Shown one piece after another: positions 1-64,000 of a stretch of DNA of 64,000 nucleotides. Made by a program: the position numbers and the translations under genes. Origin of the DNA: Tribonema minus (Eukaryota > Sar > Xanthophyceae > Tribonematales > Tribonemataceae); assembly GCA_017506865.1 (NCBI GenBank), contig JAFCMP010000179.1:806001-870000 (forward strand), written 5' to 3'. Below the pieces are notes generated by a model. It made no database searches. It had not been told where the DNA came from and was given only the letters and a program-made list of their open reading frames with translations. How positions within the stretch are numbered: the first letter of the stretch is position 1; the number at the start of each line of letters is the position of its first letter.

Positions 1-182
1 CACTCGTATTCTTGTGCTGCTTGCATTCTGCACGGCATCACCGCCTGCACTACTTGAACAATTGCCAACTATTGCGCTTCCTGTGTCACCACGCGCCACC
101 TGTTGACAAATCAATCGCGGGACCCGCAGAATAAACCTGCCACTTCAACTTCTCGTGTGTGGGAAGAAGCGTGCGTGCATGC

Positions 183-3043
183 ATGGACGAGGACCAGCGA
201 GACGACGTAAGGGAATCCGCGGTATCTGATGATACTGCCTTGTCGAGGCGGCTCGGCCTGCGCTGGCGGTACCGCCGCCTGTATCAGAGCCAGTTATCAG
301 CGCTGTCACGGGCGCAGGAAAACCTTGCGATTGCCTTTTCAACAGAACAAGTGCGTGAAGAAATTGCATGGCGACAGCAGCTGAGATTGTTTTGGGAACC
401 ATACGTGGCTCTCACGCAGGAGGAGCAGGAGCTAGAAAAGCAAGGTGAGCTACTGTATGCTATGCGGCTCAAAGCAGAGAGTGCGTGAGAAGCGCTTCAC
501 GACCTGCACGACAACACGTTCGCACAGAATTGAAAGCGCATTTGCTTTTCACGGGCAGGTAGCTGAGAGCCTCTGCCTCTCCATGATCAGCAAGATATTC
601 AGTGTGCAAGTGGACGTGCTCTGTGTAATGTACAGAGGCGCTTATGTACATGTGAAGTCGTTCTCCTGTCCGGTTGACCTCTTACCATGTTGTTTCCACT
701 ATCACATAGTGCACCACTGACCATTGCATGCACGTCATCAATTTTGTGACCAGTCCTGTCCGCATCTACTGTTGATGCGAACTTCTAACCTTTACCCAAG
801 CAACTCCAACTCCTGGTGCTAAAGACACGAAAGCACTTTGCTCTGAGTGTGCACACAGCTTTGATTTTCATGCTGCATGTGGATTGAGAACTTGTGAACA
901 CAGCATGATTCCCCTGCCATCGATAGTGCATTGCAACGTGTGACCTGTTCATGCAGGCACTCATACTTTGAAGTATTGCCTACATGCACAAGCAGTGATA
1001 CTTTGCTGTGCACAGAGTGCCCATTGCATGCAATCACCTTTTGAGCCATTGCTGGCATTCCATACCGATGGAACAGACAGGACTGATAAGCATGATTTTC
1101 ATCGAACAATCATGCACCAGCTGTCACGCCACTCACTAGGCACTGCGTTGTATCGCTGGCCGACCTTGCCTTCAGGTAAACTAAAAGCACTGCAGATCGA
1201 GCCGCAAGTGACAAGTGACAAGCTAATGATTGGTGTAGCCAGCAGCGATTTGCCGCCAGACCTTGTGCTCTTCTACCTTGCATTACTGGCGGCCAACGGA
1301 GTGGAGACCTGGGAAGCTGCGCTGCGGTTGGATGCCGCATCGCCTTGCTTTGAGGGCGTGCCTCCAGTGCTGGTCATGCAGTTGCTGAGCATCATCGACA
1401 GGCTCCAGCGTGATGACGTGCAAGGTAAAGCAGCACACTCTGCGTACAAACCATCCTGTGCTTAAGCTACACCCCTGATTCTGGCCCGGCCGACCAAGAG
1501 GGGGGTGTCCCCGGCACCAATCTCAAGTACTTCAGAAGTATTTCTTCTAACAATCTCAATTAGGCCTGATGGCATGCGTGTTTTTCTCAACCTTATTGTA
1601 GCTTGGCTCTATTGTGTGCTAACATGGTCAAGCACACGACGCGTTCCACCACAGCAGGCAAGCATATCTCAAGTGTTATGCTGACAAGTGTCATCATATG
1701 GATGCAATGTCTTGCAGCTGTTGATGCAACCACACAATGACAAAGTCTGCCGTCCATTTGCCACCCATGCATGTTCTTGCAACTTCACACATTAAAAGTT
1801 GATTTCAGAAAACGGATCGAACACACAACGGCACAAACGCAACCATCGCAAGTCTCACGGCCATCAAGTGCTCATATGGGCTGTTTTCGAGGCTCCCAAC
1901 TAGGCCTTGTCTAGGCTTTGGTTGCCTGTCTCCATTCGGTGTCTAAGTGCTTCTTTTGACGATGATACATTTTCGCCCAGTCGGCTGAATCATCAAGCAC
2001 ATGACCGGACCTGGTCTACACACACAATGTTGTTGATGGGGATTCACCCATATATTCACATTCGACTCACAGCAGCAGCAACAGGTGCTGAAGGAGCTCC
2101 CTAGGGGAGCATACATATCAACATGTATTGTAACTTTACTCTATGCCTTGAAACATTACTTAGTGTGCAAAACCAAATTGAATGCGCCGCAGCTCAATGG
2201 CATGTAGCTGTGCATCCTAGCCAGACCTTCCTTGAAAATTGGCACATGCAATGTTGTCACACCATACTGAAATGAACGATCAACGCACCCTTGAGAAGTG
2301 GCATGTGCAATGTTCACACATCATACTGCAATGAACGATCAACGCACATGTGCTTTATTCCTTAGTTGTAAAGCATTGTCTGCAGCGATTTAGCTCCTGC
2401 TGCCTCGTCACGCACGGGCATCAACTTGTATGCACATGTTCATCCGTCTGCATCTCCCTGTAGCTACAGCCAGGGTGTAGCTGTTGGCGAGAATCGCCGC
2501 GTCAGCCACCCGCACTATGGCCGGTACGGCAGCACAGCTATGGTGGGAGCGCAATGTAGGAAGGTCACCGAGACTTCATTGTGGAAACAGTTGGAACCGT
2601 TGCCGCCGGCAGTGCCATGTGCTGCACATCAGTCACTCCCCGCTCTGTCGTACTGAGTATGTCCAATGTTCGCTGCCCGCCAGCACAAAGTGACATACTG
2701 TTCAGATTAGGGTTAGGGTTAGGGTTAGGCTAACCCAAACCCTAACCTTCTCCTGCGCGCGCGATGCGCGCCACCTTCACGACAAGATATCATATGATGG
2801 ACACAAGCCAAACGGCGCGTCCTCACCACCGACAAGTGACTCAGACTCAGAATCAGACTCAGCACAGGCGCTGACCCATTTTTCTTTTTACTGCCAACCA
2901 CAGCTCTTGCAAGGGATGAGGTCTTGCAGCGGATATGCGGGTTAGGACAGTGGGCCTGGTCTTTTCTGCCGGCGTCAGTCGCTGGTCTGTTCTATGCTGA
3001 AAGCGTGCGGAGTACAGACGATGTGGCTGACAAGAAAGACTGA
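183..3043 (+). CDS. hypothetical protein, three-exon gene
   Basis: I do not recognise this protein. Exons 183-444, 1176-1424 and 2904-3043 join in phase 1 at both introns and give 216 aa. The start is the first ATG, at 183, of a frame that is also open just upstream, so the gene could begin earlier. The first exon is rich in Arg, Gln and Glu and looks helical (EEIAWRQQ, TQEEQELEKQ). The second holds a hydrophobic stretch (DLVLFYLALLAANG) and ends QRDDVQ. The third has a strong pyrimidine-rich acceptor, a Trp-rich stretch (GLGQWAWSFLPAS) and stops at TGA 3041-3043. An alternative last exon, 2481-2656, is also phase 1 compatible and would give 228 aa. Exon 1 to exon 2 is the firmer join; the choice of last exon is uncertain. 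Confidence 0.55.
2707..2747. repeat. interstitial telomere-like tract, head-to-head
   Basis: Four TTAGGG-like units are followed directly by CTAACCC/CCCTAACC units, so the tract inverts in the middle. It lies in the second intron of the preceding gene, not at a chromosome end. Confidence 0.85.
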
Positions 3044-3690
3044 CCGACTTTTTGCAAGGGCCGTACGTGTGCCACTGAAGTTGTATCACTGAAGTTGTAC
3101 TTGAATATTGTGATCATCATGCTCCCAGTGTGAGTCACAAGGCAGCAGCATACCGCCAATCTGCATCGCATGTGGAGCTACATGGCATCAGAAAGGCATC
3201 TATAGTGTAAAACTAATGGTTTCAAACCATGCAGCTTCAAGTCGCACTGCACGCGCAGCAAGCATTTGCTGGATATAGAGATATCTATGGCACGCTGGTT
3301 GTCTATCCAACACACAAGCTCTTTTATTATGCTGCATTGCATTCTTTGTTTGTGTGAGGCTGCACAACGGTCTGCGGTTCAACCGGCGGTTGTGTGTGCT
3401 GCCTTGATTGGCAATGATGCCAATGCCTCATTGGTGCCATCATGGCAGCGTTATGACTAGGAGGCGCACGAGCAGCCTGAGGGCGACTTCAGGTCGGCTT
3501 AAGCGGGACTTAAGGAGATGGCAGTTGTTAAGGTTGGGCTGCACTTTCCACTGCGCTGTAAATGGTATTATCACAGCAAATCTCGGTATGTGTGGCTAGC
3601 ATCGGCCCCGAAGTTTGAAAGGTGCCTCGCTGGTGTGAACCAATAACCAATCGGACGGAGAGCGATGGGAACTAGTAGAGGCGGTGTGAA

Positions 3691-3722
<32 letters not shown>

Positions 3723-5148
3723 CGGGGGAGAAGGCCGGGGGATGCATCCGATGAGTCACGACGGCTAAAGTGGTGGCGGGGCCCGGTTGATGCCCAGGCA
3801 TGTGCACAGGCGCCAGTACAGGCAGCTGCTGCCTGTCAGTGGTATTTGTGACAGGGGTGAGGGCGTAGCAATGGGTGTGTGTGTGTGTGTGGTGGTAGCA
3901 CATGGCAGATATGGCAGCAACTTGAAGTGTAGCATAAACGTGTAGTGGATAGTGGGCTGGAATGTACCCTCAAGGCTGCCAGCCCTCCACTGCGTATCCT
4001 TCATACGTTCATGACCATTGAAGGAGCTTCGGCTTTCAAATTGTTGAACCACCAGGGACCACCCTGCCTTGGCACGCTGGCACTGAATCAAGGCTCTGAT
4101 TGCGACTCGTACTATAATGATGTATGCAACATGTTCAAGTTGCCCGAGGAGGAAGGCGGTCCAGACCCCCAGGGCCCTTGCTGCCAGTGCACACCTCAGG
4201 CTTCTGCTGGGCCATGGCATTCATGAAGAATGGCTTGTTTTTATTGGACAAAACACAGGTTGTCTTGGCACAAAAACGCTGCAGCGTCATTCACATGCGC
4301 CGCATGACACTGCATCAGCATCTGTGAGGGCCAATGTAGGGGCAAGTCCGACCTTTGTTCCACTTCGGAGTCAAAGGTCCTTGCCAGCGCAGACACCTCA
4401 GCTCCGACTGCTTTGCCGGAAATCATGTTAATGCCCGCCCGACAATTGTTTTTCGTGATGTGTAATAACCCATCAGAAGACGACATGTTGCAGTGTCAAG
4501 GTGTGGCGGTGTATGAAAAGCAGTGCACTGCACGCTGACAATCCTCTTGAGACAACATGAAAGAAATCAAATTTATGAGACACCATGAATAAATCAATTT
4601 ATGAAACACATGTGTACATCATCAATGGATTAGGCTTTGGCATCAGCTGGCTCCGATTAGCACGTCAAGATCATGAGTGCTATGGCGGCTCGTGATCAAG
4701 GAGCTGCAGCAGGCCATGGCAGTACGATTCTGCTGCAACTATAGTATACGCTATAGCCTCAGGCTGACGCTAATCCTAACCTAAACTTCAGCTGAAGACG
4801 GCTAAAGCAGGCAGTGCTGCATGCAAGCCCACTTCTGAAACATGGCTGGAGTAGTACCCTCGAGTTGCCAGCCCTCCCATGCTTTCTCATCAAACATTCG
4901 TGAGCAGGGAGCTTCGGCTTTGTTAAACAACAAATACATAGTATGAAGAATGGCAAAACTCAAGACTGTCCGGCTGTCAACATTGGACTTGAGAGACTTC
5001 TTGAAAAGTTGACAGCAAACTGCTTCTGCAACTATGTCCGTGACCCAGATGTAGACCATCACAGCCTGAGGTGCAGCATGCCTCGAACCCGCCTGCTTTC
5101 CGAAAAGAGTGTTATTATGATGGTTCTTGTCCTTCACGCATGTCCAAG
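3044..5148. other. spacer without a confident gene
   Basis: The spacer holds a run of 29 G (3691-3719), a short GT microsatellite near 3872-3891, and two diverged copies of one segment at about 3957-4060 and 4842-4930 (shared words TGCCAGCCCTCC and GGAGCTTCGGCTTT). On the minus strand about 5110-4802 is open and protein-like (for example KAWEGWQLEGTT), with a possible acceptor near 5100. It could be a second exon of the secreted-protein gene that starts at 5475, but I cannot fix the junction. The paired copies resemble the exon-edge echoes seen in the larger genes. Confidence 0.4.
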
Positions 5149-5475
5149 TCACGGTCGCAGCAGCCGTCTTTTCTCTTCCCACAGCAGGGATTCCTCCTCT
5201 CCTACCTGCAGCTGCTGATCCATTAGCCGTAGCAGGTACGCCCACAGTTCATCCCTGTCTGTCATGCCCATGTAGCCGCCTGCACCCTTTCTAAGAACTT
5301 CCTTCACACCAGCTCTGTCGCTTTTTAGGTCATCATATTCCTTCTGAAGTTTCTTGTTGATGCCGTACAGACTGAGCTGTCTCGCCGGTGTTTGCTTGTC
5401 ATGCCTCGGGCTAGCTGAAGGGTCGGCCGCAGCCAGGCAGACGGCACCTGCAATCAGGACAAAGATCATAGGCAT
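5149..5475 (-). CDS. small secreted coiled-coil protein
   Basis: An uninterrupted frame of 108 aa starts at ATG 5475. Residues 1-17 form a classic signal peptide (MPMIFVLIAGAVCLAAA), with likely cleavage near AAA/DPS, so the product should enter the secretory pathway. A short basic stretch with the triplet RQL (about residues 32-34) precedes a charged helical region (about 38-107: KKLQKEYDDLKSDRAG, LLRLMDQQLQ, EEESLLWEEKRRLL). RXL motifs are known processing sites in stramenopile secreted proteins; use of this one is inference. A good donor (CAG|GTAGGA) after residue 90 (exon 5206-5475, phase 0) suggests the gene may be spliced onward toward about 4802. The start lies 787 bp from that of the photolyase gene, which points the other way. 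Function unknown. Confidence 0.6.
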   Translation of the reverse strand: MPMIFVLIAGAVCLAAADPSASPRHDKQTPARQLSLYGINKKLQKEYDDLKSDRAGVKEVLRKGAGGYMGMTDRDELWAYLLRLMDQQLQVGEEESLLWEEKRRLLRP

Positions 5476-6262
5476 CGACAGTTGACGTCAACTACTGGCG
5501 GTGATTGAGGCGGCAGGACCTGCATGCCAATCAACATTCAATGCGGTGCTGACACCAGCCGAGGAGGCCAGCAACATCGCACATTACCTGCGCGACGCAG
5601 GTGGCTATGGCTGGCCACAGAGATTAGCCCGCGCTTGGCTCCGAAACGACTCGTTGGATTTGCAGGCGAGAGGGGCGAGCCTGTCCCCACGAGGCCCTGC
5701 GCCTGCGCGTAGGCGGCTATAGCCACCGCCATCCGCAGAGACAGACGCATCGACACAGATCTTGGTTTATTCCCATAGTTGAAGTTCATTGTGGGAACAG
5801 ATCATTGTGGGAACAGAACATGACGTTCGGTTGGTTTTTCTCTGGGTTGCGTATGGTTTGTGATCTCCCCTCGCCTTGCAAGCGCCGACTGACATTGCAA
5901 ACCCCGACTGACAAAATGCTGGTTCAGTAGCAATCAGCCTTCTGGTGCCTCAAGCCACACGCTTGCTTCGGTGAGCTTATTTTTGAGCATTCAATGAAAA
6001 GACATGCAACATCCTGCGTTCGCTGAACCCCCAGGGCGGCGCCTGTGTACTGCCCCTTTTCATTTTGTCTGCAACTACTGTGTATTCAGCGCACGCTTCC
6101 ACATCTTCGCAGCGTGACCCCGTCAAGGCTTCCGTTGGTCGGCTGCAGCTGACGCAGCTTTGCGAGCTAGCTCAAGCTAGGAGAGACCTGGAGTGTTAAA
6201 GTGACAGGAGCGACAGCGTGCAAAAGGCAGGAGCGGCGATCATTAGGGCGAGAGCAGCGGTC
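5476..6262. promoter_or_regulatory. divergent intergenic region (inferred shared promoter)
   Basis: The region separates the start codons of the secreted-protein gene (minus) and the photolyase gene (plus), so both promoters must lie in it or overlap it. I see no TATA box or known element that I would name. It contains a short direct repeat near 5788-5815 (CATTGTGGGAACAGA twice). Confidence 0.45.
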
Positions 6263-9200
6263 ATGACTACCGCAATTCACTGGTTTCGCAAAGGCCTCAG
6301 ATTGCATGACAATCCGGCATTGCTGCAGGCAGCGAAAGAAGCTCAGCAAGGTCAGAATGTGTTAACGCAGCTCGGTCATGGTTTATTTTCTGTGCTAACC
6401 GCAGGACTGGTATCCATACCACAGTACCTATTGTCTTGAACCTCCTCTGTCTGGACAACAACAACGCGGGGAGCCGTGCGGCAAAGAGTGTGAAAAATGG
6501 TGTGACACTGTTTTTCCTGGCAGGGCGGGAGGTCGAGTCGATAATGTAAGGAAATTTCTCATAACGGGCACGAGCGTGCACACAAGCAGCTTGCGTGCTA
6601 CTGTTCGTGAAGGCAGAACTTCAAAACAGGAATATTTTATGGTATTTGCACGATGGGTACGAGGAAGTACATGCTGTGAGAAGGCGCAGCCGTGTCAATG
6701 CGCAGCTGCGCTCACACCGCTGTGACAGCGCTCGGCTGCACCATGCGCACCTGCATCATTGCTTAGTGTGTGTGTACTACAAACAGCCGGGTCAACGCTC
6801 AGCTGCGTCAGCGCTCAGTGTGTGTGTGCGCACAGCCGTGTCAACGCGCGACTACATCATTGCTCAGTTGTATTGCGCAGCTCACAGCTCAGCTACGTCT
6901 TCGTGCTCTGTGTGTGGGTGTGCAACCGTGTCAATGCTCAGTCGCATCGGCGTTCAGCTGCACAACGCCCCCGCACCCCAAAAGACACGTGTGACGGCAG
7001 CCCTTGTTGAAGAAATTGCAAGTGTTTCGAGGCTCTGTGTCTGTAACTGTCAAGTTACTGCCAATCATTGATGCCCACTACTCAAGATTTGCATGAAATA
7101 ATCAGCAAAGCGCCGACAGCATGTCCCAGCTCCTTCGCATACAGCAAAACCCCTGTACTTTTTATTGTCAAGTCTCGCTCAGGGCGCGAAAACGCTCAGA
7201 TAAATAATATTTTTAAAAGCTTGCTGTACGGAACCTACATGTCGTGTGACAGTCTGAAGATGTATCAACGACAACCACTCCATGTACCTCTGTCCATCTG
7301 CACTTTCTGTGCGCATTCTCGCTGTTTTGCGCCTTATTGTTGAACCACCCTGCACCTTCGCAACGCTGCAGACGAGCTGCGCTTTACGCTACCACCTGTG
7401 TATGGTGACGCTCAATCAATTCAACTCATGTCAACTTCAACTTCAATGCTCCATGCACACATGCGATACCATGCTCAATCTCCACTGCTGCTGCCGCGCT
7501 TCCGTTGCGCGCAATGCAGTGTACCCGGTGTTCATGCTGGACCCGCCACACGCTGCTGATGCTCAGTCACTTCCACTCATGTCAACTTCAATTTCAATGC
7601 TCCATGCACACATGCGAGACCATGCTCAATTATTAATGCTACCTTGCTTCCGTTGCGCGATGCAGTGTACCCGGTGTTCATGCTGGATCCGCACTTTGCG
7701 AACCCCGCTAAAGTCGGTCAGCTGCGCTACGCATTTCTATTGGAGACCCTGTCGGATCTGGACACTCAGCTCAAGGGGATCGGCTCGAGACTTTATGTGG
7801 TGCAGGGGAATCCGGCGGAGCGCTTCCCTGAGCTGTTCAGGTGACCTTTCCTCGGGAAGCACTTGTGTGGAGAGAAAGGCATCAATCAACCGCCTATTAG
7901 CACTATTTCAGATACATAGAGCATGTAGCTCAATGAATGGAAAATTTGTGATTGCTGTCAGCCAGAATGTCTGAGCCGATGCTGTATACATGTTTTCACA
8001 CTGCTTCCTGGAGCAGTTTCAGGAAGCAGTGGGCTCTGTTCCATTGTGTTTGCACATTATCCCATTTGCTGCGCTATCCAAGCGAGTTCTCTAACGTCTT
8101 GTATTGTCAGAAATGTGGCTTTTGTTGCTTTTTTCAAAGCATCATTCATTTCACTCACCATTCAGTGCGCGCAGCAAGAAGACAATGCCACAGTCAGCTG
8201 TACGCCCGCAAGCTGTTGGGTATCATTTGAAGTGTAATATGGTCCACATTTGAAGTGCAATAAGGCTCTTCATTGGGTGCATGCTCAGTCATCTTTGTAA
8301 ACAATCTGCTGTGATTAAGCTTTGTAACAAGCTGCTGAGCATTGCTGAAAAGCACCCAGCAGGTGACAGCAGCCCGTGCGTTTCTCCCCTTGCTTCAACC
8401 CCTGCATGCCCTCTAATTCCTATCCTACCACTAACTGCCGTTGTCACAGGTGCAAGTGCGAGCACAAGTGAAGCTGCGGAGCCACTACTGCAAAGCACGT
8501 GCCTCGCCTCACCTCAATACTCACCTGCCTGCCTGTATATATACATACCTGCCTTTGGTGACAGGGAGTGGTCAGTAAGCCTGCTGACGTTTGAAACGGA
8601 CACGGAGCCCTACGCAAAGAAGAGAGACCAAGAGGTACATCGCACATGTGTACTTCATCACTACGCATGCATGCGTTTTCCAAGTACAATCAGTGGTACA
8701 TTGCACATGTGTACTTCATCACTACGCATGCATGCGTTTTCCAAGTACAATCAGTGGTCTTGACACAATTCACTTCAGCTTCTGGAAGTGGTTTTGTGGA
8801 ATGTTGCAGCGCTGTTGCGATTCTGTTGATGTAAGGCACTCGGTATTGCTGCTTTCTACACAAAAGCGCAACTGCATCAATAGCAGGCAGATTGTAGACC
8901 TGCGCGAAGCGCCTTCCTCTACGATTGTCAAATGATCACATCAAGAAGCACCTGCATTGTGGTCATTTCACAACAGGAATGCCCACTGTCGATTGATGTA
9001 TGATAGTGAGATGTGTGCTAGCGCTTGCATTTGTGTCGTGGTTCAACAGAGGAGGCAGCGAGTCGACAGCAGCATGACTCAGACACATGTGCACATTGAA
9101 GCTATTACAAGACCTGGTATTGCAGCGTTATGCAATACCTGATGTTGATGCTTCATGTGACCAGCCCTAACTTTAACCCTAATGCAGTGGTGTAAGCTCT

Positions 9201-12200
9201 AACACGTGGCATGATTGTTGCTCAGATCAACTTTACGCCATCCCAAGCCCTCACCCTGAATTTATTGACCCTTGCGCTACACTGCCGTCACGCAGGTGTA
9301 GAAGATTGTTGAGCCATGTGGCGTGACTGTCACTTAGCAGACTAGGTTTACGCCATCTCCAGCCCAGTCCTAACCCTTATTCGACCGACCGTAGACCTAC
9401 ACTACTGCCACGCAGGTGTGCCAGATTGCTGAGGCGTGTGGCGTGACTGTTGCTCAGCATGCTAGGTTTAAGCTAAGGCACAGCTAATCCAACCGCAACT
9501 TTGGAAATGCAACCCCACTGCCGCTCTACGCTGGCATGCAAGATTGTTGAGGCGTGTGGCATGACTTTCGCTCAGCAGACTTATGTTAACTGTAATCCTA
9601 GTCCTAACCCGAGTCCGACCAACCCTATCCCTACACTGCCGCACTACGCAGGTGTGCAAGATTGCTGAGACGTGTGGCGTGACTGTCGCTCAGCACGCGT
9701 CGCACACGCTGCACAACTTGGACCGCTACGAGGCCAAGGCGGGGTGAGTCGCCTTCATTTGTGGCAAACCTCAACAATCAAAACTTCAAATTTGCAAAGT
9801 TGAACACCACATACTTGAACAGTTTGCGCTTCTTGGCCGCCACAAAGTGTGCACTATAACGTACCATCAGCGGTATCGTTGACTCCGTGCGCCGAAAACT
9901 GTCATTGTTCACATTGTCCAGTTTGTGTATAGGCTTCAATAACATGAACTTCAACAGCCTGCCTGCCCTGACAGCATTTTGACGGCGAGCCATCTGCACG
10001 TATACTGTATGTACCAAGACCCGCAAGCTTTCCATATAAGTGGTAGATTGATGTTGCTGCATGCACTTGCTTCAGTAATGCTTGCCACCAGTGTGACATG
10101 TCAGCGCTCTCTGTTTTGTCCACTGCCACAATAAATGCCTCTGTGCAGCAGTTGATGCCCTGCCCTACTGAATCATCGTCGCGCATGGCAATATCATTCA
10201 TGAATGAAAGGTTACATGCATGAATATGCCAGCGACTCATGCCCTTGCGCCTGCGTGGCCAGTGTGCACCTTCAACAGCATGAACTTCAACAGCATGAAG
10301 TTCGATAGCATGAACGTCATGACCACATTCTTTTGCGAATGCGCCAGCGACTCATGGCGCTATTCAACAGCATGAGCTCATGAATTCACTTTCATCGATG
10401 AATGCGCCCAGCGACTCATCTCCTTACACTGTCTGCTGCTGTGGCACGTGTGCAGAGCGTCCCCGCTTCCAAAGTCATATGGCCCCTTTTTGAAGCTGTT
10501 CGACAGCCTCGGAGCCGTGCCGCAGTGCGTTGAGACTGTAACTGTCGACATCATGCCACAAGACGGTTCCGCAGTGCCTGCAGGTAAGCAGTGCTCAGAA
10601 AAGCTATGTGCTGTAAGTCACTGTTGAAGTGTGCGAATTCAAATTACATGAAAGCGTGCTTATCTACCGCGCTTGTCACGCGTGACGGCGCGCAGTGCTC
10701 AGAAGTTTGTGCTTGGCAGGTGCTGTTGAAGTTGGCAGTGCATAAACCGTAACTGCTGACGTCATACGGCAAGGCGCGGCGGGTGCGCGGTGCTCAGAGC
10801 TTTGCTGCGGCGTGACGCACCGTTCCAGAATGCAAGTTCAAGATCATATTTTTCTTCAGCGTGGCCTTGGTGCGTTGGAGCGTGACCTACCAGGATTAGG
10901 GTTAGGGTTAGGGTTATGCGGGAGCCCTGGGTGTGTCAAATTGTCTGCTCGAGCCTCTGAGCACTTTACAGTATATCATTGTCTGCAGAACTATGATGTC
11001 GTACTTCTTGAAGTGTACACAATCTGAAAGCAGTATCTGCAGGTGCCCAGTGCTATAGAGCTCAAGCTAAAGTAACTGTAGTTGTTCAAAGGTGTGGCGA
11101 CTTCATATACTTCCAACTTCGGCAGCTGTATGGCTGAAGCTCCAGAGTGGGGTCAGATCTGCTCTGCATCGTTGGCGTGATAGCTGCTGCACCTGGCGTC
11201 ACTGCTACACGCGCGCACGCAATGACTTTTTCAGAAGTCTTCATGCTGTAAAGCCTTTAGCGCAGCGCCTCTCTTTGTTGTAGCATCGTTGTGCTTCTCG
11301 TGTTGCGCCTTAACAGCGTGTGCTGAATTGGCGATCTTGAACTTGTTTGTGAGGTTGTTCTTGAAGCCTAACCCTAATTGCCGCAGAGGAGCACACGGTG
11401 CCATCGCTCGACACCACACCCTACCCACCGCTGCCTTCACATAAGCACTACACATTACCCTTGCCCTGACTCAACCCCTGACCCCAACCTTAATTGCTGC
11501 AGGTGAGCACACGGTGCCATCACTGGACACCACACCCTACCCCCCCCTGGCAAACCCCCTGCTATACCCGGGCGGTGAGACCGCAGCGCTGGCACGAATG
11601 CAGCTCCACCTTGCACGGAAGCAGTGGATTGCGAAGTTTGAGAAGCCAAAGACATCGCCAAACAGGTGCATGTACTTTTTTTATCAATTCTCGCTCCTCA
11701 TTCCATACCTCAAGTTTGGGGCCGCGAATGTTAGTCATTTTCACTTTCATGAATGTTTCATGTGCTGGCCAGAGGTAATTTGACTCCCTACTTCTGAAGA
11801 GATCCTCACCTGTGCCCAGGACGACACACACACCATCACAACGCGCGTGCTCCTGCCGACTCTACTCTTTTCTCTCACTTCAAGTTTGGGGCGGAGAACA
11901 GTGCTCAGCCCCTACCTCAAGTATCAGGCGGCGATTCCAACCATTTCCTGATGTCTTCATGTAGTTTTTCACGTGCTGGCCAGAGGTTGTTTGACCCCTC
12001 ACATGAGAGCGTGATCCTCATAAATACTTGGATGACTCATCATCATGACACACCTGACCTCCGTTCTCCTCTTCTCTTTGTAAACTTCAAGTTTGGAGCC
12101 GAGTACGACAGTGCTCAGCCCGTACCTCAAGTTTGGCTGCCTGAGCAGCCGCCTCTTCTACCACAAGCTTGCGGAGATCTACAAGGCCTCACCGGGCCAT

Positions 12201-15200
12201 GCGAAACCGCCAGTGTCACTGCATGGCCAGGTCAGAAATGAATGTCTCGGCAGTTTCACTGTGTGAAACAGACTTATGTGTAGGTTTAGGGTTAGGGTTA
12301 GGGTTGCTGCATGGCCAGGTAAATGAAAGTCTTGGCAGTCTCAGTGTGTCACGAAAGGTGGTTGGTGCCAGGGTTTCAAGATAGGCAAAGTTGAGGGTCA
12401 GGGCCAGGGTAATGGTTAGGGCTAAGGCTAGGGTTAGAGGCGCTTAGGGTTCGGGCTAGGGTTAGAGGCGTTGTTCCGATGCTGCCTCCAGCACATTCTT
12501 TTATTGACCTGAATGGGGAAGGTTATCATGACTCCGAGTGCCCATGGGGCAAGGGTGCTGATCTTCTGTAGTGGCGGTGACGGAGTAACAGTATACTCTG
12601 AAGTACCCCTCGTTCTCGGCACGCAAGTGGTGGCGCCAGCGCAGTGTGCCAGTCTGCGGTGCTGGCAGGGAAGAGCTGACGGGCCCATGATCTGGTAGTG
12701 GCGAATTTATTTTGTGGTGCGGGCTAACTTCTGCTGAGCAAGAGAGGTGCTTCTTGATCACACGGCGCATGCTTTTGACCACAGCTTTCCCTAAGTGTAA
12801 CAGAGCATGGCCGATGCTATACAAAGTGAGGGTTGGGGTGAGGGTCGGGATTGGGGTTACGTCAGGGTTGGGTTAGGGTAAGAGTAAGGGTTATGGCTGG
12901 GTCGCTGAGCGCTGACAGCGGTCGCCGTAACTGTAGACCAGCAAGCAACATCACGGAGGCGGTGATTATGAGTTAGGGTCACAGTTAGGGTTAGGGTTGA
13001 GGGTTGGGGTTAGCGACGCGTCCTCCCCCGCGGCACTTGCATGCCTCCCTCACGTGAGACAGCTGGCTGAATGCTGGTGCTGGCTGCTGAGCGTTGATGC
13101 TGGCTGCTGCTTGCTGTTGCGCAGCCATGATAGGTGACGTTGGTTGTTGACAAAGGAAGTTGGAATTCAAGATGAAGCTGAACAAAAGTATTTAAGCTCA
13201 TGTTCAAGGTGTGGCGAGAGGCCCTCCACATGAGCAGTCATACAGAACCTTGCTGACTGGTTGGTTACATGCTGCTCACTGCTGCACGGCTTCCGTGACG
13301 CGAGTTCTACTACATGTGCGGCCACATTGCGCCTCGCTGAGCGCTGAAGTCATCTGCTGATCGCTGCTGCGCAGCTGCTGTGGCGCGAGTTCTTCTACAT
13401 GTGCGGCCACACTGTGCCGCACTTTGACCGCATGGAGGGCAACCCCATCTGCCGGCAGGTGCCGTGGGACAGCAACGCTCAGCTGCTAGCAGGTAAATGC
13501 TTTGTTGTAAGCAAGAAATGAGTATTTAGTTTGCATATGCACTTGTGCATAAGGAGTGTTGTACTGGCAGTGTACTTAGCGTGCAATTGCAAGTATGGAG
13601 GGCAACCCGATCTGCCGGGAGGTGCCATGGGACAGCAATGCGGAGCTGCTAGCAGGTACTTTTTGCTTAGCGAAGACTTGGGGATAAGAAAATATCCCCA
13701 AGGCAAAAAGTGACGACGCAGGCCTTACATGTTCACTTTTTGCTTTGAGCTTGGATACTGGAAGTATTGTACTGGCAGTATATGCAAGTATGTGGAGGGC
13801 AACCCCATCTGTCGGCAGGTGCCGTGGGACAGCAATGCGCAACTGCTAGCAGGTATGAGCGAGAAGTTATGGTCATTTGCACGTGTACGTGTGTACTAGT
13901 CTGTTCTTGCTTGAGGGGCCATGGGTTACGCTCTCAAATGAGTCGAGCGCACAACTTCTACATTTTCTGACAACTTCAACTGCAGCCAAATCACCTGTGG
14001 CGTCAGACGCAGTCGAGGCCGGCCCTATGTAGGGTTGGGGTTAATTTATTACTGAGGGTTAGTTTTAGGGTTAGGGTTAGTGTAGCTGGACCTGAGTGCT
14101 CAACGCTTTGCGCCTTTCAGTAGCAGCTGACGCACACATTCCAACGCAGAATAGTGCCTCCCAACTCGTCCCCTTGCACACCTTCCCTCTCTACACAACC
14201 CCATAGGGGCTAAAAAGAGGGGGGAGTGGCCGGGGGGATAACCTGGTAGAGCGTTATTAATCACGAGACATCGTTGGATGCGTCTTGATAGTGTCCCACT
14301 CGGCGACACTTCCGCCAGCTCAAAGCTGAGCGCAAATTCATCACCGCCAACGTGTACTGACACACGCAATGCCCTAAGCCTACCTTCAAGTACCAACAAA
14401 CATGTGTTTAATAATAACAACTGAGAGGCGGACTGCTTCAACGCGCATTCATCAACCGCCTCCACAGGCCAACCCGGAGTCATGTGCTGACGGTGCCGGT
14501 GTGTCTCGGGACCGCTTAGGGTCATGACTAGGGGTGGGGTTAGGGTTAGGGTTAGGGTTAGCGTTTACCGCCAAAGTGTGTTGTTTCATGCAACAGCAAG
14601 ACTCGTACTTCGTACTTCTGCCAGCTGCAGCCAGCAATGACTCATGAGTCATGACTCATACCCGCACTGACATGGCCCACTCTGCAGTGAATTCATTATA
14701 TTATGACTGCTGTGGCAGTGACTCATGTTGCCAGTACTTGTCCACAACACCTCACTCATCATGCAACCACTAACTGCAAAACGCTCATCAGGCTCATCAT
14801 GCGAACGCTAGCTTCAAAACGCTCATCTTGCCGCAAGTCATTCCGCATTTGACTCATTTTGCAATGACAACTCACGCGCTGTGACTCACTCTGTGACTCA
14901 TATCGCGCCACGCAGCTTGGGAGGAGTCGCGCACCGGTTACCCTTTCATTGACGCCATCATGACGCAGCTCAGGACCGAGGGGTGGATCCACCACTTGGC
15001 AAGGTGAAAGCACCCATAGTCACCCCTGTGAAGGCTGCGCTTTGAACGTAATTGCACACTGTGTGTACAGTCTATAGGTCACACGTGTCAATTACATGTG
15101 TCAAATACTGCATGTGCCCTTTGTGATTTCTAGTACGCGCCTTAAGCGAGAATCAATCCCCCTTTCATCGACGCTATCATGACGCAGCTCAGGACAGAGG

Positions 15201-18200
15201 GCTGCATCCACCATCTGGCAAGGTGACAGGGCCCGCGTTTACTACTGAACAGTCTGCAGTTTGAACTTGGTTGCATACTTCTAGGCTGTTCAACTGTCTG
15301 TGATTTGACGTACGTCAATTACATGTGTCCAATACGTGAACGTATATTCATGTGCGTTCAAGTACACGCCTACTTCGTGAAGAGGTAACGATTTCTCTTT
15401 TGTCGCTATCATTGGCCTCTCTAATGGTACGTGAGCAACGAATCCGGCGCTTGTCACTGCACAAGGGTCGTTGCTTCTCGACTGCCTATAGCTTCGGTGC
15501 GCGCCTCCTGCGCCTGCAGTTACGCATCTGCAGTTGCATACAGCGCATCAGTGCTCAGGTGACAAACTGTGGCAGTGCTCAGTTCATCAGCACCCTAACC
15601 CTAACCCTAACCCTAGTGCAGTTAACCCTAGTGCAGTTCCATGCAGGCATCAGTGCTCAGGTGACCAGCACAACTGTGGCAGTGCTCAGATGATCAGCGC
15701 CCTGGCCTGTCAAGTAGTGGATACAGCTCACAATGCTGCGTTGCTGCTGCACGGGCACGCCGTGGCATGCTTCCTCACGCACGCAACATTATTTGAAGGC
15801 AAAAACTAATCTGCATTATGAAAACCAATGGACTTCTTCGACGCTACTGAGCGTTGCACCCTGCTCTGCCGCTGCGCAGGCATGCCGTGGCATGCTTCCT
15901 CACGCACACAACAGTATTTAGAGTAAAAAATACTGATCTGCATACTTCAAGTAACAAGAAGTCATGTTATGTACTACATTGAAGTGTTGATAATGTTCAG
16001 TTGTGGACTCAGTTCACACTGATAAAGCGTTGCATCACCCGCAGGCACGCTGTGGCATGCTTCCTCACGCGCGGCGACCTGTGGCAGAGCTGGGAGGCAG
16101 GCGCGGTGGTGAGTCACCACTTGAAGTTCAGATGGAAGACGATGTACACCTCATGTGGCTTGCAGAGCATGGGATGGCGCTCGCCCTGCCTCAGCCCCTT
16201 TGCGAATGGCAAGCACATGTTGAGCCGCAGAGCTCGACAAGCCTTGTCATAAACCGAAAAGTGAGCAAGCAGCGGATGGGATCATTCTGCTGCGGAAGCA
16301 TGACCAACAGCGAGCAGCAAGAAAAGCAGCTGGTTGTCTTGCAGCAATGTTCAAACTTTGATAGTTGTCGTTGGTGGTTGCTAAGCGCTGATAGGACATG
16401 CTCTGTCTAAAATAGCTCAAACTGTAGTCGTTGAGTCCCACATTCCCTAGACCTACCAAACCATGGTTGCCCCCCCCCCTGCTGGCAGGCTGCACACTTC
16501 GCCATGCCTGAAAGCGTGGTTCACCTGTGACGCGTTCGTTTGCGGCCTATTATGTCAGCAACAAGTCATGGGTGAGGGTTAGGGTAGGGGTAGGGGTAGG
16601 TTAGAATTAGGCTAAGCCGACGATCGGAGCGTCAACGTTTCCTCAACTTCATGCTCCTCAACTTCATGTTGCACACGTTCTTGTATGGGTGCGTACTTCA
16701 GGCATCACGCAACAAGCAGAGCGCTATGCGTGCAGATAATCACGCTGGTGCCTTTCACATTTGCGGTCAGGTCTTCAACCAGTATCTATTGGACGCGGAC
16801 TGGAGCGTCAACACACCGCCAGTTGGAGTGTCACTTTCTTACGTTCATAACGCAGTCATGTGCACGTAGGTGCACACTTGAGGTACCACGCGTACGCGCA
16901 AGCAGAGTGCCATGAAGTGCAAAAGATCGTAATATTGCCTCTCCTTTATGTTGTCAGGTCTTTGACAAGTATCTATTGGATGCGGATTGGAGCGTCAACA
17001 CCGCCAATTGGATGTGGCTGAGTTGCAGTAGCTTCTTTTACCAGTACTTCAGGTGCGTGCGCAGAGAGGACATCAAGTTGAAGTTGATTTTTGCTGAAGG
17101 CGCGAAATGGCCTTGAGCTTTGCGGCATGCTTTAGAGGCTCGTAAACAGTGTAACTGAATGTAATGGCCACTTTGATCAAGCAACGGCAAGCTTTGTCAC
17201 TGTGTGTATGATGTATGATGAGTGGTAGTACTAAGCGCTTTCCACTGCGTTGCAAATGGGGTTATCTCAGCGAGTGATGGCGTATCTGGCGTCGCCAACT
17301 CTGGGAGCAGTAAACCATGCATAAGCGTATGAGCGACAGTTATTTCTCTGAGTATTGGGCTGACCTAGGCTTACTGACAGCATTGTCAAAAGTACGAGAG
17401 AGGGTGGATTATATACTTCGTAGTATACCAACAAGTGGCACTGTTTGGGTTGCGATTCATGCTGACTGGCAGAATTGTTTTCTTTGGGACAGCAACACCC
17501 TCTTGCTTTAAATGCTGGAGTATATGCATAGGGATGCTTGCGCCTTTGCTCAAACCTCTAAGAGGTCGTGGATGCTGCACCATATGAGCGCTGCTGTGTC
17601 AATGGTCGACCCACAACAGTGGTGAGCATGTCCTGTTCAGTGCGCTCAAGATTATGGTTGGCTTCACCCAAGGCAGTGCTTCATAGTGATTGTGAAAGTA
17701 TCGAGTCTGCGATACTGTACCGGAAGGTTGCCCCTCAGCAAAATCTTCTTATGCCGCTTTATGCTACTTATCACAACCAGCATATGGGCACTGTCTCCAC
17801 CTTGCACCTGCATGCGTTTGTGTGTGCATTTTTGTGAACTGGCTGTTCCCGCCTCAAACCGCGCCTGCGCTGTCTACTGAAGTGGCGTTGTATCGGTGTA
17901 TGTCCATTTGTGTATGAAGTCCATTTTGTGTGTATGAAGGAATCACTCAACATGAACAAGCATTGCTTAACACAGGGTATGTATGTATGCGCATCTGTAC
18001 GTGAAGAGCATTGCTCAACACAGGGTATGTGTGTATGTGTATGCGCATATGTATGTGAAGAGCATGGCTCAACACAGGGTATGTATGTATGCGCATCGTC
18101 CTCTGCGCGGCGCAGGTGCTATAGCCCGGTAGCGTTTGGCAAGAAGACAGATCCAACGGGAGCGTACATACGCAAATACCTACCACAGGTATGATCCATG

Positions 18201-21161
18201 CCGATGTTTTCACATTCACATGTGTGCGTAAGGTTGGGAAGGGGTTTGAGCAATGGCGTAGTTCCCTGATTCTGAATTAATTTTCCATGACCATGAGCAG
18301 TTGTGACCAATCACATGCTCAAAGCCAGCACTTGCTTCAGCAGAGAGCTTTCGCAAATACATACCACAGGTACGATATGCTCAAACACAGCTACTGTGAA
18401 GTATTTATTTGGCAGAGAGCTTGCAACTGTCCAGGGTCTACAAGCACGTTAAGTGCTAACCTCAGGTAGGGCATGTACTTGCTCCTATTGACACGACAGC
18501 GCCATATTGTAACAACAGTCAAGAGGGTGACCACTCGATGTGCTCCTTGAGTCTATCCCAATGCTTGAGATCGTGTGTTTTTAGGCGTGAGGAACACATG
18601 ATTGTACATGCGCAAATACATACCATAGGAATGACCTGTGCATTATTGTCATTTTGTCACATGTGTTGGCTTCAGGTTGGATGGGGAGGAGGTGATGGCC
18701 TATTTCCCTATTTGCAGCAGTGGTGTGCGCTTGTGAACAGTCATACTTCAAGGATGCTCAAAGGCAGCACTTCCTTCGGCTGAGAGCTTTCAACTCCCCA
18801 GTGTTTACAATAAAGAGTGTGAGCACTCAATGTACATTCTGGATCTGGAAGCACTATAAATGCTTGAGGTTTTGTGTGTTTGAATGCGAGCAGCGAATGA
18901 TCAACGACTGCATTCGGCAACCGCCACAGAATCTGAGATTCCCACTTCAGCGAATACGGTATGTGGCACCCTTGAACAGCAGCACATGCGGCACCTTACA
19001 TAGTTGAATTTGAAGTGTGCACTTTGACATTGCATGTCGACTCTACATTCATCCGCACGCTCTCACAACATTCATTGTGACAACTACATACTGAGGGAGA
19101 CGTCTGACTCAGCTTTTGCACCTGCTGTTCAGTGTTTGTGTGTCTCTGGTGCTCCATGCGACAATGTCGTGTCTTATGCAGATGTCAACCTTCAGCAGTA
19201 GTTGACTGCTTGACCATGCGACAATAGCGTGTCTTATGCAGAGGTCAGCCTTCAGCAGTAGTTGACTGCTTGACAAACCGACGCTGTGGCATCGTGCAGT
19301 GGTCCATTCTCATGTTTGTGCATTCACATTATATTGATGACGAGGTTGAAGTTGCAGTTCAAGCACAACTCATAAGCAGTTCTTCAAACTTGCGGCTGCC
19401 GGTCCTGACTTGGTCAAGTCTGCGTCTCTCCACTTCCGCCGCAGCTCAAGAACTATCCCGACAAGTACATCTATGAACCGTGGCTGGCACCTAAGGCAGT
19501 ACAGGAAAAGGCTGGCTGCGTGGTGGGATGCGACTATCCCAAGCCCATTGTGGACCATAAGCAGGTAAGTAGGTATGGTTGGTAGTCTACTATGGGTATG
19601 TACAGGTACGTAGCACGCGCTGCGTTGTGGGACGCGACTATCCCAAGCCCATTGTGGACCACAAGCAGGTATGTAGGTATTGCAAGGAAACATTCAAAGT
19701 TAGAATACCCCAATGATAATCCTTAACTCCCTGTCATGTCAATCAATCCTTAGATGTAATGAATTGTCAGTTCAATCAATCATCGGTATGTAGTTCCTCA
19801 TGCAACGGCGATGTCAGACAGCTGATTGATAAATGCGAATTTGCGATAAGACCCCAAGCCCATCGTGGACCATGAACAAGTGTGTAGTGTAGTAATGGGT
19901 GCTAGTCTACGGGTATGTATGTATGCATGATAAGGTCGGCTGTATGGTGAGCCGCGACGATCCCAAGCCTATTGTGGACCATAAACAGATATGTAGGCGT
20001 GAATTATCTTGAAAGGAGATTATGCTTGAAGTTCATATAATCACCATAGGTCAGCAAGTACAGTATGGATGGCACAAAGGCTGCACCACGATTTTTCATC
20101 ATCATTATGATGTACTTCACATACTACATACACATCGTGTTCGTCACTAACTTGAGTTCGTTGTGATGCCATCAGAAATTCATCACATTTCGTCGTATCA
20201 AGGAGTGCAAATTACCACTGACAGGTCAGCAAGTTCAGCATGGACCGTGCAGAGACTGCGTACAGCAGTCCTCATCATCATCATCGCGTAACATGAACCC
20301 ATCAAGTTTGGGCATTTCAAGGTGTTCATTATGCTGCCTACCGCCAGACAAAAATGGGATAGTAAGGTGTGCTTGCTTTATACTGCCACCAGCAGGAGTA
20401 AGTGCCCCTTGTGTTGCCTACCACCAGTCATCAATAGCACAACATCCAGTGTGTGCTTGCTTTTGAATTATGCAGCCGCTGACAAGTCAGCAAGGACAAC
20501 ATGGACCGCATGAAGGCCGCATGACATGGATCGTGCGTAGACTGCGCAAAGTTACTTCTCAATATCATCACCACATAGCATTCACACACCATGTTGGTGG
20601 CTTTTGATATCCATCATTTTGACTACTGCCAGACAACAATTGCATACTTTGTAGGCGTGCTTGCTTTATCCTGCCAATTACAGGTCAGCAAGTGTCCATT
20701 GTGTTGTCTGTGACCAGACAACAAATGCACTTTGAAGTATGTTGTAACATCTAGGTGTGTCTGTTCTTGAACCATGCTGCTATGTGCCAACAGGTCAGCA
20801 AGGACAACATGGACCGCATGAAGGCCACATGCCATGGATCGTTCAGAGACTGCGCAAAGTACAGTCATTCTCAACATCATCGCATTGGTGGCTTTGAATG
20901 TCCATCATTTTGACTACTGCCAGACAAGAATTGCATAATATCAAGGCATGCCTGTTCTTTTGAGAATCATGCTGCTATTATATGTGCTAACAGGTCAGCA
21001 AGGACAACATGGACCGCATGAAGGCTGCATACGCAGCGCAGGCAGCAGGCTCAGATGATGATGCGGCAGACACTCCCAAGAAGAAGAAGCCAGCACCCAA
21101 GCGCAAGCCCGCAGTCAAGACTCAGGGCATTGAAGCAGCATTCAAGAGGGCCAAGAAATGA
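6263..21161 (+). CDS. CPF1: (6-4) photolyase / animal-type cryptochrome
   Basis: FAD-dependent blue-light enzyme or receptor that repairs (6-4) photoproducts and, in several algae, also signals. Fourteen exons: 6263-6350, 7666-7840, 8565-8634, 9652-9743, 10456-10583, 11503-11665, 12104-12230, 13375-13492, 14916-15003, 16045-16108, 16958-17052, 18116-18188, 19445-19564, 20994-21161. They sum to 523 codons with every phase matching (522 aa). The N-terminal antenna domain opens [14 protein letters not shown] and continues [10 protein letters not shown]. The FAD domain shows [52 protein letters not shown] and [13 protein letters not shown]. His347 and His351 correspond to the catalytic His pair of (6-4) photolyases, so repair activity is plausible. 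Residues about 490-522 form a Lys/Pro/Ala tail ([14 protein letters not shown]), probably nuclear-targeting. Nearly every intron carries echoes of adjacent exon edges. Family is certain; photolyase versus cryptochrome role is not decidable here. Confidence 0.96.
7426..7691 (+). repeat. echo of photolyase exon 2, 5' edge
   Basis: Two tandem copies of about 151 bp. The upstream copy (about 7426-7576) includes intron sequence, a CAG acceptor and the first part of exon 2 (TGTACCCGGTGTTCATGCT). The downstream copy runs into the real exon at 7666. The upstream copy is complete only for about 27 coding bases. Confidence 0.85.
8635..8756 (+). repeat. recent 61-bp tandem duplication at a 5' splice site
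   Basis: Intron 3 of the photolyase opens with two 61-bp copies (8635-8695 and 8696-8756) that differ by a single C/T change. The first base of the first copy is the G of the intron's GT donor, so the duplication starts exactly at the exon end and creates a second GTACAT donor-like site. Confidence 0.95.
9190..9743 (+). repeat. echo array of photolyase exon 4
   Basis: About four diverged copies (near 9205, 9293, 9415 and 9533) precede the real exon at 9652. Each carries GCAGGTGT-like acceptor sequence followed by the coding words GATTGCTGAG and GTGTGGCGTGACTGT. Spacing is about 120 bp. Between copies lie degenerate CCCTAACC words shared by the copies. Confidence 0.85.
10530..10805 (+). repeat. 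echo of photolyase exon 5, 3' edge
   Basis: The end of exon 5 and the start of intron 5 (TAACTGTCGACATCAT ... CAGTGCTCAG) recur in degraded form at about 10675-10700 and 10746-10803. Divergence is high, so copy limits are approximate. Confidence 0.6.
11367..11560 (+). repeat. echo of photolyase exon 6, 5' edge
   Basis: About 11375-11437 repeats the acceptor and first 50 or so bases of exon 6 (GAGCACACGGTGCCATC, GACACCACACCCTACCC), with the same CCTAACCCTAATTGC intron lead-in as the real exon at 11503. Confidence 0.85.
11700..12360 (+). repeat. echoes flanking photolyase exon 7
   Basis: Upstream copies at about 11700-11775 and 11876-11990 repeat the exon start (ACCTCAAGTTTGG, CAGTGCTCAGCCC) and shared intron text (GTGCTGGCCAGAGGT). 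Downstream, about 12303-12360 repeats the exon end and donor (CTGCATGGCCAGGT) with the following intron bases. Exon 7 is thus echoed on both sides. Confidence 0.8.
13245..13860 (+). repeat. echoes flanking photolyase exon 8
   Basis: A 5' echo lies at about 13262-13320 (CGCGAGTTCTACTACATG). Two 3' echoes lie at about 13594-13654 and 13792-13852, each with the last 60 coding bases of the exon plus a GT donor. The last copy differs from the real exon almost only at third codon positions. Confidence 0.9.
14936..15390 (+). repeat. echo of photolyase exon 9 plus intron
   Basis: The end of exon 9 and about 150 bp of intron 9 are repeated at about 15160-15390 with a period near 225 bp. The coding part differs by six synonymous changes and one replacement (Trp to Cys), and the GT donor is kept. 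Shared intron words include GTCAATTACATGTGTC. Confidence 0.9.
15529..16075 (+). repeat. echo array of photolyase exon 10
   Basis: The exon start (CACGCCGTGGCATGCTTCCTC) is present at about 15757 and 15883 before the real exon at 16045, with a period near 150 bp. A nested pair at about 15540-15700 repeats CAGTGCTCAGGTGAC with the phrase AACTGTGGCAGTGCTCAG. Confidence 0.85.
16740..17052 (+). repeat. echo of photolyase exon 11, 5' edge
   Basis: About 16766-16825 copies the acceptor and first 50 bases of exon 11 (CAGTATCTATTGGACGCGGA). Several changes relative to the exon at 16958 are silent third-position changes. After the coding copy the sequence is shifted and diverges. Confidence 0.85.
17955..18640 (+). 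repeat. echoes around photolyase exon 12
   Basis: Upstream, three copies of about 50-60 bp (17955-18110) share GCTCAACACAGGGTATGT and GTATGCGCAT. Downstream, the exon end and donor (CGCAAATACATACCACAGGT) recur at about 18346-18376 and 18606-18640. Confidence 0.8.
19156..19274 (+). repeat. tandem duplication of about 60 bp in photolyase intron 12
   Basis: Two neighbouring copies share CCATGCGACAAT, GTCTTATGCAGA and CTTCAGCAGTAGTTGACTGC with a few differences. This one is purely intronic; no exon sequence is involved. Confidence 0.9.
19505..20000 (+). repeat. echo array of photolyase exon 13, 3' edge
   Basis: After the real exon end at 19564, copies of TATCCCAAGCCCATTGTGG plus the donor region occur at about 19620-19672, 19850-19885 and 19936-19995. 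The first keeps a usable CAG|GTATGT donor. Confidence 0.9.
20035..21035 (+). repeat. echo array of photolyase exon 14, 5' edge
   Basis: Copies of CAGGTCAGCAAGGACAACAT with downstream coding bases occur near 20048, 20223, 20483, 20682 (partial) and 20792, before the real exon at 20994. Between them intron words such as TTTTGACTACTGCCAGACAA recur, so exon edge and intron were duplicated together. Confidence 0.9.
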
Positions 21162-22678
21162 GGCGTTGTATTTGTCACTTGCCAGTGCTCGAGTGCAAGC
21201 CTGCAGTCAGAACATGGGGGCATCGAAGCGCTGTTAAGGAGGGCCGAGAAATGAGGCGCATGTCAAAGTGTAGGGCTTGACCTGCCTATCGCTGACGTGC
21301 AGACGTCAAGCTCAACGCCAGTTGTCGCCAATTTGTGATTATGGGGAACTTGCTCACGCACTCAATGTGCACATGCAAAGTGTGCGGCAGCAGACTGTTG
21401 CAGCAGTGCTCAAGTGCCACAGGAGGGGCCTGATATGCCGTGCGCGCTTTGGCTAGCACATGAGACTGCTGCTCAATTGCCAACGAGTTGTGCCACGCGC
21501 ACCTACAGTACCTACCCTGCTTCACCTGCAAATAATTCTGGTGTAACTGGCGCTGGCACGTGTACCCGCCGCACAAAAAAAAAATACATCTGCCCAGTAG
21601 TTGGGGCCTCTGTTTCCCGCTGTTCAACCACAAAACTTTACTGTTGCTTGCCGTACAACAGTCTGGCTGCGCTGCATGAGGGGCACCACAAGATTTGGTT
21701 GTGACATGCGAGGCAGTCAATCGACCAGCGCTTCGCTTGTCATTGCAAGTCTGCAGCACTATGCCATCTGGTGGGTGCCCCTGCACTGCATGCTGCGCAA
21801 TTGCACGCAACGGTCAGCAAACTCTCATCGTGCAGCTTTGAAATCGACTTCTTTGTGGTTTAATTGACCTTGCTATACATGCAACAGAGCATTGTAGTAA
21901 GCTGTGGGCTTATTTGATGAGGCTCAGCCATCGACATAGTGCGCGGCTGCTGCGCACACACCTGAAGTTTGAACATGTCTCATGCCCCCCCCCTTCATCG
22001 CCCGCCCACCAGCTTAGCACAACATCCTTTTTGCGCTCACGAGGTCCCTGTGTGCGCCCTTTATTGAAAACTTTCAGCTCTTTGGCAGCTCGAGATCCAC
22101 GTGGGGTTCTAACTGCGTGGGCGGCACACAGAGGATGTTGAGTGAATGTGAGAGGAAGCTGATCTGTGATCTGTGTCCAGAATTTGGCTCGTTCGATTGA
22201 CGTCGTTACCGTCTGCGCGCTCGATTGCAAGCGGCAATCACGTATCAGCCTTGCGGCGGAGTACGTGGTGCACAGCTTCCACGCCAGAAGAAAATAGTGC
22301 AAAGTACTTGAAGCAAGTAGTGAAAAGTGAAAACTGTACCCCACCCCCAACCCAATGGTGCACGTGTGTCTGTGCGTGCTGGGAGAGTTTGCACTACAGT
22401 GGTGCGAAAACTCGCGAGCGGCACACGCGCGAATGGAGCCTGCATCACCTTGTTGGTTGCCCTTTCAGCGAGGTCATCACGTGTTGCGTCATCGTGTTTG
22501 ACGATCCATGTCGAAATGTCGAAGGGGACTGTGAACACCTTAGTAAGAAATACCAAAACAGACCAGCACCAGCGCTGGCGTTGGTGACGGGGCTGCGCGC
22601 TATTGCAATCGGTATCGCCGCGTGATACGGGTCTTGGGTGCAGCAGAAAGCGCGCACACACTCGAAAATAACCAACTC
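21162..22678. other. intergenic spacer between photolyase and ankyrin genes
   Basis: Apart from the 3' duplicate at 21187-21255 I see no supported gene. Several frames of 80-170 codons exist, but none shows convincing protein composition, splice context or family resemblance. An A-run (21577-21585) and a C-run (21986-21994) are present. The promoter of the ankyrin gene should lie in the right part. Confidence 0.5.
21187..21255 (+). repeat. copy of the photolyase 3' coding end beyond the stop
   Basis: The last 60 or so coding bases, including the stop and the following GGCG, are repeated directly after the gene with substitutions (GTGCAAGCCTGCAGTCAGA; GAGAAATGAGGCG). It shows the duplication process is not restricted to splice junctions. 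Confidence 0.9.
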
Positions 22679-25600
22679 ATGAAGGCGACCAGAACAGCGT
22701 CGACAGCGGCGACTGTGAGCGAGGACTTCGTGCTGGCTCAGGTCTTGGTCTTCATCGGCACGAGGGATTGGCTATTTGCCGGTGGTAGCGTCTGCAAGAA
22801 GTGGACCAGTGTCTACCTACATTCTGGTGAGTTGCTTACTTTCGGCTCGTTGCGTGTACGTGCCGGGAGTCGCAGCGGCAGCACATTGTCTGTAACAGTA
22901 TATACTTCGTGCAAGCTAATCTCCTTTGCAATCAGTGCAGGCATTGCACATCACCACTTCATTAGAAACAGTGCAACCATCAGCGTGCCGAGACTTTGTT
23001 GAGAACTCAAAACTGAACACATGCAATTCCTACGCAGCAATCGGAGGCACCAGGTGCACCCACTATGGTGCAGCAGTGACGACACTGGCCAGGCTGCAGC
23101 TCGCAGTCAGCAGCGGCTTGAAGCTGGATGCTCACTGCGTAATCCGGGACCAGCGCGTCTTCTCTGTCTGTCACGCTGCTGGCAGGCACGCCAGGTGAGA
23201 TTATAGGTTTGGTGTTGATGCTTCAACAACCACTGTTTTTGGCTGGCTGAGCTCAATTCTGTGTTGTGATAGTCTGCGTGTGGGCATTGTTCTGCAACCT
23301 CCTGGTGTTCGGCACTCATGCACTTGGGTGTAGAGGTGCTTGCATGCGCATGTGCCGCCATTCCGTGTTTCAGAACAACAGGCTGCACCTGAGGCACCAT
23401 ATGTCATTTGTGCAAGTGTTTGAGCCACGATGGTTTCAGCCACAAGGCAGTATGTGCATATGTTTGACATCAGCAGAGACGGCAATGCAAATAACAGCCC
23501 CTTATTTCAAGTCTGTGCCATGGTAAACTGCGCTGTGACACACAGATCGCTAGTTGCACAGCCACTGGCATGCGCCAATGCCCAGCCATTTTAATTTGCG
23601 GGTGCAGCAGCGGCAAAAGTGCAATGGGTATGTATGTATGTATGCGCCTGCGCTGTGCAGTGCCTACCCTGGCACACCAGCGCGCGAGCCTGCGGATGTC
23701 GCGTGCAGTCATGGCGAACATACATGCCCCGCCGAGCGCTACCGTATAATAGAGGTTAGGGTTAGCATTAGGATTAGGGTTAGGGTTAGTATTCATCGAG
23801 ACCGAGCTGCAGTCACAAGCTTTATGGTGCTCTTGCTGAGGACTCTATGGTGCTCTTGCTGAGGACTCGAGATCAGTAATCTGCGTGTTGGCGAAGTGAT
23901 ATGTCTGGTCCTATCGGTTGACGCGGCCCCTGGCGCTAGATAGCCCCCTGCATGCATCGTCGTGGAGCGCGTTGGCTTTCACTCGCAGTGCTTAAGCAAA
24001 GTTGAAGTTGAGTCGGGTGGTGACCCTAGGTCTGCATGCCTCGGAGCCCTGGGCACCGCACGAGGGCTGCAGAAGCTCAGAAAAAGCGCACTTCAATTGT
24101 GTTGACGCGCCTGCGCGCTAACTGTCACAGCAACGTCGGCACTTTGCTGAAGTCACAATCCCCACTCAGGAGGGTTAGGCTGACCGGCGACGCACAGCGA
24201 CGTCTGGCGCGTCACCACTTGACGACGCAGCATCACACAACTTTGACCAGCCATCGCTCACTCGTGTCGTGATCGACAACTGGAACGCAGTCATAGCCCC
24301 TGATGGCGACGTCAGCGCTTACCGCCGCATCACACTGTTGCAGGTGCCGCGGCCCTCGCCGGCCAGCACCGAACCGCTGGCCCCTCTGTAGAGTTATTGC
24401 AAAGCCCGATTTATCGTGTGCTCAGCCCATGCGGTCCAGGACATAATGTACAACTTCAACCAGAGACGCGTCTGCGCCCCCACATATGCACAGTCTCAAG
24501 CGATTCTGAGCGATACGTGTCACCACGTATTTAAACTTCAACTTAGAAAAATTCAACTGTTGACATGCCCCGCGTGCGGCCTCGCAGCCCTCGTCTGGGC
24601 ACATGCGCATGCCCCCCAGGGCACGAGGACATGCTGAAATGCTGCTGCCGCTCGGGGTGGCGGTTAGGTTGTACGTGCAGTACACAGCAAGGCTCCGCCA
24701 CCGCCGCGTATCGACAAACACAATGGTAGAACACAATTTCAACTGGTGACGTGCCGCCGCGCAGAGCCGCAAGGCCCTGCCCTGAGCGCACATGCTCGGC
24801 CTGCCGACATTGCCATTGCCACCGTGCAGGGTTTGGGTTTACCAACTTTATTACCGCCACGCATCCGACGCCAGGGTCCAACTCGCAACTTCAAATGATG
24901 ACGTGCCATTTTCACAGCCGCGAGGCCCTCCTCTGGGCGCGCGCGCACGGTCTTCCCTGGCACGAGCACATTGCCGTGTGCACCTTGCCCTAACCCTAAC
25001 CCTAACGTTGACCAACCAAATCACCGCCACGCATCCAATGCGAAGGGGTCTCCACACCACCACTTCAACTGGTGACTTGCCTTTGTTCACAGCCGAGGCC
25101 CCCCCTCTGGGCGCACGAGCACAGCCTCCCAACATTGCCGTTGTCACCGTGTAGGGTTGGGGTCGACAACCTTGATCACCGCAAGAATTTTCAATGCCAG
25201 GGTCCAACGCACAACAGGTTTACCTGTTCGCGTGCCCGTATTCACAGCCGCGAGGCCCTTCTCTGGGCACGCGCGCACAGCCTCCCGTGCCATGAGCACA
25301 TTACTGCAGGTGCGATGCAGGGTTAGGATTGACCAACTCGATCACCGCCACGCACGCATTCAGCGCCGGGTTCCTAACTCGCAACTTCAACTGTTGACGT
25401 GCCGCGCGCGCAGCCGCGAGGCCCTCCTGTGGGCGCGCGAACACGGTCTTCCGTGGCACGAGCACATAGCGGTTGGCGCCATTCAGGGCGGCCGGCTGGG
25501 CCTGCTCGCGTGGCTACGCGATGAGCACTGCTGCCCATGGACGCCGCGCGTGCTGGCGCAGGCCGCGCTGCTGAGCGCTGATGCGGATGGCGACGGCCCA

Positions 25601-28600
25601 CGGGTATGTATGTATGTGAAACTGTTAAAGCCATCATCAAGGTTAATCAAGGTTGTTGCATGCTCTACAACGTGGTACTTCACCTGAGCAGTTGTGTCTT
25701 TACTTGACTTGTGGACGCCGGTGCCGATGGCGGCTCACGGGTATGTGTGTATGTATGTGTGCAAAACCGTCTCAAAGAAGCGTTGTCATCAAGGCTGTTT
25801 CACTCTTCTCTACAACGTGGCTACGCGATGAGCACTGCTGCCCTCGGACGCTGCGCATGCTGGCACAGGCCGCGCTGCTGAGCGCTGACGTCACTGGTGT
25901 TGACGGCCCACGGGTACGTATGTATGCATGCGATTGAAACCGCCATTAAAGTAGTCACCAAGGTTGCTCCATGCTCTATGACATGGTACTGCACTTGACC
26001 TGAATTGTCGTTGTATTTACTTGATGGGGGACTGCTGAGCACTGATGCAGCACTCAACTGGCTCTAGGCCTGCGCCGCCGACAGGCGCTGGGAATAACGC
26101 TTCTGCACGTCATCTACCATCAACAACTATTTTAATTATCATCTTCCACAATTCACTTATTAGGACGGCGGCGCCGCAGCGGTGGCAGCGCTCGACTGGC
26201 TCTGGGCCCGCGCCGCCGACGGGCGCTGGGAGCGCGGCGGCGGCGTGTGCAGACGCGCAGCGCAGCGGGGCCACGTTCGCGCTCTCGCGTGGATGAAGGC
26301 GCACGGGTGCCTGTGGGACGAGGGGCTCGTGGCGGCGGCCGCAGGTGCGTCAACTGCAATATCTGCCATCATAGTAAACTTCAACATCTGAACTTGGATT
26401 TTTGATGCGCAGCGCGGCCACGTTCGCGCGCTTGCCTGGATGAAGGCGCATGGGTGCCTTTGGGACGAGGGGCTCGTGGCGGCGACCGCAGGTGCGTGCG
26501 TCAACTTCAATACCCATCTTGAAGCTGCACCAACTCCGTGGGGTGTGCAGCCAAGGCATGTTTGCACGCTTGCGTGGACGAAATCAGACGGCTGTTTGTG
26601 GGATGAAGGTCTCCGCCGCGGCTCTGCAGCCTTGAGCTCTGATCACTGCCACTGCGTGCATTGGCATATGGTTCATCAGCGAATCGTCACCGCTCAGTGC
26701 TTGCCGGTGTGCACTGATTTAAGGTCAGGCCTGACCCTACTTCTAACCCTATTAGCACGCAGAAAGTGACAGCCTTCGAGCTCTAATCACTGCCACTGTG
26801 CGCATGAGAACATTCTTCGTCAGCGCATCATCACCGCCCAGTGCCTGCTTAGAATTACCCCCATCCCAAATCCCAACCCTAATCCTAACCCATGCTTAGG
26901 GTTGGGGCCCCTACCCAAGCCCTAACCCCTGATTCTGACCCTCCTACTTGTTGTGCACGCAGGAAGCGGCCAGAGGGCGGGCCTTCAAAGCTGATCGCTG
27001 CTATCGTGCGCGGTGCATGATGCATGCTCTTACAGAGCACTACCTTCATCCATTATGCACTTATCTACGGCTTGGCCCCTAATCCTAACCCTACTTGTTG
27101 TGCCTGCAGGAAGCGGCCAGAGGGCAGCTCTCGAGTGGCTCCGCAATGAGGGTGGGTGCGAGTGGAGCGAAGCCACGCTGAGCGCTGCTGCCATTGGCGG
27201 ACACTACGAGCTGGTGCTCTGGCTCAAAGACCAGGTGAGCAATAAGGGTAAGGGTTAGGGTTAGGGCTAGGGTTACAGTTGGTTGAATGAAGTCAAGTTG
27301 AGCGCTGCTGCCATTGGCAGCCGCTACGAGCTGGTGCTCGGACTCAAAGACCAGCTGAGCGGTTAGTGTAAAAAATTACGGTTCCGCTCAGAGAGGAGGG
27401 GAGGCTCTGGTGAGTGCTGCTGCCATCGGCGGGCGATACGAGATGGTTTTCTGGCTCAATGGCCAGGCGAGCGATTAGGGTGAGGGCGGAGGTGACAGTC
27501 AGGGTGGGGGGTAGCCATATGAGCGCTGCTGCAAGTTGAGCAACTGAGCGCTGCTGCCATTGGTTGCCGCTGATCCAAAGAACAGGGGAGCTGACAGGGT
27601 TCAGGCTAGTGCTGGGATCGGGGGATGGCTAGGGCCGGGTGAGTTCTTTTCAAAGTTAGGGTTAGGGTTAGGGTTAGGATCAGTGCTAACCTTATCCTTA
27701 CTCTTAGAGAGCAGTCATCGGACCACTGCAAGCAATCGCTGAGAATTGTCATGGGGGTGCTTCAAACCGAGGTATGTGGGGAAGGGGCGGCACTGGCATT
27801 TCCCCGCTTGTAGAAATGCCACATCCTCTGAAGAGTATGACGCAGCTGGCAGCTACATGCAGTTTACGCTGCCGTGCTGGGTCAGACTTGAGCTTCAGCT
27901 TCCAAAGCATGCACTGAAGCGCTCAGTGTGACCCACCCCCCCACTTCCCTCGGTTGCAGGGGTGCCCATCACTGGATAGCTCAAGACTTCAACTTCAGCT
28001 TCACAGTGACTCACCTTGTGCCTGTCGCTTCCCCCCCCCCCACCCACCCCCGCGCCTTCGCTCCTTCCTCTCGGTTGCAGGGGTGCCCATGGCCTTCCGA
28101 GACCATGGCACTGGATGCTGCGCTGGGGGGCAGCGTCCCCCTGCTCACGTGGCTGCAGGCCAGGTACGATGGCAGTGCTCAGAGATGAGGTGGAAGTTTA
28201 CAGTGGCAGTGCTCAGTGCGAGTTGAACTTTGAATCGCTGGGGGGGCAGGCAGTTCGAATCGCTGGGGGGCAAGCCAGGTATGGTGGCAGTGCTCAGAGG
28301 TTAGGCTGGAGTTCACAAGTACAGTGGCAGCGCTCATGTGCCTGTGGCAGTGCGTGCGGGACAGTGCGGTACGTGATGTTGATGCAGATGGCTCGCATGG
28401 CGCACTGTGTCTCAGGGGGTGAAGGCGGGTCGTGGAGCCGCAATGCCCTCGGAGCAATGCTGTGGGTATGTATGTAGGGTACCGTATATGCCCCAGTAAA
28501 CGCCCCCCCGGGCGTGCGGATCTGGGACTTTGCACAGCACGCCCATGGGCGTTACAGGGGGGGGGGGGCGTTTACTGGGGCATACACGGTATGTGGATGT

Positions 28601-31470
28601 CATACGTTGTCGAAATCTGTACTATGAACAACACGTACAAGACATCGCTGTTTCTTATGCACCTGACACAGATGGCTCGCATCCCGTGCTGTGTGCCTCA
28701 GGGGTGAGGGCGGATCGTGGAGCCGTGATGCGCTTGGAGCAATGCTGTGGCGCGCCTGCTTCATGAACCACCTGGCCGCCGCCAAGTGGCTCAGGGACCA
28801 GGGTGCCCCCTGGCCGTCATCGCTGCTCAAGGTCAGTGCATCACACAACTTCAACTTGAACTTCAAGAAGGGGGGATACCTACATCGTACACGTATCCAT
28901 GTGTAAGCAGCCAAGTGGCTGAGGGAGCAGGGGACCCCCTGGCCCTCATCGCTGCTCAAGGTCAGTGCGTCACACGAATAACAATGTATTTTTGAGGTGT
29001 GCTTCACTTCTACTTCAACAAGAGTTGCTTCAGGGGGAGCAGGGGGCCCCCTGGCCCTCATCGCTGCTCAAGGTCCGTGCGTCATGCCACATGATACTTC
29101 GGTGTTGCATACTGGCGGCTGTTTGTGCTGCCTAACTAAAAAAAAAAAATTGTAGGCGTACTTCACCTTGTACTTCAATAAGAGTCGCCAAGCATGGGGT
29201 CTGGCCCTCATCGCTGCTCAAGGTCAGTGCGTCACAGTGCACTGCAACTTCTACTCCAATCAGAATTGCTCTAGGGGGGAGCAGGGGGCCCGCTAGCCCT
29301 CATCACTCCTCCAGGTCAGTGCATGACAGAGTGCAGTGAGGTGTGTACTGTACTTCAATTCACAATTCAACGAGAGTTGCCAAGGCATGTTGTCTGGCCC
29401 TCATCGCTGCTCAAGGTCAGCGCGTCACAAACAAAGCATTTTTGAGGTGTGCTTCAATTTCTACTTCAACTTAGAGCTGCAGTAGATGTTGAAGTAGATG
29501 TTGAGGTTGGTGAGCAACGCGCGCGCGACGAAGTGGGGTCGCTGATGCTGGGGCTGGGGGTCTTTGCGGCAATCGAGGGGCCCATCGACACGTACATCCG
29601 CGCTGGCAATGGGTGGCCTGCACTGGTACTTAAATCAAATGATTTGAATGGTCAAAGGTTTCTTCTATGTTGTGAAAACAGCGTTCAGGGGGAGCAGGGG
29701 GGCCCCTAGCCCTCATCGCTGCTCAAGGTCCGTGCATCATGCCACATGATACTTCGGTGTTACATACTGGCGGCTTTTTGTGCTGCCTAACTCAGCTACA
29801 GTAGCCCTGGTACAAGTGCTGACCCTCGAACGCTCTCACATATGTTACGCTGAAATTCATGTGCTGCTGTTTCACGTGAGCAACTGCTATTCCCGCGCTG
29901 CTCTTTCGGGTGCTGAAGCAGGGCGCAGCATGCTGACGCCTGTCAGTGCCACCAGTGCTTACCCCTAGCCCTCCTTCTGTTATTCCTGACCCTATGTTTC
30001 AGGTGCAGCAGCAGGGCGCAGCGTGCTGACGCTTGTCGATGCTGCAGTGCTTACCCTACCCTTCCTTCTGTTATTCCTGACCCTATGTTTCAGGTTCAGA
30101 AGCAGGGGGCACCGTGCTGGCGCCCACAGAAACTTTAATCCTTGTTTTGGCGGGTGTTGATTAACCCTAACCCTTCTTATGTTATCCCTGACCCTATGTT
30201 TCAGGTGCAGAAGCAGGGCGCAGCGTGCTGGCGCTTGTCTGTACTGCAGTGGGCCATCTCCAACGGCTGCCCATGGTCCAACTGGTCCTCCGCAGCGTGC
30301 GCCACGCTGCAGGCGCTGCCGTTCATGGGCTTGGACTACAGCGCGGAGGTATGTATGTACGCCGCTGAGAAGTGCCATCGAACGCTTGAGCAATCAATAC
30401 TTCAAAGTATTGTGTAACTTCACTGTGTGCGACAAGTCCGAGCAACATTGTGCAAGAAAGTCTCAAGGACACACATGCGGTCAGCGCCACGCTGTTTATA
30501 TACAGTCCATAAGCTTGGACATACAGCGCAGAGGTATGTATGTTTGCATTTGTGCCATCAAGCAGTGCGAGCGCGATGTAGCACCCAATATTGCGTAATC
30601 CTATAGTATTTGATAAGACAGAGCAACGTTGTAGATGTAAGAAAGTAGCGACGACACAGGATTGGTCCACGTTGCGTGGTTGTGCAACAAGACAGAGCAA
30701 CGTCGTACAAGAAAGTATCAACGGCATATGTATGGTCTCAGTGGTCATCCGCAGCGTGCGCCACACTCGAGGTGCTGCCATTCATGGGCTTGGACTACAG
30801 CGCAGAGGTATGTATGCATGCATTCATGCCGTTGAGCAGTGCCATCGAGCGCGGTTTAGCAATCAATGAAAACGAGTCAAAAGATCGTAGAGCTCTAGGT
30901 GACAAGGTGTGATCAGCCGTCAAATTGAATACCTTCCACCGTGGTCGCCGCTGCTGCCGCAATTGGCCACGGGTCAATATTGCGTAGTTCAGTTTTGTGC
31001 GACAAGCCAGACCAACGTCGTGCAGGAAAGTCTCAAGGATATGCATGTGGTCCAACTGGTGGTTGATAGCATGCGTCACGCCGTTCATACACAGTTCATG
31101 GGCTTAACCTACAGAGCAGAGGTATGTATACTTATGTGCACGCCGTTGAGCAGTGCCATCGAGCACGTCATCTACAGTGAACGCTATTTTCCAAGGCGAC
31201 AGCCAGTGCCGAGCGTGTGTGTGTTGCACAACACGGCATTCCATGCTCTCCTCTCCTGGCGCTAGATGCTTACGCATGGTAAGCTGATGCTGTGAGCCAC
31301 ACGCACTAACAAGCAATCACCTGCCCGACAGGCGCTGGACTTTACACGCTGAGTTCCAGGTGCACCGTGTTCAACTTGAAGTTGACAATACCACTTCAAC
31401 TTGATGCGCTGCTGTGTCGCAGGTGGAGTGGGCACACGCACACGGCGCGCCGTGCGCATGCGAGCGATAA
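22679..31470 (+). CDS. F-box-like / ankyrin-repeat protein
   Basis: Ten exons: 22679-22826, 23038-23194, 25414-25603, 26164-26344, 27110-27234, 28081-28163, 28702-28831, 29506-29625, 30205-30348, 31423-31470. Phases agree throughout; 442 codons, 441 aa. Residues about 14-49 (EDFVLAQVLVFIGTRDWLFA, CKKWTSVYLHS) resemble the F-box-like helix that heads many brown- and yellow-green-algal ankyrin proteins. The rest consists of ankyrin units with the W-L-x(n)-G-C/A-P-W signature: HGLPWHEH, LAWLRDEHCCPW, LAWMKAHGCLW, LEWLRNEGGCEW, GCPWPSE, KWLRDQGAPWP, LQWAISNGCPW, VEWAHAHGAPC. Ankyrin repeats bind other proteins; F-box partners are often SCF ubiquitin ligases. The actual partner is unknown. Exon 8 (29506-29625) has the weakest splice sites. 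Every intron is loaded with exon-edge echoes. Confidence 0.88.
24560..25480 (+). repeat. echo array of ankyrin exon 3, 5' edge
   Basis: Five copies (near 24580, 24765, 24930, 25090 and 25245) precede the real exon at 25414, spaced about 160-185 bp. Each includes intron text (ATCACCGCCACGCA, ACTTCAACTG, GTGACGTGCC), a CAG acceptor and the coding start CCGCGAGGCCCTC. They are degraded to different degrees. Confidence 0.9.
25510..25935 (+). repeat. echoes of ankyrin exon 3, 3' edge
   Basis: The exon end with its donor is repeated at about 25712-25755 (partial) and 25818-25932. The last copy keeps GCTACGCGATGAGCACTGCT, most of the coding end, CCCACGG and a GTACGTATGTATG donor, so it looks splice-competent. 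Confidence 0.88.
26040..26640 (+). repeat. echoes flanking ankyrin exon 4
   Basis: A short 5' echo lies at about 26047-26100 (CAACTGGCTCTAGGCCTGCG). 3' echoes lie at 26413-26491 (well preserved, with acceptor and donor) and about 26555-26640 (degraded). Confidence 0.88.
26413..26491 (+). other. possible mutually exclusive ankyrin exon (intact echo)
   Basis: This echo of the second half of exon 4 has a CAG acceptor, an open frame of 26 codons (RGHVRALAWMKAHGCLWDEG), and a G|GTGCGT donor. It starts in phase 0 and ends in phase 1, exactly like exon 4, so it could replace exon 4 but could not follow it. By hand count it differs from the exon 4 segment by six silent changes and one replacement (Ala to Thr). 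Use in mRNA is inference. Confidence 0.45.
26960..27590 (+). repeat. echoes flanking ankyrin exon 5
   Basis: A 5' echo (CAGGAAGCGGCCAGAGGGC) lies at about 26960-26990 with shared intron text. After the exon, copies of GAGCGCTGCTGCCATTGGC and CTACGAGCTGGTGCTC recur at about 27296-27360, 27405-27475 and 27520-27590, decaying with distance. Confidence 0.88.
27940..28300 (+). repeat. echoes flanking ankyrin exon 6
   Basis: CCTCGGTTGCAGGGGTGCCC occurs at about 27948 before the real acceptor at 28080. After the exon, fragments of CGCTGGGGGGCA...GCCAGGT recur at about 28215-28300 with the phrase GGCAGTGCTCAGAG. Confidence 0.75.
28380..29790 (+). repeat. echo array around ankyrin exon 7 (about eight copies)
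   Basis: The exon start is echoed at about 28386-28465 (GATGGCTCGCAT, GAAGGCGGGTCGTGGAGCCG). The exon end and donor (CATCGCTGCTCAAGGTC) recur near 28945, 29057, 29207, 29303 (degraded), 29400 and 29715 after the real end at 28831. The copies at about 29030-29140 and 29688-29790 also share a longer tail (GCCACATGATACTTCGGTGT), a second-order duplication. Confidence 0.92.
28490..28591. mobile_element. short foldback element with 28-bp terminal inverted repeats
   Basis: The ends ACCGTATATGCCCCAGTAAA and, in reverse complement, ACCGTGTATGCCCCAGTAAA continue as CGCCCCCC, giving near-perfect 28-bp inverted repeats around a core of about 45 bp. It sits in an ankyrin intron just after a GTATGTATGT donor-like copy. 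No coding capacity; best described as a MITE-like or foldback sequence. No clear target-site duplication was found. Confidence 0.65.
29880..31165 (+). repeat. echoes flanking ankyrin exon 9
   Basis: Before the exon, copies of GACCCTATGTTTCAGGT plus GAAGCAGGGCGCAGCGTGCT occur near 29910, 30001 and 30090. After it, the exon end and GAGGTATGTATG donor recur near 30530, 30805 and 31120, each followed by GCCGTTGAGCAGTGCCATCG-like intron text. Confidence 0.9.
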
Positions 31471-31528
31471 TGCCGCATGTCGCTTCCGTCGCCGCAGAGG
31501 TCCCCGCTGCTGCCGCCGGCACCCGCAC

Positions 31529-31760
31529 TGCCGCCACTGCTCCTGCCGCGGCTGCTGTCAGCCGCTTCCGCTGCTGCCGGAACTGCTCCTGCCGCGGCTG
31601 CTGTCAGCCGCTTCCGCTGCTGCCGGAACTGCTCCTGCCGCAGCTGCTGTCAGCCGCTTCCGCTGCTGCCGGCACTGCTCCTGCCGCCGCTGCTCCTGCG
31701 GCCGCCGCTGCGGTCGCCGCTGCCGCCGCCGTCGCCGCCCCTGCCGCTACTACTCCTGCC
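31529..31760. repeat. GC-rich minisatellite, 46-bp unit
   Basis: Three clear 46-bp units (GCTGCTGTCAGCCGCTTCCG starts at 31551, 31597 and 31643) grade into CTGCCGCCG microsatellite. Because 46 is not a multiple of three, successive units are read in different frames. Long Leu/Ala/Cys-rich frames here are therefore probably spurious. It begins about 60 bp after the ankyrin stop codon. Confidence 0.85.
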
Positions 31761-31928
31761 ATCGCAGTTGTGGCTCTCTCCTGCAGCTGCTTGCGGGATG
31801 GCGCCGCTGCCGCTTGACGTGCTGGCGGCTTCCGGTGCGCTGCTGCTGCTGCCGCTGCTGCTGCGCCCGCAATGGAAGCTTCCTCCGTAACAAATACGCT
31901 TTCACCACTGTGGCGCCGTCACTGGTAG

Positions 31929-32309
31929 TGCGCTGACGGCCACCGCAACAGCACACCTGCTGCAACGCTCCCGCCGCCGCTGCTGCGCCGGCGCTTCGGG
32001 GACGCGCTCTGCGACGGTGGTGCTGCCGCCGCGGCTCTGCACGAGCTGCGCACGAGTCTGCGGCGCGTGCGCAGCGACTGCAAGCGCGCTCATATGGCGC
32101 GTGTGTGCGCGCCCAGTTGCTGTCGATGCAACGCATCTCGGTGCCTGCGCGACGCTGTCGACGCAACGCATCTCGTTACCCGTGCGACACTGCACCTGTA
32201 CGACACTGTACGGCGCTTCGTACAGACACGCGATGCGTTTGCAGCTACCCCACCTGGACACACATACGCACCCTGCCACATATTTCGGTGCCTGCATCAG
32301 CATGGCTAA
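31929..32309 (+). CDS. possible coding segment of unknown gene
   Basis: One plus-strand frame is open from about 31929 to TAA 32307-32309, with a fairly protein-like middle (RRRFGDALCDGG, LHELRTSLRRVRSDCKRAH, LHLYDTVRRFVQTRDAF). It contains an internal near-repeat (GCAACGCATCTCG twice). It has no clear start or acceptor, and GC-rich sequence keeps other frames open too. I do not recognise a family. Confidence 0.2.
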   Translation, partial: CADGHRNSTPAATLPPPLLRRRFGDALCDGGAAAAALHELRTSLRRVRSDCKRAHMARVCAPSCCRCNASRCLRDAVDATHLVTRATLHLYDTVRRFVQTRDAFAATPPGHTYAPCHIFRCLHQHG

Positions 32310-33499
32310 GCACTGTCGTCACAACACACGGAGTCCGAGAAAAATCTGTCCTCCCACTGGTCCTTGGTGAACAGCCACGGTTCCCCTATACGCAGATCTG
32401 TTTGCATGGGGCCAGGGTAGTCAGGAGGCACAAACAACACACAAATGTCAGTGGTACAGTGGGGTACAATTGATCGCGCAGATAGCGAGCCGGAGTGCGG
32501 AGCTCTGGTCCACGATTTCACCGTTTGTGCACTCATCCGTCAAGTAGCGCTTCACACAACAGGCGATTAAACCTGGTATCTGGTGCGCATGGGGCTGTGA
32601 AGGCCGCGTCAGTGATCATGGCAGCCTGCTTGTTGCAAGCCTGCACAATGCTCAGCAGCAGCGGCGCATATGCCTGCGCCCATTTCGTCGGTCAATGCCC
32701 CTGCCAAATAGCCTACGTCAAGTGGGAGTGTCTTGAAGTGTGACGCACCTCGAACACCGTTGCTCGTCGGAAGTGGCGCGCGCAGAGACGCGCTGTGCGC
32801 TGCTGCTTTGGAGCGCGGTGTGCCCATGTCTAACATCAACTGTTGAGCATCATGCATATTAAGAATCGCGTTAGCTGCGGCAATTAGCAGTGTTGAGAGG
32901 CCCATGTTGTTTCACGCTCAGAGCCTCGATGGGTTTCAGCAGGTTTAGGTTTCGCATAGTAAATGGATAATATAAGTACATGTGCCCACCTGTTCCTCCT
33001 GCTCTGCGTGTCTGTCTGTTCATGCTATTCCCATGTGCTGCGATCAGCCTGAACCACAGCAAAACATGGTTCTGTGTTCATGGGAGTTGTGGAGTGTTCC
33101 CAATGAATGCCATAATTTGACAGTGCATGCAATGCAATGAAGTCGGGTGCCATCTTCGAATCTCAGATAACCTGGCGGAACATAACACGGCTGCCAACAA
33201 GAATCGCGCTGTAACTGCAGTGTGCACCGACTATCAATTTCAAACGTCATTGCCAACGTGTACCTATGACGGCCCAGGGGAGGTTGGATGCGTCAGGTGT
33301 GGACTTCAAAAGCATATCAAACATCTGGCCTCTGAACCCTAACGAACTAATCATCAAGAACAGGTTCATCGTGTGTTACACTTCAGGCAACAGCAAATAG
33401 TAATTAAGCCTTGAGCCACATGCAAGTCTGCTTTACGGGTACATGGGAAGGAAATGCAGAGCATCGCACACAACCGGCTGAACAAGGGGAGGAAACGCC

Positions 33500-33664
33500 A
33501 TGGATACTGGCCAATTCCGCCGGTTGTTCATGAGCCACAAGACACTGACACAACAGCAACAGCAAAAGAGGCATGAGCTGCGGCGCATGAAAAAGAATGC
33601 CACCAAAGTGTCACTTATTAGAGCGGGGAGAGAGAGAGAGCGCCGAAATGGCATGCTGACATAA
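33500..33664 (+). CDS. possible 54-aa basic protein
   Basis: ATG at 33500 in good context (GCCATGG) is the first after an in-frame TGA. The frame ends at TAA 33662-33664. The product is basic and helical: MDTGQFRRLFMSHK, five Gln in a row, KRHELRRMKKNATK, RAGRERERR. Composition is unlike chance frames nearby. It could be a complete micro-protein or the first exon of a larger gene; no family recognised. Confidence 0.35.
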   Translation: MDTGQFRRLFMSHKTLTQQQQQKRHELRRMKKNATKVSLIRAGRERERRNGMLT

Positions 33665-33837
33665 CAGCGAATCCCCCAAACAAAAGGTTGGGTCAGAGGG
33701 CTGTGGCCCTGGACATGTATGCAAGTCAATGCGTTTAGTTCCCAAGCCCGCCATGTGGGCTTTGCATTTGCGCTGGAAAAGCCGGTTGCAAGCGCCACGA
33801 GGGGGTGGGGGAGGGGGGGGGGGGAGGGGGTACGAGA

Positions 33838-33946
33838 CCATCTCTCGCTACATAACACAGCGCCTGTAAGGCACGGAATGCCTCGCCAGAACCATCTCTC
33901 GCTACATAACACTGCGCCTTCAAGGCACGAAATGCCCCGGTCAGAA
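33838..33946. repeat. tandem duplication of about 54 bp
   Basis: Two copies of CCATCTCTCGCTACATAACA followed by GCGCCTxxAAGGCACGxAATGCC. On the minus strand both copies are open (CYVARDG twice, then a poly-Pro run), and each copy has a TTACAG- or AAGGCG-type junction, so this may be an echo of an unrecognised minus-strand exon. Confidence 0.85.
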
Positions 33947-34371
33947 AGACACCGGAAGAACAGGTAGGAGAGGGCTGGTCTCTTCCGCTCGCACAGCGGG
34001 AAAAGCAGCAGCGCTCCACAGTTGAAGTTCCGGCCGATGTATTCGTCTGCTCTGACTCAGAGCCCTGCTTTATGGCGACACCGCGGTACCATCGCTTTAG
34101 CGGGTGCGGGCCGGGGAAGGGGGGTGGGTGCCCCTAAGAGTGAAGGCACACAACTTACTTCTGTTTCAGGAAAAACTTGCGCCACTTCTTCAAGGTACAC
34201 AACCGGTCCAGAGGGGTCTCACCCTCTGATAGGGGCATGCTATCGCTGTTTAAGCAGACCCGATTACCCCACAAGGGGGGGGGGGGGGGGGGGGGGGAGG
34301 GGGGCTAGCCTAATTAGATCATTGTAGTTGCCAGTAGTGAGCGTCACTGCAGGCAGTTGCATCACGGCAGT

Positions 34372-37300
34372 TTATGCCTCAAAGTAGCCTCCGTCCATGC
34401 CGAACATGGCCTTGGCCATGGTGGGAGCATTCTGCGTCGCAGCGAGTGAGAAAGGAATAGAAGTTGGTGACAGTCTGCCGTGAACGGCAATGAAAATACA
34501 TGTTGAAGTAGAAGTTAGAGTTGGCGATGGTCTGCCACAAAGCGTCGAAAGAGGCAGCTGAGAAATGCTGCACCCACCATGAAGATATCGTTGCTCTGAG
34601 TCATTGCATGAGGCAGCACACGCGGCATGTACATTGGTGTGGATAGTACACATAAACTTGTTGTCGTGGTCGATCGCAGCAGTTTGTGAAAGCTTACATG
34701 CTGCGCATACATGGAACACCATATGCTGGTAATTGTGTGTACTGGGTGGAAAGACAGCGCTGGGCATCTGACCTTGCTGGCAACAACGCTCAGCAAAATG
34801 TGCAATGTGCTTTTCATTCTTCAATGAAGTATATACATGATCGTCCTACGACACATGCGCGCAGAAGACTCACCAGCCTTCGGCCGTTGCCGCTTGCACC
34901 TTTGCTTACTTGCACATATATATACATCTACTCTAGATGAAGGTGTACCAACTTTACATAGGCTGGGAACGCTGCAGCAGTGCTCAGTGAAGCGACTCAC
35001 CAGCCTACGACCGTTGCCGCTCGCAGAAGAAGGGGCGGCGGTGGGCGCCTCCGTGGGCTGCAAGGGCACAGAAACATACAGGCAAAACCTGTCAGATGGA
35101 TGTGTTGATCTATGCAGATGGTGGCTGCACGTGGTGAACGTTGGGCAGCAAGGGTCTAGAAACCGTGCATGCAAAACCTGTCAGATGGACGTGGTGATCG
35201 ATGCAATTGGTGGCTGCACATGGTGAGCGTTGCTCGCAGTTCTTCTGAGGCGGGGTGCCGTGAGGGCAGCGGCGGAGCGGTGCACCTGTGTGCTTGGAGG
35301 CAGTGGCATGCATCAAAGCACGTCTTCACTTTCACTGCCACAAGAAGGCCCTGTACATCACAGGAAGCATGGCGGCTTGCACACCTGCAAAGTAAACGCT
35401 GCGATGCTGCGCAGGCCGAGAAGCACGGGGGTGCACTCGTGTACTGAACAAGGGTCCACTTGTGTACTCAAGCGAGCGCACTCGTGTGTACTGCTGATCA
35501 GTGGTTCGCATGTGCGTCCAGGTGTACCCAACGCAACGACATGCTGGTTGTGACGACAAGCATGGGAACAAGCGAGGATGCAGCAGGTGCTCACCGGCAG
35601 CAAGGGTGCAAGTACGCAACAACTTCAATGTCAACTTCAACTCACATATCTGCCATCGGTGTTGTCAGTGTTGTCGGCCTTGTTCTTCTTCTTCTTGCCA
35701 TTACCATCGCTCAGGCGGCGTCCGCCCACCTGCAATCCAACACGGCTCAACACATTATTCTTCTGTCGTGTACTTCTACGTGTAATACAGGGACAAGTTG
35801 AGGGGGGGGTTGCAACACCTCGTTGTGCTTCTGCCATGCGAGTACAACAGAGGGGGGGAATACAACACCTGTGCCCAAGCTCTTCAGGTAGAGAGTTGGG
35901 TGAATTGCTGCAAACTCAAGTACAAACTTCAAGTACAACACGACCGCACGCGCACAGCACACACGCACACCAGACGTCCAGCTTCCCATACCCCTACTGT
36001 TGCCCTCTGCAGGTGAGCAGCTGTTGAAGTTGTACATAATGTTCAACAGTGACTGGCCAAGAAAATGGGCGGCGCTGCGACAGCTGCGTCTATCTCAGAC
36101 TGACTGATGCGGCCTACAATCAAATAACCCTCAAAATTGCATGCGGAAAATGTTCAAGAGTGACTTGCAGAAACAATGGAGGGCGCTGCGACAGCTGTGA
36201 ATATCTCGCACCAGCTGATGTGCACCGCCCCGCATTCAAACAACAAGTGAAGTTGCACGCAGAAACTTCAAAAGGGTGACTCACCGGAGCGCTGGTGGGC
36301 GCCATGGTGGGCGCCTCCGTAGTGTCCGGCGACCCCGGCTCTTGCGGCTTGTCTGTTCCCTGGGGCTTGTCAGTCGGCTTATCCGTCCCCTGAGGCTTGT
36401 CAGTGGGCTTGTCAGTCGGCTTGTCAGCCGGCTTATCCGTCCCCTGAGGCTTGTCAGTGGGCTTGTCAGTAGGCTTGTCAGTAGGACCGTCGGCAGGCTT
36501 GTCTGTGCCCTGGGGCTTGTCAGTCGCGGCAGGCTGTTCGGTGGGCTTATCCGTGCTCTCAGGCTTGTCAGTAGGCTTGTCGGTAGGCATGTCGGTGCTG
36601 TCGGTGAGGGCGCGACGTGCGCCCGCAGCAGTGCTCGGCTTGGGCGTATCCTCCTGTCAAGTAGGAGTACAGGGGTGGGTTGGGGGGGGTGATTGAGAGG
36701 GGATTGAGAGGGGGGGTTGAAGCAGGTTCAAGGATACAGCGGGAACAAGCAATTGCAGTGCGAGCTACGCTGAACATGGTGAGCGCGACGCGCGCCTGCA
36801 GCAGTGCTCGGCTTGGGAGTACCCTCCTGTCAAGTACGGGTACGGGGGGGACTGTTCCAATAAGCTGTGAATGTACGCTAGCTAGCTCCAGGCAGAAATC
36901 CACTGCGGCACTGGTGGCTAGGTTGAAGTAGCTCTACAGGCAACGTCAAGGGATGATGCTCACCAGTGTGACGGTGGGCGCTGCCGTAGGTGCTGCTGTC
37001 TCTTCAAGTCATTCTACAGTCAACTTCAAGGGGTGACGTTCAGCTTTGCAGTGGTGGGCTGCTGCCGTAGGTGCATCTGTCTCAAGTTCAAGTCATGCTG
37101 CTGATGACGCCAAAGGGTGACGCTCTCTGTATCAACTTCAAGTAGTTCCACACAGGCAGCTTCCAAGGGTGGCTTACCGGTGCGATGGTGGGTGCTGCCG
37201 TAGGTGCATCTGTCGGCGCTGTGTTGGCGTCCTTCTTCGCCTTTGCGCGGCGCGCGTTGCCATCAGAGAAGTAGCTCAGGTGCTGCAGAGCGGGAAAGCA

Positions 37301-40153
37301 GCGATGGCCACCAGATGTAAGCAAAGACAAGTGAATTCACCACCATGTCAACCTGAGGTTTCGCTGCTCTGTGGCAAGAGCAACGCAAGCCGCATCAGCA
37401 CATCACTTGTAGATTCAACATCGTGAAGCCAACTGTGCACATCTCGGATGGTGATGGCAGCAGTGCAGGCAGTGATGGCTGCGCTGAGGGACATTGAGTA
37501 ACGTATACATGTGTTGCTAGCCAGATTGAGCAGTGGCAGTTGTGGCAATGCGCGTTGCCGTCAGAAAAGTAGCTCGGGGGCTGCGCGGCGGAGAACCAGA
37601 CACCCATGGAACTCATCACGATCACAATTGGAAGTTACACTGCTCAGCGACGGCAAAACTGACCAAACACACACATTTTGATGATAAAGTGAGCTCAGCA
37701 CCACATCAAATTAGGGTTTTACTGCTCAGTGGGCAGCAGCAGCGATGACGAAACACACACACACATGCGTGAACTAGAAAACTGACATCAGCACCAGGCC
37801 AATTCAATAGTCCACAGCTCTGTGGCAGAAGCAGCGCAAGCCACGGCGGCAAATCACTTGTATGTTTAGCGGTAAAGAAACATACACAGAACTGTCCCCA
37901 CTATGCAGCCGCACCGGCAGCCGCAGTACAGGCAGTGATGTCTGTGCTGAGTGACATTTGGTAACGTGACTAACGTATACACATGTCGCTAGCCGCATCA
38001 TATCATAGACACTTGTGGGCAGGGGGTCAAAGCAAGCCTCTAAGGCTCAAGTACGCAAGGATGAAATGCGCCGCAAGTGCCCTCTACCCAGCAGCATTGT
38101 TTGGCAGTGGCAAAGGCACCAGCCAAAGCATCAAGCATTCAACTGAATGTGCTTCCATCTACATGGTGGTCGCATACTTCAGGTAGGTAGCTTCAACAGG
38201 TCTGGCTACATGAACACCTCTGAAGTTTCAACAGCCAATGTATATGATGCAACATTTCATGATTGCAACTCTTTCAGCTTTTTAGTTCAACTCACCTCGT
38301 CGTCAGCGCTCAGATTTCGCTTGCCACCGCCCTGCGCACACAGACAAGCGTGCAATCGCAGCGGCGTGATTACACTTGTGTCACCAAGTGCGCATGCACT
38401 GCAACACAACAGTTACAAAACAAAAGCCATAAGTCACGTGTGAGCAAGAAATCAAGGTCAGCGGCAGCAGGTCACATTCAGGGAGCTGTTGCGTGGGCAG
38501 GTGGCCTGTGTTTGAAGTACACACAAGGACTACAAGCTGCTGCTGTGCGCCGTTTGCTAGCGGCGTGTGTCGAAGTTCAGATAACTTCAAACAGAGACGC
38601 TCACCTGTGCGCCGGTTGGCGCCCCAGTCGGCGCTTCAGTTGGAGCGCCGTCCCCTTCGCCATCGCCCTTGCTGCCGTCGTCGCTGGGTTTGGCAGTGCT
38701 GCCGTCGTCGCTGCCATCGCCCTTGCTGCCGTCGTCGCTGGGTTTGGCAGTGCTCCCATCAGGCTTATTGTTATCTTCGCCATCCCCTCCGTCTGTCAGC
38801 CGGCGTGCTTTGTCGCCCTGTGTTCATGGGAGTGGACAAGGTGGACACGAGGTTAAGTCTCTAGCTTACTTCAACTTGGGAAGTCGTCGAGCATTTACTG
38901 CAAATTTCTTGGGAGCGGATGTGCAGCCGCTCAGCAGAGGTGGCTGGGGCAGAAGCTAGACGCGGTGTGGTATCTCTGTCGCACTTCAAGTTGTTGAACA
39001 TCTTCTTCAAGAGTCTGTAATAGTGTAGGTCCAATGAACAATTCAGGCAAGGATTGCTGCCGCTGCACGTTCATGCGTAACATGCGAAGCATTTTAGTAG
39101 CCGTGCGCATATGGTGGATACTTGGTGACATATGCCAACGCAGGCATGAGTGTGCAGCGCTTTCAACAGGATGGCATGCCACAATAAAATATACTTCGAC
39201 GTACAAAAGAGCTCGTTGCTGCACAGGCATACTGCTGCTGCATCGTGTATGCAGATTGAAACATACTAGCATGGCTGCTGTACATATTTGAAATTGGTAC
39301 AAGTAGTCAGGTACACAATGCATGCATCCTTTGTTGCCACGGCAGTGCTTTTGTGACTTTCAGCCAATCACAACTGCAAATCACGAGCACTCCTCGGCTC
39401 GAGCATGCCGTAAGGCCGTACTACCATTACTTGAAGATATATCAGAAGCAGCAGCAATGATGAGCAGCACCGAATGCATGGTTCTGCAACATTGGTACTG
39501 CAAAACAGGCTTGGGGACCTGCATCGTTGGCTGAAATGACAGATACGCGTCTAGAAAAAATCTTACCGGAGCACTTGTGGGCGCGGCCGTGGGAGCATCG
39601 GTGGTAGATTTGTCGGGCTTGCGTGTTGGCTCGTAAGGCTTGTCCTCAGTCAGTATGCGTCCGTGACCCTGTGTTGCATGACGTGGGAGGGCGGTGATGT
39701 CATTTGTGTGCTGCGCGCTTTGCAAGCGGTATTGCCGCAAGCTCAGCAAGAGGCTTGCTTGCTTGCTGCAAAGCATATAGGATGAGCAAGGTTCATTGCA
39801 TTCGATTGCGATGCAGAAGCCAAGCAAGCACTGTTGAGAATGTTACCGTCCTGTGCGTGTGCGTTGACATCGCCTGCAGCCACACAAGCTATCTGGCAAC
39901 GTGCAATTTCAACTCAGAACAGATCATGCTGTGGCTTGCGAGCATGCACGGACCTCGTGGCTGCACGCAACTCAGCAACATTGTTCGATAACTCTATGCA
40001 TATGTCAGACGTCAGTGTTCGTGCAGTAGCACTTACCAGAGCGGAGGCGAGGACGGCGGCTTCCCCGAAGTATCCACGCTTCTCTGCAGTGGCAGTGCTA
40101 CATGCGCACAGCAGCGCGAACACGGCAAGGGTGCAACACCGGTAGGCAACCAT
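34372..40153 (-). CDS. secreted Thr/Pro/Lys/Asp-rich repeat protein (mucin or wall type)
   Basis: Eight exons in transcript order: 40153-40037, 39668-39567, 38817-38605, 37282-37178, 36653-36285, 35729-35646, 35057-35001, 34431-34372. All seven introns are phase 0; 369 codons, 368 aa. Residues 1-23 are a signal peptide (MVAYRCCTLAVFALLCAC). The rest is modular. Units open with a basic motif (GRILTED, ARRLTD, ARRALTD, GRRLSD, NGRRL), continue with a Lys/Asp/Ser/Gly linker, and several end in TxAPTxAPTxAP. Exon 5 carries about 14 TDKP repeats; exon 3 holds two copies of TAKPSDDGSKGDG. Such Thr/Pro blocks are typical O-glycosylated extracellular matrix or wall proteins of stramenopiles. The RXL triplets match known processing sites of diatom wall proteins (inference here). 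The exon set explains the modules: symmetric phase 0 exons can be added or lost without frameshift. Confidence 0.85.
34860..35040 (-). repeat. echo of mucin-gene exon 7, 3' edge
   Basis: About 34866-34900 repeats the exon end and donor (GACTCACCAGCCT, CCGTTGCCGCT on the plus strand) of the real exon at 35001-35057. TCACC there is the reverse of a GGTGA donor. Confidence 0.8.
35080..35235 (-). repeat. tandem duplication of about 80 bp in mucin intron
   Basis: Two copies share CAAAACCTGTCAGATGGA and TGGTGGCTGCAC followed by TGGTGAxCGTTG. Purely intronic by my model. Confidence 0.88.
36040..37215 (-). repeat. echoes around mucin exons 4 and 5
   Basis: The 5' edge of exon 5 (GCAGCAGTGCTCGGCTTGGG on the plus strand) is repeated at about 36785-36835. 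The 3' edge of exon 4 (GCTGCCGTAGGTGCATCTGT) is repeated, degraded, at about 36965-37010 and 37040-37085. A further pair at about 36050-36110 and 36160-36220 shares GGGCGCTGCGACAGCTG. Confidence 0.85.
37350..37995 (-). repeat. diverged duplicates in mucin intron 3
   Basis: About 37365-37520 and 37815-37995 share GCTCTGTGGCA, GCGCAAGCC/ACGCAAGCC, CAGGCAGTGATG and AACGTATACA, about 450 bp apart. A 5' echo of exon 4 (GTAGCTC before GCCGTCAGAAAA on the plus strand) lies at about 37535-37590. Confidence 0.75.
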
Positions 40154-42365
40154 GGTCTCTTTGCGTGCTGTGTTTGCAAACCCTTACAAATGGTCGTCTC
40201 TTGTGTGTGCCGCTTTGCTGTTGCGTTGTGTGTGTGTTGTGAGAGCTCCTTAGTTTGCGGTTGGCAAAACGGGGAGGGTTTATTCTCGACTTTGATTTCA
40301 AACGCAGAATGTCGTCGGCGTCGTGACAGCGTCGATGATGACGATGATAAATGACGACGACGACAGGCAAGGTACGGTGATGAGGCAAGGTACGGTGATG
40401 AAGTATTGCTTGAGGCCGGGCTACTGCCGGTACTCGGACTCTGCGCAGACTCATGTCTATGCAACATGGCGTGTATTGCACCCCGAAATCTGGATTATTA
40501 GGTATTATTATCCACTGCACACAAACTGATACCTTGGGACGACTTGAGTTAATAGCAAGCACGCATTTGCGCTGTGGTGTACGTGATGTGGATTTGGAAC
40601 CGATCATAGTGATGCCATCAGCGACAAACTTGTGCCACGGCGTGGTGGACAAAATGCATGGTGTTGGCTCATGCAGTGCCTGCACATGAGATGTTTGGAC
40701 AAGAGTTGTGGTTGGCAACAAACTTGCATGATGGTGATGCCTGCAATGGCACACTCTGAGGCTGACGCGCACATTACAACACAGGATATCACCAACTGAT
40801 GGTTCATGAGCCATACTTCAATGAGCCTCCATGCTTGCCAATATTGCTGAGAGCACTGTGCTGTACACTCCGGTCATGAAGCGTACGCCTCAGGATCAAG
40901 ACACGTTACAAAGCCACACACATTACCCAGATGTGGCTCAAGCCTCAATACGCCTGGGTAAATTCATGCTGTGATGTTTGCACTGTGCCTCCCTTGGCCG
41001 AGTGCGTCGTGATGATCCTGGCAGGAAAACCCAGATGACGAATATGTTACTGTATGTTGTGCACTTACGGATTTTTTATGCATTGTCTTAAAATGACCAT
41101 CTGAAGAACGCCACTGCCTCACCTGCACTGGCTTACTAGTGCTTTTCAAGCTCTCACCGAACACCAGCAGAACTAGACTATACCTACGTATGGTATAGTC
41201 CAAAAGCCACTCTTCACCCCCAAAAAAGTTCAGCTAGTTAAACCACTTGGCTTTCCCTTTTTCCCGCGCAGCTCCACCGCGCGCACCACGCGCGCGTCCT
41301 CCCCGCCCCCCCCTCCCCCCCCCACTCCGGGGTCCTACCGGCTGTACTCTGTTTACAGCCCTGTACTGTTCCGCGAACCTTGCGTTGGAGAAAGCCGCCA
41401 GCGTGTGTGTCGTTGAGAAACAGCAGAGAGGCATGGTTGTCGCTCCAGCCATGGCTGCTACCTACCCCAACTACCGACGCCGCATGGAGGGAATTGCGCG
41501 ACCGAGCTGAAAGCGCAAGACATGAAGGCAGCAAAAGGATGTGTGTTTCCTTTGCTGCCCGTGCTGGCAGCACGATGGGCGACGTGCGATGCTCTGAAAA
41601 GGTCTCTTGCAAGCACGGCAGGGCAGGGCACCGGAGAGCAATGACTTCAGACCAATGAAGGAACGAGCTGGACAAAGTTACATATTGAGGTGAGAGCTTC
41701 TCCATTCTTTCGCCTGCCTGGCGTGGACACAGGCTATGACCCCGCTCGTGGGCCGAGTCATACGTGAATCTGCAGGCCGGCCTCCACACTTGACGTACGC
41801 CGGGGCGGACTCTGTATACAGCAACGGCGATGCAGCAGCGCAAGCGAGGAAGTTGGAGTCGTTCATTCAAGGACTGCGGGCAGATACATGTATACGCGTG
41901 CAGGCAGCATAAGGGTCAACAGCACTTGACAGCACATGGGTCGTAGGCAGCACGCCGTATTTACGATTGCGAGGCATTGCAAATCAGGGCCTTCGCCACG
42001 GCTGGAGGGCCTCCAGCTTTCACATGGTGGACGTCGTCATCTTCTGCGCGCAGTGAGCGGGGGGGTTGCCAGACGCAACAAGAGCGGGGGGCTGCCAGGC
42101 ATGCAACAATCACACCCTTATGTGCCTTAAACAGAGGCATTGCCTCTGCATTCCGGACTCTGCTTGGCATAGCACGCTGCACTGCACACTCTGCATTCGC
42201 ACGAGCACGTGACACCAGAGATGGTGACCAAATCCTGGCATCATGTGTTCTCAAGTCTTTCACAAGATCCCAAGCTTCCCAACGCTTGTATTTTCCCACA
42301 TCAAAACGTGCACGTTATAACACATTGCTGAGCACTGCATTCCGCACACACGTGCGGGGCACAAG
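40154..42365. other. spacer upstream of the secreted-protein gene
   Basis: Must contain the minus-strand promoter of the mucin-type gene (near 40154-40400) and probably 5' exons of the plus-strand gene ending at 43048. Segments about 41430-41520 (TTDAAWRELRDRAESA in one frame) and 41940-42050 look protein-like, with possible GTGAGC donor at about 42051, but two frames compete and I cannot settle exons. A duplicated TGAGGCAAGGTACGGTGATG lies near 40370-40400. Confidence 0.35.
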
Positions 42366-43048
42366 AACCCACCGGAGAAGAGGACGACGCTGCCAGCTGT
42401 CCAAGCGACGCCCGTGGCGTCTGCGCAAGACTCAGACTCGGAGACGTGGAGGCCGCTGGCGTGTACGCTGCCGCCGCCGCCAGGTCGAATGTGCGGCGCC
42501 GCTGCAGCAGGCCTGCCGCAGGGGGGGAGCTGTCTGATTCGCGCAGCGCGCCTCCGCATATGCAGCCCCTGAATGCGTCTGCGGCGCGTGAAGTGCAGCG
42601 GTTGGAGGAGACTGTGAATTAGAGGGGCGACAGCGTGCTTTTCGGGACGCAGATTGTGGGGCCATGATTGAGCGGCAGTGAATGGCGCAGGAGTGAACAC
42701 AGCTGCAGCGCGCGCCCGCATCATGCACCTGCCCCGTTATGCGTCTGCGGCGCACACAGCGTAGGGAGAACTCTGTGATGGAGAGGGGCGACAGAGCATG
42801 TTCGCAGCCTCTTGAAGCGCGTGTGGTACACACATTGTGGGAACAGAATCCGTGATGTGATTGGGAGTGAACGGTGTAAGAGTGAACGCAGCACAGTGCT
42901 CAGCGCGTTCCTGCGCATGCAGCGTCAGAATGCGTCTGCGGTGCACACGGTGGTGCGGCGAGAACTGTTTGATTGGGAGGCATTGCTATCGGAAAGTGCT
43001 CGTTGCACTTATGATCTGGCATGCGCAGTGCGGGACTGCAATATCTGA
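42366..43048 (+). CDS. 3' part of an unknown coiled-coil-like gene
   Basis: Two exons are proposed: 42366-42613 and 42923-43048 (stop TGA). The first is open over its whole length (PTGEEDDAASCPSDARG, AGGELSDSRSAPPHMQ, NASAAREVQRLEET), the second reads RQNASAVHTVVRRELFDWEA and CTYDLACAVRDCNI. Both join in phase 0. The first must be preceded by a phase 1 exon that I could not place. The end of exon A and the start of exon B share the coding word NASA, which fits an echo: the same segment appears near 42558, 42750 and 42930. Function unknown. Confidence 0.4.
42540..42975 (+). repeat. echo array with NASA-coding word
   Basis: ATGCGTCTGCGG occurs at about 42572, 42739 and 42930, followed in the first two by a GGAGA-rich stretch and GGAGAGGGGCGACAG-type text. 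Spacing is about 170-190 bp. Confidence 0.75.
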
Positions 43049-43433
43049 TGCAACAGTGGGAACTTTGCTGTGAATGATTATTCGGGGCGCGAACGAGCCC
43101 AAACAATCCAAGTCAAGCCTGCTGCCAGAGTCTACCTTTGCTCTGTCGCAGAACGCCTTGATGCCTGTCGACAGTCACTTTAATCAGTGTATGTGCATGC
43201 AGTTGCGTAATCGCATGATAACAAGCAGTGTCAGAGAGCTCTGGTCACGGGCGGCGGCCCATTCGGTGCTTACGCATGCTTCGTGCATGTATTGCATCTA
43301 CACCCACGATGCCGATGTGGCTCTCAACGCAATAGGGGTGCGCAGGCTGCATGGATACCGTGCCAGCCCCTTTAACCACCTGCAATGCCCGCAGCACGCC
43401 AACAGAGAAAATCATACTGTGGCGCTGAATGAC

Positions 43434-43690
43434 CTGTACCTGAGCGCTGTGCATGCTCTACTTTTAGCGCTGAGCGTTGTGCCTTCTAAAGCGCTGAGCG
43501 CTGTGCGCACTGTGTAGCGCTGAGCACTGTGTACCCTGTAGTGCTGAGCGCTGAGCATGCCCTTGTAGAAGTAAAATATTACTGAGCGCTGTGCACGCCA
43601 TAGTGCTGAGCGCTGTGCACGCCATGGTGCTGAGCGCTGTGAACACTCTGTGAGCCTGTACAGCGTGTAGTGCTAAGCGCTGTTGCACAC
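43434..43690. repeat. cluster of GCTGAGCGCTGTGC words
   Basis: About ten degenerate units of 20-35 bp built on AGCGCTGAGCGCTGTG (for example at about 43491, 43521, 43544, 43605 and 43632), many followed by CATGC, CACGC or CACTCTG. It lies between two convergent gene ends. Confidence 0.85.
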
Positions 43691-43749
43691 ACACAGAAGC
43701 GCCGCACGCTGCCACGCGCAACGTTCCCCATCACAAAAATTCAACTGTT

Positions 43750-46700
43750 TTACGGTTGGGCTGCCTGACCCGGGTCTGCCTCAGCACTGCTATTGCCTTC
43801 ATTTGTACGGCCTGCACCGAATAAACCATTTGCCAGGACTGTTGCCCGAACGGTCATAGTATGGTGAGCTGCGTACCTGGCGCGTAGTAGCAGTCGCTGC
43901 CGACCCTGCTCCTGATGGACTGTACGAGCGCTGCTGTGGCGTGTGCGCGGTCCAACTTAGCCTGGCACATGGCAAGACGCAAAAATGTAGCGTTGGGGCT
44001 ACACACAGCGGGTGTAACAATGTCAATTTTGAACATGACCCAGATAAATATGGAGTGCATATATATATGGACTGTACGAGCGCTGCTGTGGCGTGTGCGC
44101 AGTCCAGCTTTGCCTGCGGCCGCGCAAGCATGTGGCGACACGCGCACACTTAGGGTTAGAGTTGCACACAAGCAGTCGAAGCTGAGCATGGCCCAGCTAT
44201 CGAAGCTGCACAATAACCAAGATATTGTGTGCGGTGGGCACAGCATGCGGCCAGATTGTCGCTGGCAACTCAACTGACGGCATGACCATGAGGACCGCCG
44301 CGCAGGCATGTGGCGAGACGCGCAGTGTCACGAACAGTGTTGCAGGAGGTCAAAGCTGAACCCGATCAGGGTCTGCGTGCATCTAGCGTATACTGCGCGT
44401 TGCAGCCAGCTTTGCCTGCGGCCGAGATGCGCATGCGTCACACACTGTGTACGAAGTCAAAGCTGAACATCAATCAGATACGTCGAGGTATTGTATGCGG
44501 TGGACACAGTAAAGCATGTGGCGAGATGCACTGTGTCACACACGGCACATAAAGTCAAAGCTAAACATTACCCAGATACTTTTTTAAGTGTTGTGTGCGG
44601 TGCATATCGCATGCGGCCAAATTGTTGCTGGCAGCTCAATTGACGGCGTGATCATCGAACCGATCGTGCAGGCATGTGGCCAGACGTGCAGTGTCGCGAA
44701 TGATGTTGGCAAGAATTTGAAGCTGAAAGCTACCAGAACCTGCACGCATCTACTGTACACTGCACGTTGCGGCGGGGGTCCCGCGCTCGCCAGCTGCATT
44801 CGCGCTGCCACGTCCGCAACTAAACTCGCCCTGGGGCTACCAGTGACAGTGGTGTACAACACTGCCTTGGGGTTCCGCTGAACTGGGGGGGGGGGGGGAG
44901 GGGGGGGGTGACCTTGGCTAAGAGTCGTTGAGGAGATTTCCGGCAGGGGATCGATGCCCCTGGCCAAGGGGTCACTGAGCATTGTTGGAAGGCATACCCC
45001 CCCCCCCCTCCCCAGACACAGAGGGACCTCTCACCTGAGCCAGCTCTGCTGCCATGGCCTCGCGCTCCTCTGCAGCAGCAGCAGGGGCAGCCACACGGGG
45101 GGGGCGCGTACAGTCAGAGTGCAATAATATCTCTTTACAATTGGAAAACCTCAGATCAAGGAGGGGCCTGTTCTGAACTTCAGCGATCCATCATCCATGG
45201 CAGTGGGTGACTGTGCAAGAGGATGCAACCAACAAATAGCTTGTAGTTTAAAAGTTGAGTGACGGCGGTGTAGCAATTGTGACCTAGGCGGGTAAAGACG
45301 GTGCAGCAAATGTGACCTAGGTAGGTAGAGGGCAAGGGTTAGGGTTTGGGTGAAGTTTGCTCAGGACTATGACAGGTTGCCAGCCTAGTTCGTCAGCAGT
45401 GTGATACTCTGCATTCCTCTTTGTTCCAAGAAAGCACAGAAAAGTCAACAGCGATGTAGCTAGCTGCTTGCCGACTGTCTGCAATGTACGGCAGCAATGG
45501 TAGGTTTGTTCGTAATTAGGTCAGTTCAAGCTTCACATTAGGGTTGGCTAACCCTAAGCCCCTGGCCTCTCACGGAGGCCTCAAGCAGCGGCGGGCGGAG
45601 CACTGCTGTCCTTGGTTCTCTTCAACTTCAAGTGATGCCCCGCGCTGCCGCTTGCTACTTCAAAACTTTTTGCAGTGTGCATGCCCCGCGTCCTAGCACT
45701 AACTTTTACCCTAAGACCATCCCACACAGTCAGTAGGCACGAAACCTACGCATTAACGAACATTTGGGAGTACGGTTGGTAGCCTTACTTACTAGAGTTA
45801 GGGTTAGGGTTAGGGTTAGGGTTACTGAGAGGTCAGAAGCAGCGATTAGGGGGACAGAATGGTGACCGTCTTTCGTTCTTAACCCTTGGCCTAACCCTAA
45901 TCCTGCGCCATCGTTACCATTGTCGTCGTCAAGAACAGTATCACCCAATTGCAGAGCTGCACAACGGAGGTAGAACTAAGGCTGCACAATGTGTACATGG
46001 TAGCAACATGTACTTTTATTATATTCCACTTGTGGCTGTGGAAATGCCATGTTGTAGGTGTGTCGCCTTGTTCTCACTGTTGAATGTAGCATGCAAAGCT
46101 TGCACGCCACACCCCGCCCCCCACATCACCCCCAACAAAGCACCCGCAAGCGACTGTCCCACACATACTAGCAGTGTGTACTTCCCAGTATAAGTGTATC
46201 ATACTTCATGTTGTGGGTTAGGGTTAGGGTTAGGGTTAGGGTTAGGGTTAGGGTTAGGGTCAGGGTTACGGTTAGGGTTAGGGTTAGGGCTACAGCCGCA
46301 ACTACACGAGTTGTGCGTCACTTATGTGCCAGTGCCTGTACCTGTGGCACGCGCGGCGAGGTGGACCTGCAGACAGCACAACGTCATCAACAACAGCATT
46401 ACAGGCGCATCAGGTACAAACCGTCAATCGCAGGCTGCGGCGATGGCAATGTCTTATGCTGCGGCGTGTGGTTTTGCTTTCTGGGTCTGCTCACAGATCA
46501 GTGATCTGCAGTTGAAGGCGCTTCTGCTATGCCTTCTTCTGGTGCATCAGAACATCGCGGTCCTCATGTATGCACGTGGTAGTATCACAATGGATTCCTG
46601 CAGCACCACCAGAAGGGTTCTCTCTCTTCAAGTTTGAGTTCAAGCAAACAATCAACAAGATGCCGATGCGCAGATGTCACGAGCCACAGCTCATGACACA

Positions 46701-49700
46701 CCTCTGCTTTACTAATTTGGTGATGATACTCGCGGCCTGATGCGCGCATGCTGGTGCCGCTCGTTCTACAGCTTTCGGCTGCAGGATTTGCTGCCATCGG
46801 AACAACAGGACAGCTACTTTTACTTGACATTGTAATAACCACATCAATGCATACATGCAAGCGTGTGTGCCATGAAAGACATGCGTCCCTCACACGTGCT
46901 TAAACGGTTCTCCAAACTGCTCTCCTCTCCCTGCCAGCTAGCCTCTTCCCTTCTGCTACATGACTTCCGCTTTTCTTGGTTGTTACTGCATGTTCTGGAA
47001 GTAAAACAAAAAATATGTGCGGCTCTCATTCCCCTGTTGACTGCCCCCCCTGCTTCTGATGCAAAACTGTACCTCACATTTCCTCAAGTGGTGACTCATC
47101 ATATGGCCCCACTCACATAGCCAACCCGGTTCCCTCTGCCAGACGTTCAACAAGACAAGTATGAAGCACAATTGTTAGCCACTTCAAGTACTTCTTCAAG
47201 TAGTGACACACCACATGGCCCTCTCTCCCTGCCGACTGGCCTCCTTCTGCAGCACGTGTACACTTCAACTTCTTCTTCAGGCGGAGACTCACCATGCGCC
47301 CCTCTTCGCCCTGCCGGCTGGCCTCCTTCTGCTGGTGCATAGACGCCAGGCGTCGCAGTTCACCGCGCGCCTCCGCAAGGTCTGCGCCTGTGCTCTCAAG
47401 TTCCACCTGTGTGAAACATCATGACCACGGAAAATGCGTTTTGGATGCATTGCTCGCAGAGTTCACTTACAATGACATTATTGTGGTTTTGGCTCGCTGC
47501 GCGCTTCCGTCAGGTGCACATGCGCCTGTGCTCTGTCTGACCAACCGACGTACGCAACTCGTCATCAGGATAGCGTACTGGAGAGATGTATGCTTAACAT
47601 CAGCAATAGGATTGTCGTTGATGACTTCACACTGCGCCGCAGCTCGCCGCGTGCCTCCGCAACGTCTGCACCTGTGCTCTCAAGCTCCGCCTGTTGACGA
47701 AGCGATTTGATTGTCTTGGTGCCATGAGAGGATCTGTGTCGTGAATATTGCTGTACACGTGCATGATAAGCACGCGTGCCGTTTGAAGCGTGCATGAGCT
47801 CCTTATATATATGTTGCTTTGGTTTAAGTGCAGTTTGCCACGGGCGTCTGCAAGATCCACGCCGTTGCTCTCAAGGCAACAGGTCACGATGTCAATAGTC
47901 TAATCGCAGAACTTTGGAGCAACTGCTTAAGACACGACAACACTTTGATCAAATGTACTTTGCCGCAGTTCACCCTGCGCCCGCTGCCTGCAGAGGCGAT
48001 TGGCCGACCATGGAATGTGCATGTGTTGCCATAGCAGTTCAAAGTATTATATCTTTGAAGGAAAACCATAAGTATGCGCATGTATGCACAAACCATCACC
48101 ATACTTCACAGCATGCTTCACAGTACCGCTTCATTGGGATGCACATGTGCAGCCGCAAGTGTTTTCACCAATATTGACTTTCCTGCTTCAACATTTATGT
48201 GACTTCAAGGAGTCTGACCTTCATCTGCTGGTACTCTCGCTCCTTCTCCTGGAGCTGGCGCTGCGCATTGCTGAGCGCTGCTGACTGGCGGCATACCTCC
48301 TCTGCTCCCATGACCGTCTGTGAGCGGGGAGTGAATTCATCCAGTACGCTTCATAAGGTAGGTATAGGTATCTTGAGCTAATGCTGTAAATTGCTGAGTG
48401 CTGCTGACTGGCGGCACACCTCATCTGCCCCTGTATGCGCAGATAATTCATTCAGTACGCTTCATGAGGTAGGTATAGGTATCGAGCTGAGCATTGCTGA
48501 GCGCTGCTACTGCCGACACTCGTATTTCGCGCCCATGACCATCTGTGCGGACTGCACTGTGTATGATGCGTGCACAAGGGTAGGTATAGGTATTGAGCTG
48601 AGCATTGCTGAGCGCTGCTGACTGGCGGCACTCCTGCTCCGCGCCTATGACCGCCTGCGCACACCACATTATGATCCATACACGAAGGGTAGGTAGGTGG
48701 TGGTGGCTGTCGTGGGGCAATGCTACTTGGAGTCTTATTCTTTGGGTGGTGTGTGTTTGGGGAGGCTGTTCTGTCTACAATGGGGTGGCTCTTCAGATGT
48801 CAAGCACGGCATCAGGAGCTGCTGTTGCAATAGGTGGCAAACGCACGCGCGCTGCTCGCCGCGCAGGTGGGTTTATGTGCTTCACAGTACACAAATGAAA
48901 TAGCTCCTAGGGCACAGCGCAGACTAGGCTGCTGCGTTGACGCAAGCTTTTCGATTGCATAGGCAACCCGGCCTCCCTTGGGCCTTTATAAATACAAGTC
49001 CATACGTACACAAATGAATGCACTGTATGTATGAAGTGAAGCCTAACCCTAACCGTAACCCTAATCCTAACCCTAATCCTAATCCTAACTCTAACCCTAA
49101 TCTAACCCTAACCCTATGAAGGCAACCTCACCATGGCTTTGGCCTTGCCGTCCGTGCGGCTGTCTGAGCACTGTCACAGTAGGGTATGTATACAAGCAGT
49201 GTGTGACGACTGACTCACCGCGGCCTCAGCCCTGCTCTTGACAGCTGCCTGAGCGCTGCTGCAGTAGGGTATGTACGCATGCAGTGTGTGATGGCAAATG
49301 CAATGTATGTACACATCATGTATGTTTGCTCACTCACCACAGCCTCAGCCTTGCTCTGGACCTCGTGCAGCTGCCTGAGCGCTGCTGCGGTGGCCTCGGC
49401 GCCACGGCGCTGCTCACGCTTTAGGCGGCGCACCTCGTTCTGTAAGCCACAACGGCATTAATAGAAAGAATGTTAGGCACGGGCTACAACCTCGCTTTGC
49501 CGTGGCATGTGCGTAGTGCTTGCAATAGCGCACGTTAGCTCATGTTTCACGTTGAGCACAGTTAGCTGTGCAGTCAAGCTGGTACCTACTGAGACCCCAA
49601 ACGGCTCAGTGTCACACGGGAACAGCGATTTGATCTGCAATACTACTAGCAGTTGTGAGCAGATGTTGAGCGCTGCTGCGGTGGCCTCAGCGCTCCGACG

Positions 49701-52700
49701 CTGCTCGCACTTCAGCCGGCGCACCTCGTTTCTGTAAGGCACAACACCATCAACAGCAAAGTGTTAGGCGCCGGCCACATAGCCTTGCAGTGGCACGAGC
49801 GTGGCACTTCATTGTAGAGTAAATTAACGCATGTTAGCTCATGTTTCACCTCGAGCACCGTTAAACTGGTACCTACTGAGACTCTGAAGAGGCTCAGTGT
49901 TACGCGCGTACAGCAACTTCATCTGCGACACTACTTGAGCTGCTGTGGAGCGCTGCTGCGGTAGCGCACCACGCTCTGTGTGCCACAACAGCGTTATCAG
50001 GAAGGGTAAGAGGCACGGGCTACACATGCGCAGTCACCATGTACCACCGCACATGACACTTCAACTGAATTTTCACCCTGAGCGCTGTTGCACTTGATAG
50101 CGCAGCAATATGCATACCTAGTCACAGCAAAGTCACTGGCATCGTTGACAGGCGCGACCTGCTCTCGCTAGCGCATCGTTGCATGTGTCAAGCATCACTG
50201 CCTCACACTTCATACTTGAAGTTGCCTGAGCTTGTGATTGAAGTTGCACGGCGCGTACATACCTGTAACGACGTCACCTGCGTCGATCGCGCTCCCAGCT
50301 CTTGTTTGAGCATCGCTGCCTCCTGCTCCATCTGCCTCAGCCGCTGCATTTCCAGGTCCTGAATGACATGTAGCATAATTATATATGGCTCAGAGTTAGG
50401 GTTAGAAAAGTCAGCAGAAGTTAGAGTCACTGTCAGGAGTTACCCTAACGGTTCAATACCAGTCAGGGTAACCCTATGTCTGACTCAGAGATTGTGAATG
50501 AACGACAGCAGTGCTCAGAGCCGCTGCATCTCCATGTCCTGAATGACGCAAACAATGGGTCAGGGTGACGGGTGGAATATGGGTCAGGAGATAACCTCAA
50601 CTTGACTCGGAGGTGAATGCACGACAGGGTCAGGCTAACCCTGACCCTAACCCTAAACCCAGTGCTCAGAGTGGCTGCATCTCCTCCTGAATACATGACA
50701 TCAAGCATGGGTCAGGCTTTGAAAAAACAGTCAGTTGGAGTTAGAGTCACGGTCAGGAGTTACCCTAAGGGTTAGAGTCAGTTGGAGTTAGAGGCACGGT
50801 CAGGAGTTACCCTAAGGGTCAGAGTCAACGTCAACATATACCCTAGTCCTGACTCGAAGTTGCATGCACCACAGCAGTGCTCAGAGCCGCTGCATCTCCA
50901 GGTCCTGAATTTACATGAGGCATGGGCCAGGATTGAAGTTAGCGTCATGGTCAGGAGTTACCCTATGAATGTTAACAGTCACGGTCAGTATTGACCCTAG
51001 CTGAGTAATTCTGACTCAGAATTGAATGCACGACAGCAGTGCTCAGGGTAGTGCCCGTCAGGCACAAACGCTGTCGCATGGGTGACTTGAGGTTGCCCTT
51101 TTCCTGACCTGATTAGGTCCCAACGAACCCTGAACCTAACCCAACTGCAACCCATTCCACGTGTGAGGTGTGCGACATTCGCTTTCGAGCATACCTCCAG
51201 AATGTATGCGTGTTCGTTGGCGTCGTCAGATTTCGTGATGCTTTATCTATCATGCGCGTGAGCTGTGCCACGGTCTGCTGCAGCTCACAGTATGCTGCTC
51301 AGTGTGTATATACACACAGGAGTTCAACTCACATGTGTCCAAGCATGCTTGACATTGCCAAATTTTGCGTGATGCTGACCTTGTGTGTGAGCTGTGTTGC
51401 GGTCTGCTGCAGCTCCGCCTTCAGTGCCAGCACGTTCATGGTCATGGCCTCGAGCGTGTGCTCGCGCCGCTCCCCAGTGCTGAGCAATGACACACCAAAC
51501 ACACACATACTACATATCAACAAGTCAGAGAAAACGCATGCATATGTACATACCCATGATTATGGCCTGCAGCGGGTGTTCGCACCGCTCCCCAGTGCTG
51601 AGCGGTGACACAGAAAAATGCATACGTACATATATACCAACAAGTCAAGTGAAAGCGCATACATACGTATCAAAGAATAGCGCATGCATGCATACATACA
51701 TACCCACAAAGTGTGCTCGCGCCGCTCCCCAGTGCTGAGCGGTGACACAGAGCAATGCATACGTACATACATGCGCGTACACCCACAAGTCAGTGTCGGA
51801 CTAGCAGGCTCTCTTAGGTCTGCGATTAGTTAGGTCACGCAGAGTGATGACTGGCTACAGTTGTGCAGTGCAGGGTCGCATTATGTTCGTCAGATAGGGT
51901 TAGGGATAGGGTTAGGGTTAGGTTATAGTTTTGGGCGGCCCCCCACATTTTCTGGGTCTTTCCATGTTGCTCCCCAGAGCACGCTTCCTTCTCAGGGCAT
52001 GCGTTGCTTGCCCATCTACCTTAACACCCCCGTCCTGTAAGCAAAGTCGCCGCCGTGGCGCCCCGCTAATGTCGATAACTTGAAGTATGGGTATTGAATC
52101 AACTTCAAAGTGATTTCAGTCAGCAAGTCGAAGAAGTGCCACCTTGTCAAGACCCCCGTCCTGTCAGCAAAGTTGTCACCGTGACGCCCCGTATCCATTT
52201 CATGAACTTCAAGTTCAAGTACTTTCAGTTGACGTGTGTCACCTCATCAATACCCGGGTCCTGTCAGCAAAGTTGTCGCCGTGGCGTTCCCCGCTACACA
52301 GCAACTTGAACTTTCATCAAGTTGAAGTAGTTTCAGTCAACCTGAAGTAGTGTCACCTCATCAAGATCCGTGTCCTGTCAGCAAAGTCGTCCCCATGGCG
52401 CCCCCGCTTCACATCAACTTGAAGTGTCATCAAACTGAAGTGATTCCAATGAGGAAGTTGAAGTTGCGTCACCTCATTAAGACCCGTGTCCTGTCAGCAA
52501 AGTCGTCGCTGTGCCGCCCCGCTTCTGTGCTGCGCTGTAGCTCGTCACGCATGCCCTGAACGACCTCCTCACAGGTCAGCCTGCAGCAGCGAGCAGCGGC
52601 AGCAGCAGCAGCGACAGCAGCAGTAACAGCAGCAGCAGCAGCAGCAGCACAAGCGTCAGCGGCAGCAGCGGCTGCAGCAGTGGCGGCAGTGACAGCAGCA

Positions 52701-52773
52701 GCAGCAGCAGTAGCATGGCACAGCAGTGCGACTTAGAAGCAGCAGGATGGCTCAGCCAAGCAGCGGCGGCGGC

Positions 52774-52812
<39 letters not shown>

Positions 52813-55800
52813 GGCGGCAGTGACAGCAGCAGCAGTGGCGGCAGTGACAGCAGCAGCAGCAGCAGTAGCATGGCACAGCAGTGCGGCTTAGAAGCAGCAG
52901 GATGGCTCAGCAGAAGCAGCTGCGGCGGCGGCGGCAGCAGCAGCAGCAGCAGCAGAAGCAGCAGCAACGGCCGCGGCAGCAGCAGCAGCAGCCGCAGCAG
53001 CAGCAGCAGCACTAGTAGCAGCAGCAGCAGCAGCAGCAGCACAAGCATTACCTGCGGTAGCACCAGCAGCATGGCTCAGTGGGGCACCTCAAAATGCTCC
53101 ACTGCAGCAGCAGGAGTATGCCGGGCACTTCGGGCACAACAGGGCCACACAAATGACACTGCAGGGATGAAGAGGGACCCATTTAGCTGCTGCTGCGCTG
53201 TGGTGTCCATCAACTTCAACCTGAACATGAATCCGCCTACGTAGGGTTGAGGTTAGGGGTTAGTTACATGTCTCAACCAATATCTGCATTGGTGGGGCCC
53301 TTTTTCAAAACCTGCAGCTGTCAAGGCGTCAGCCAGATCTCGAACAAAACCGCATTTACAACTTCAACTGATCAAGTCCACCTCCTCCTCTGCGCTCACC
53401 TGGTCACTTCATGGTCGGCCTGCTCCTTCCGCAGCCGCGACTCGAGCGCTGCCACCTGGCGCATAGAAGTAGGGTTCGGGTTAGGGTAAAAATGAGGATT
53501 GGGGGTTTCGCTGAGAATGAGGTCAAGGGTTGGGGCCAGGGTAAGGTTTGAAACAAGGATTCAAACGAGGGTTAGGGCTGGGGCCAGGCCTGGTAGAAAC
53601 ACGAGAAACGCCAAGGCGTCACAGAGTTGAGATGTGTTGGAAACGCGAGTGACGCCGCAGGTCAGCCATGACACGAGCGCTGCCACCTGGCGCATAGAAG
53701 TAGGGTTAGGGTTAGGGTTTAGGGTTTCGCTGAGTATTAGGTTAAGGGTTGAGGCCAGGGTAAGGATTGAAACAAGGATTCAAACGAGGGTTAGGGCTGG
53801 GGCTAGGCCTCGCACGCATGCGAGAAATGTCAAGATGTCACAAGAGTTGAGATGTGTTCCAAACGCGAGTGATGCCGGACGTTAGCTGCGACTCAAGCTT
53901 TGCCACCTGGCACATAGAAGCAGGGGTAAGGTTTCGCTTAGAATTAGGTCAAGGGTTGGGGCCTATCCTTCAGTATTAACATTAAGATTCAGGTGAGGGT
54001 TAAAGCTGGGCTAGGCATGAACACAAGAAACACGAGACACGCCAAGACGTCATAGAGTTGCGATGTCACAAGCGACAGTGACGCCGGAGGTTGGGCTTGA
54101 CTTAGGGCTAGGGTAATACTGACAGTTTCTAGAGTTAGGGTTATGAGGGCTGAGGGTTGGATTGAGATTAGGGTTAGATGAGGCGCTTACACCAAATATG
54201 CTGATGCAGCTAGCGATGACTTGTGATGACATAAACACCTGCATGGTGATGGACATGGCATGCACATCGCAGAAGACGACCTGGATAAACCTACCAGGGC
54301 CATTGGTGTGTATGCAGATGTACCTGCCCTAACACTGGTGACAGAAGTCGCTGGTACCTCATAATTGTCATCTTACCACATGTCAACGCTGTACAAGATG
54401 TTTTAAACTCCGTGAAGTGTTTCAGTCACATTGGCAGAGTGCACATTGCTGCTGCTGCTACCAACAGTGCCGCCATGTGTGTTGGTGAAACCCTTTCGGC
54501 AAAGTGACCTTTTAATCTACCTGAACTAGTGACATGTGCGGCTGTTTAGAGGCAGCACTTGAAATGCAATGCGTTACATGCCCACTGAAATGGAGTGTCA
54601 GTACACGCTACCTGCTTTGATGCGCGCTTGTCTGCCGCCACTTGTGCCGCGTTCCAGGCCAGTTCACGTGTACCCCTTTGGTACACATCCAGTTCAAGTG
54701 TACTCCTTTGGCACCGTTCCAGTTCAAGTGTACTCCTCCGCCTGGCCAACATCTAGTTCAAATTTACTCCTTCGATTTCCACAAAAGAACTGATCATCAG
54801 CTCATGCTTGTACGTGCTTTCTGTGACAGGCGTGCTTCTGCCGCCTCCCGGTTTGAACTTTAAACAATACCTACCCGATACACAGCACACGCGTACTTGC
54901 TGTGACAGGCACTCTTCAGCTGCTGTTTGCGCTGCTTGAAGTTCAAGCAATGATACCTACCCCTACACTCAGTACATACACACCTGCTGTGACAGGCGCT
55001 CTTCTGCCGCCGCTTGCGTCGCCTCCCTGTCTAACGTTTCAGGAATCATACCTACCCTTAACTCAGTACATACATACCTGCTGTGACAGGCGCTCTTCTG
55101 CCGCTGCTTGCGCTGCCTCCCTGTTTAACATTTTAGGAATCATACCTACCCTCAAACTCAGTACATACATACCTGCTGTGACAGGCGCTCTTCTGCCGCC
55201 GCTTGCACTGCTTGAAGTTCAAGTAATCATAAATACACTTTTTACACTCAGTACATACGTACCTGCTACGACATTATGCGGCTGCTTCCGCTCGGCCTCC
55301 CTGTTTGAAGTTCGAATGATCATACATACCCTTAAAACTCAGTACATACATACCTGCTGTGAGAGGCGCTCCTCTGCCGCCGCTTGCGCTGCCTCCCTGT
55401 CCGACTTTTGCGCGGCAAGCTCCTGCGCAGGCAGCGGCGGCGCACATTGATGTTTGGATGAGGTTAACTATTCCACTGGCCAGTGGCCTCTTTGCAACCA
55501 CCACTTTTGACATATACATGCATCTGGCAGAATTCACCATCCACAGCTATGCTCTCATGAATAGTCTAGGTGCAGTGGTCCGTGTATGTTACCTTCTGAC
55601 TGCAATGTGCGGTGGACAGGCAGTCAAATATATGCTCTTGTTTGAGATGTTGAAGTGACAAAAAGGTATATGACCCATACCGTAACCAAAACTTATAGAT
55701 CCCCCCCTGATGAATACACGTGTACTTGAAGTAATCAAATTGTGTGACTTGAAGTAACCAATCAAACTGAAGTTGGATGTATGGGCGCTCAGCCAACACC

Positions 55801-58800
55801 ATAATGAGCGGTGCCGTTGCACAGGCTTGCGCGTCTGTGCTGTGCTCATTGCTGATACTTCACATGTGTAAGTTGAAGTCATGGCATGAACACGAACTTG
55901 AAACAGCACCAGTGGCACCTATGCACGTGAAGCAGAAGCAGCATGTTACTCTGACTACTGGCGGCTCTTGATTCATGAATCATGCTCAAAGCAAAGAGAG
56001 TACTTGAGGCAATGATACACACTGCTGAACCAGGCACACACGAGCGTAGTTGAAGTACCGTAGAGAGTCTGTTCTGACTCGCAGCTGCCAGCTGCTCATT
56101 GCTGGGCTGTGTTGCAGTGCCGGTGTCTAAGCTCTTAGGGCGCAGCGCAGACTAGGCTGCTGCATAGGCAAACTTAATGGTTGCATAGGACACCCAGCCT
56201 TATTTGGGAATGCAAGTTCACAAGCGCTGAGCAGTAATTACAAGCGTAGTTGAAGTACCTTAGAGAGTCGGTCATTCTTGACGCGCAGCTGCTCATTGTC
56301 CCTGGTTGCCTGCGCGCCCGTATTTCGCGCTTGCTTGAGTTCTTGTTTCAGCTCCTCCACTTGGTGACTGCGTTGCAAGAGTCAGAATCACAGGGAGCAA
56401 CACTTTCCTACATGGGAGCTGTTGCTTGAGCTCCTCTATCTGGTCAGTTGTAGTCAACAGATCATGCATCAGAGGTACCTGAACTTGTTCTTTGAGGTAT
56501 TCAACTTCACTTGGTGACTGCGGTTTGAATAGTGACAGTGCAGCAGTGAATCACACATGCATTATGCGCACTTGTGCATGCATGCTTGCATACATGCCCG
56601 CATGTGCACTTGTGCGTGAGCTCCGCTCCTCCACTTGTGATTACGCATCAGTCACAATCACTGTGGGTGAACACCAAGTTGTAAACATGTACTTCCACAC
56701 GAGTATGTGTTGTACTCCTTGCAGTATAGAAGTAGAAATATAGAGGTATACTTTGTGTATGGACCAAAGCATTCCTGCCTGATGCCCTCTGCCTGGTAAC
56801 TGTGGTTCATGCACGCAGCTGCACACAAAAATGTCACTGACATTTGTACTCGTTCATCCCCGCTTAGGGCGCGAAAAAAATAAAGAAGATGGTGGATGTC
56901 AAGGTTGCTACCAGGGGGGCCACATGCATCTTGTGACAGCTCAAAGGTGCCTCAATGCGCGTTGACAATCAATTCAAAACGACATCGCCAAATGACACTC
57001 CGCCCCCCCCCCACTACTTACATCCTAGTCCATCTGTCCACCCCCTCCAGGCTCCACCATTTGTGTCACAGACGTAAAGAGTATGCCGTCGCCGAATGAC
57101 CCCCCCCCCCCCCCCCCCCCCACTACATCCCAGTCCCTCCAGACTCCACCATTCGTGTCACAGCAAGTAAAGAGTACCCCGTGGTAGAGCTCTGCCGAGA
57201 AAGTTGAGTGCATGCGAAGCAGTGCTATGACTTTTCAAGCTGGAGTTCTGGCTGGTCCGAGCATCAACATTCCACTTGAGACGCATAAGCCCTGAAAGTT
57301 TGATACCGTACTTGAGGTCGATGTTCTGGTACTTGCAGGCCGAGGGTCCCCTCGCCGTTGAGCGTTGAGCATGTCATAGCATTAGTATAGCTGCACTTCT
57401 AGAGTACGTGCAAAAATATGAAGTCAGTTTTCTTTCTTCCAGCAGTCGGCAGTTTTTGCGGTTGCAGGACGTACTTGAGGTCAACGTTCTGGTAGTGCAG
57501 GTTGAGGGTCTCCTCGACGTTAAGCGCTGCGTTCACTTTCACCATGAATACATGAACATGATCAATGAAAGTTGTTGGTTAACCAATGATACCTCTGATT
57601 GCCCTGCTGCTCTTATGCAATTTAGTTCATCAGTCTCAGTGTATGAGATGTGTATGATATCGTACTTGAGGTCGATGTTCTGGTAGTGCAGGTCGAGGGT
57701 CTCCTCGCCGTTGAGCGTTGAGCGCAGACGCTCCTCCAGAAAGTGAAGTCGCATCTTCAAGTCGAACTCACTCCTGCACGCGCCAACACACAGCATCGGC
57801 AGCGAACGCAGGAGGACAGATAAGTATCTTATAACTGGAATGACTTGAAGACACATCTGAGTTGCAGGCACTTCAGCTGACTAACAGGTATGGCATTGGA
57901 TCCGAGACATCAGACAGGAAGTGAAGTCACATCTTCAAGTCAACCTCGCTTCTGCGCAGGTGCATAGCAAGCAAAGATAATGACCGTCAGGGCTGGAATC
58001 GCCAGCAAACTGATCTTTCTGCCTGGCCAAGAAACATCTGTCTTGTGCCCTCAGATAAATTCAGCACAGAAGTGAAGTCGCATCTTCAAGTCAAACTCGC
58101 TCCTGCGCAGCGCCACATTGCAGCAGCAAAGAACGAGCACCAACACATAGCAGCGGCAGTGAATGACAGAGGACATATAAATGCCTTGGAACTGGCCGTG
58201 GGACTGAACGACTCAGAGGGCCAACGCAGTTGCGAACGCACAATTGCGAATAAATCATTACAAATAACTCAAAGTTTAGAAATGACCTGGAGGGCAAACA
58301 AAGTTGCGGCACGTTCAGCTGACTGAGAGATCTGGTGCTGGTTCCAAGACACCAGACCGGAAGTGAAGTCGCATCTTCAAGTCAAACTCGCTCGTGCACG
58401 CACCGACACACAGCAGCGGCAGCGAACGAGACAGGGCACATCAATGTCTTCTAACCAGGATGGCTCGGAGGGACATCTAAGTTGCGGGCACGTTCAGCTG
58501 ATCGAGAGATATGGCAACGACTTCAACAGGACAAAGAGACAGAGATTGCGTCTTCAAGCTGAAGTCACACGTGCACCCACCCACACACACTGCAGAAGTT
58601 CACGAGAAAGTAGCCAGAGAAACATTCCAGGGCTGGCAGATCAGCCCCTTGTGCAGTATGCGGCCGACAGAAATAACTGCGCACTGCCGTTTTCAGCGCT
58701 GTGTGTACTAGAGCACCAACTTGAAGTGTCCAACTTGAAGTGTCCAACATGAACCTATTAGGCTGCAGTGCAGCCCGAGCGCTTGCTGTGCACTGCTGCT

Positions 58801-60338
58801 CTGCAGCATGGCGCACGCAGACACCCTACACCTCTTGGGGGGGCCATTGGCGCCATACTTCAAGATGTATAAATTCAAGAGTGACGCACCTCTCAATGTC
58901 TCACGCTTCAGCACTGCGCTGTGTACAACAGCATCAGTGCCCAGATTGGAGCTATTGCCACGCAGCGCAGCCCAACATTTCGCTGTGGACAACTGCTTTT
59001 GACAGGCGCACGCAGACATCCATCATCAATTGGCAGTTGGCAGCATACTTCATGGTGTATAACTTCACAAGTGACGCAGCACTCAATGTACTCTCGCTTC
59101 AGCACTACGCTGTGTACGACAGCATCAGTGTCCAAACTCGAGCTTTTCACACCACAGCGCCTGAGTTGCTATGTGCACACAGACATCTAGCACCTCGTGG
59201 AACCTGGCAGCATACTTCAAGATCTATAACTTCACCAGTGACGCACCTCTCCAGCTCCGCCAGGCGCTTCTGCGACTGCTGCAGCGACACAGAGGCGCGT
59301 CGCTGGGGGTGCCCCCTATCCCCCTGAGCACTGCTGTAGGGCTGTTGCTGAGCGCTGATGTAGGGCTCATCGTTGCCGTCAAGCCAGGCCGGCTCGCCAT
59401 AGACGGAAGGGTTGCGCGACGTGCTGGCAGAGCCGGGCCTCCCTGGCCGGCGTAAAACCGCGTTAGGTCAGGGTTAGGGTTAGAGCATGCGCGCACATCG
59501 CCATGTGTGTTTAAGCCTCCCAGCATGCGACAGATGGTCACGCATGCCGCTTGCTGTGCAATGCTGCCGTCGGGCTGGCGCCGCCACTGGGGTATGCATG
59601 TATGCCTGACAGCAGCGCGACATGCCCAAAATAAGACCGTTGGTGTATGCATGTTTGCCCGGCAACAGTGCGGTGCCGCCTGTTTCGGCGCCTCGCAGCA
59701 TGCAAAAGATAATCATACGTGCCACTCACTGTGCGATGATGCTGTTGGGCTGGCATCGCCACTGGGGTATGCATGTACGCCGCCCGGCGACAGCGCAAGG
59801 CAGCACGACACGTCGTCGCCCCAGTGCAGTAGGGTGCATACGTATGCCCGGCAACAGCGCGAGATGCCTCAAAACCGGGCAAATATCTTCATGGCAGATC
59901 TCCTGTGTCACTCACTGTGCGATGATGCCGTTGGGCTGGCGCGGCCACTGGGGTATGTATGTATGCCGCCAGCCGACAGCATCAGGCGGCGCGGCACGTC
60001 GTCGCCCACGCGTGCGCATCACTGCCGCCGCCACCGCCGAAACGAGGGTTAGGGTTAGGGTTAGGATTATCACCTCAACGCAAATGTTTTCGTATCAGAT
60101 TGTACTGAACTACATTCGACTCACTGTGCGATGAAGCCGTTGGGCTGGCGCCGCCCGGTGACAGCGTCAGGCGGCGCGGCACGTCGTCGCCCCACGCGCG
60201 CGCGTCACTGCCGCCACCGCCGCCGCCGCCGCTGCGTGGGGACGGCTGCGTGTGCGGTGCGCGCCTGTCGGACGCTATCGATCGCGGCGATCCAGGTGCG
60301 CTGCCGCCCGCTGCGCGCGTGAGAGGCGTTGTCATCAT
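43750..60338 (-). CDS. CM1 (Cnn_1N) motif coiled-coil protein, MTOC / gamma-tubulin tether
   Basis: Proteins with this motif anchor gamma-tubulin complexes at microtubule-organising centres. Exons in transcript order: 60338-60125 (or from the acceptor at 60310), 59442-59247, 57773-57666, 56367-56259, 55422-55354, 54752-54612, 53455-53400, 52580-52473, 51479-51380, 50358-50263, 49439-49338, 48317-48219, 47406-47293, 46366-46342, 45069-45035, 44974-44761, 43961-43877, 43811-43750. Phases agree except 45035 to 44974, which needs a missed mini-exon or a length error in a 12-G run. The product has about 640 aa: a Ser/Pro/Gly-rich N-terminus, then SEFDLKMRLHFLEERLR with QNIDL (the CM1 core), then heptad coiled coil (VEELKQELKQA, EMQRLRQMEQEAAMLKQEL, NEVRRLKREQRR), an eight-Pro run, and tail AEADPGQAAQP. 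The 46342 and 45035 exons are tiny and less sure. Confidence 0.8.
43877..44760 (-). repeat. diverged repeats near the 3' end of the CM1 gene
   Basis: Exon 43877-43961 is echoed at about 44070-44130 (GTACGAGCGCTGCTGTGGCG on the plus strand). Longer copies at about 44225-44345 and 44590-44710 share GCATGCGGCC, GCAGGCATGTGGC and AAGCTGAA words. Partial copies lie between. Confidence 0.8.
46215..46289. repeat. longest interstitial TTAGGG tract
   Basis: About twelve mostly perfect GGGTTA units with two variant units, inside an intron of the CM1 gene. Frames reading Gly-Leu repeats across it are artefacts. Confidence 0.95.
46890..47890 (-). repeat. echoes flanking CM1-gene exon 13
   Basis: 3' edge echoes (CTCTCCCTGCC, CTGGCCTCCTTCTGC on the plus strand) lie at about 46915-46960, 47090-47150 and 47205-47250. 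5' edge echoes (TGCTCTCAAGxTCC, GTCTGCxCCTGTG) lie at about 47635-47700 and 47835-47885. The 47640-47700 copy is open and keeps ELESTGAD in frame behind a CAG acceptor. Confidence 0.88.
48190..48670 (-). repeat. echo array of CM1-gene exon 12
   Basis: Four copies about 105-120 bp apart (real exon 48219-48317; copies near 48395, 48495 and 48610) share GCTGAGCGCTGCTGACTGGC and CCCATGACCxTCTGTG-type acceptor text. Between them GGTAGGTATAGGTAT recurs. Confidence 0.9.
49043..49115. repeat. interstitial CCCTAA tract
   Basis: About ten CCCTAA-like units with single-base variants (CCGTAA, TCCTAA). Similar shorter tracts occur near 10892, 12284, 12980, 14060, 14540, 15597, 16575, 23755, 24990, 27245, 27656, 45796, 51895, 53700, 60047, 62424-62461, 62721 and 63007. 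Confidence 0.9.
49195..49990 (-). repeat. echoes flanking CM1-gene exon 11
   Basis: A 3' echo lies at about 49210-49268. Two 5' echoes lie at about 49664-49735 (well preserved, five silent and two replacement changes by hand count) and 49925-49985 (degraded). Intron text such as GTTAGCTCATGTTTCAC is duplicated with them. Confidence 0.9.
50260..50925 (-). repeat. echoes of CM1-gene exon 10, 5' edge
   Basis: GCCGCTGCATxTCCAxGTCC with TGAATGACA (plus strand) recurs at about 50519-50545, 50672-50700 and 50885-50915, each preceded by CAGTGCTCAGAG. Words GGTCAGGAGTTACCCTAA recur between copies. Confidence 0.9.
51265..51765 (-). repeat. echoes flanking CM1-gene exon 9
   Basis: The 3' edge is echoed at about 51258-51295 (GAGCTGTGCCACGGTCTGC). 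The 5' edge is echoed at about 51570-51612 and 51712-51752 (CGCTCCCCAGTGCTGAGCGG). Spacers carry degenerate CATACGTACATA repeats. Confidence 0.9.
52005..52530 (-). repeat. echo array of CM1-gene exon 8, 3' edge
   Basis: Four copies (about 52010, 52135, 52245 and 52360) precede, on the plus strand, the real exon 52473-52580. Each has CGTCCTGTCAGCAAAGT or close variant and a GTCACCTCATCAA-type donor region. Period is about 110-120 bp, and ACTTGAAGT words fill the gaps. Confidence 0.92.
52580..53075. repeat. CAG/AGC microsatellite in CM1-gene intron
   Basis: About 490 bp dominated by CAG triplets with GGC, AAC and TAGC interruptions. A larger unit (ATGGCACAGCAGTGCG, TTAGAAGCAGCAGGATGGCT) is duplicated at about 52713 and 52869. 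Long poly-Ser or poly-Leu frames come from the triplet repeat. Confidence 0.92.
53390..54110 (-). repeat. echo array of CM1-gene exon 7, 5' edge
   Basis: GAGCGCTGCCACCTGGCGCA (plus strand) at 53444 recurs at about 53673 and, degraded, at 53897. Each is followed by AGAAGTAGGG, telomere-like GGTTAGGG, and a long shared stretch including ACAAGGATTCAAACGAGGGT. Period is about 225 bp. Confidence 0.92.
54652..54752 (-). repeat. 30-bp coding repeat in CM1-gene exon 6
   Basis: Three in-frame units encode RSTLELERCQ, RSTLELDVYQ and RGTRELAWNA. On the plus strand the word AGTTCAAGTGTACTCCT recurs. This is an expressed tandem duplication if exon 6 is right. Confidence 0.75.
54810..55445 (-). repeat. 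seven-copy echo array of CM1-gene exon 5 with donors
   Basis: Units of about 93 bp share GTACATACATACCTGCTGTG and GGCGCTCTTCTGCCGCCGCT. The real exon is 55354-55422. Copies near 54830, 54900, 54982, 55079, 55171 and 55260 are progressively altered, but several keep the CAG|GTATGTATG donor in the same frame as the real one. Confidence 0.93.
56045..56530 (-). repeat. echoes flanking CM1-gene exon 4
   Basis: A 3' echo lies at about 56048-56115 (GTAGTTGAAGTACCGTAGAG). Degraded 5' echoes lie at about 56415-56470 and 56505-56525 (CACTTGGTGACTGCG). Confidence 0.85.
56985..57190. repeat. tandem duplication with C-runs
   Basis: Two copies of about 110 bp share CTCCACCATT, GTGTCACAG and GTAAAGAGTA, each preceded by a long C-run (second run 22 C, 57100-57121). 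Located in an intron of the CM1 gene. Confidence 0.85.
57270..58420 (-). repeat. echoes flanking CM1-gene exon 3 (CM1 core)
   Basis: The 3' edge (GTACTTGAGGTCGATGTTCT on the plus strand) is echoed at about 57310-57370 and 57468-57530. The 5' edge (GAAGTCGCATCTTCAAGTCA) is echoed at about 57918, 58073 and 58363, with ACAGCAGCGGCAGCGAACGA-type intron text. Confidence 0.92.
58850..59260 (-). repeat. echo array of CM1-gene exon 2, 3' edge
   Basis: Three copies about 180 bp apart (near 58855, 59045 and the real edge at 59221) share GGCAGCATACTTCA/GCGCCATACTTCA, TATAACTTCAC and GTGACGCACCTCTC, plus GCTGTGTACxACAGCATCAG intron text. Confidence 0.9.
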
Positions 60339-60510
60339 TATTTTTCATCGTGAATGATGATATCTATGACGATGTGACACGCTCATCATTGTCGTTGTCG
60401 TTAGTTGAGGATGTTAGAACGTCATCGTTCAGAGACTGGCCTGCCGGATGCTGTTGATCGCGGCGATCCTGGTGCGCTGCCGCCCGCTGCGCGCGCGAGA
60501 GACATGAGGG
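59540..60510 (-). repeat. echoes flanking the 60125-60310 exon
   Basis: 3' edge copies (CACTGTGCGATGATGCCGTT on the plus strand) lie at about 59550, 59730 and 59910 before the real edge at 60125. They alternate with GGGGTATGTATGTATGCC. A 5' edge copy (GATCGCGGCGATCC, CGCTGCCGCCCGCTGCGCGC) lies at about 60435-60500. The copies show that the acceptor at 60311 is a real splice boundary. Confidence 0.9.
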
Positions 60511-61019
60511 CTGTGATTGATCATAAATTGGCTGTAAAAATATTCCATTTGACACGGTCATTGTGTCATCATCATTAGTAAGTGCTGTTGTGTCATCATC
60601 GTGATCATGCTTCATGGCTCCGGCGGCTGTTGTCGAGCGGCAGGGCATGGGTCAGGTTCAGGTGAAGGGGAAGGAGCAGGGTTGATGCAAGTGCTGTCGC
60701 CCCGTAAAGCGAGTTGACAACATACATCCACATGCGCGGCAGACTCAGGTCAGGTTAGGTTAGGCTGTGGGTTAAAGCTTATTTCATCTTTTCAAAGCCA
60801 CTCAGATCAGGAATTAGGGTCAGGATGAAGCTCCTTTACACCGCTCCAGAACCACTCAGGCAGGACGAGGGTTCAAATCGAGGCTTCTTCTCGCTGCTTT
60901 GAAGCCGCTCGACAGTTCGCAATGCCGTCAACGTTCAACATGTTGCATCACAACGTTCAACAAGTTTGGACAGCGCGCCCGACACATGCGGCATGCACGC
61001 GTGCCGCATTGCGTGCCAG

Positions 61020-62120
61020 GTGGTAACCCTAGCCCTAACCTAGGGTTTGTGGCTTGCACGCATGCCTTGCGGGTAACCCTAACCTCAAGCCTACGCTACA
61101 TGGCCGCGACCCTGCAAACCCTAAACTCACCGTAGTCCTAGGTCTACCCCTGATCATAGGGTTTGGCTCCCCTCTGCTCAAGCGTGGGCTGCAGGACGCC
61201 CGCAGGCCTAACCCTAACCCTAACCTCCTAGCCCTAACCTAGGGTTTGACTCACCTCTACTGGAGCGTGGACTGTAGGATGTCCCCTTCCCTGCGCTGTG
61301 CGGCTTGACAACTGGCGCTGGTGCGGGCATGTCGTGACGAGGCCTGCAGTACGTGGAAGGAGCGGTTAAGGGGTAAATTAGAGTGCTGTGCGGCTAATTC
61401 TAACCCTACCCTAAGTACGTGGAAGGGGCAGTTAAGGGCAAAGTCAGAGTGATGCGCGGCCAACTCTAATCCCAACCCTAACCCTGACCTATATACGGCC
61501 TGTTGGGCCCAAGGATAAGTTAGAGTGGTGTGCGGCTAACCCTAACCCTAGCCTTAATCTATATCAGGCCTGCAGTACGTGGAAGGAGCGGTTTAGGGAT
61601 GAGTTAGAGTGCTAGGGTTAGGGTTAGGTTTGATGTGCGGCTAACCCTCATCCCAACCCTCACCCTGACCTATATAAGGCCTGTCGGGGCTAAGAGATAA
61701 GTGAGAGTGCTGTGCGGCTGACCCTAACCCTAGCCTTAATCTATATGAGGCCTGCAGTACGAGAAGGAGCGGTTGAGGGATGAGTTAAAGTGGTGTGCGG
61801 CTAACTCTAACCATAACCCATCAGTATGATTTCTCTCACATAAGTTTTGATGCAAAAAGGGTCATGATGTAGTATAGGGGAGGAGCGGTTTAGGGATAAG
61901 TCAGAGTGCTGGGCGGCTAACCCTAACCCCAACCCTAACCCTGATTCCAACCTATCAGTAACTTTTAATTCGCATAGGTGCTGAATGAAAGGGTCAATAT
62001 GACATCGCAACTATGGGGCAGTGAAGGGGAAAGTTAGAGGGCTGTGTGGCTATCACTATCCCTTATCCTAAATCTAAGAGTGCTGCATGGCTCACCCTAA
62101 CCCCAACGCTAGTCTCTCAG
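61020..62120. repeat. complex tandem region with CCCTAACC tracts
   Basis: Units of about 80-180 bp share GGCCTGCAGTACGTGGAAGG, AGCGGTTxAGGGxTxAGT, GAGTGCTGTGCGGCTAACC and TAACCCTAACCC. Direction of the telomere-like words changes between copies. It lies in what would be an upstream intron of the CM1 gene. Confidence 0.88.
61255..61343 (-). CDS. candidate upstream exon of the CM1 gene
   Basis: CAG acceptor, open frame (RHDMPAPAPVVKPHSAGKG, YSPRSSR) and a G|GTGAGT donor, ending in phase 1. Joined to the acceptor at 60310 it yields SPRSSR-AGGSAPGSPRS, the same Ser/Pro/Arg-rich composition. It starts in phase 2, so a further upstream exon with the true start would be needed. Its acceptor region is echoed at about 61493, 61567, 61675 and 61745. 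Confidence 0.5.
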
Positions 62121-64000
62121 TGACGTTTCCCTCCCATACTTTTTGTTGAAAGGGCCGCGATGACATTGCAACTCTGGGGATTAAAGTACCACCAGGTGCT
62201 GAAATGGTTGACCCTGATGTGGACAAAGCAATGACCAGCACAAAAAGTACCGATCGTCGTGTGCCGCAACGCACGCGTAAGCACGGTTGTGATGTAGTCA
62301 GCTGGTCTGCCTTGCTGCTCCTGCGTGTTGTTGTGGCTGTAATTGAGAGCAGCTGCCAGATTTTGATGTCAAAGCAGCGCTCAAGTTCCTTGTACAGACA
62401 GAAGTTTTGTGTCAACCATAACTCTAACCCTAACCCTAACCCTAAACCTAACCCTAACCCTACTGCAGCTGTACAGCGATCTGATGTTCATCAGGTCTAC
62501 TGTAGCTGTATGATGGGACTCTCAGGTATTTGAGCATTCAGTGGAGAGACGATTAAGGCTGACACCAGTCGCACGCACTTGTGTTTCCTTTTCAGTTTTA
62601 TCGCTCACTGTCCGACTTGCGCAAACTGCATATTATATCCATGACCAGACCCACAAAACGACCAATGCACAGAGGCAGGAGCGTTAGCATTCCCGATCCG
62701 TTAGCGTTCCCGATCCGTGGGTTAGGATTAGGGTTAGGGTTAGGGTTATGCCAAGCACTCCCACGCAGAAACAGAGCTCCACCTGCATGCAACACCAACC
62801 CTACGAAGAAAGCGCACCGCTTAGCGCAGAGACTGGAGTGTTTAAATTAGGGTAAGGCGTACGTTTAGGGTATGGCCCGGCATCGCTGCGCGCGCCACTG
62901 TGCCGTGCATGAACTATTGCTGAGGTGGTAAACCTTCGCAATACGATAATGCTAATGATGATCATCGTCACAGGGCAGACGGTGCGGTCGCCTCTGACGC
63001 CTGATCATAACCCTAACCCTAACCCTAATCCTAACTCTCTGCCGTAATTCAATACATAGTGCAGTCCGCCGCAATTTGAACTCCATACGCAGTGGAATCC
63101 GCCGCAGTTTGAACTTCATACGCAGTGCAGACCAAGCATAGGTACAGTAGCACGATGCATGTGCAGGTGGGGTAGCGCACTGTGAGTGTGAGTGGGGTGT
63201 ACTTGCAACTTCAAATTCAACTTCAATGTGCGCAGAACAGTCCAATGTCCTCCGAGCCTTTTGTGGCTTCTATTGTTTTATTACGCAGTGCACTCGTCGT
63301 TTGTGGCGGGGGTTGGCGTGCAGGTTTCTTACACTTCAACTTCAAGTGCCGCTTTCACTGTTCAAACGAAGGCAAGCCGCAACAGATGCCATGCAACGCC
63401 CTCATAATTGGTGAAATGTGTTCAGTCGGTCATGTCGCGTTTCGATGCCCACAGAACACCACTGTGAAATCCAGTTGAGCTGAAGACAGCGCTCAGTTTG
63501 CGACGCACGCGAGAGATTGCAGGCGCAATTCGACATGTACTGAATCACAGGAGTCCTAGCTGACACCACAGTGCTACATGCTGCCAGCTGTTGTCAGAAT
63601 AACAAGAACCGAGCAGCAGACTCATGCATGACGCACGATACCATCGCCTGGCAGTGGCACTGAAGAACATAGGTCTCGGCTAACAGATGCAGCCTCTGAG
63701 GGCTTTTACCTCTTGGCAACTAGGCGTCAATCAATGATTCCATACTGCAATTGGTAGGTTTCCTGTGATGGTAGTGTGATTATAGTTGACGCGCAGGCAA
63801 CGCATATTGTTCATAATGAGTATACTCTACTAATTTGAAGTATTGTAGGATTTCATCTCACTGTTTGGGCAGTATACCATTGCCTGGCAAAGGCACTGGG
63901 AAATGCAGGTCTCTGCTACCTCCTACTAACTGCGACCTTCACGGAGGTCTGCCTTTCGTCAACTGGGCGTCACGCAATGACACACGCCGAAACCACTAGT
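62121..64000. other. right end without a confident gene
   Basis: The minus-strand stretch about 62400-62170 is open in more than one frame, and a strong TTTTCAG acceptor at about 62600 precedes a plus-strand frame (FYRSLSDLRKLHIIS), but no gene can be assembled. A 40-bp near-repeat (CAGTxxxGCCGCAxTTTGAAC) lies at about 63058-63130. About 63640-63740 and 63870-63970 are diverged copies (CATxGCCTGGCAxxGGCACTG), again like an echo of an unseen exon. Confidence 0.4.

Follow-up and report, generated by a model that had tools for sequence, protein, structure and literature searches.

Genes and features of the window

The window, a stretch of 64,000 nucleotides from Tribonema minus, has a GC content of 0.53, introns of about 0.7–1.0 kb and TAACCC arrays. 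In these traits it resembles chlamydomonadalean algae: Limnomonas has 54.15% GC and 788-bp introns (PMC11228838), and Haematococcus has AACCCT repeats (PMC7617258). Amorphochlora, at 27% GC (PMC12730881), and Cymbomonas, whose introns measure 297 bp (PMC5741210), are a poorer match. Our analysis centres on two plus-strand genes and one minus-strand exon:

6263–21161, plus strand: animal-like cryptochrome/6-4 photolyase gene (CRY), 14 exons, 526 amino acids, 13 phase-consistent GT–AG introns
6263–6350, 7666–7840, 8565–8634, 9652–9743, 10456–10583, 11503–11665, 12092–12230, plus strand: CRY exons 1–7, by homology
13375–13492, 14916–15003, 16045–16108, 16958–17052, 18116–18188, 19445–19564, 20994–21161 (stop), plus strand: CRY exons 8–14, by homology
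25414–31470, plus strand: 3' part of a gene with WLR-x-x-G-CPW repeats (second gene), a single open frame through 8 exons
25414–25603, 26164–26344, 27110–27234, 28081–28163, plus strand: second-gene exons 1–4, modelled
28702–28831, 29506–29625 (acceptor unsure), 30205–30348, 31423–31470 (stop), plus strand: second-gene exons 5–8, modelled
57666–57773, minus strand: exon with a Cnn_1N-like stretch (Pfam E = 2.5e-5, below the curated cut-off)

The CRY exons were located by phmmer searches of three frames against the PDB, and were fixed by homology before any edge was counted. The best PDB match, which we take to be mammal CRY2, scored 614 bits over residues 3–485, and another, presumably the Chlamydomonas animal-like cryptochrome, scored 597 bits. 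Among the genome contigs searched, CRY had three relatives, all distant and bacterial (24–27% identity); none was confirmed in viral contigs. Pfam scans covered both strands of 42.0–51.9 kb and 52.0–61.9 kb, the plus strand of 6.2–16.1 kb and 20.1–30.9 kb (except 23.4–24.3 kb) and the minus strand of 32.0–41.9 kb, and PDB searches covered the plus strand of 16.1–20.1 kb. In the regions scanned, photolyase domains were the sole Pfam matches above curated cut-offs; matches below them were to Cnn_1N, PT, TFIIA, Presenilin, S_4TM, DUF6931, DUF7168 and a few others. The repeats of the second gene are presumably ankyrin-like, and its protein is perhaps green-algal in character; the Pfam scan of its region gave no ankyrin match. 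The model of this gene was drawn with the intronic repeats in view, and the minus-strand exon was chosen because its echoes (copies of exon edges in neighbouring introns) were already visible.

Exon edges are copied into adjoining introns

Comparison of the window with itself (E ≤ 1e-4, low complexity masked) gave 177 direct and 24 inverted self-matches, whereas two 2-mer shuffles of the window gave no repeat pair under the same settings. The direct pairs fell into two classes of offset, 149 at 30–1,000 bp and 28 at more than 5 kb, with none at 1–5 kb. A single inverted pair, telomere-like (62721/63006), lay less than 5 kb apart, and none was found inside CRY or the second gene (E ≤ 1e-5, low-complexity filtered). 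Masking in the self-comparison conceals at least one hairpin, at 28480–28591 in an intron, with arms of 30 nt. Full or nearly full tandem periods occurred at CRY exon 2 (144 bp at offset 151), at CRY exon 4 (397 bp at offset 112) and in the second gene (28778–28972, 199 bp at offset 129); CRY exon 6 exemplifies a partial period (67 bp at offset 116). No near repeat was present in the 3.3-kb stretch 21259–24548.

In CRY, 13 of the 26 internal edges were echoed in the adjoining intron (E ≤ 1e-4), with one to four copies per edge, in 10 of the 13 introns. These comprised 8 of 13 5' edges and 5 of 13 3' edges. Copies that spanned the junction, with at least 8 exon and at least 8 intron bases, occurred at 12 of the 26 edges, that is, at 12 of the 13 that were echoed. 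The echoes in and beside CRY, all on the plus strand, were as follows (percentages give similarity):

7416–7546: exon 2 5' edge, junction 7520 (87%, E = 2e-42)
8634–8758: 61-bp tandem pair from the donor of exon 3 (97–98%), with almost no exon part and left out of the edge count
9268–9577: exon 4 5' edge, three tandem echoes, period about 118, junctions 9296, 9416 and 9534
11367–11433: exon 6 5' edge (87%)
11697–11719 (E = 2e-4) and 11694–11724 (E = 0.003): weak matches to the start of exon 7, about 30 bp past the exon 6 donor
11861–11922: exon 7 5' edge (79%)
12307–12349: exon 7 3' edge (85%)
13270–13333: exon 8 5' edge (84%)
13595–13658: exon 8 3' edge (91%), also a weak separate protein-level match
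13793–13855: exon 8 3' edge, second echo (94%)
15160–15329: exon 9 3' edge (74%)
15713–15783 and 15875–15905: exon 10 5' edge, two echoes
16713–16827: exon 11 5' edge (76%)
18352–18376 and 18604–18709: exon 12 3' edge, two echoes
19619–19680 (also a weak separate protein-level match) and 19926–19997: exon 13 3' edge
20048–20825: exon 14 5' edge, four echoes, at 20048, 20218, 20478 and 20745–20825
21181–21258: coding end with the stop codon (parent 21089–21165), echoed in the 3' flank (76%)

The second gene showed the same arrangement. Echoes were found for 10 of its 14 internal edges (5' edges 4/7, 3' edges 6/7), all junction-spanning and with up to five copies per edge, again on the plus strand:

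24880–24984 and 25210–25314: copies at the 5' edge region of exon 25414–25603, uncounted because the preceding exon lies outside the model
25716–26024: exon 25414–25603 3' edge, echoes
26407–26512: exon 26164–26344 3' edge (89%)
26926–26978: exon 27110–27234 5' edge (85%)
27289–27486: exon 27110–27234 3' edge, two echoes
27944–27969: exon 28081–28163 5' edge (96% over 27 bp)
28270–28341: exon 28081–28163 3' edge, with 9 exon bases
28385–28465: exon 28702–28831 5' edge (84%)
28907–29429: exon 28702–28831 3' edge, five echoes
29684–29792: sixth copy of the same 3' edge, past the next exon (95% to 29029–29137)
29904–30123: exon 30205–30348 5' edge, tandem echoes spaced about 91–111
30505–31162: exon 30205–30348 3' edge, three echoes, at 30505, 30732 and 31048

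Both edges of the minus-strand exon were echoed:

58361–58516, 58070–58115 and 57915–57955, minus strand: 5' edge, upstream echoes
57470–57529 and 57298–57370, minus strand: 3' edge, downstream echoes

The copies were confined to the introns beside their own exon. CRY edge queries matched none of 288 non-flanking introns (E ≤ 1e-3, filtered) and, on the minus strand of the adjoining intron, none of 26 (E ≤ 0.01, unfiltered); a looser control against non-adjacent introns (E ≤ 0.01, unfiltered) gave 10 of 312. In the second gene, the filtered search at E ≤ 1e-3 found own-side echoes for 9 of 14 edges, compared with 1 of 72 non-flanking introns, and that sole match was the copy at 29690. The apparent 'opposite-side' matches (6 of 24) were the same own-side echoes, which the queries reached because the exons are short, and no wrong-side echo was found. 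The nearest echo lay 85–220 bp from its edge, with a single exception at 284 bp.

These searches bear out the original prediction that diverged, same-strand copies of exon edges lie in adjoining introns on both strands, upstream for 5' edges and downstream for 3' edges. Its claim that nearly every exon boundary is affected was too broad, because the pooled count over CRY, the second gene and the minus-strand exon is 25 of 42 edges; its extension to most exons holds, with at least one echo beside 18 of 23.

Copies have diverged and many retain splice signals

Echoes in CRY and the second gene differed from their parents by 4–29%. Across 22 copies, mismatches at codon positions 1, 2 and 3 numbered 24 of 298, 18 of 293 and 48 of 290, and 42 of the 90 changes were silent, compared with 24% expected from random changes. 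The excess at position 3 is largely due to silent change within the exon itself. The remaining differences comprised 45 nonsynonymous changes and 3 stops, on which grounds we reject a coding function for the echoes. In the same copies, divergence was 0.184 in the intron part and 0.102 in the exon part, a pattern consistent with conservation of the parent and free change in the copy. Gap columns numbered 5 against 881 aligned columns in the exon part and 53 against 621 in the intron part, a disparity greater than the expected factor of two.

Relationships among the copies took two forms. At CRY exon 4, the echoes were closer to the exon (0.83–0.92) than to each other (0.79–0.81), as for a slow master copy. 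By contrast, three echo pairs of exon 28702–28831 resembled each other (0.94–0.96) more than the exon (0.76–0.90), as for copies of copies.

The AG or GT was retained in 16 of the 22 echoes, at or above the chance level implied by an identity of 0.73 over the first ten bases of intron; because copies were detected by similarity, those with intact junctions are favoured in this count. Echo donors that kept GT scored 9.7, real donors 9.8 and random intronic GT −2.7. In 17 of 22 pairs the real site outscored its own echo, whereas echo donors 12318 and 18369 outscored the real site and echo donor 19668 scored 11.2 against 12.8. The exonic reach of CRY echoes was 12–63 bp in exons of up to 175 bp, with queries limited to 100 bp, and in the second gene it extended to 95 bp.

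Duplications and a possible pull of exon edges

The placement, orientation and divergence of the copies are probably best explained by frequent short, local tandem duplication within genes, with the unused copies becoming intron. How far such duplication favours exon edges is a separate matter. There is moderate support for a bias, which was significant in one of two genes: in CRY, 12 edges were spanned compared with 5.7 expected from circular shifts (P = 0.014), about twice the level at shifted positions, and in the second gene 9 of 14 were spanned compared with 7.0 expected (P = 0.23).

Duplication might instead be uniform along genes, with edges seeming special through exon conservation, which keeps old copies recognizable, and because the eye is drawn to exons. 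We regard this as a possible but not the favoured account. The result for the second gene agrees with it and that for CRY does not. Exon sequence was included in 19 of 26 near pairs in CRY and in 19 of 32 near pairs in the second gene; the others, as uniform duplication would give, were intron-only (7/26 and 13/32), and 20% and 50% of intron positions, respectively, were spanned. Coverage in CRY was 0.46 at the edge and still 0.35 at 200–240 bp into the intron, and the stop-codon end is echoed too; the 3.3-kb stretch without near repeats, however, is at odds with uniformity. So are neutral simulations with exon conservation (23 settings, 170 runs, with per-run edge counts for 90 runs), in all settings of which mean edge coverage fell below that of the intron interior. 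The observed ratio of edge to far-interior coverage was 3.1 in CRY (0.50/0.16) and 1.5 in the second gene (0.71/0.48), whereas setting means were 0.31–0.95 (20 settings) or, for the edge against all interior, 0.39–0.53 (3 settings). The simulations were simple, with equal exon lengths, uniform rates and introns all alike, and real heterogeneity could mimic an edge excess. As uniform duplication under-predicts CRY edges, bias or selection must be added to it.

A process or retention tied to the splice junctions themselves, through edge-favouring breakpoints or through useful extra sites (decoy or back-up sites, or recursive splicing), would account for the CRY excess, for the short exonic reach there and for the near-real strength and frequent retention of echo splice signals. 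We consider it rather unlikely: the real site is stronger in most pairs, second-gene echoes reach far into exons, the stop-codon end is echoed with no splice site to retain, and similarity-based detection itself favours intact junctions. The original prediction of a duplication process centred on splice junctions gains moderate support only, CRY speaking for it and the second gene against, whereas a repeated, long-running and local process is well supported, with direct copies 71–96% alike and some complete tandem periods.

An assembly artefact is very improbable, as mis-assembly would be expected to give near-identical copies irrespective of exons and the echoes are diverged, silent-biased and splicing-respecting. 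Introners (mobile intron elements) or retroposed fragments, which the long repeat-holding introns and the one intronic hairpin might suggest, can be dismissed almost entirely: each copy resembles the exon next to it and no other (edge queries matched in CRY no non-flanking intron, in the second gene the 29690 copy alone), direct repeats 1–5 kb apart are absent, and most copies carry intron sequence and are therefore not mRNA-derived.

A proposed model for intron growth by local duplication

Under local tandem duplication, units of roughly 60–300 bp would be copied frequently within genes in direct orientation, plausibly by replication slippage or template switching, and the activity may be continuing, perhaps with breakpoints moderately biased toward the edges of coding sequence. 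When a duplication crosses an exon edge, the mRNA would show no trace of it only as long as splicing continues to use the copy still attached to the remainder of the exon, which places 5'-edge echoes upstream and 3'-edge echoes downstream. The placement rule thus needs no special process, because this arrangement leaves the mRNA unchanged, and edge-spanning duplications would persist because the surplus copy can be passed over in splicing. The unused copy would turn into intron, lengthen it and drift freely, while the exon copy would change mainly at silent sites, and repeated rounds would leave several copies of differing age. This model is supported by the contrast between own-side introns (13/26 and 9/14 edges) and non-flanking introns (0/288 and 1/72). 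Against it, several echoes lack a full period, the gap disparity between exon and intron parts exceeds expectation, and a single adjacent duplication is insufficient for the copy at 29684–29792, which lies past the next exon.

More tentatively, introns of this lineage could grow chiefly by junction-spanning tandem duplication throughout the genome, with edge-favouring breakpoints and, in each gene, a score or more of old and new splice-site copies, several of which match the real sites in strength. The spliceosome would then have to discriminate among them. Intron growth is mostly unobserved, and readable edge copies of several ages would permit its dating copy by copy. The echoes would also offer a natural test of how decoy sites that lie about 90–450 bp from the real ones, and seem almost as strong, go unused by the spliceosome.

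Comparison with known systems

Introners are dispersed families that add intron sequence genome-wide; a citation to them appears in PMC12730881. The process proposed here would likewise add intron sequence, but each copy is local to its own exon.

In the Rogers model, introns are gained through tandem genomic duplication of AGGT (PMC3443670). Tandem duplication and AG|GT near the junction are shared with the genes examined here, in which 16 of 20 exons end in AG and 8 of 20 start with GT; the model, however, places a new intron inside an exon, whereas here existing introns grow. Among 20 introns, the start of the downstream exon just past the donor gave one weak match (11697–11719), and no copy of the upstream exon's end was found just before the acceptor. 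Birth of new introns as the main source of echoes is rejected by their placement.

Exon-edge echoes in algae had no description among the matches listed in open-licence PMC text (titles and abstract starts). The pattern is not wholly new in kind: its closest known counterpart is the 'mirages' of lancelets. These are junction-spanning tandem duplications reported in a handful of genes, with units of 10–72 bp (Adh3), 60 and 108 (PGBD5) and 150–160 bp (globins Gb6 and Gb9); repeats of BflGb6 are 81–100% alike and number 6 in one haplotype and 3 in another, and the mirage papers report or suggest normal splicing. As in lancelets, the duplicated unit runs across the splice junction, both kinds of boundary (5' and 3') are involved, the copies are tandem and direct (with full periods in part of our cases, and the 29684 copy exceptional), and many though not all keep AG or GT. 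Unlike in lancelets, echoes in the window are diverged and lie beside most of the exons examined. The kind of pattern is known from single lancelet genes, and its breadth across the examined exons is one difference.

Exon edges are copied into adjacent introns

Three-frame searches against PDB sequences revealed that 6263–21161 (+) codes for an animal-like cryptochrome. We solved this gene without counting echoes (diverged, same-strand copies of an exon edge, with its splice junction and flanks, inside the neighbouring intron), fixing exon ends by phase and GT–AG; its start, 6263, is the start coordinate of the original prediction. The model comprises 14 exons, 13 introns of 426–1429 bp and an unbroken 526-aa protein, residues 3–485 of which align to a PDB cryptochrome sequence at 614 bits, with another PDB cryptochrome at 597 bits. 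We take these to be mammalian CRY2 and the Chlamydomonas animal-like cryptochrome, respectively. Two echoes surfaced in the protein search as extra, individually weak matches:

13589–13654 (+), echo of the exon 8 end (7.8 bits)
19609–19683 (+), echo of the exon 13 end (9.3 bits)

Of the 26 internal edges of the cryptochrome gene, 13 recur with some exon sequence in the intron they border (E ≤ 1e-4); for 12 of these, the copy extends at least 8 bases to each side of the junction. Echoes are present in 10 of the 13 introns. Unfiltered edge queries (E ≤ 0.01) matched non-adjacent introns in 10 of 312 comparisons and the adjacent intron's minus strand in none of 26; with filtering (E ≤ 1e-3), 13 of 26 edges matched the intron on their own side, as against 0 of 288 comparisons with non-flanking introns. 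The opposite-side matches (6/24) were all identical with own-side echoes, which are reached because the exons are short. In the second gene (25414–31470 (+), a 3′ part with ankyrin-like repeats), 10 of 14 internal edges are echoed, or 9 of 14 in two other counts; its exon model, a single open frame, was built in knowledge of the repeats, and the acceptor of 29506–29625 is unsure. The 5′ edge that opens the model (25414) has copies upstream too but was left out of the count. Both edges of the minus-strand exon 57773–57666, which has a weak Cnn_1N match and was picked for its visible echoes, are echoed. Altogether, echoes accompany 25 of the 42 edges and 18 of the 23 exons (cryptochrome 11/14, second gene 6/8, minus-strand exon 1/1). 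The original prediction that nearly every exon boundary is echoed was thus too strong, and its observation of echoes beside most exons holds.

Repeats in the window are predominantly direct and close

Self-comparison of the window (64 kb, GC 0.53, no N) with low-complexity sequence masked (E ≤ 1e-4) yielded 177 direct repeat pairs and 24 inverted ones, the latter a lower bound because masking conceals a hairpin at 28480–28591. The direct pairs are spaced at 30–1000 bp (149), 1–5 kb (0) or more than 5 kb (28), and a single inverted pair, telomere-like, lies less than 5 kb apart. No repeat pair was found by the same comparison in 2-mer shuffles of the window (n = 2). Once low-complexity pairs were removed, 133 of the 149 near pairs remained. 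They take up 25% of the window, but their share varies from 57% in the second gene and 26% in the cryptochrome gene to 0% in 21259–24548, the stretch between the two. Eight gaps of more than 1.2 kb are free of near pairs, including 4922–7402 and 9699–11366, wholly or partly within the cryptochrome gene. Other repeats in the window are as follows:

14529–14565 (within a cryptochrome intron), 45793–45824, 46215–46289, 49042–49116, 62414–62462 and others: scattered telomere-like (TTAGGG)n arrays
28480–28591, in intron 28164–28701: inverted repeat whose 30-nt arms are 97% complementary and separated by 52 nt; perhaps a small mobile element
52583–53041 and 31528–31760: long imperfect repeats, GCA-type and CTGCCG-type, possibly coding
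35.0–39.9 kb (−): open frames containing segments that terminate in PTxAPTSAP-type repeats; a PT disordered repeat match (E 2e-4) is under the cut-off, and the sequence suggests a modular protein built from repeated exons

Placement and bias of the echoes

If an exon start were doubled in tandem, the second copy alone would be joined to the exon remainder and the first would turn into intron; for a doubled exon end the reverse would hold, the second copy turning into intron. Echoes of 5′ edges lie upstream and those of 3′ edges downstream because the protein must stay intact, which explains this rule but removes it as evidence for a special process.

Near pairs with at least 8 exon bases number 19 of 26 in the cryptochrome gene and 19 of 32 in the second. 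Under circular shift of the exon map, 12 edges are spanned in the cryptochrome gene against 5.7 expected (P = 0.014; P = 0.002 against random intron points), and 9 of 14 in the second gene against 7.0 expected (P = 0.23). Coverage in the cryptochrome gene is 0.46 at the edge, 0.27–0.42 over the next 100 bp and 0.35 again at 200–240 bp; another measure gave 0.50 at the edge, 0.38 at 30–100 bp and 0.16 beyond 200 bp for the cryptochrome gene, the corresponding values for the second being 0.71, 0.45 and 0.48. In forward simulations in which tandem duplication was uniform and which allowed for conserved exons, small indels, deletions and inserted foreign sequence, setting means of the edge/far-interior ratio were 0.31–0.95 (20 settings) and those of the edge/all-interior ratio 0.39–0.53 (3 further settings), and echoed edges never exceeded 11 of 26 across the 90 runs with per-run counts. 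On these shift tests and simulations, the proposal of a process centred on splice junctions is narrowed to a likely bias toward exon edges in the cryptochrome gene, unproven in the second. Two features indicate that the bias is not strictly a splice-site matter:

21181–21258 (+), echo in the 3′ flank of the CDS end and stop codon (21089–21165), from self-comparison; no splice site
8634–8758 (+), 61-bp pair beginning at a donor, almost without exon part

All the edge observations would follow if breakpoints favoured exons or their surroundings and those that damage the protein were then lost.

Copies diverge much as drifting duplicates would

AG or GT is retained in 16 of 22 cryptochrome copies. 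By a simple splice-site score built from the 20 introns of both genes, GT-keeping echoes have a mean donor score of 9.7, compared with 9.8 for real donors and −2.7 for random intronic GT; of the 22 pairs of real site and echo, the real site scores higher in 17. Mismatches between copy and exon at codon positions 1, 2 and 3 number 24/298, 18/293 and 48/290. These 90 exon-part mismatches include 42 silent changes (24% expected), 45 residue-changing ones and 3 stops, and in the same alignments 114 of 621 intron-part and 90 of 881 exon-part positions differ. The divergence is close to that predicted if the copy drifts freely while the parent is conserved, with exon positions 1 and 2 representing one drifting side and the intron two; above this prediction are position 3, somewhat high, and the gap columns (5 in the exon part versus 53 in the intron part). 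The exon 4 echoes are each nearest to the exon itself, those of exon 28702–28831 are partly copies of copies, and copies of exon 14 become less similar the farther away they lie.

Tandem duplication by slippage or template switching is the mechanism suggested by the copies' direct orientation, their closeness and the presence of full-period arrays, as at 9203–9695. At least one copy is not explained by a single adjacent duplication: the 109 bp at 29684–29792, 95% identical to the echo 29029–29137, lie on the far side of the next exon. Echo identities of 71–96% across both genes imply a long history of duplication.

Relation to known systems

Intron gain by AGGT duplication (PMC3443670) is a related process, whose hallmark appears here once, weakly: at 11697–11719, some 30 bp past the exon 6 donor, a short stretch resembles the beginning of cryptochrome exon 7 and may be a remnant of such an intron birth. 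At the 20 introns, the exon ends in AG in 16 cases and the following one starts with GT in 8. Many introns therefore have an AG|GT setting, as would be expected had AGGT duplication given rise to some of them. The echoes have the same anatomy as lancelet 'mirages', the junction-spanning tandem duplications of the Adh3, globin, troponin C and PGBD5 genes (PMC3087553; PMC3902484). The novelty here would be their density, with most exons affected in both modelled genes, and the host, probably a non-animal.
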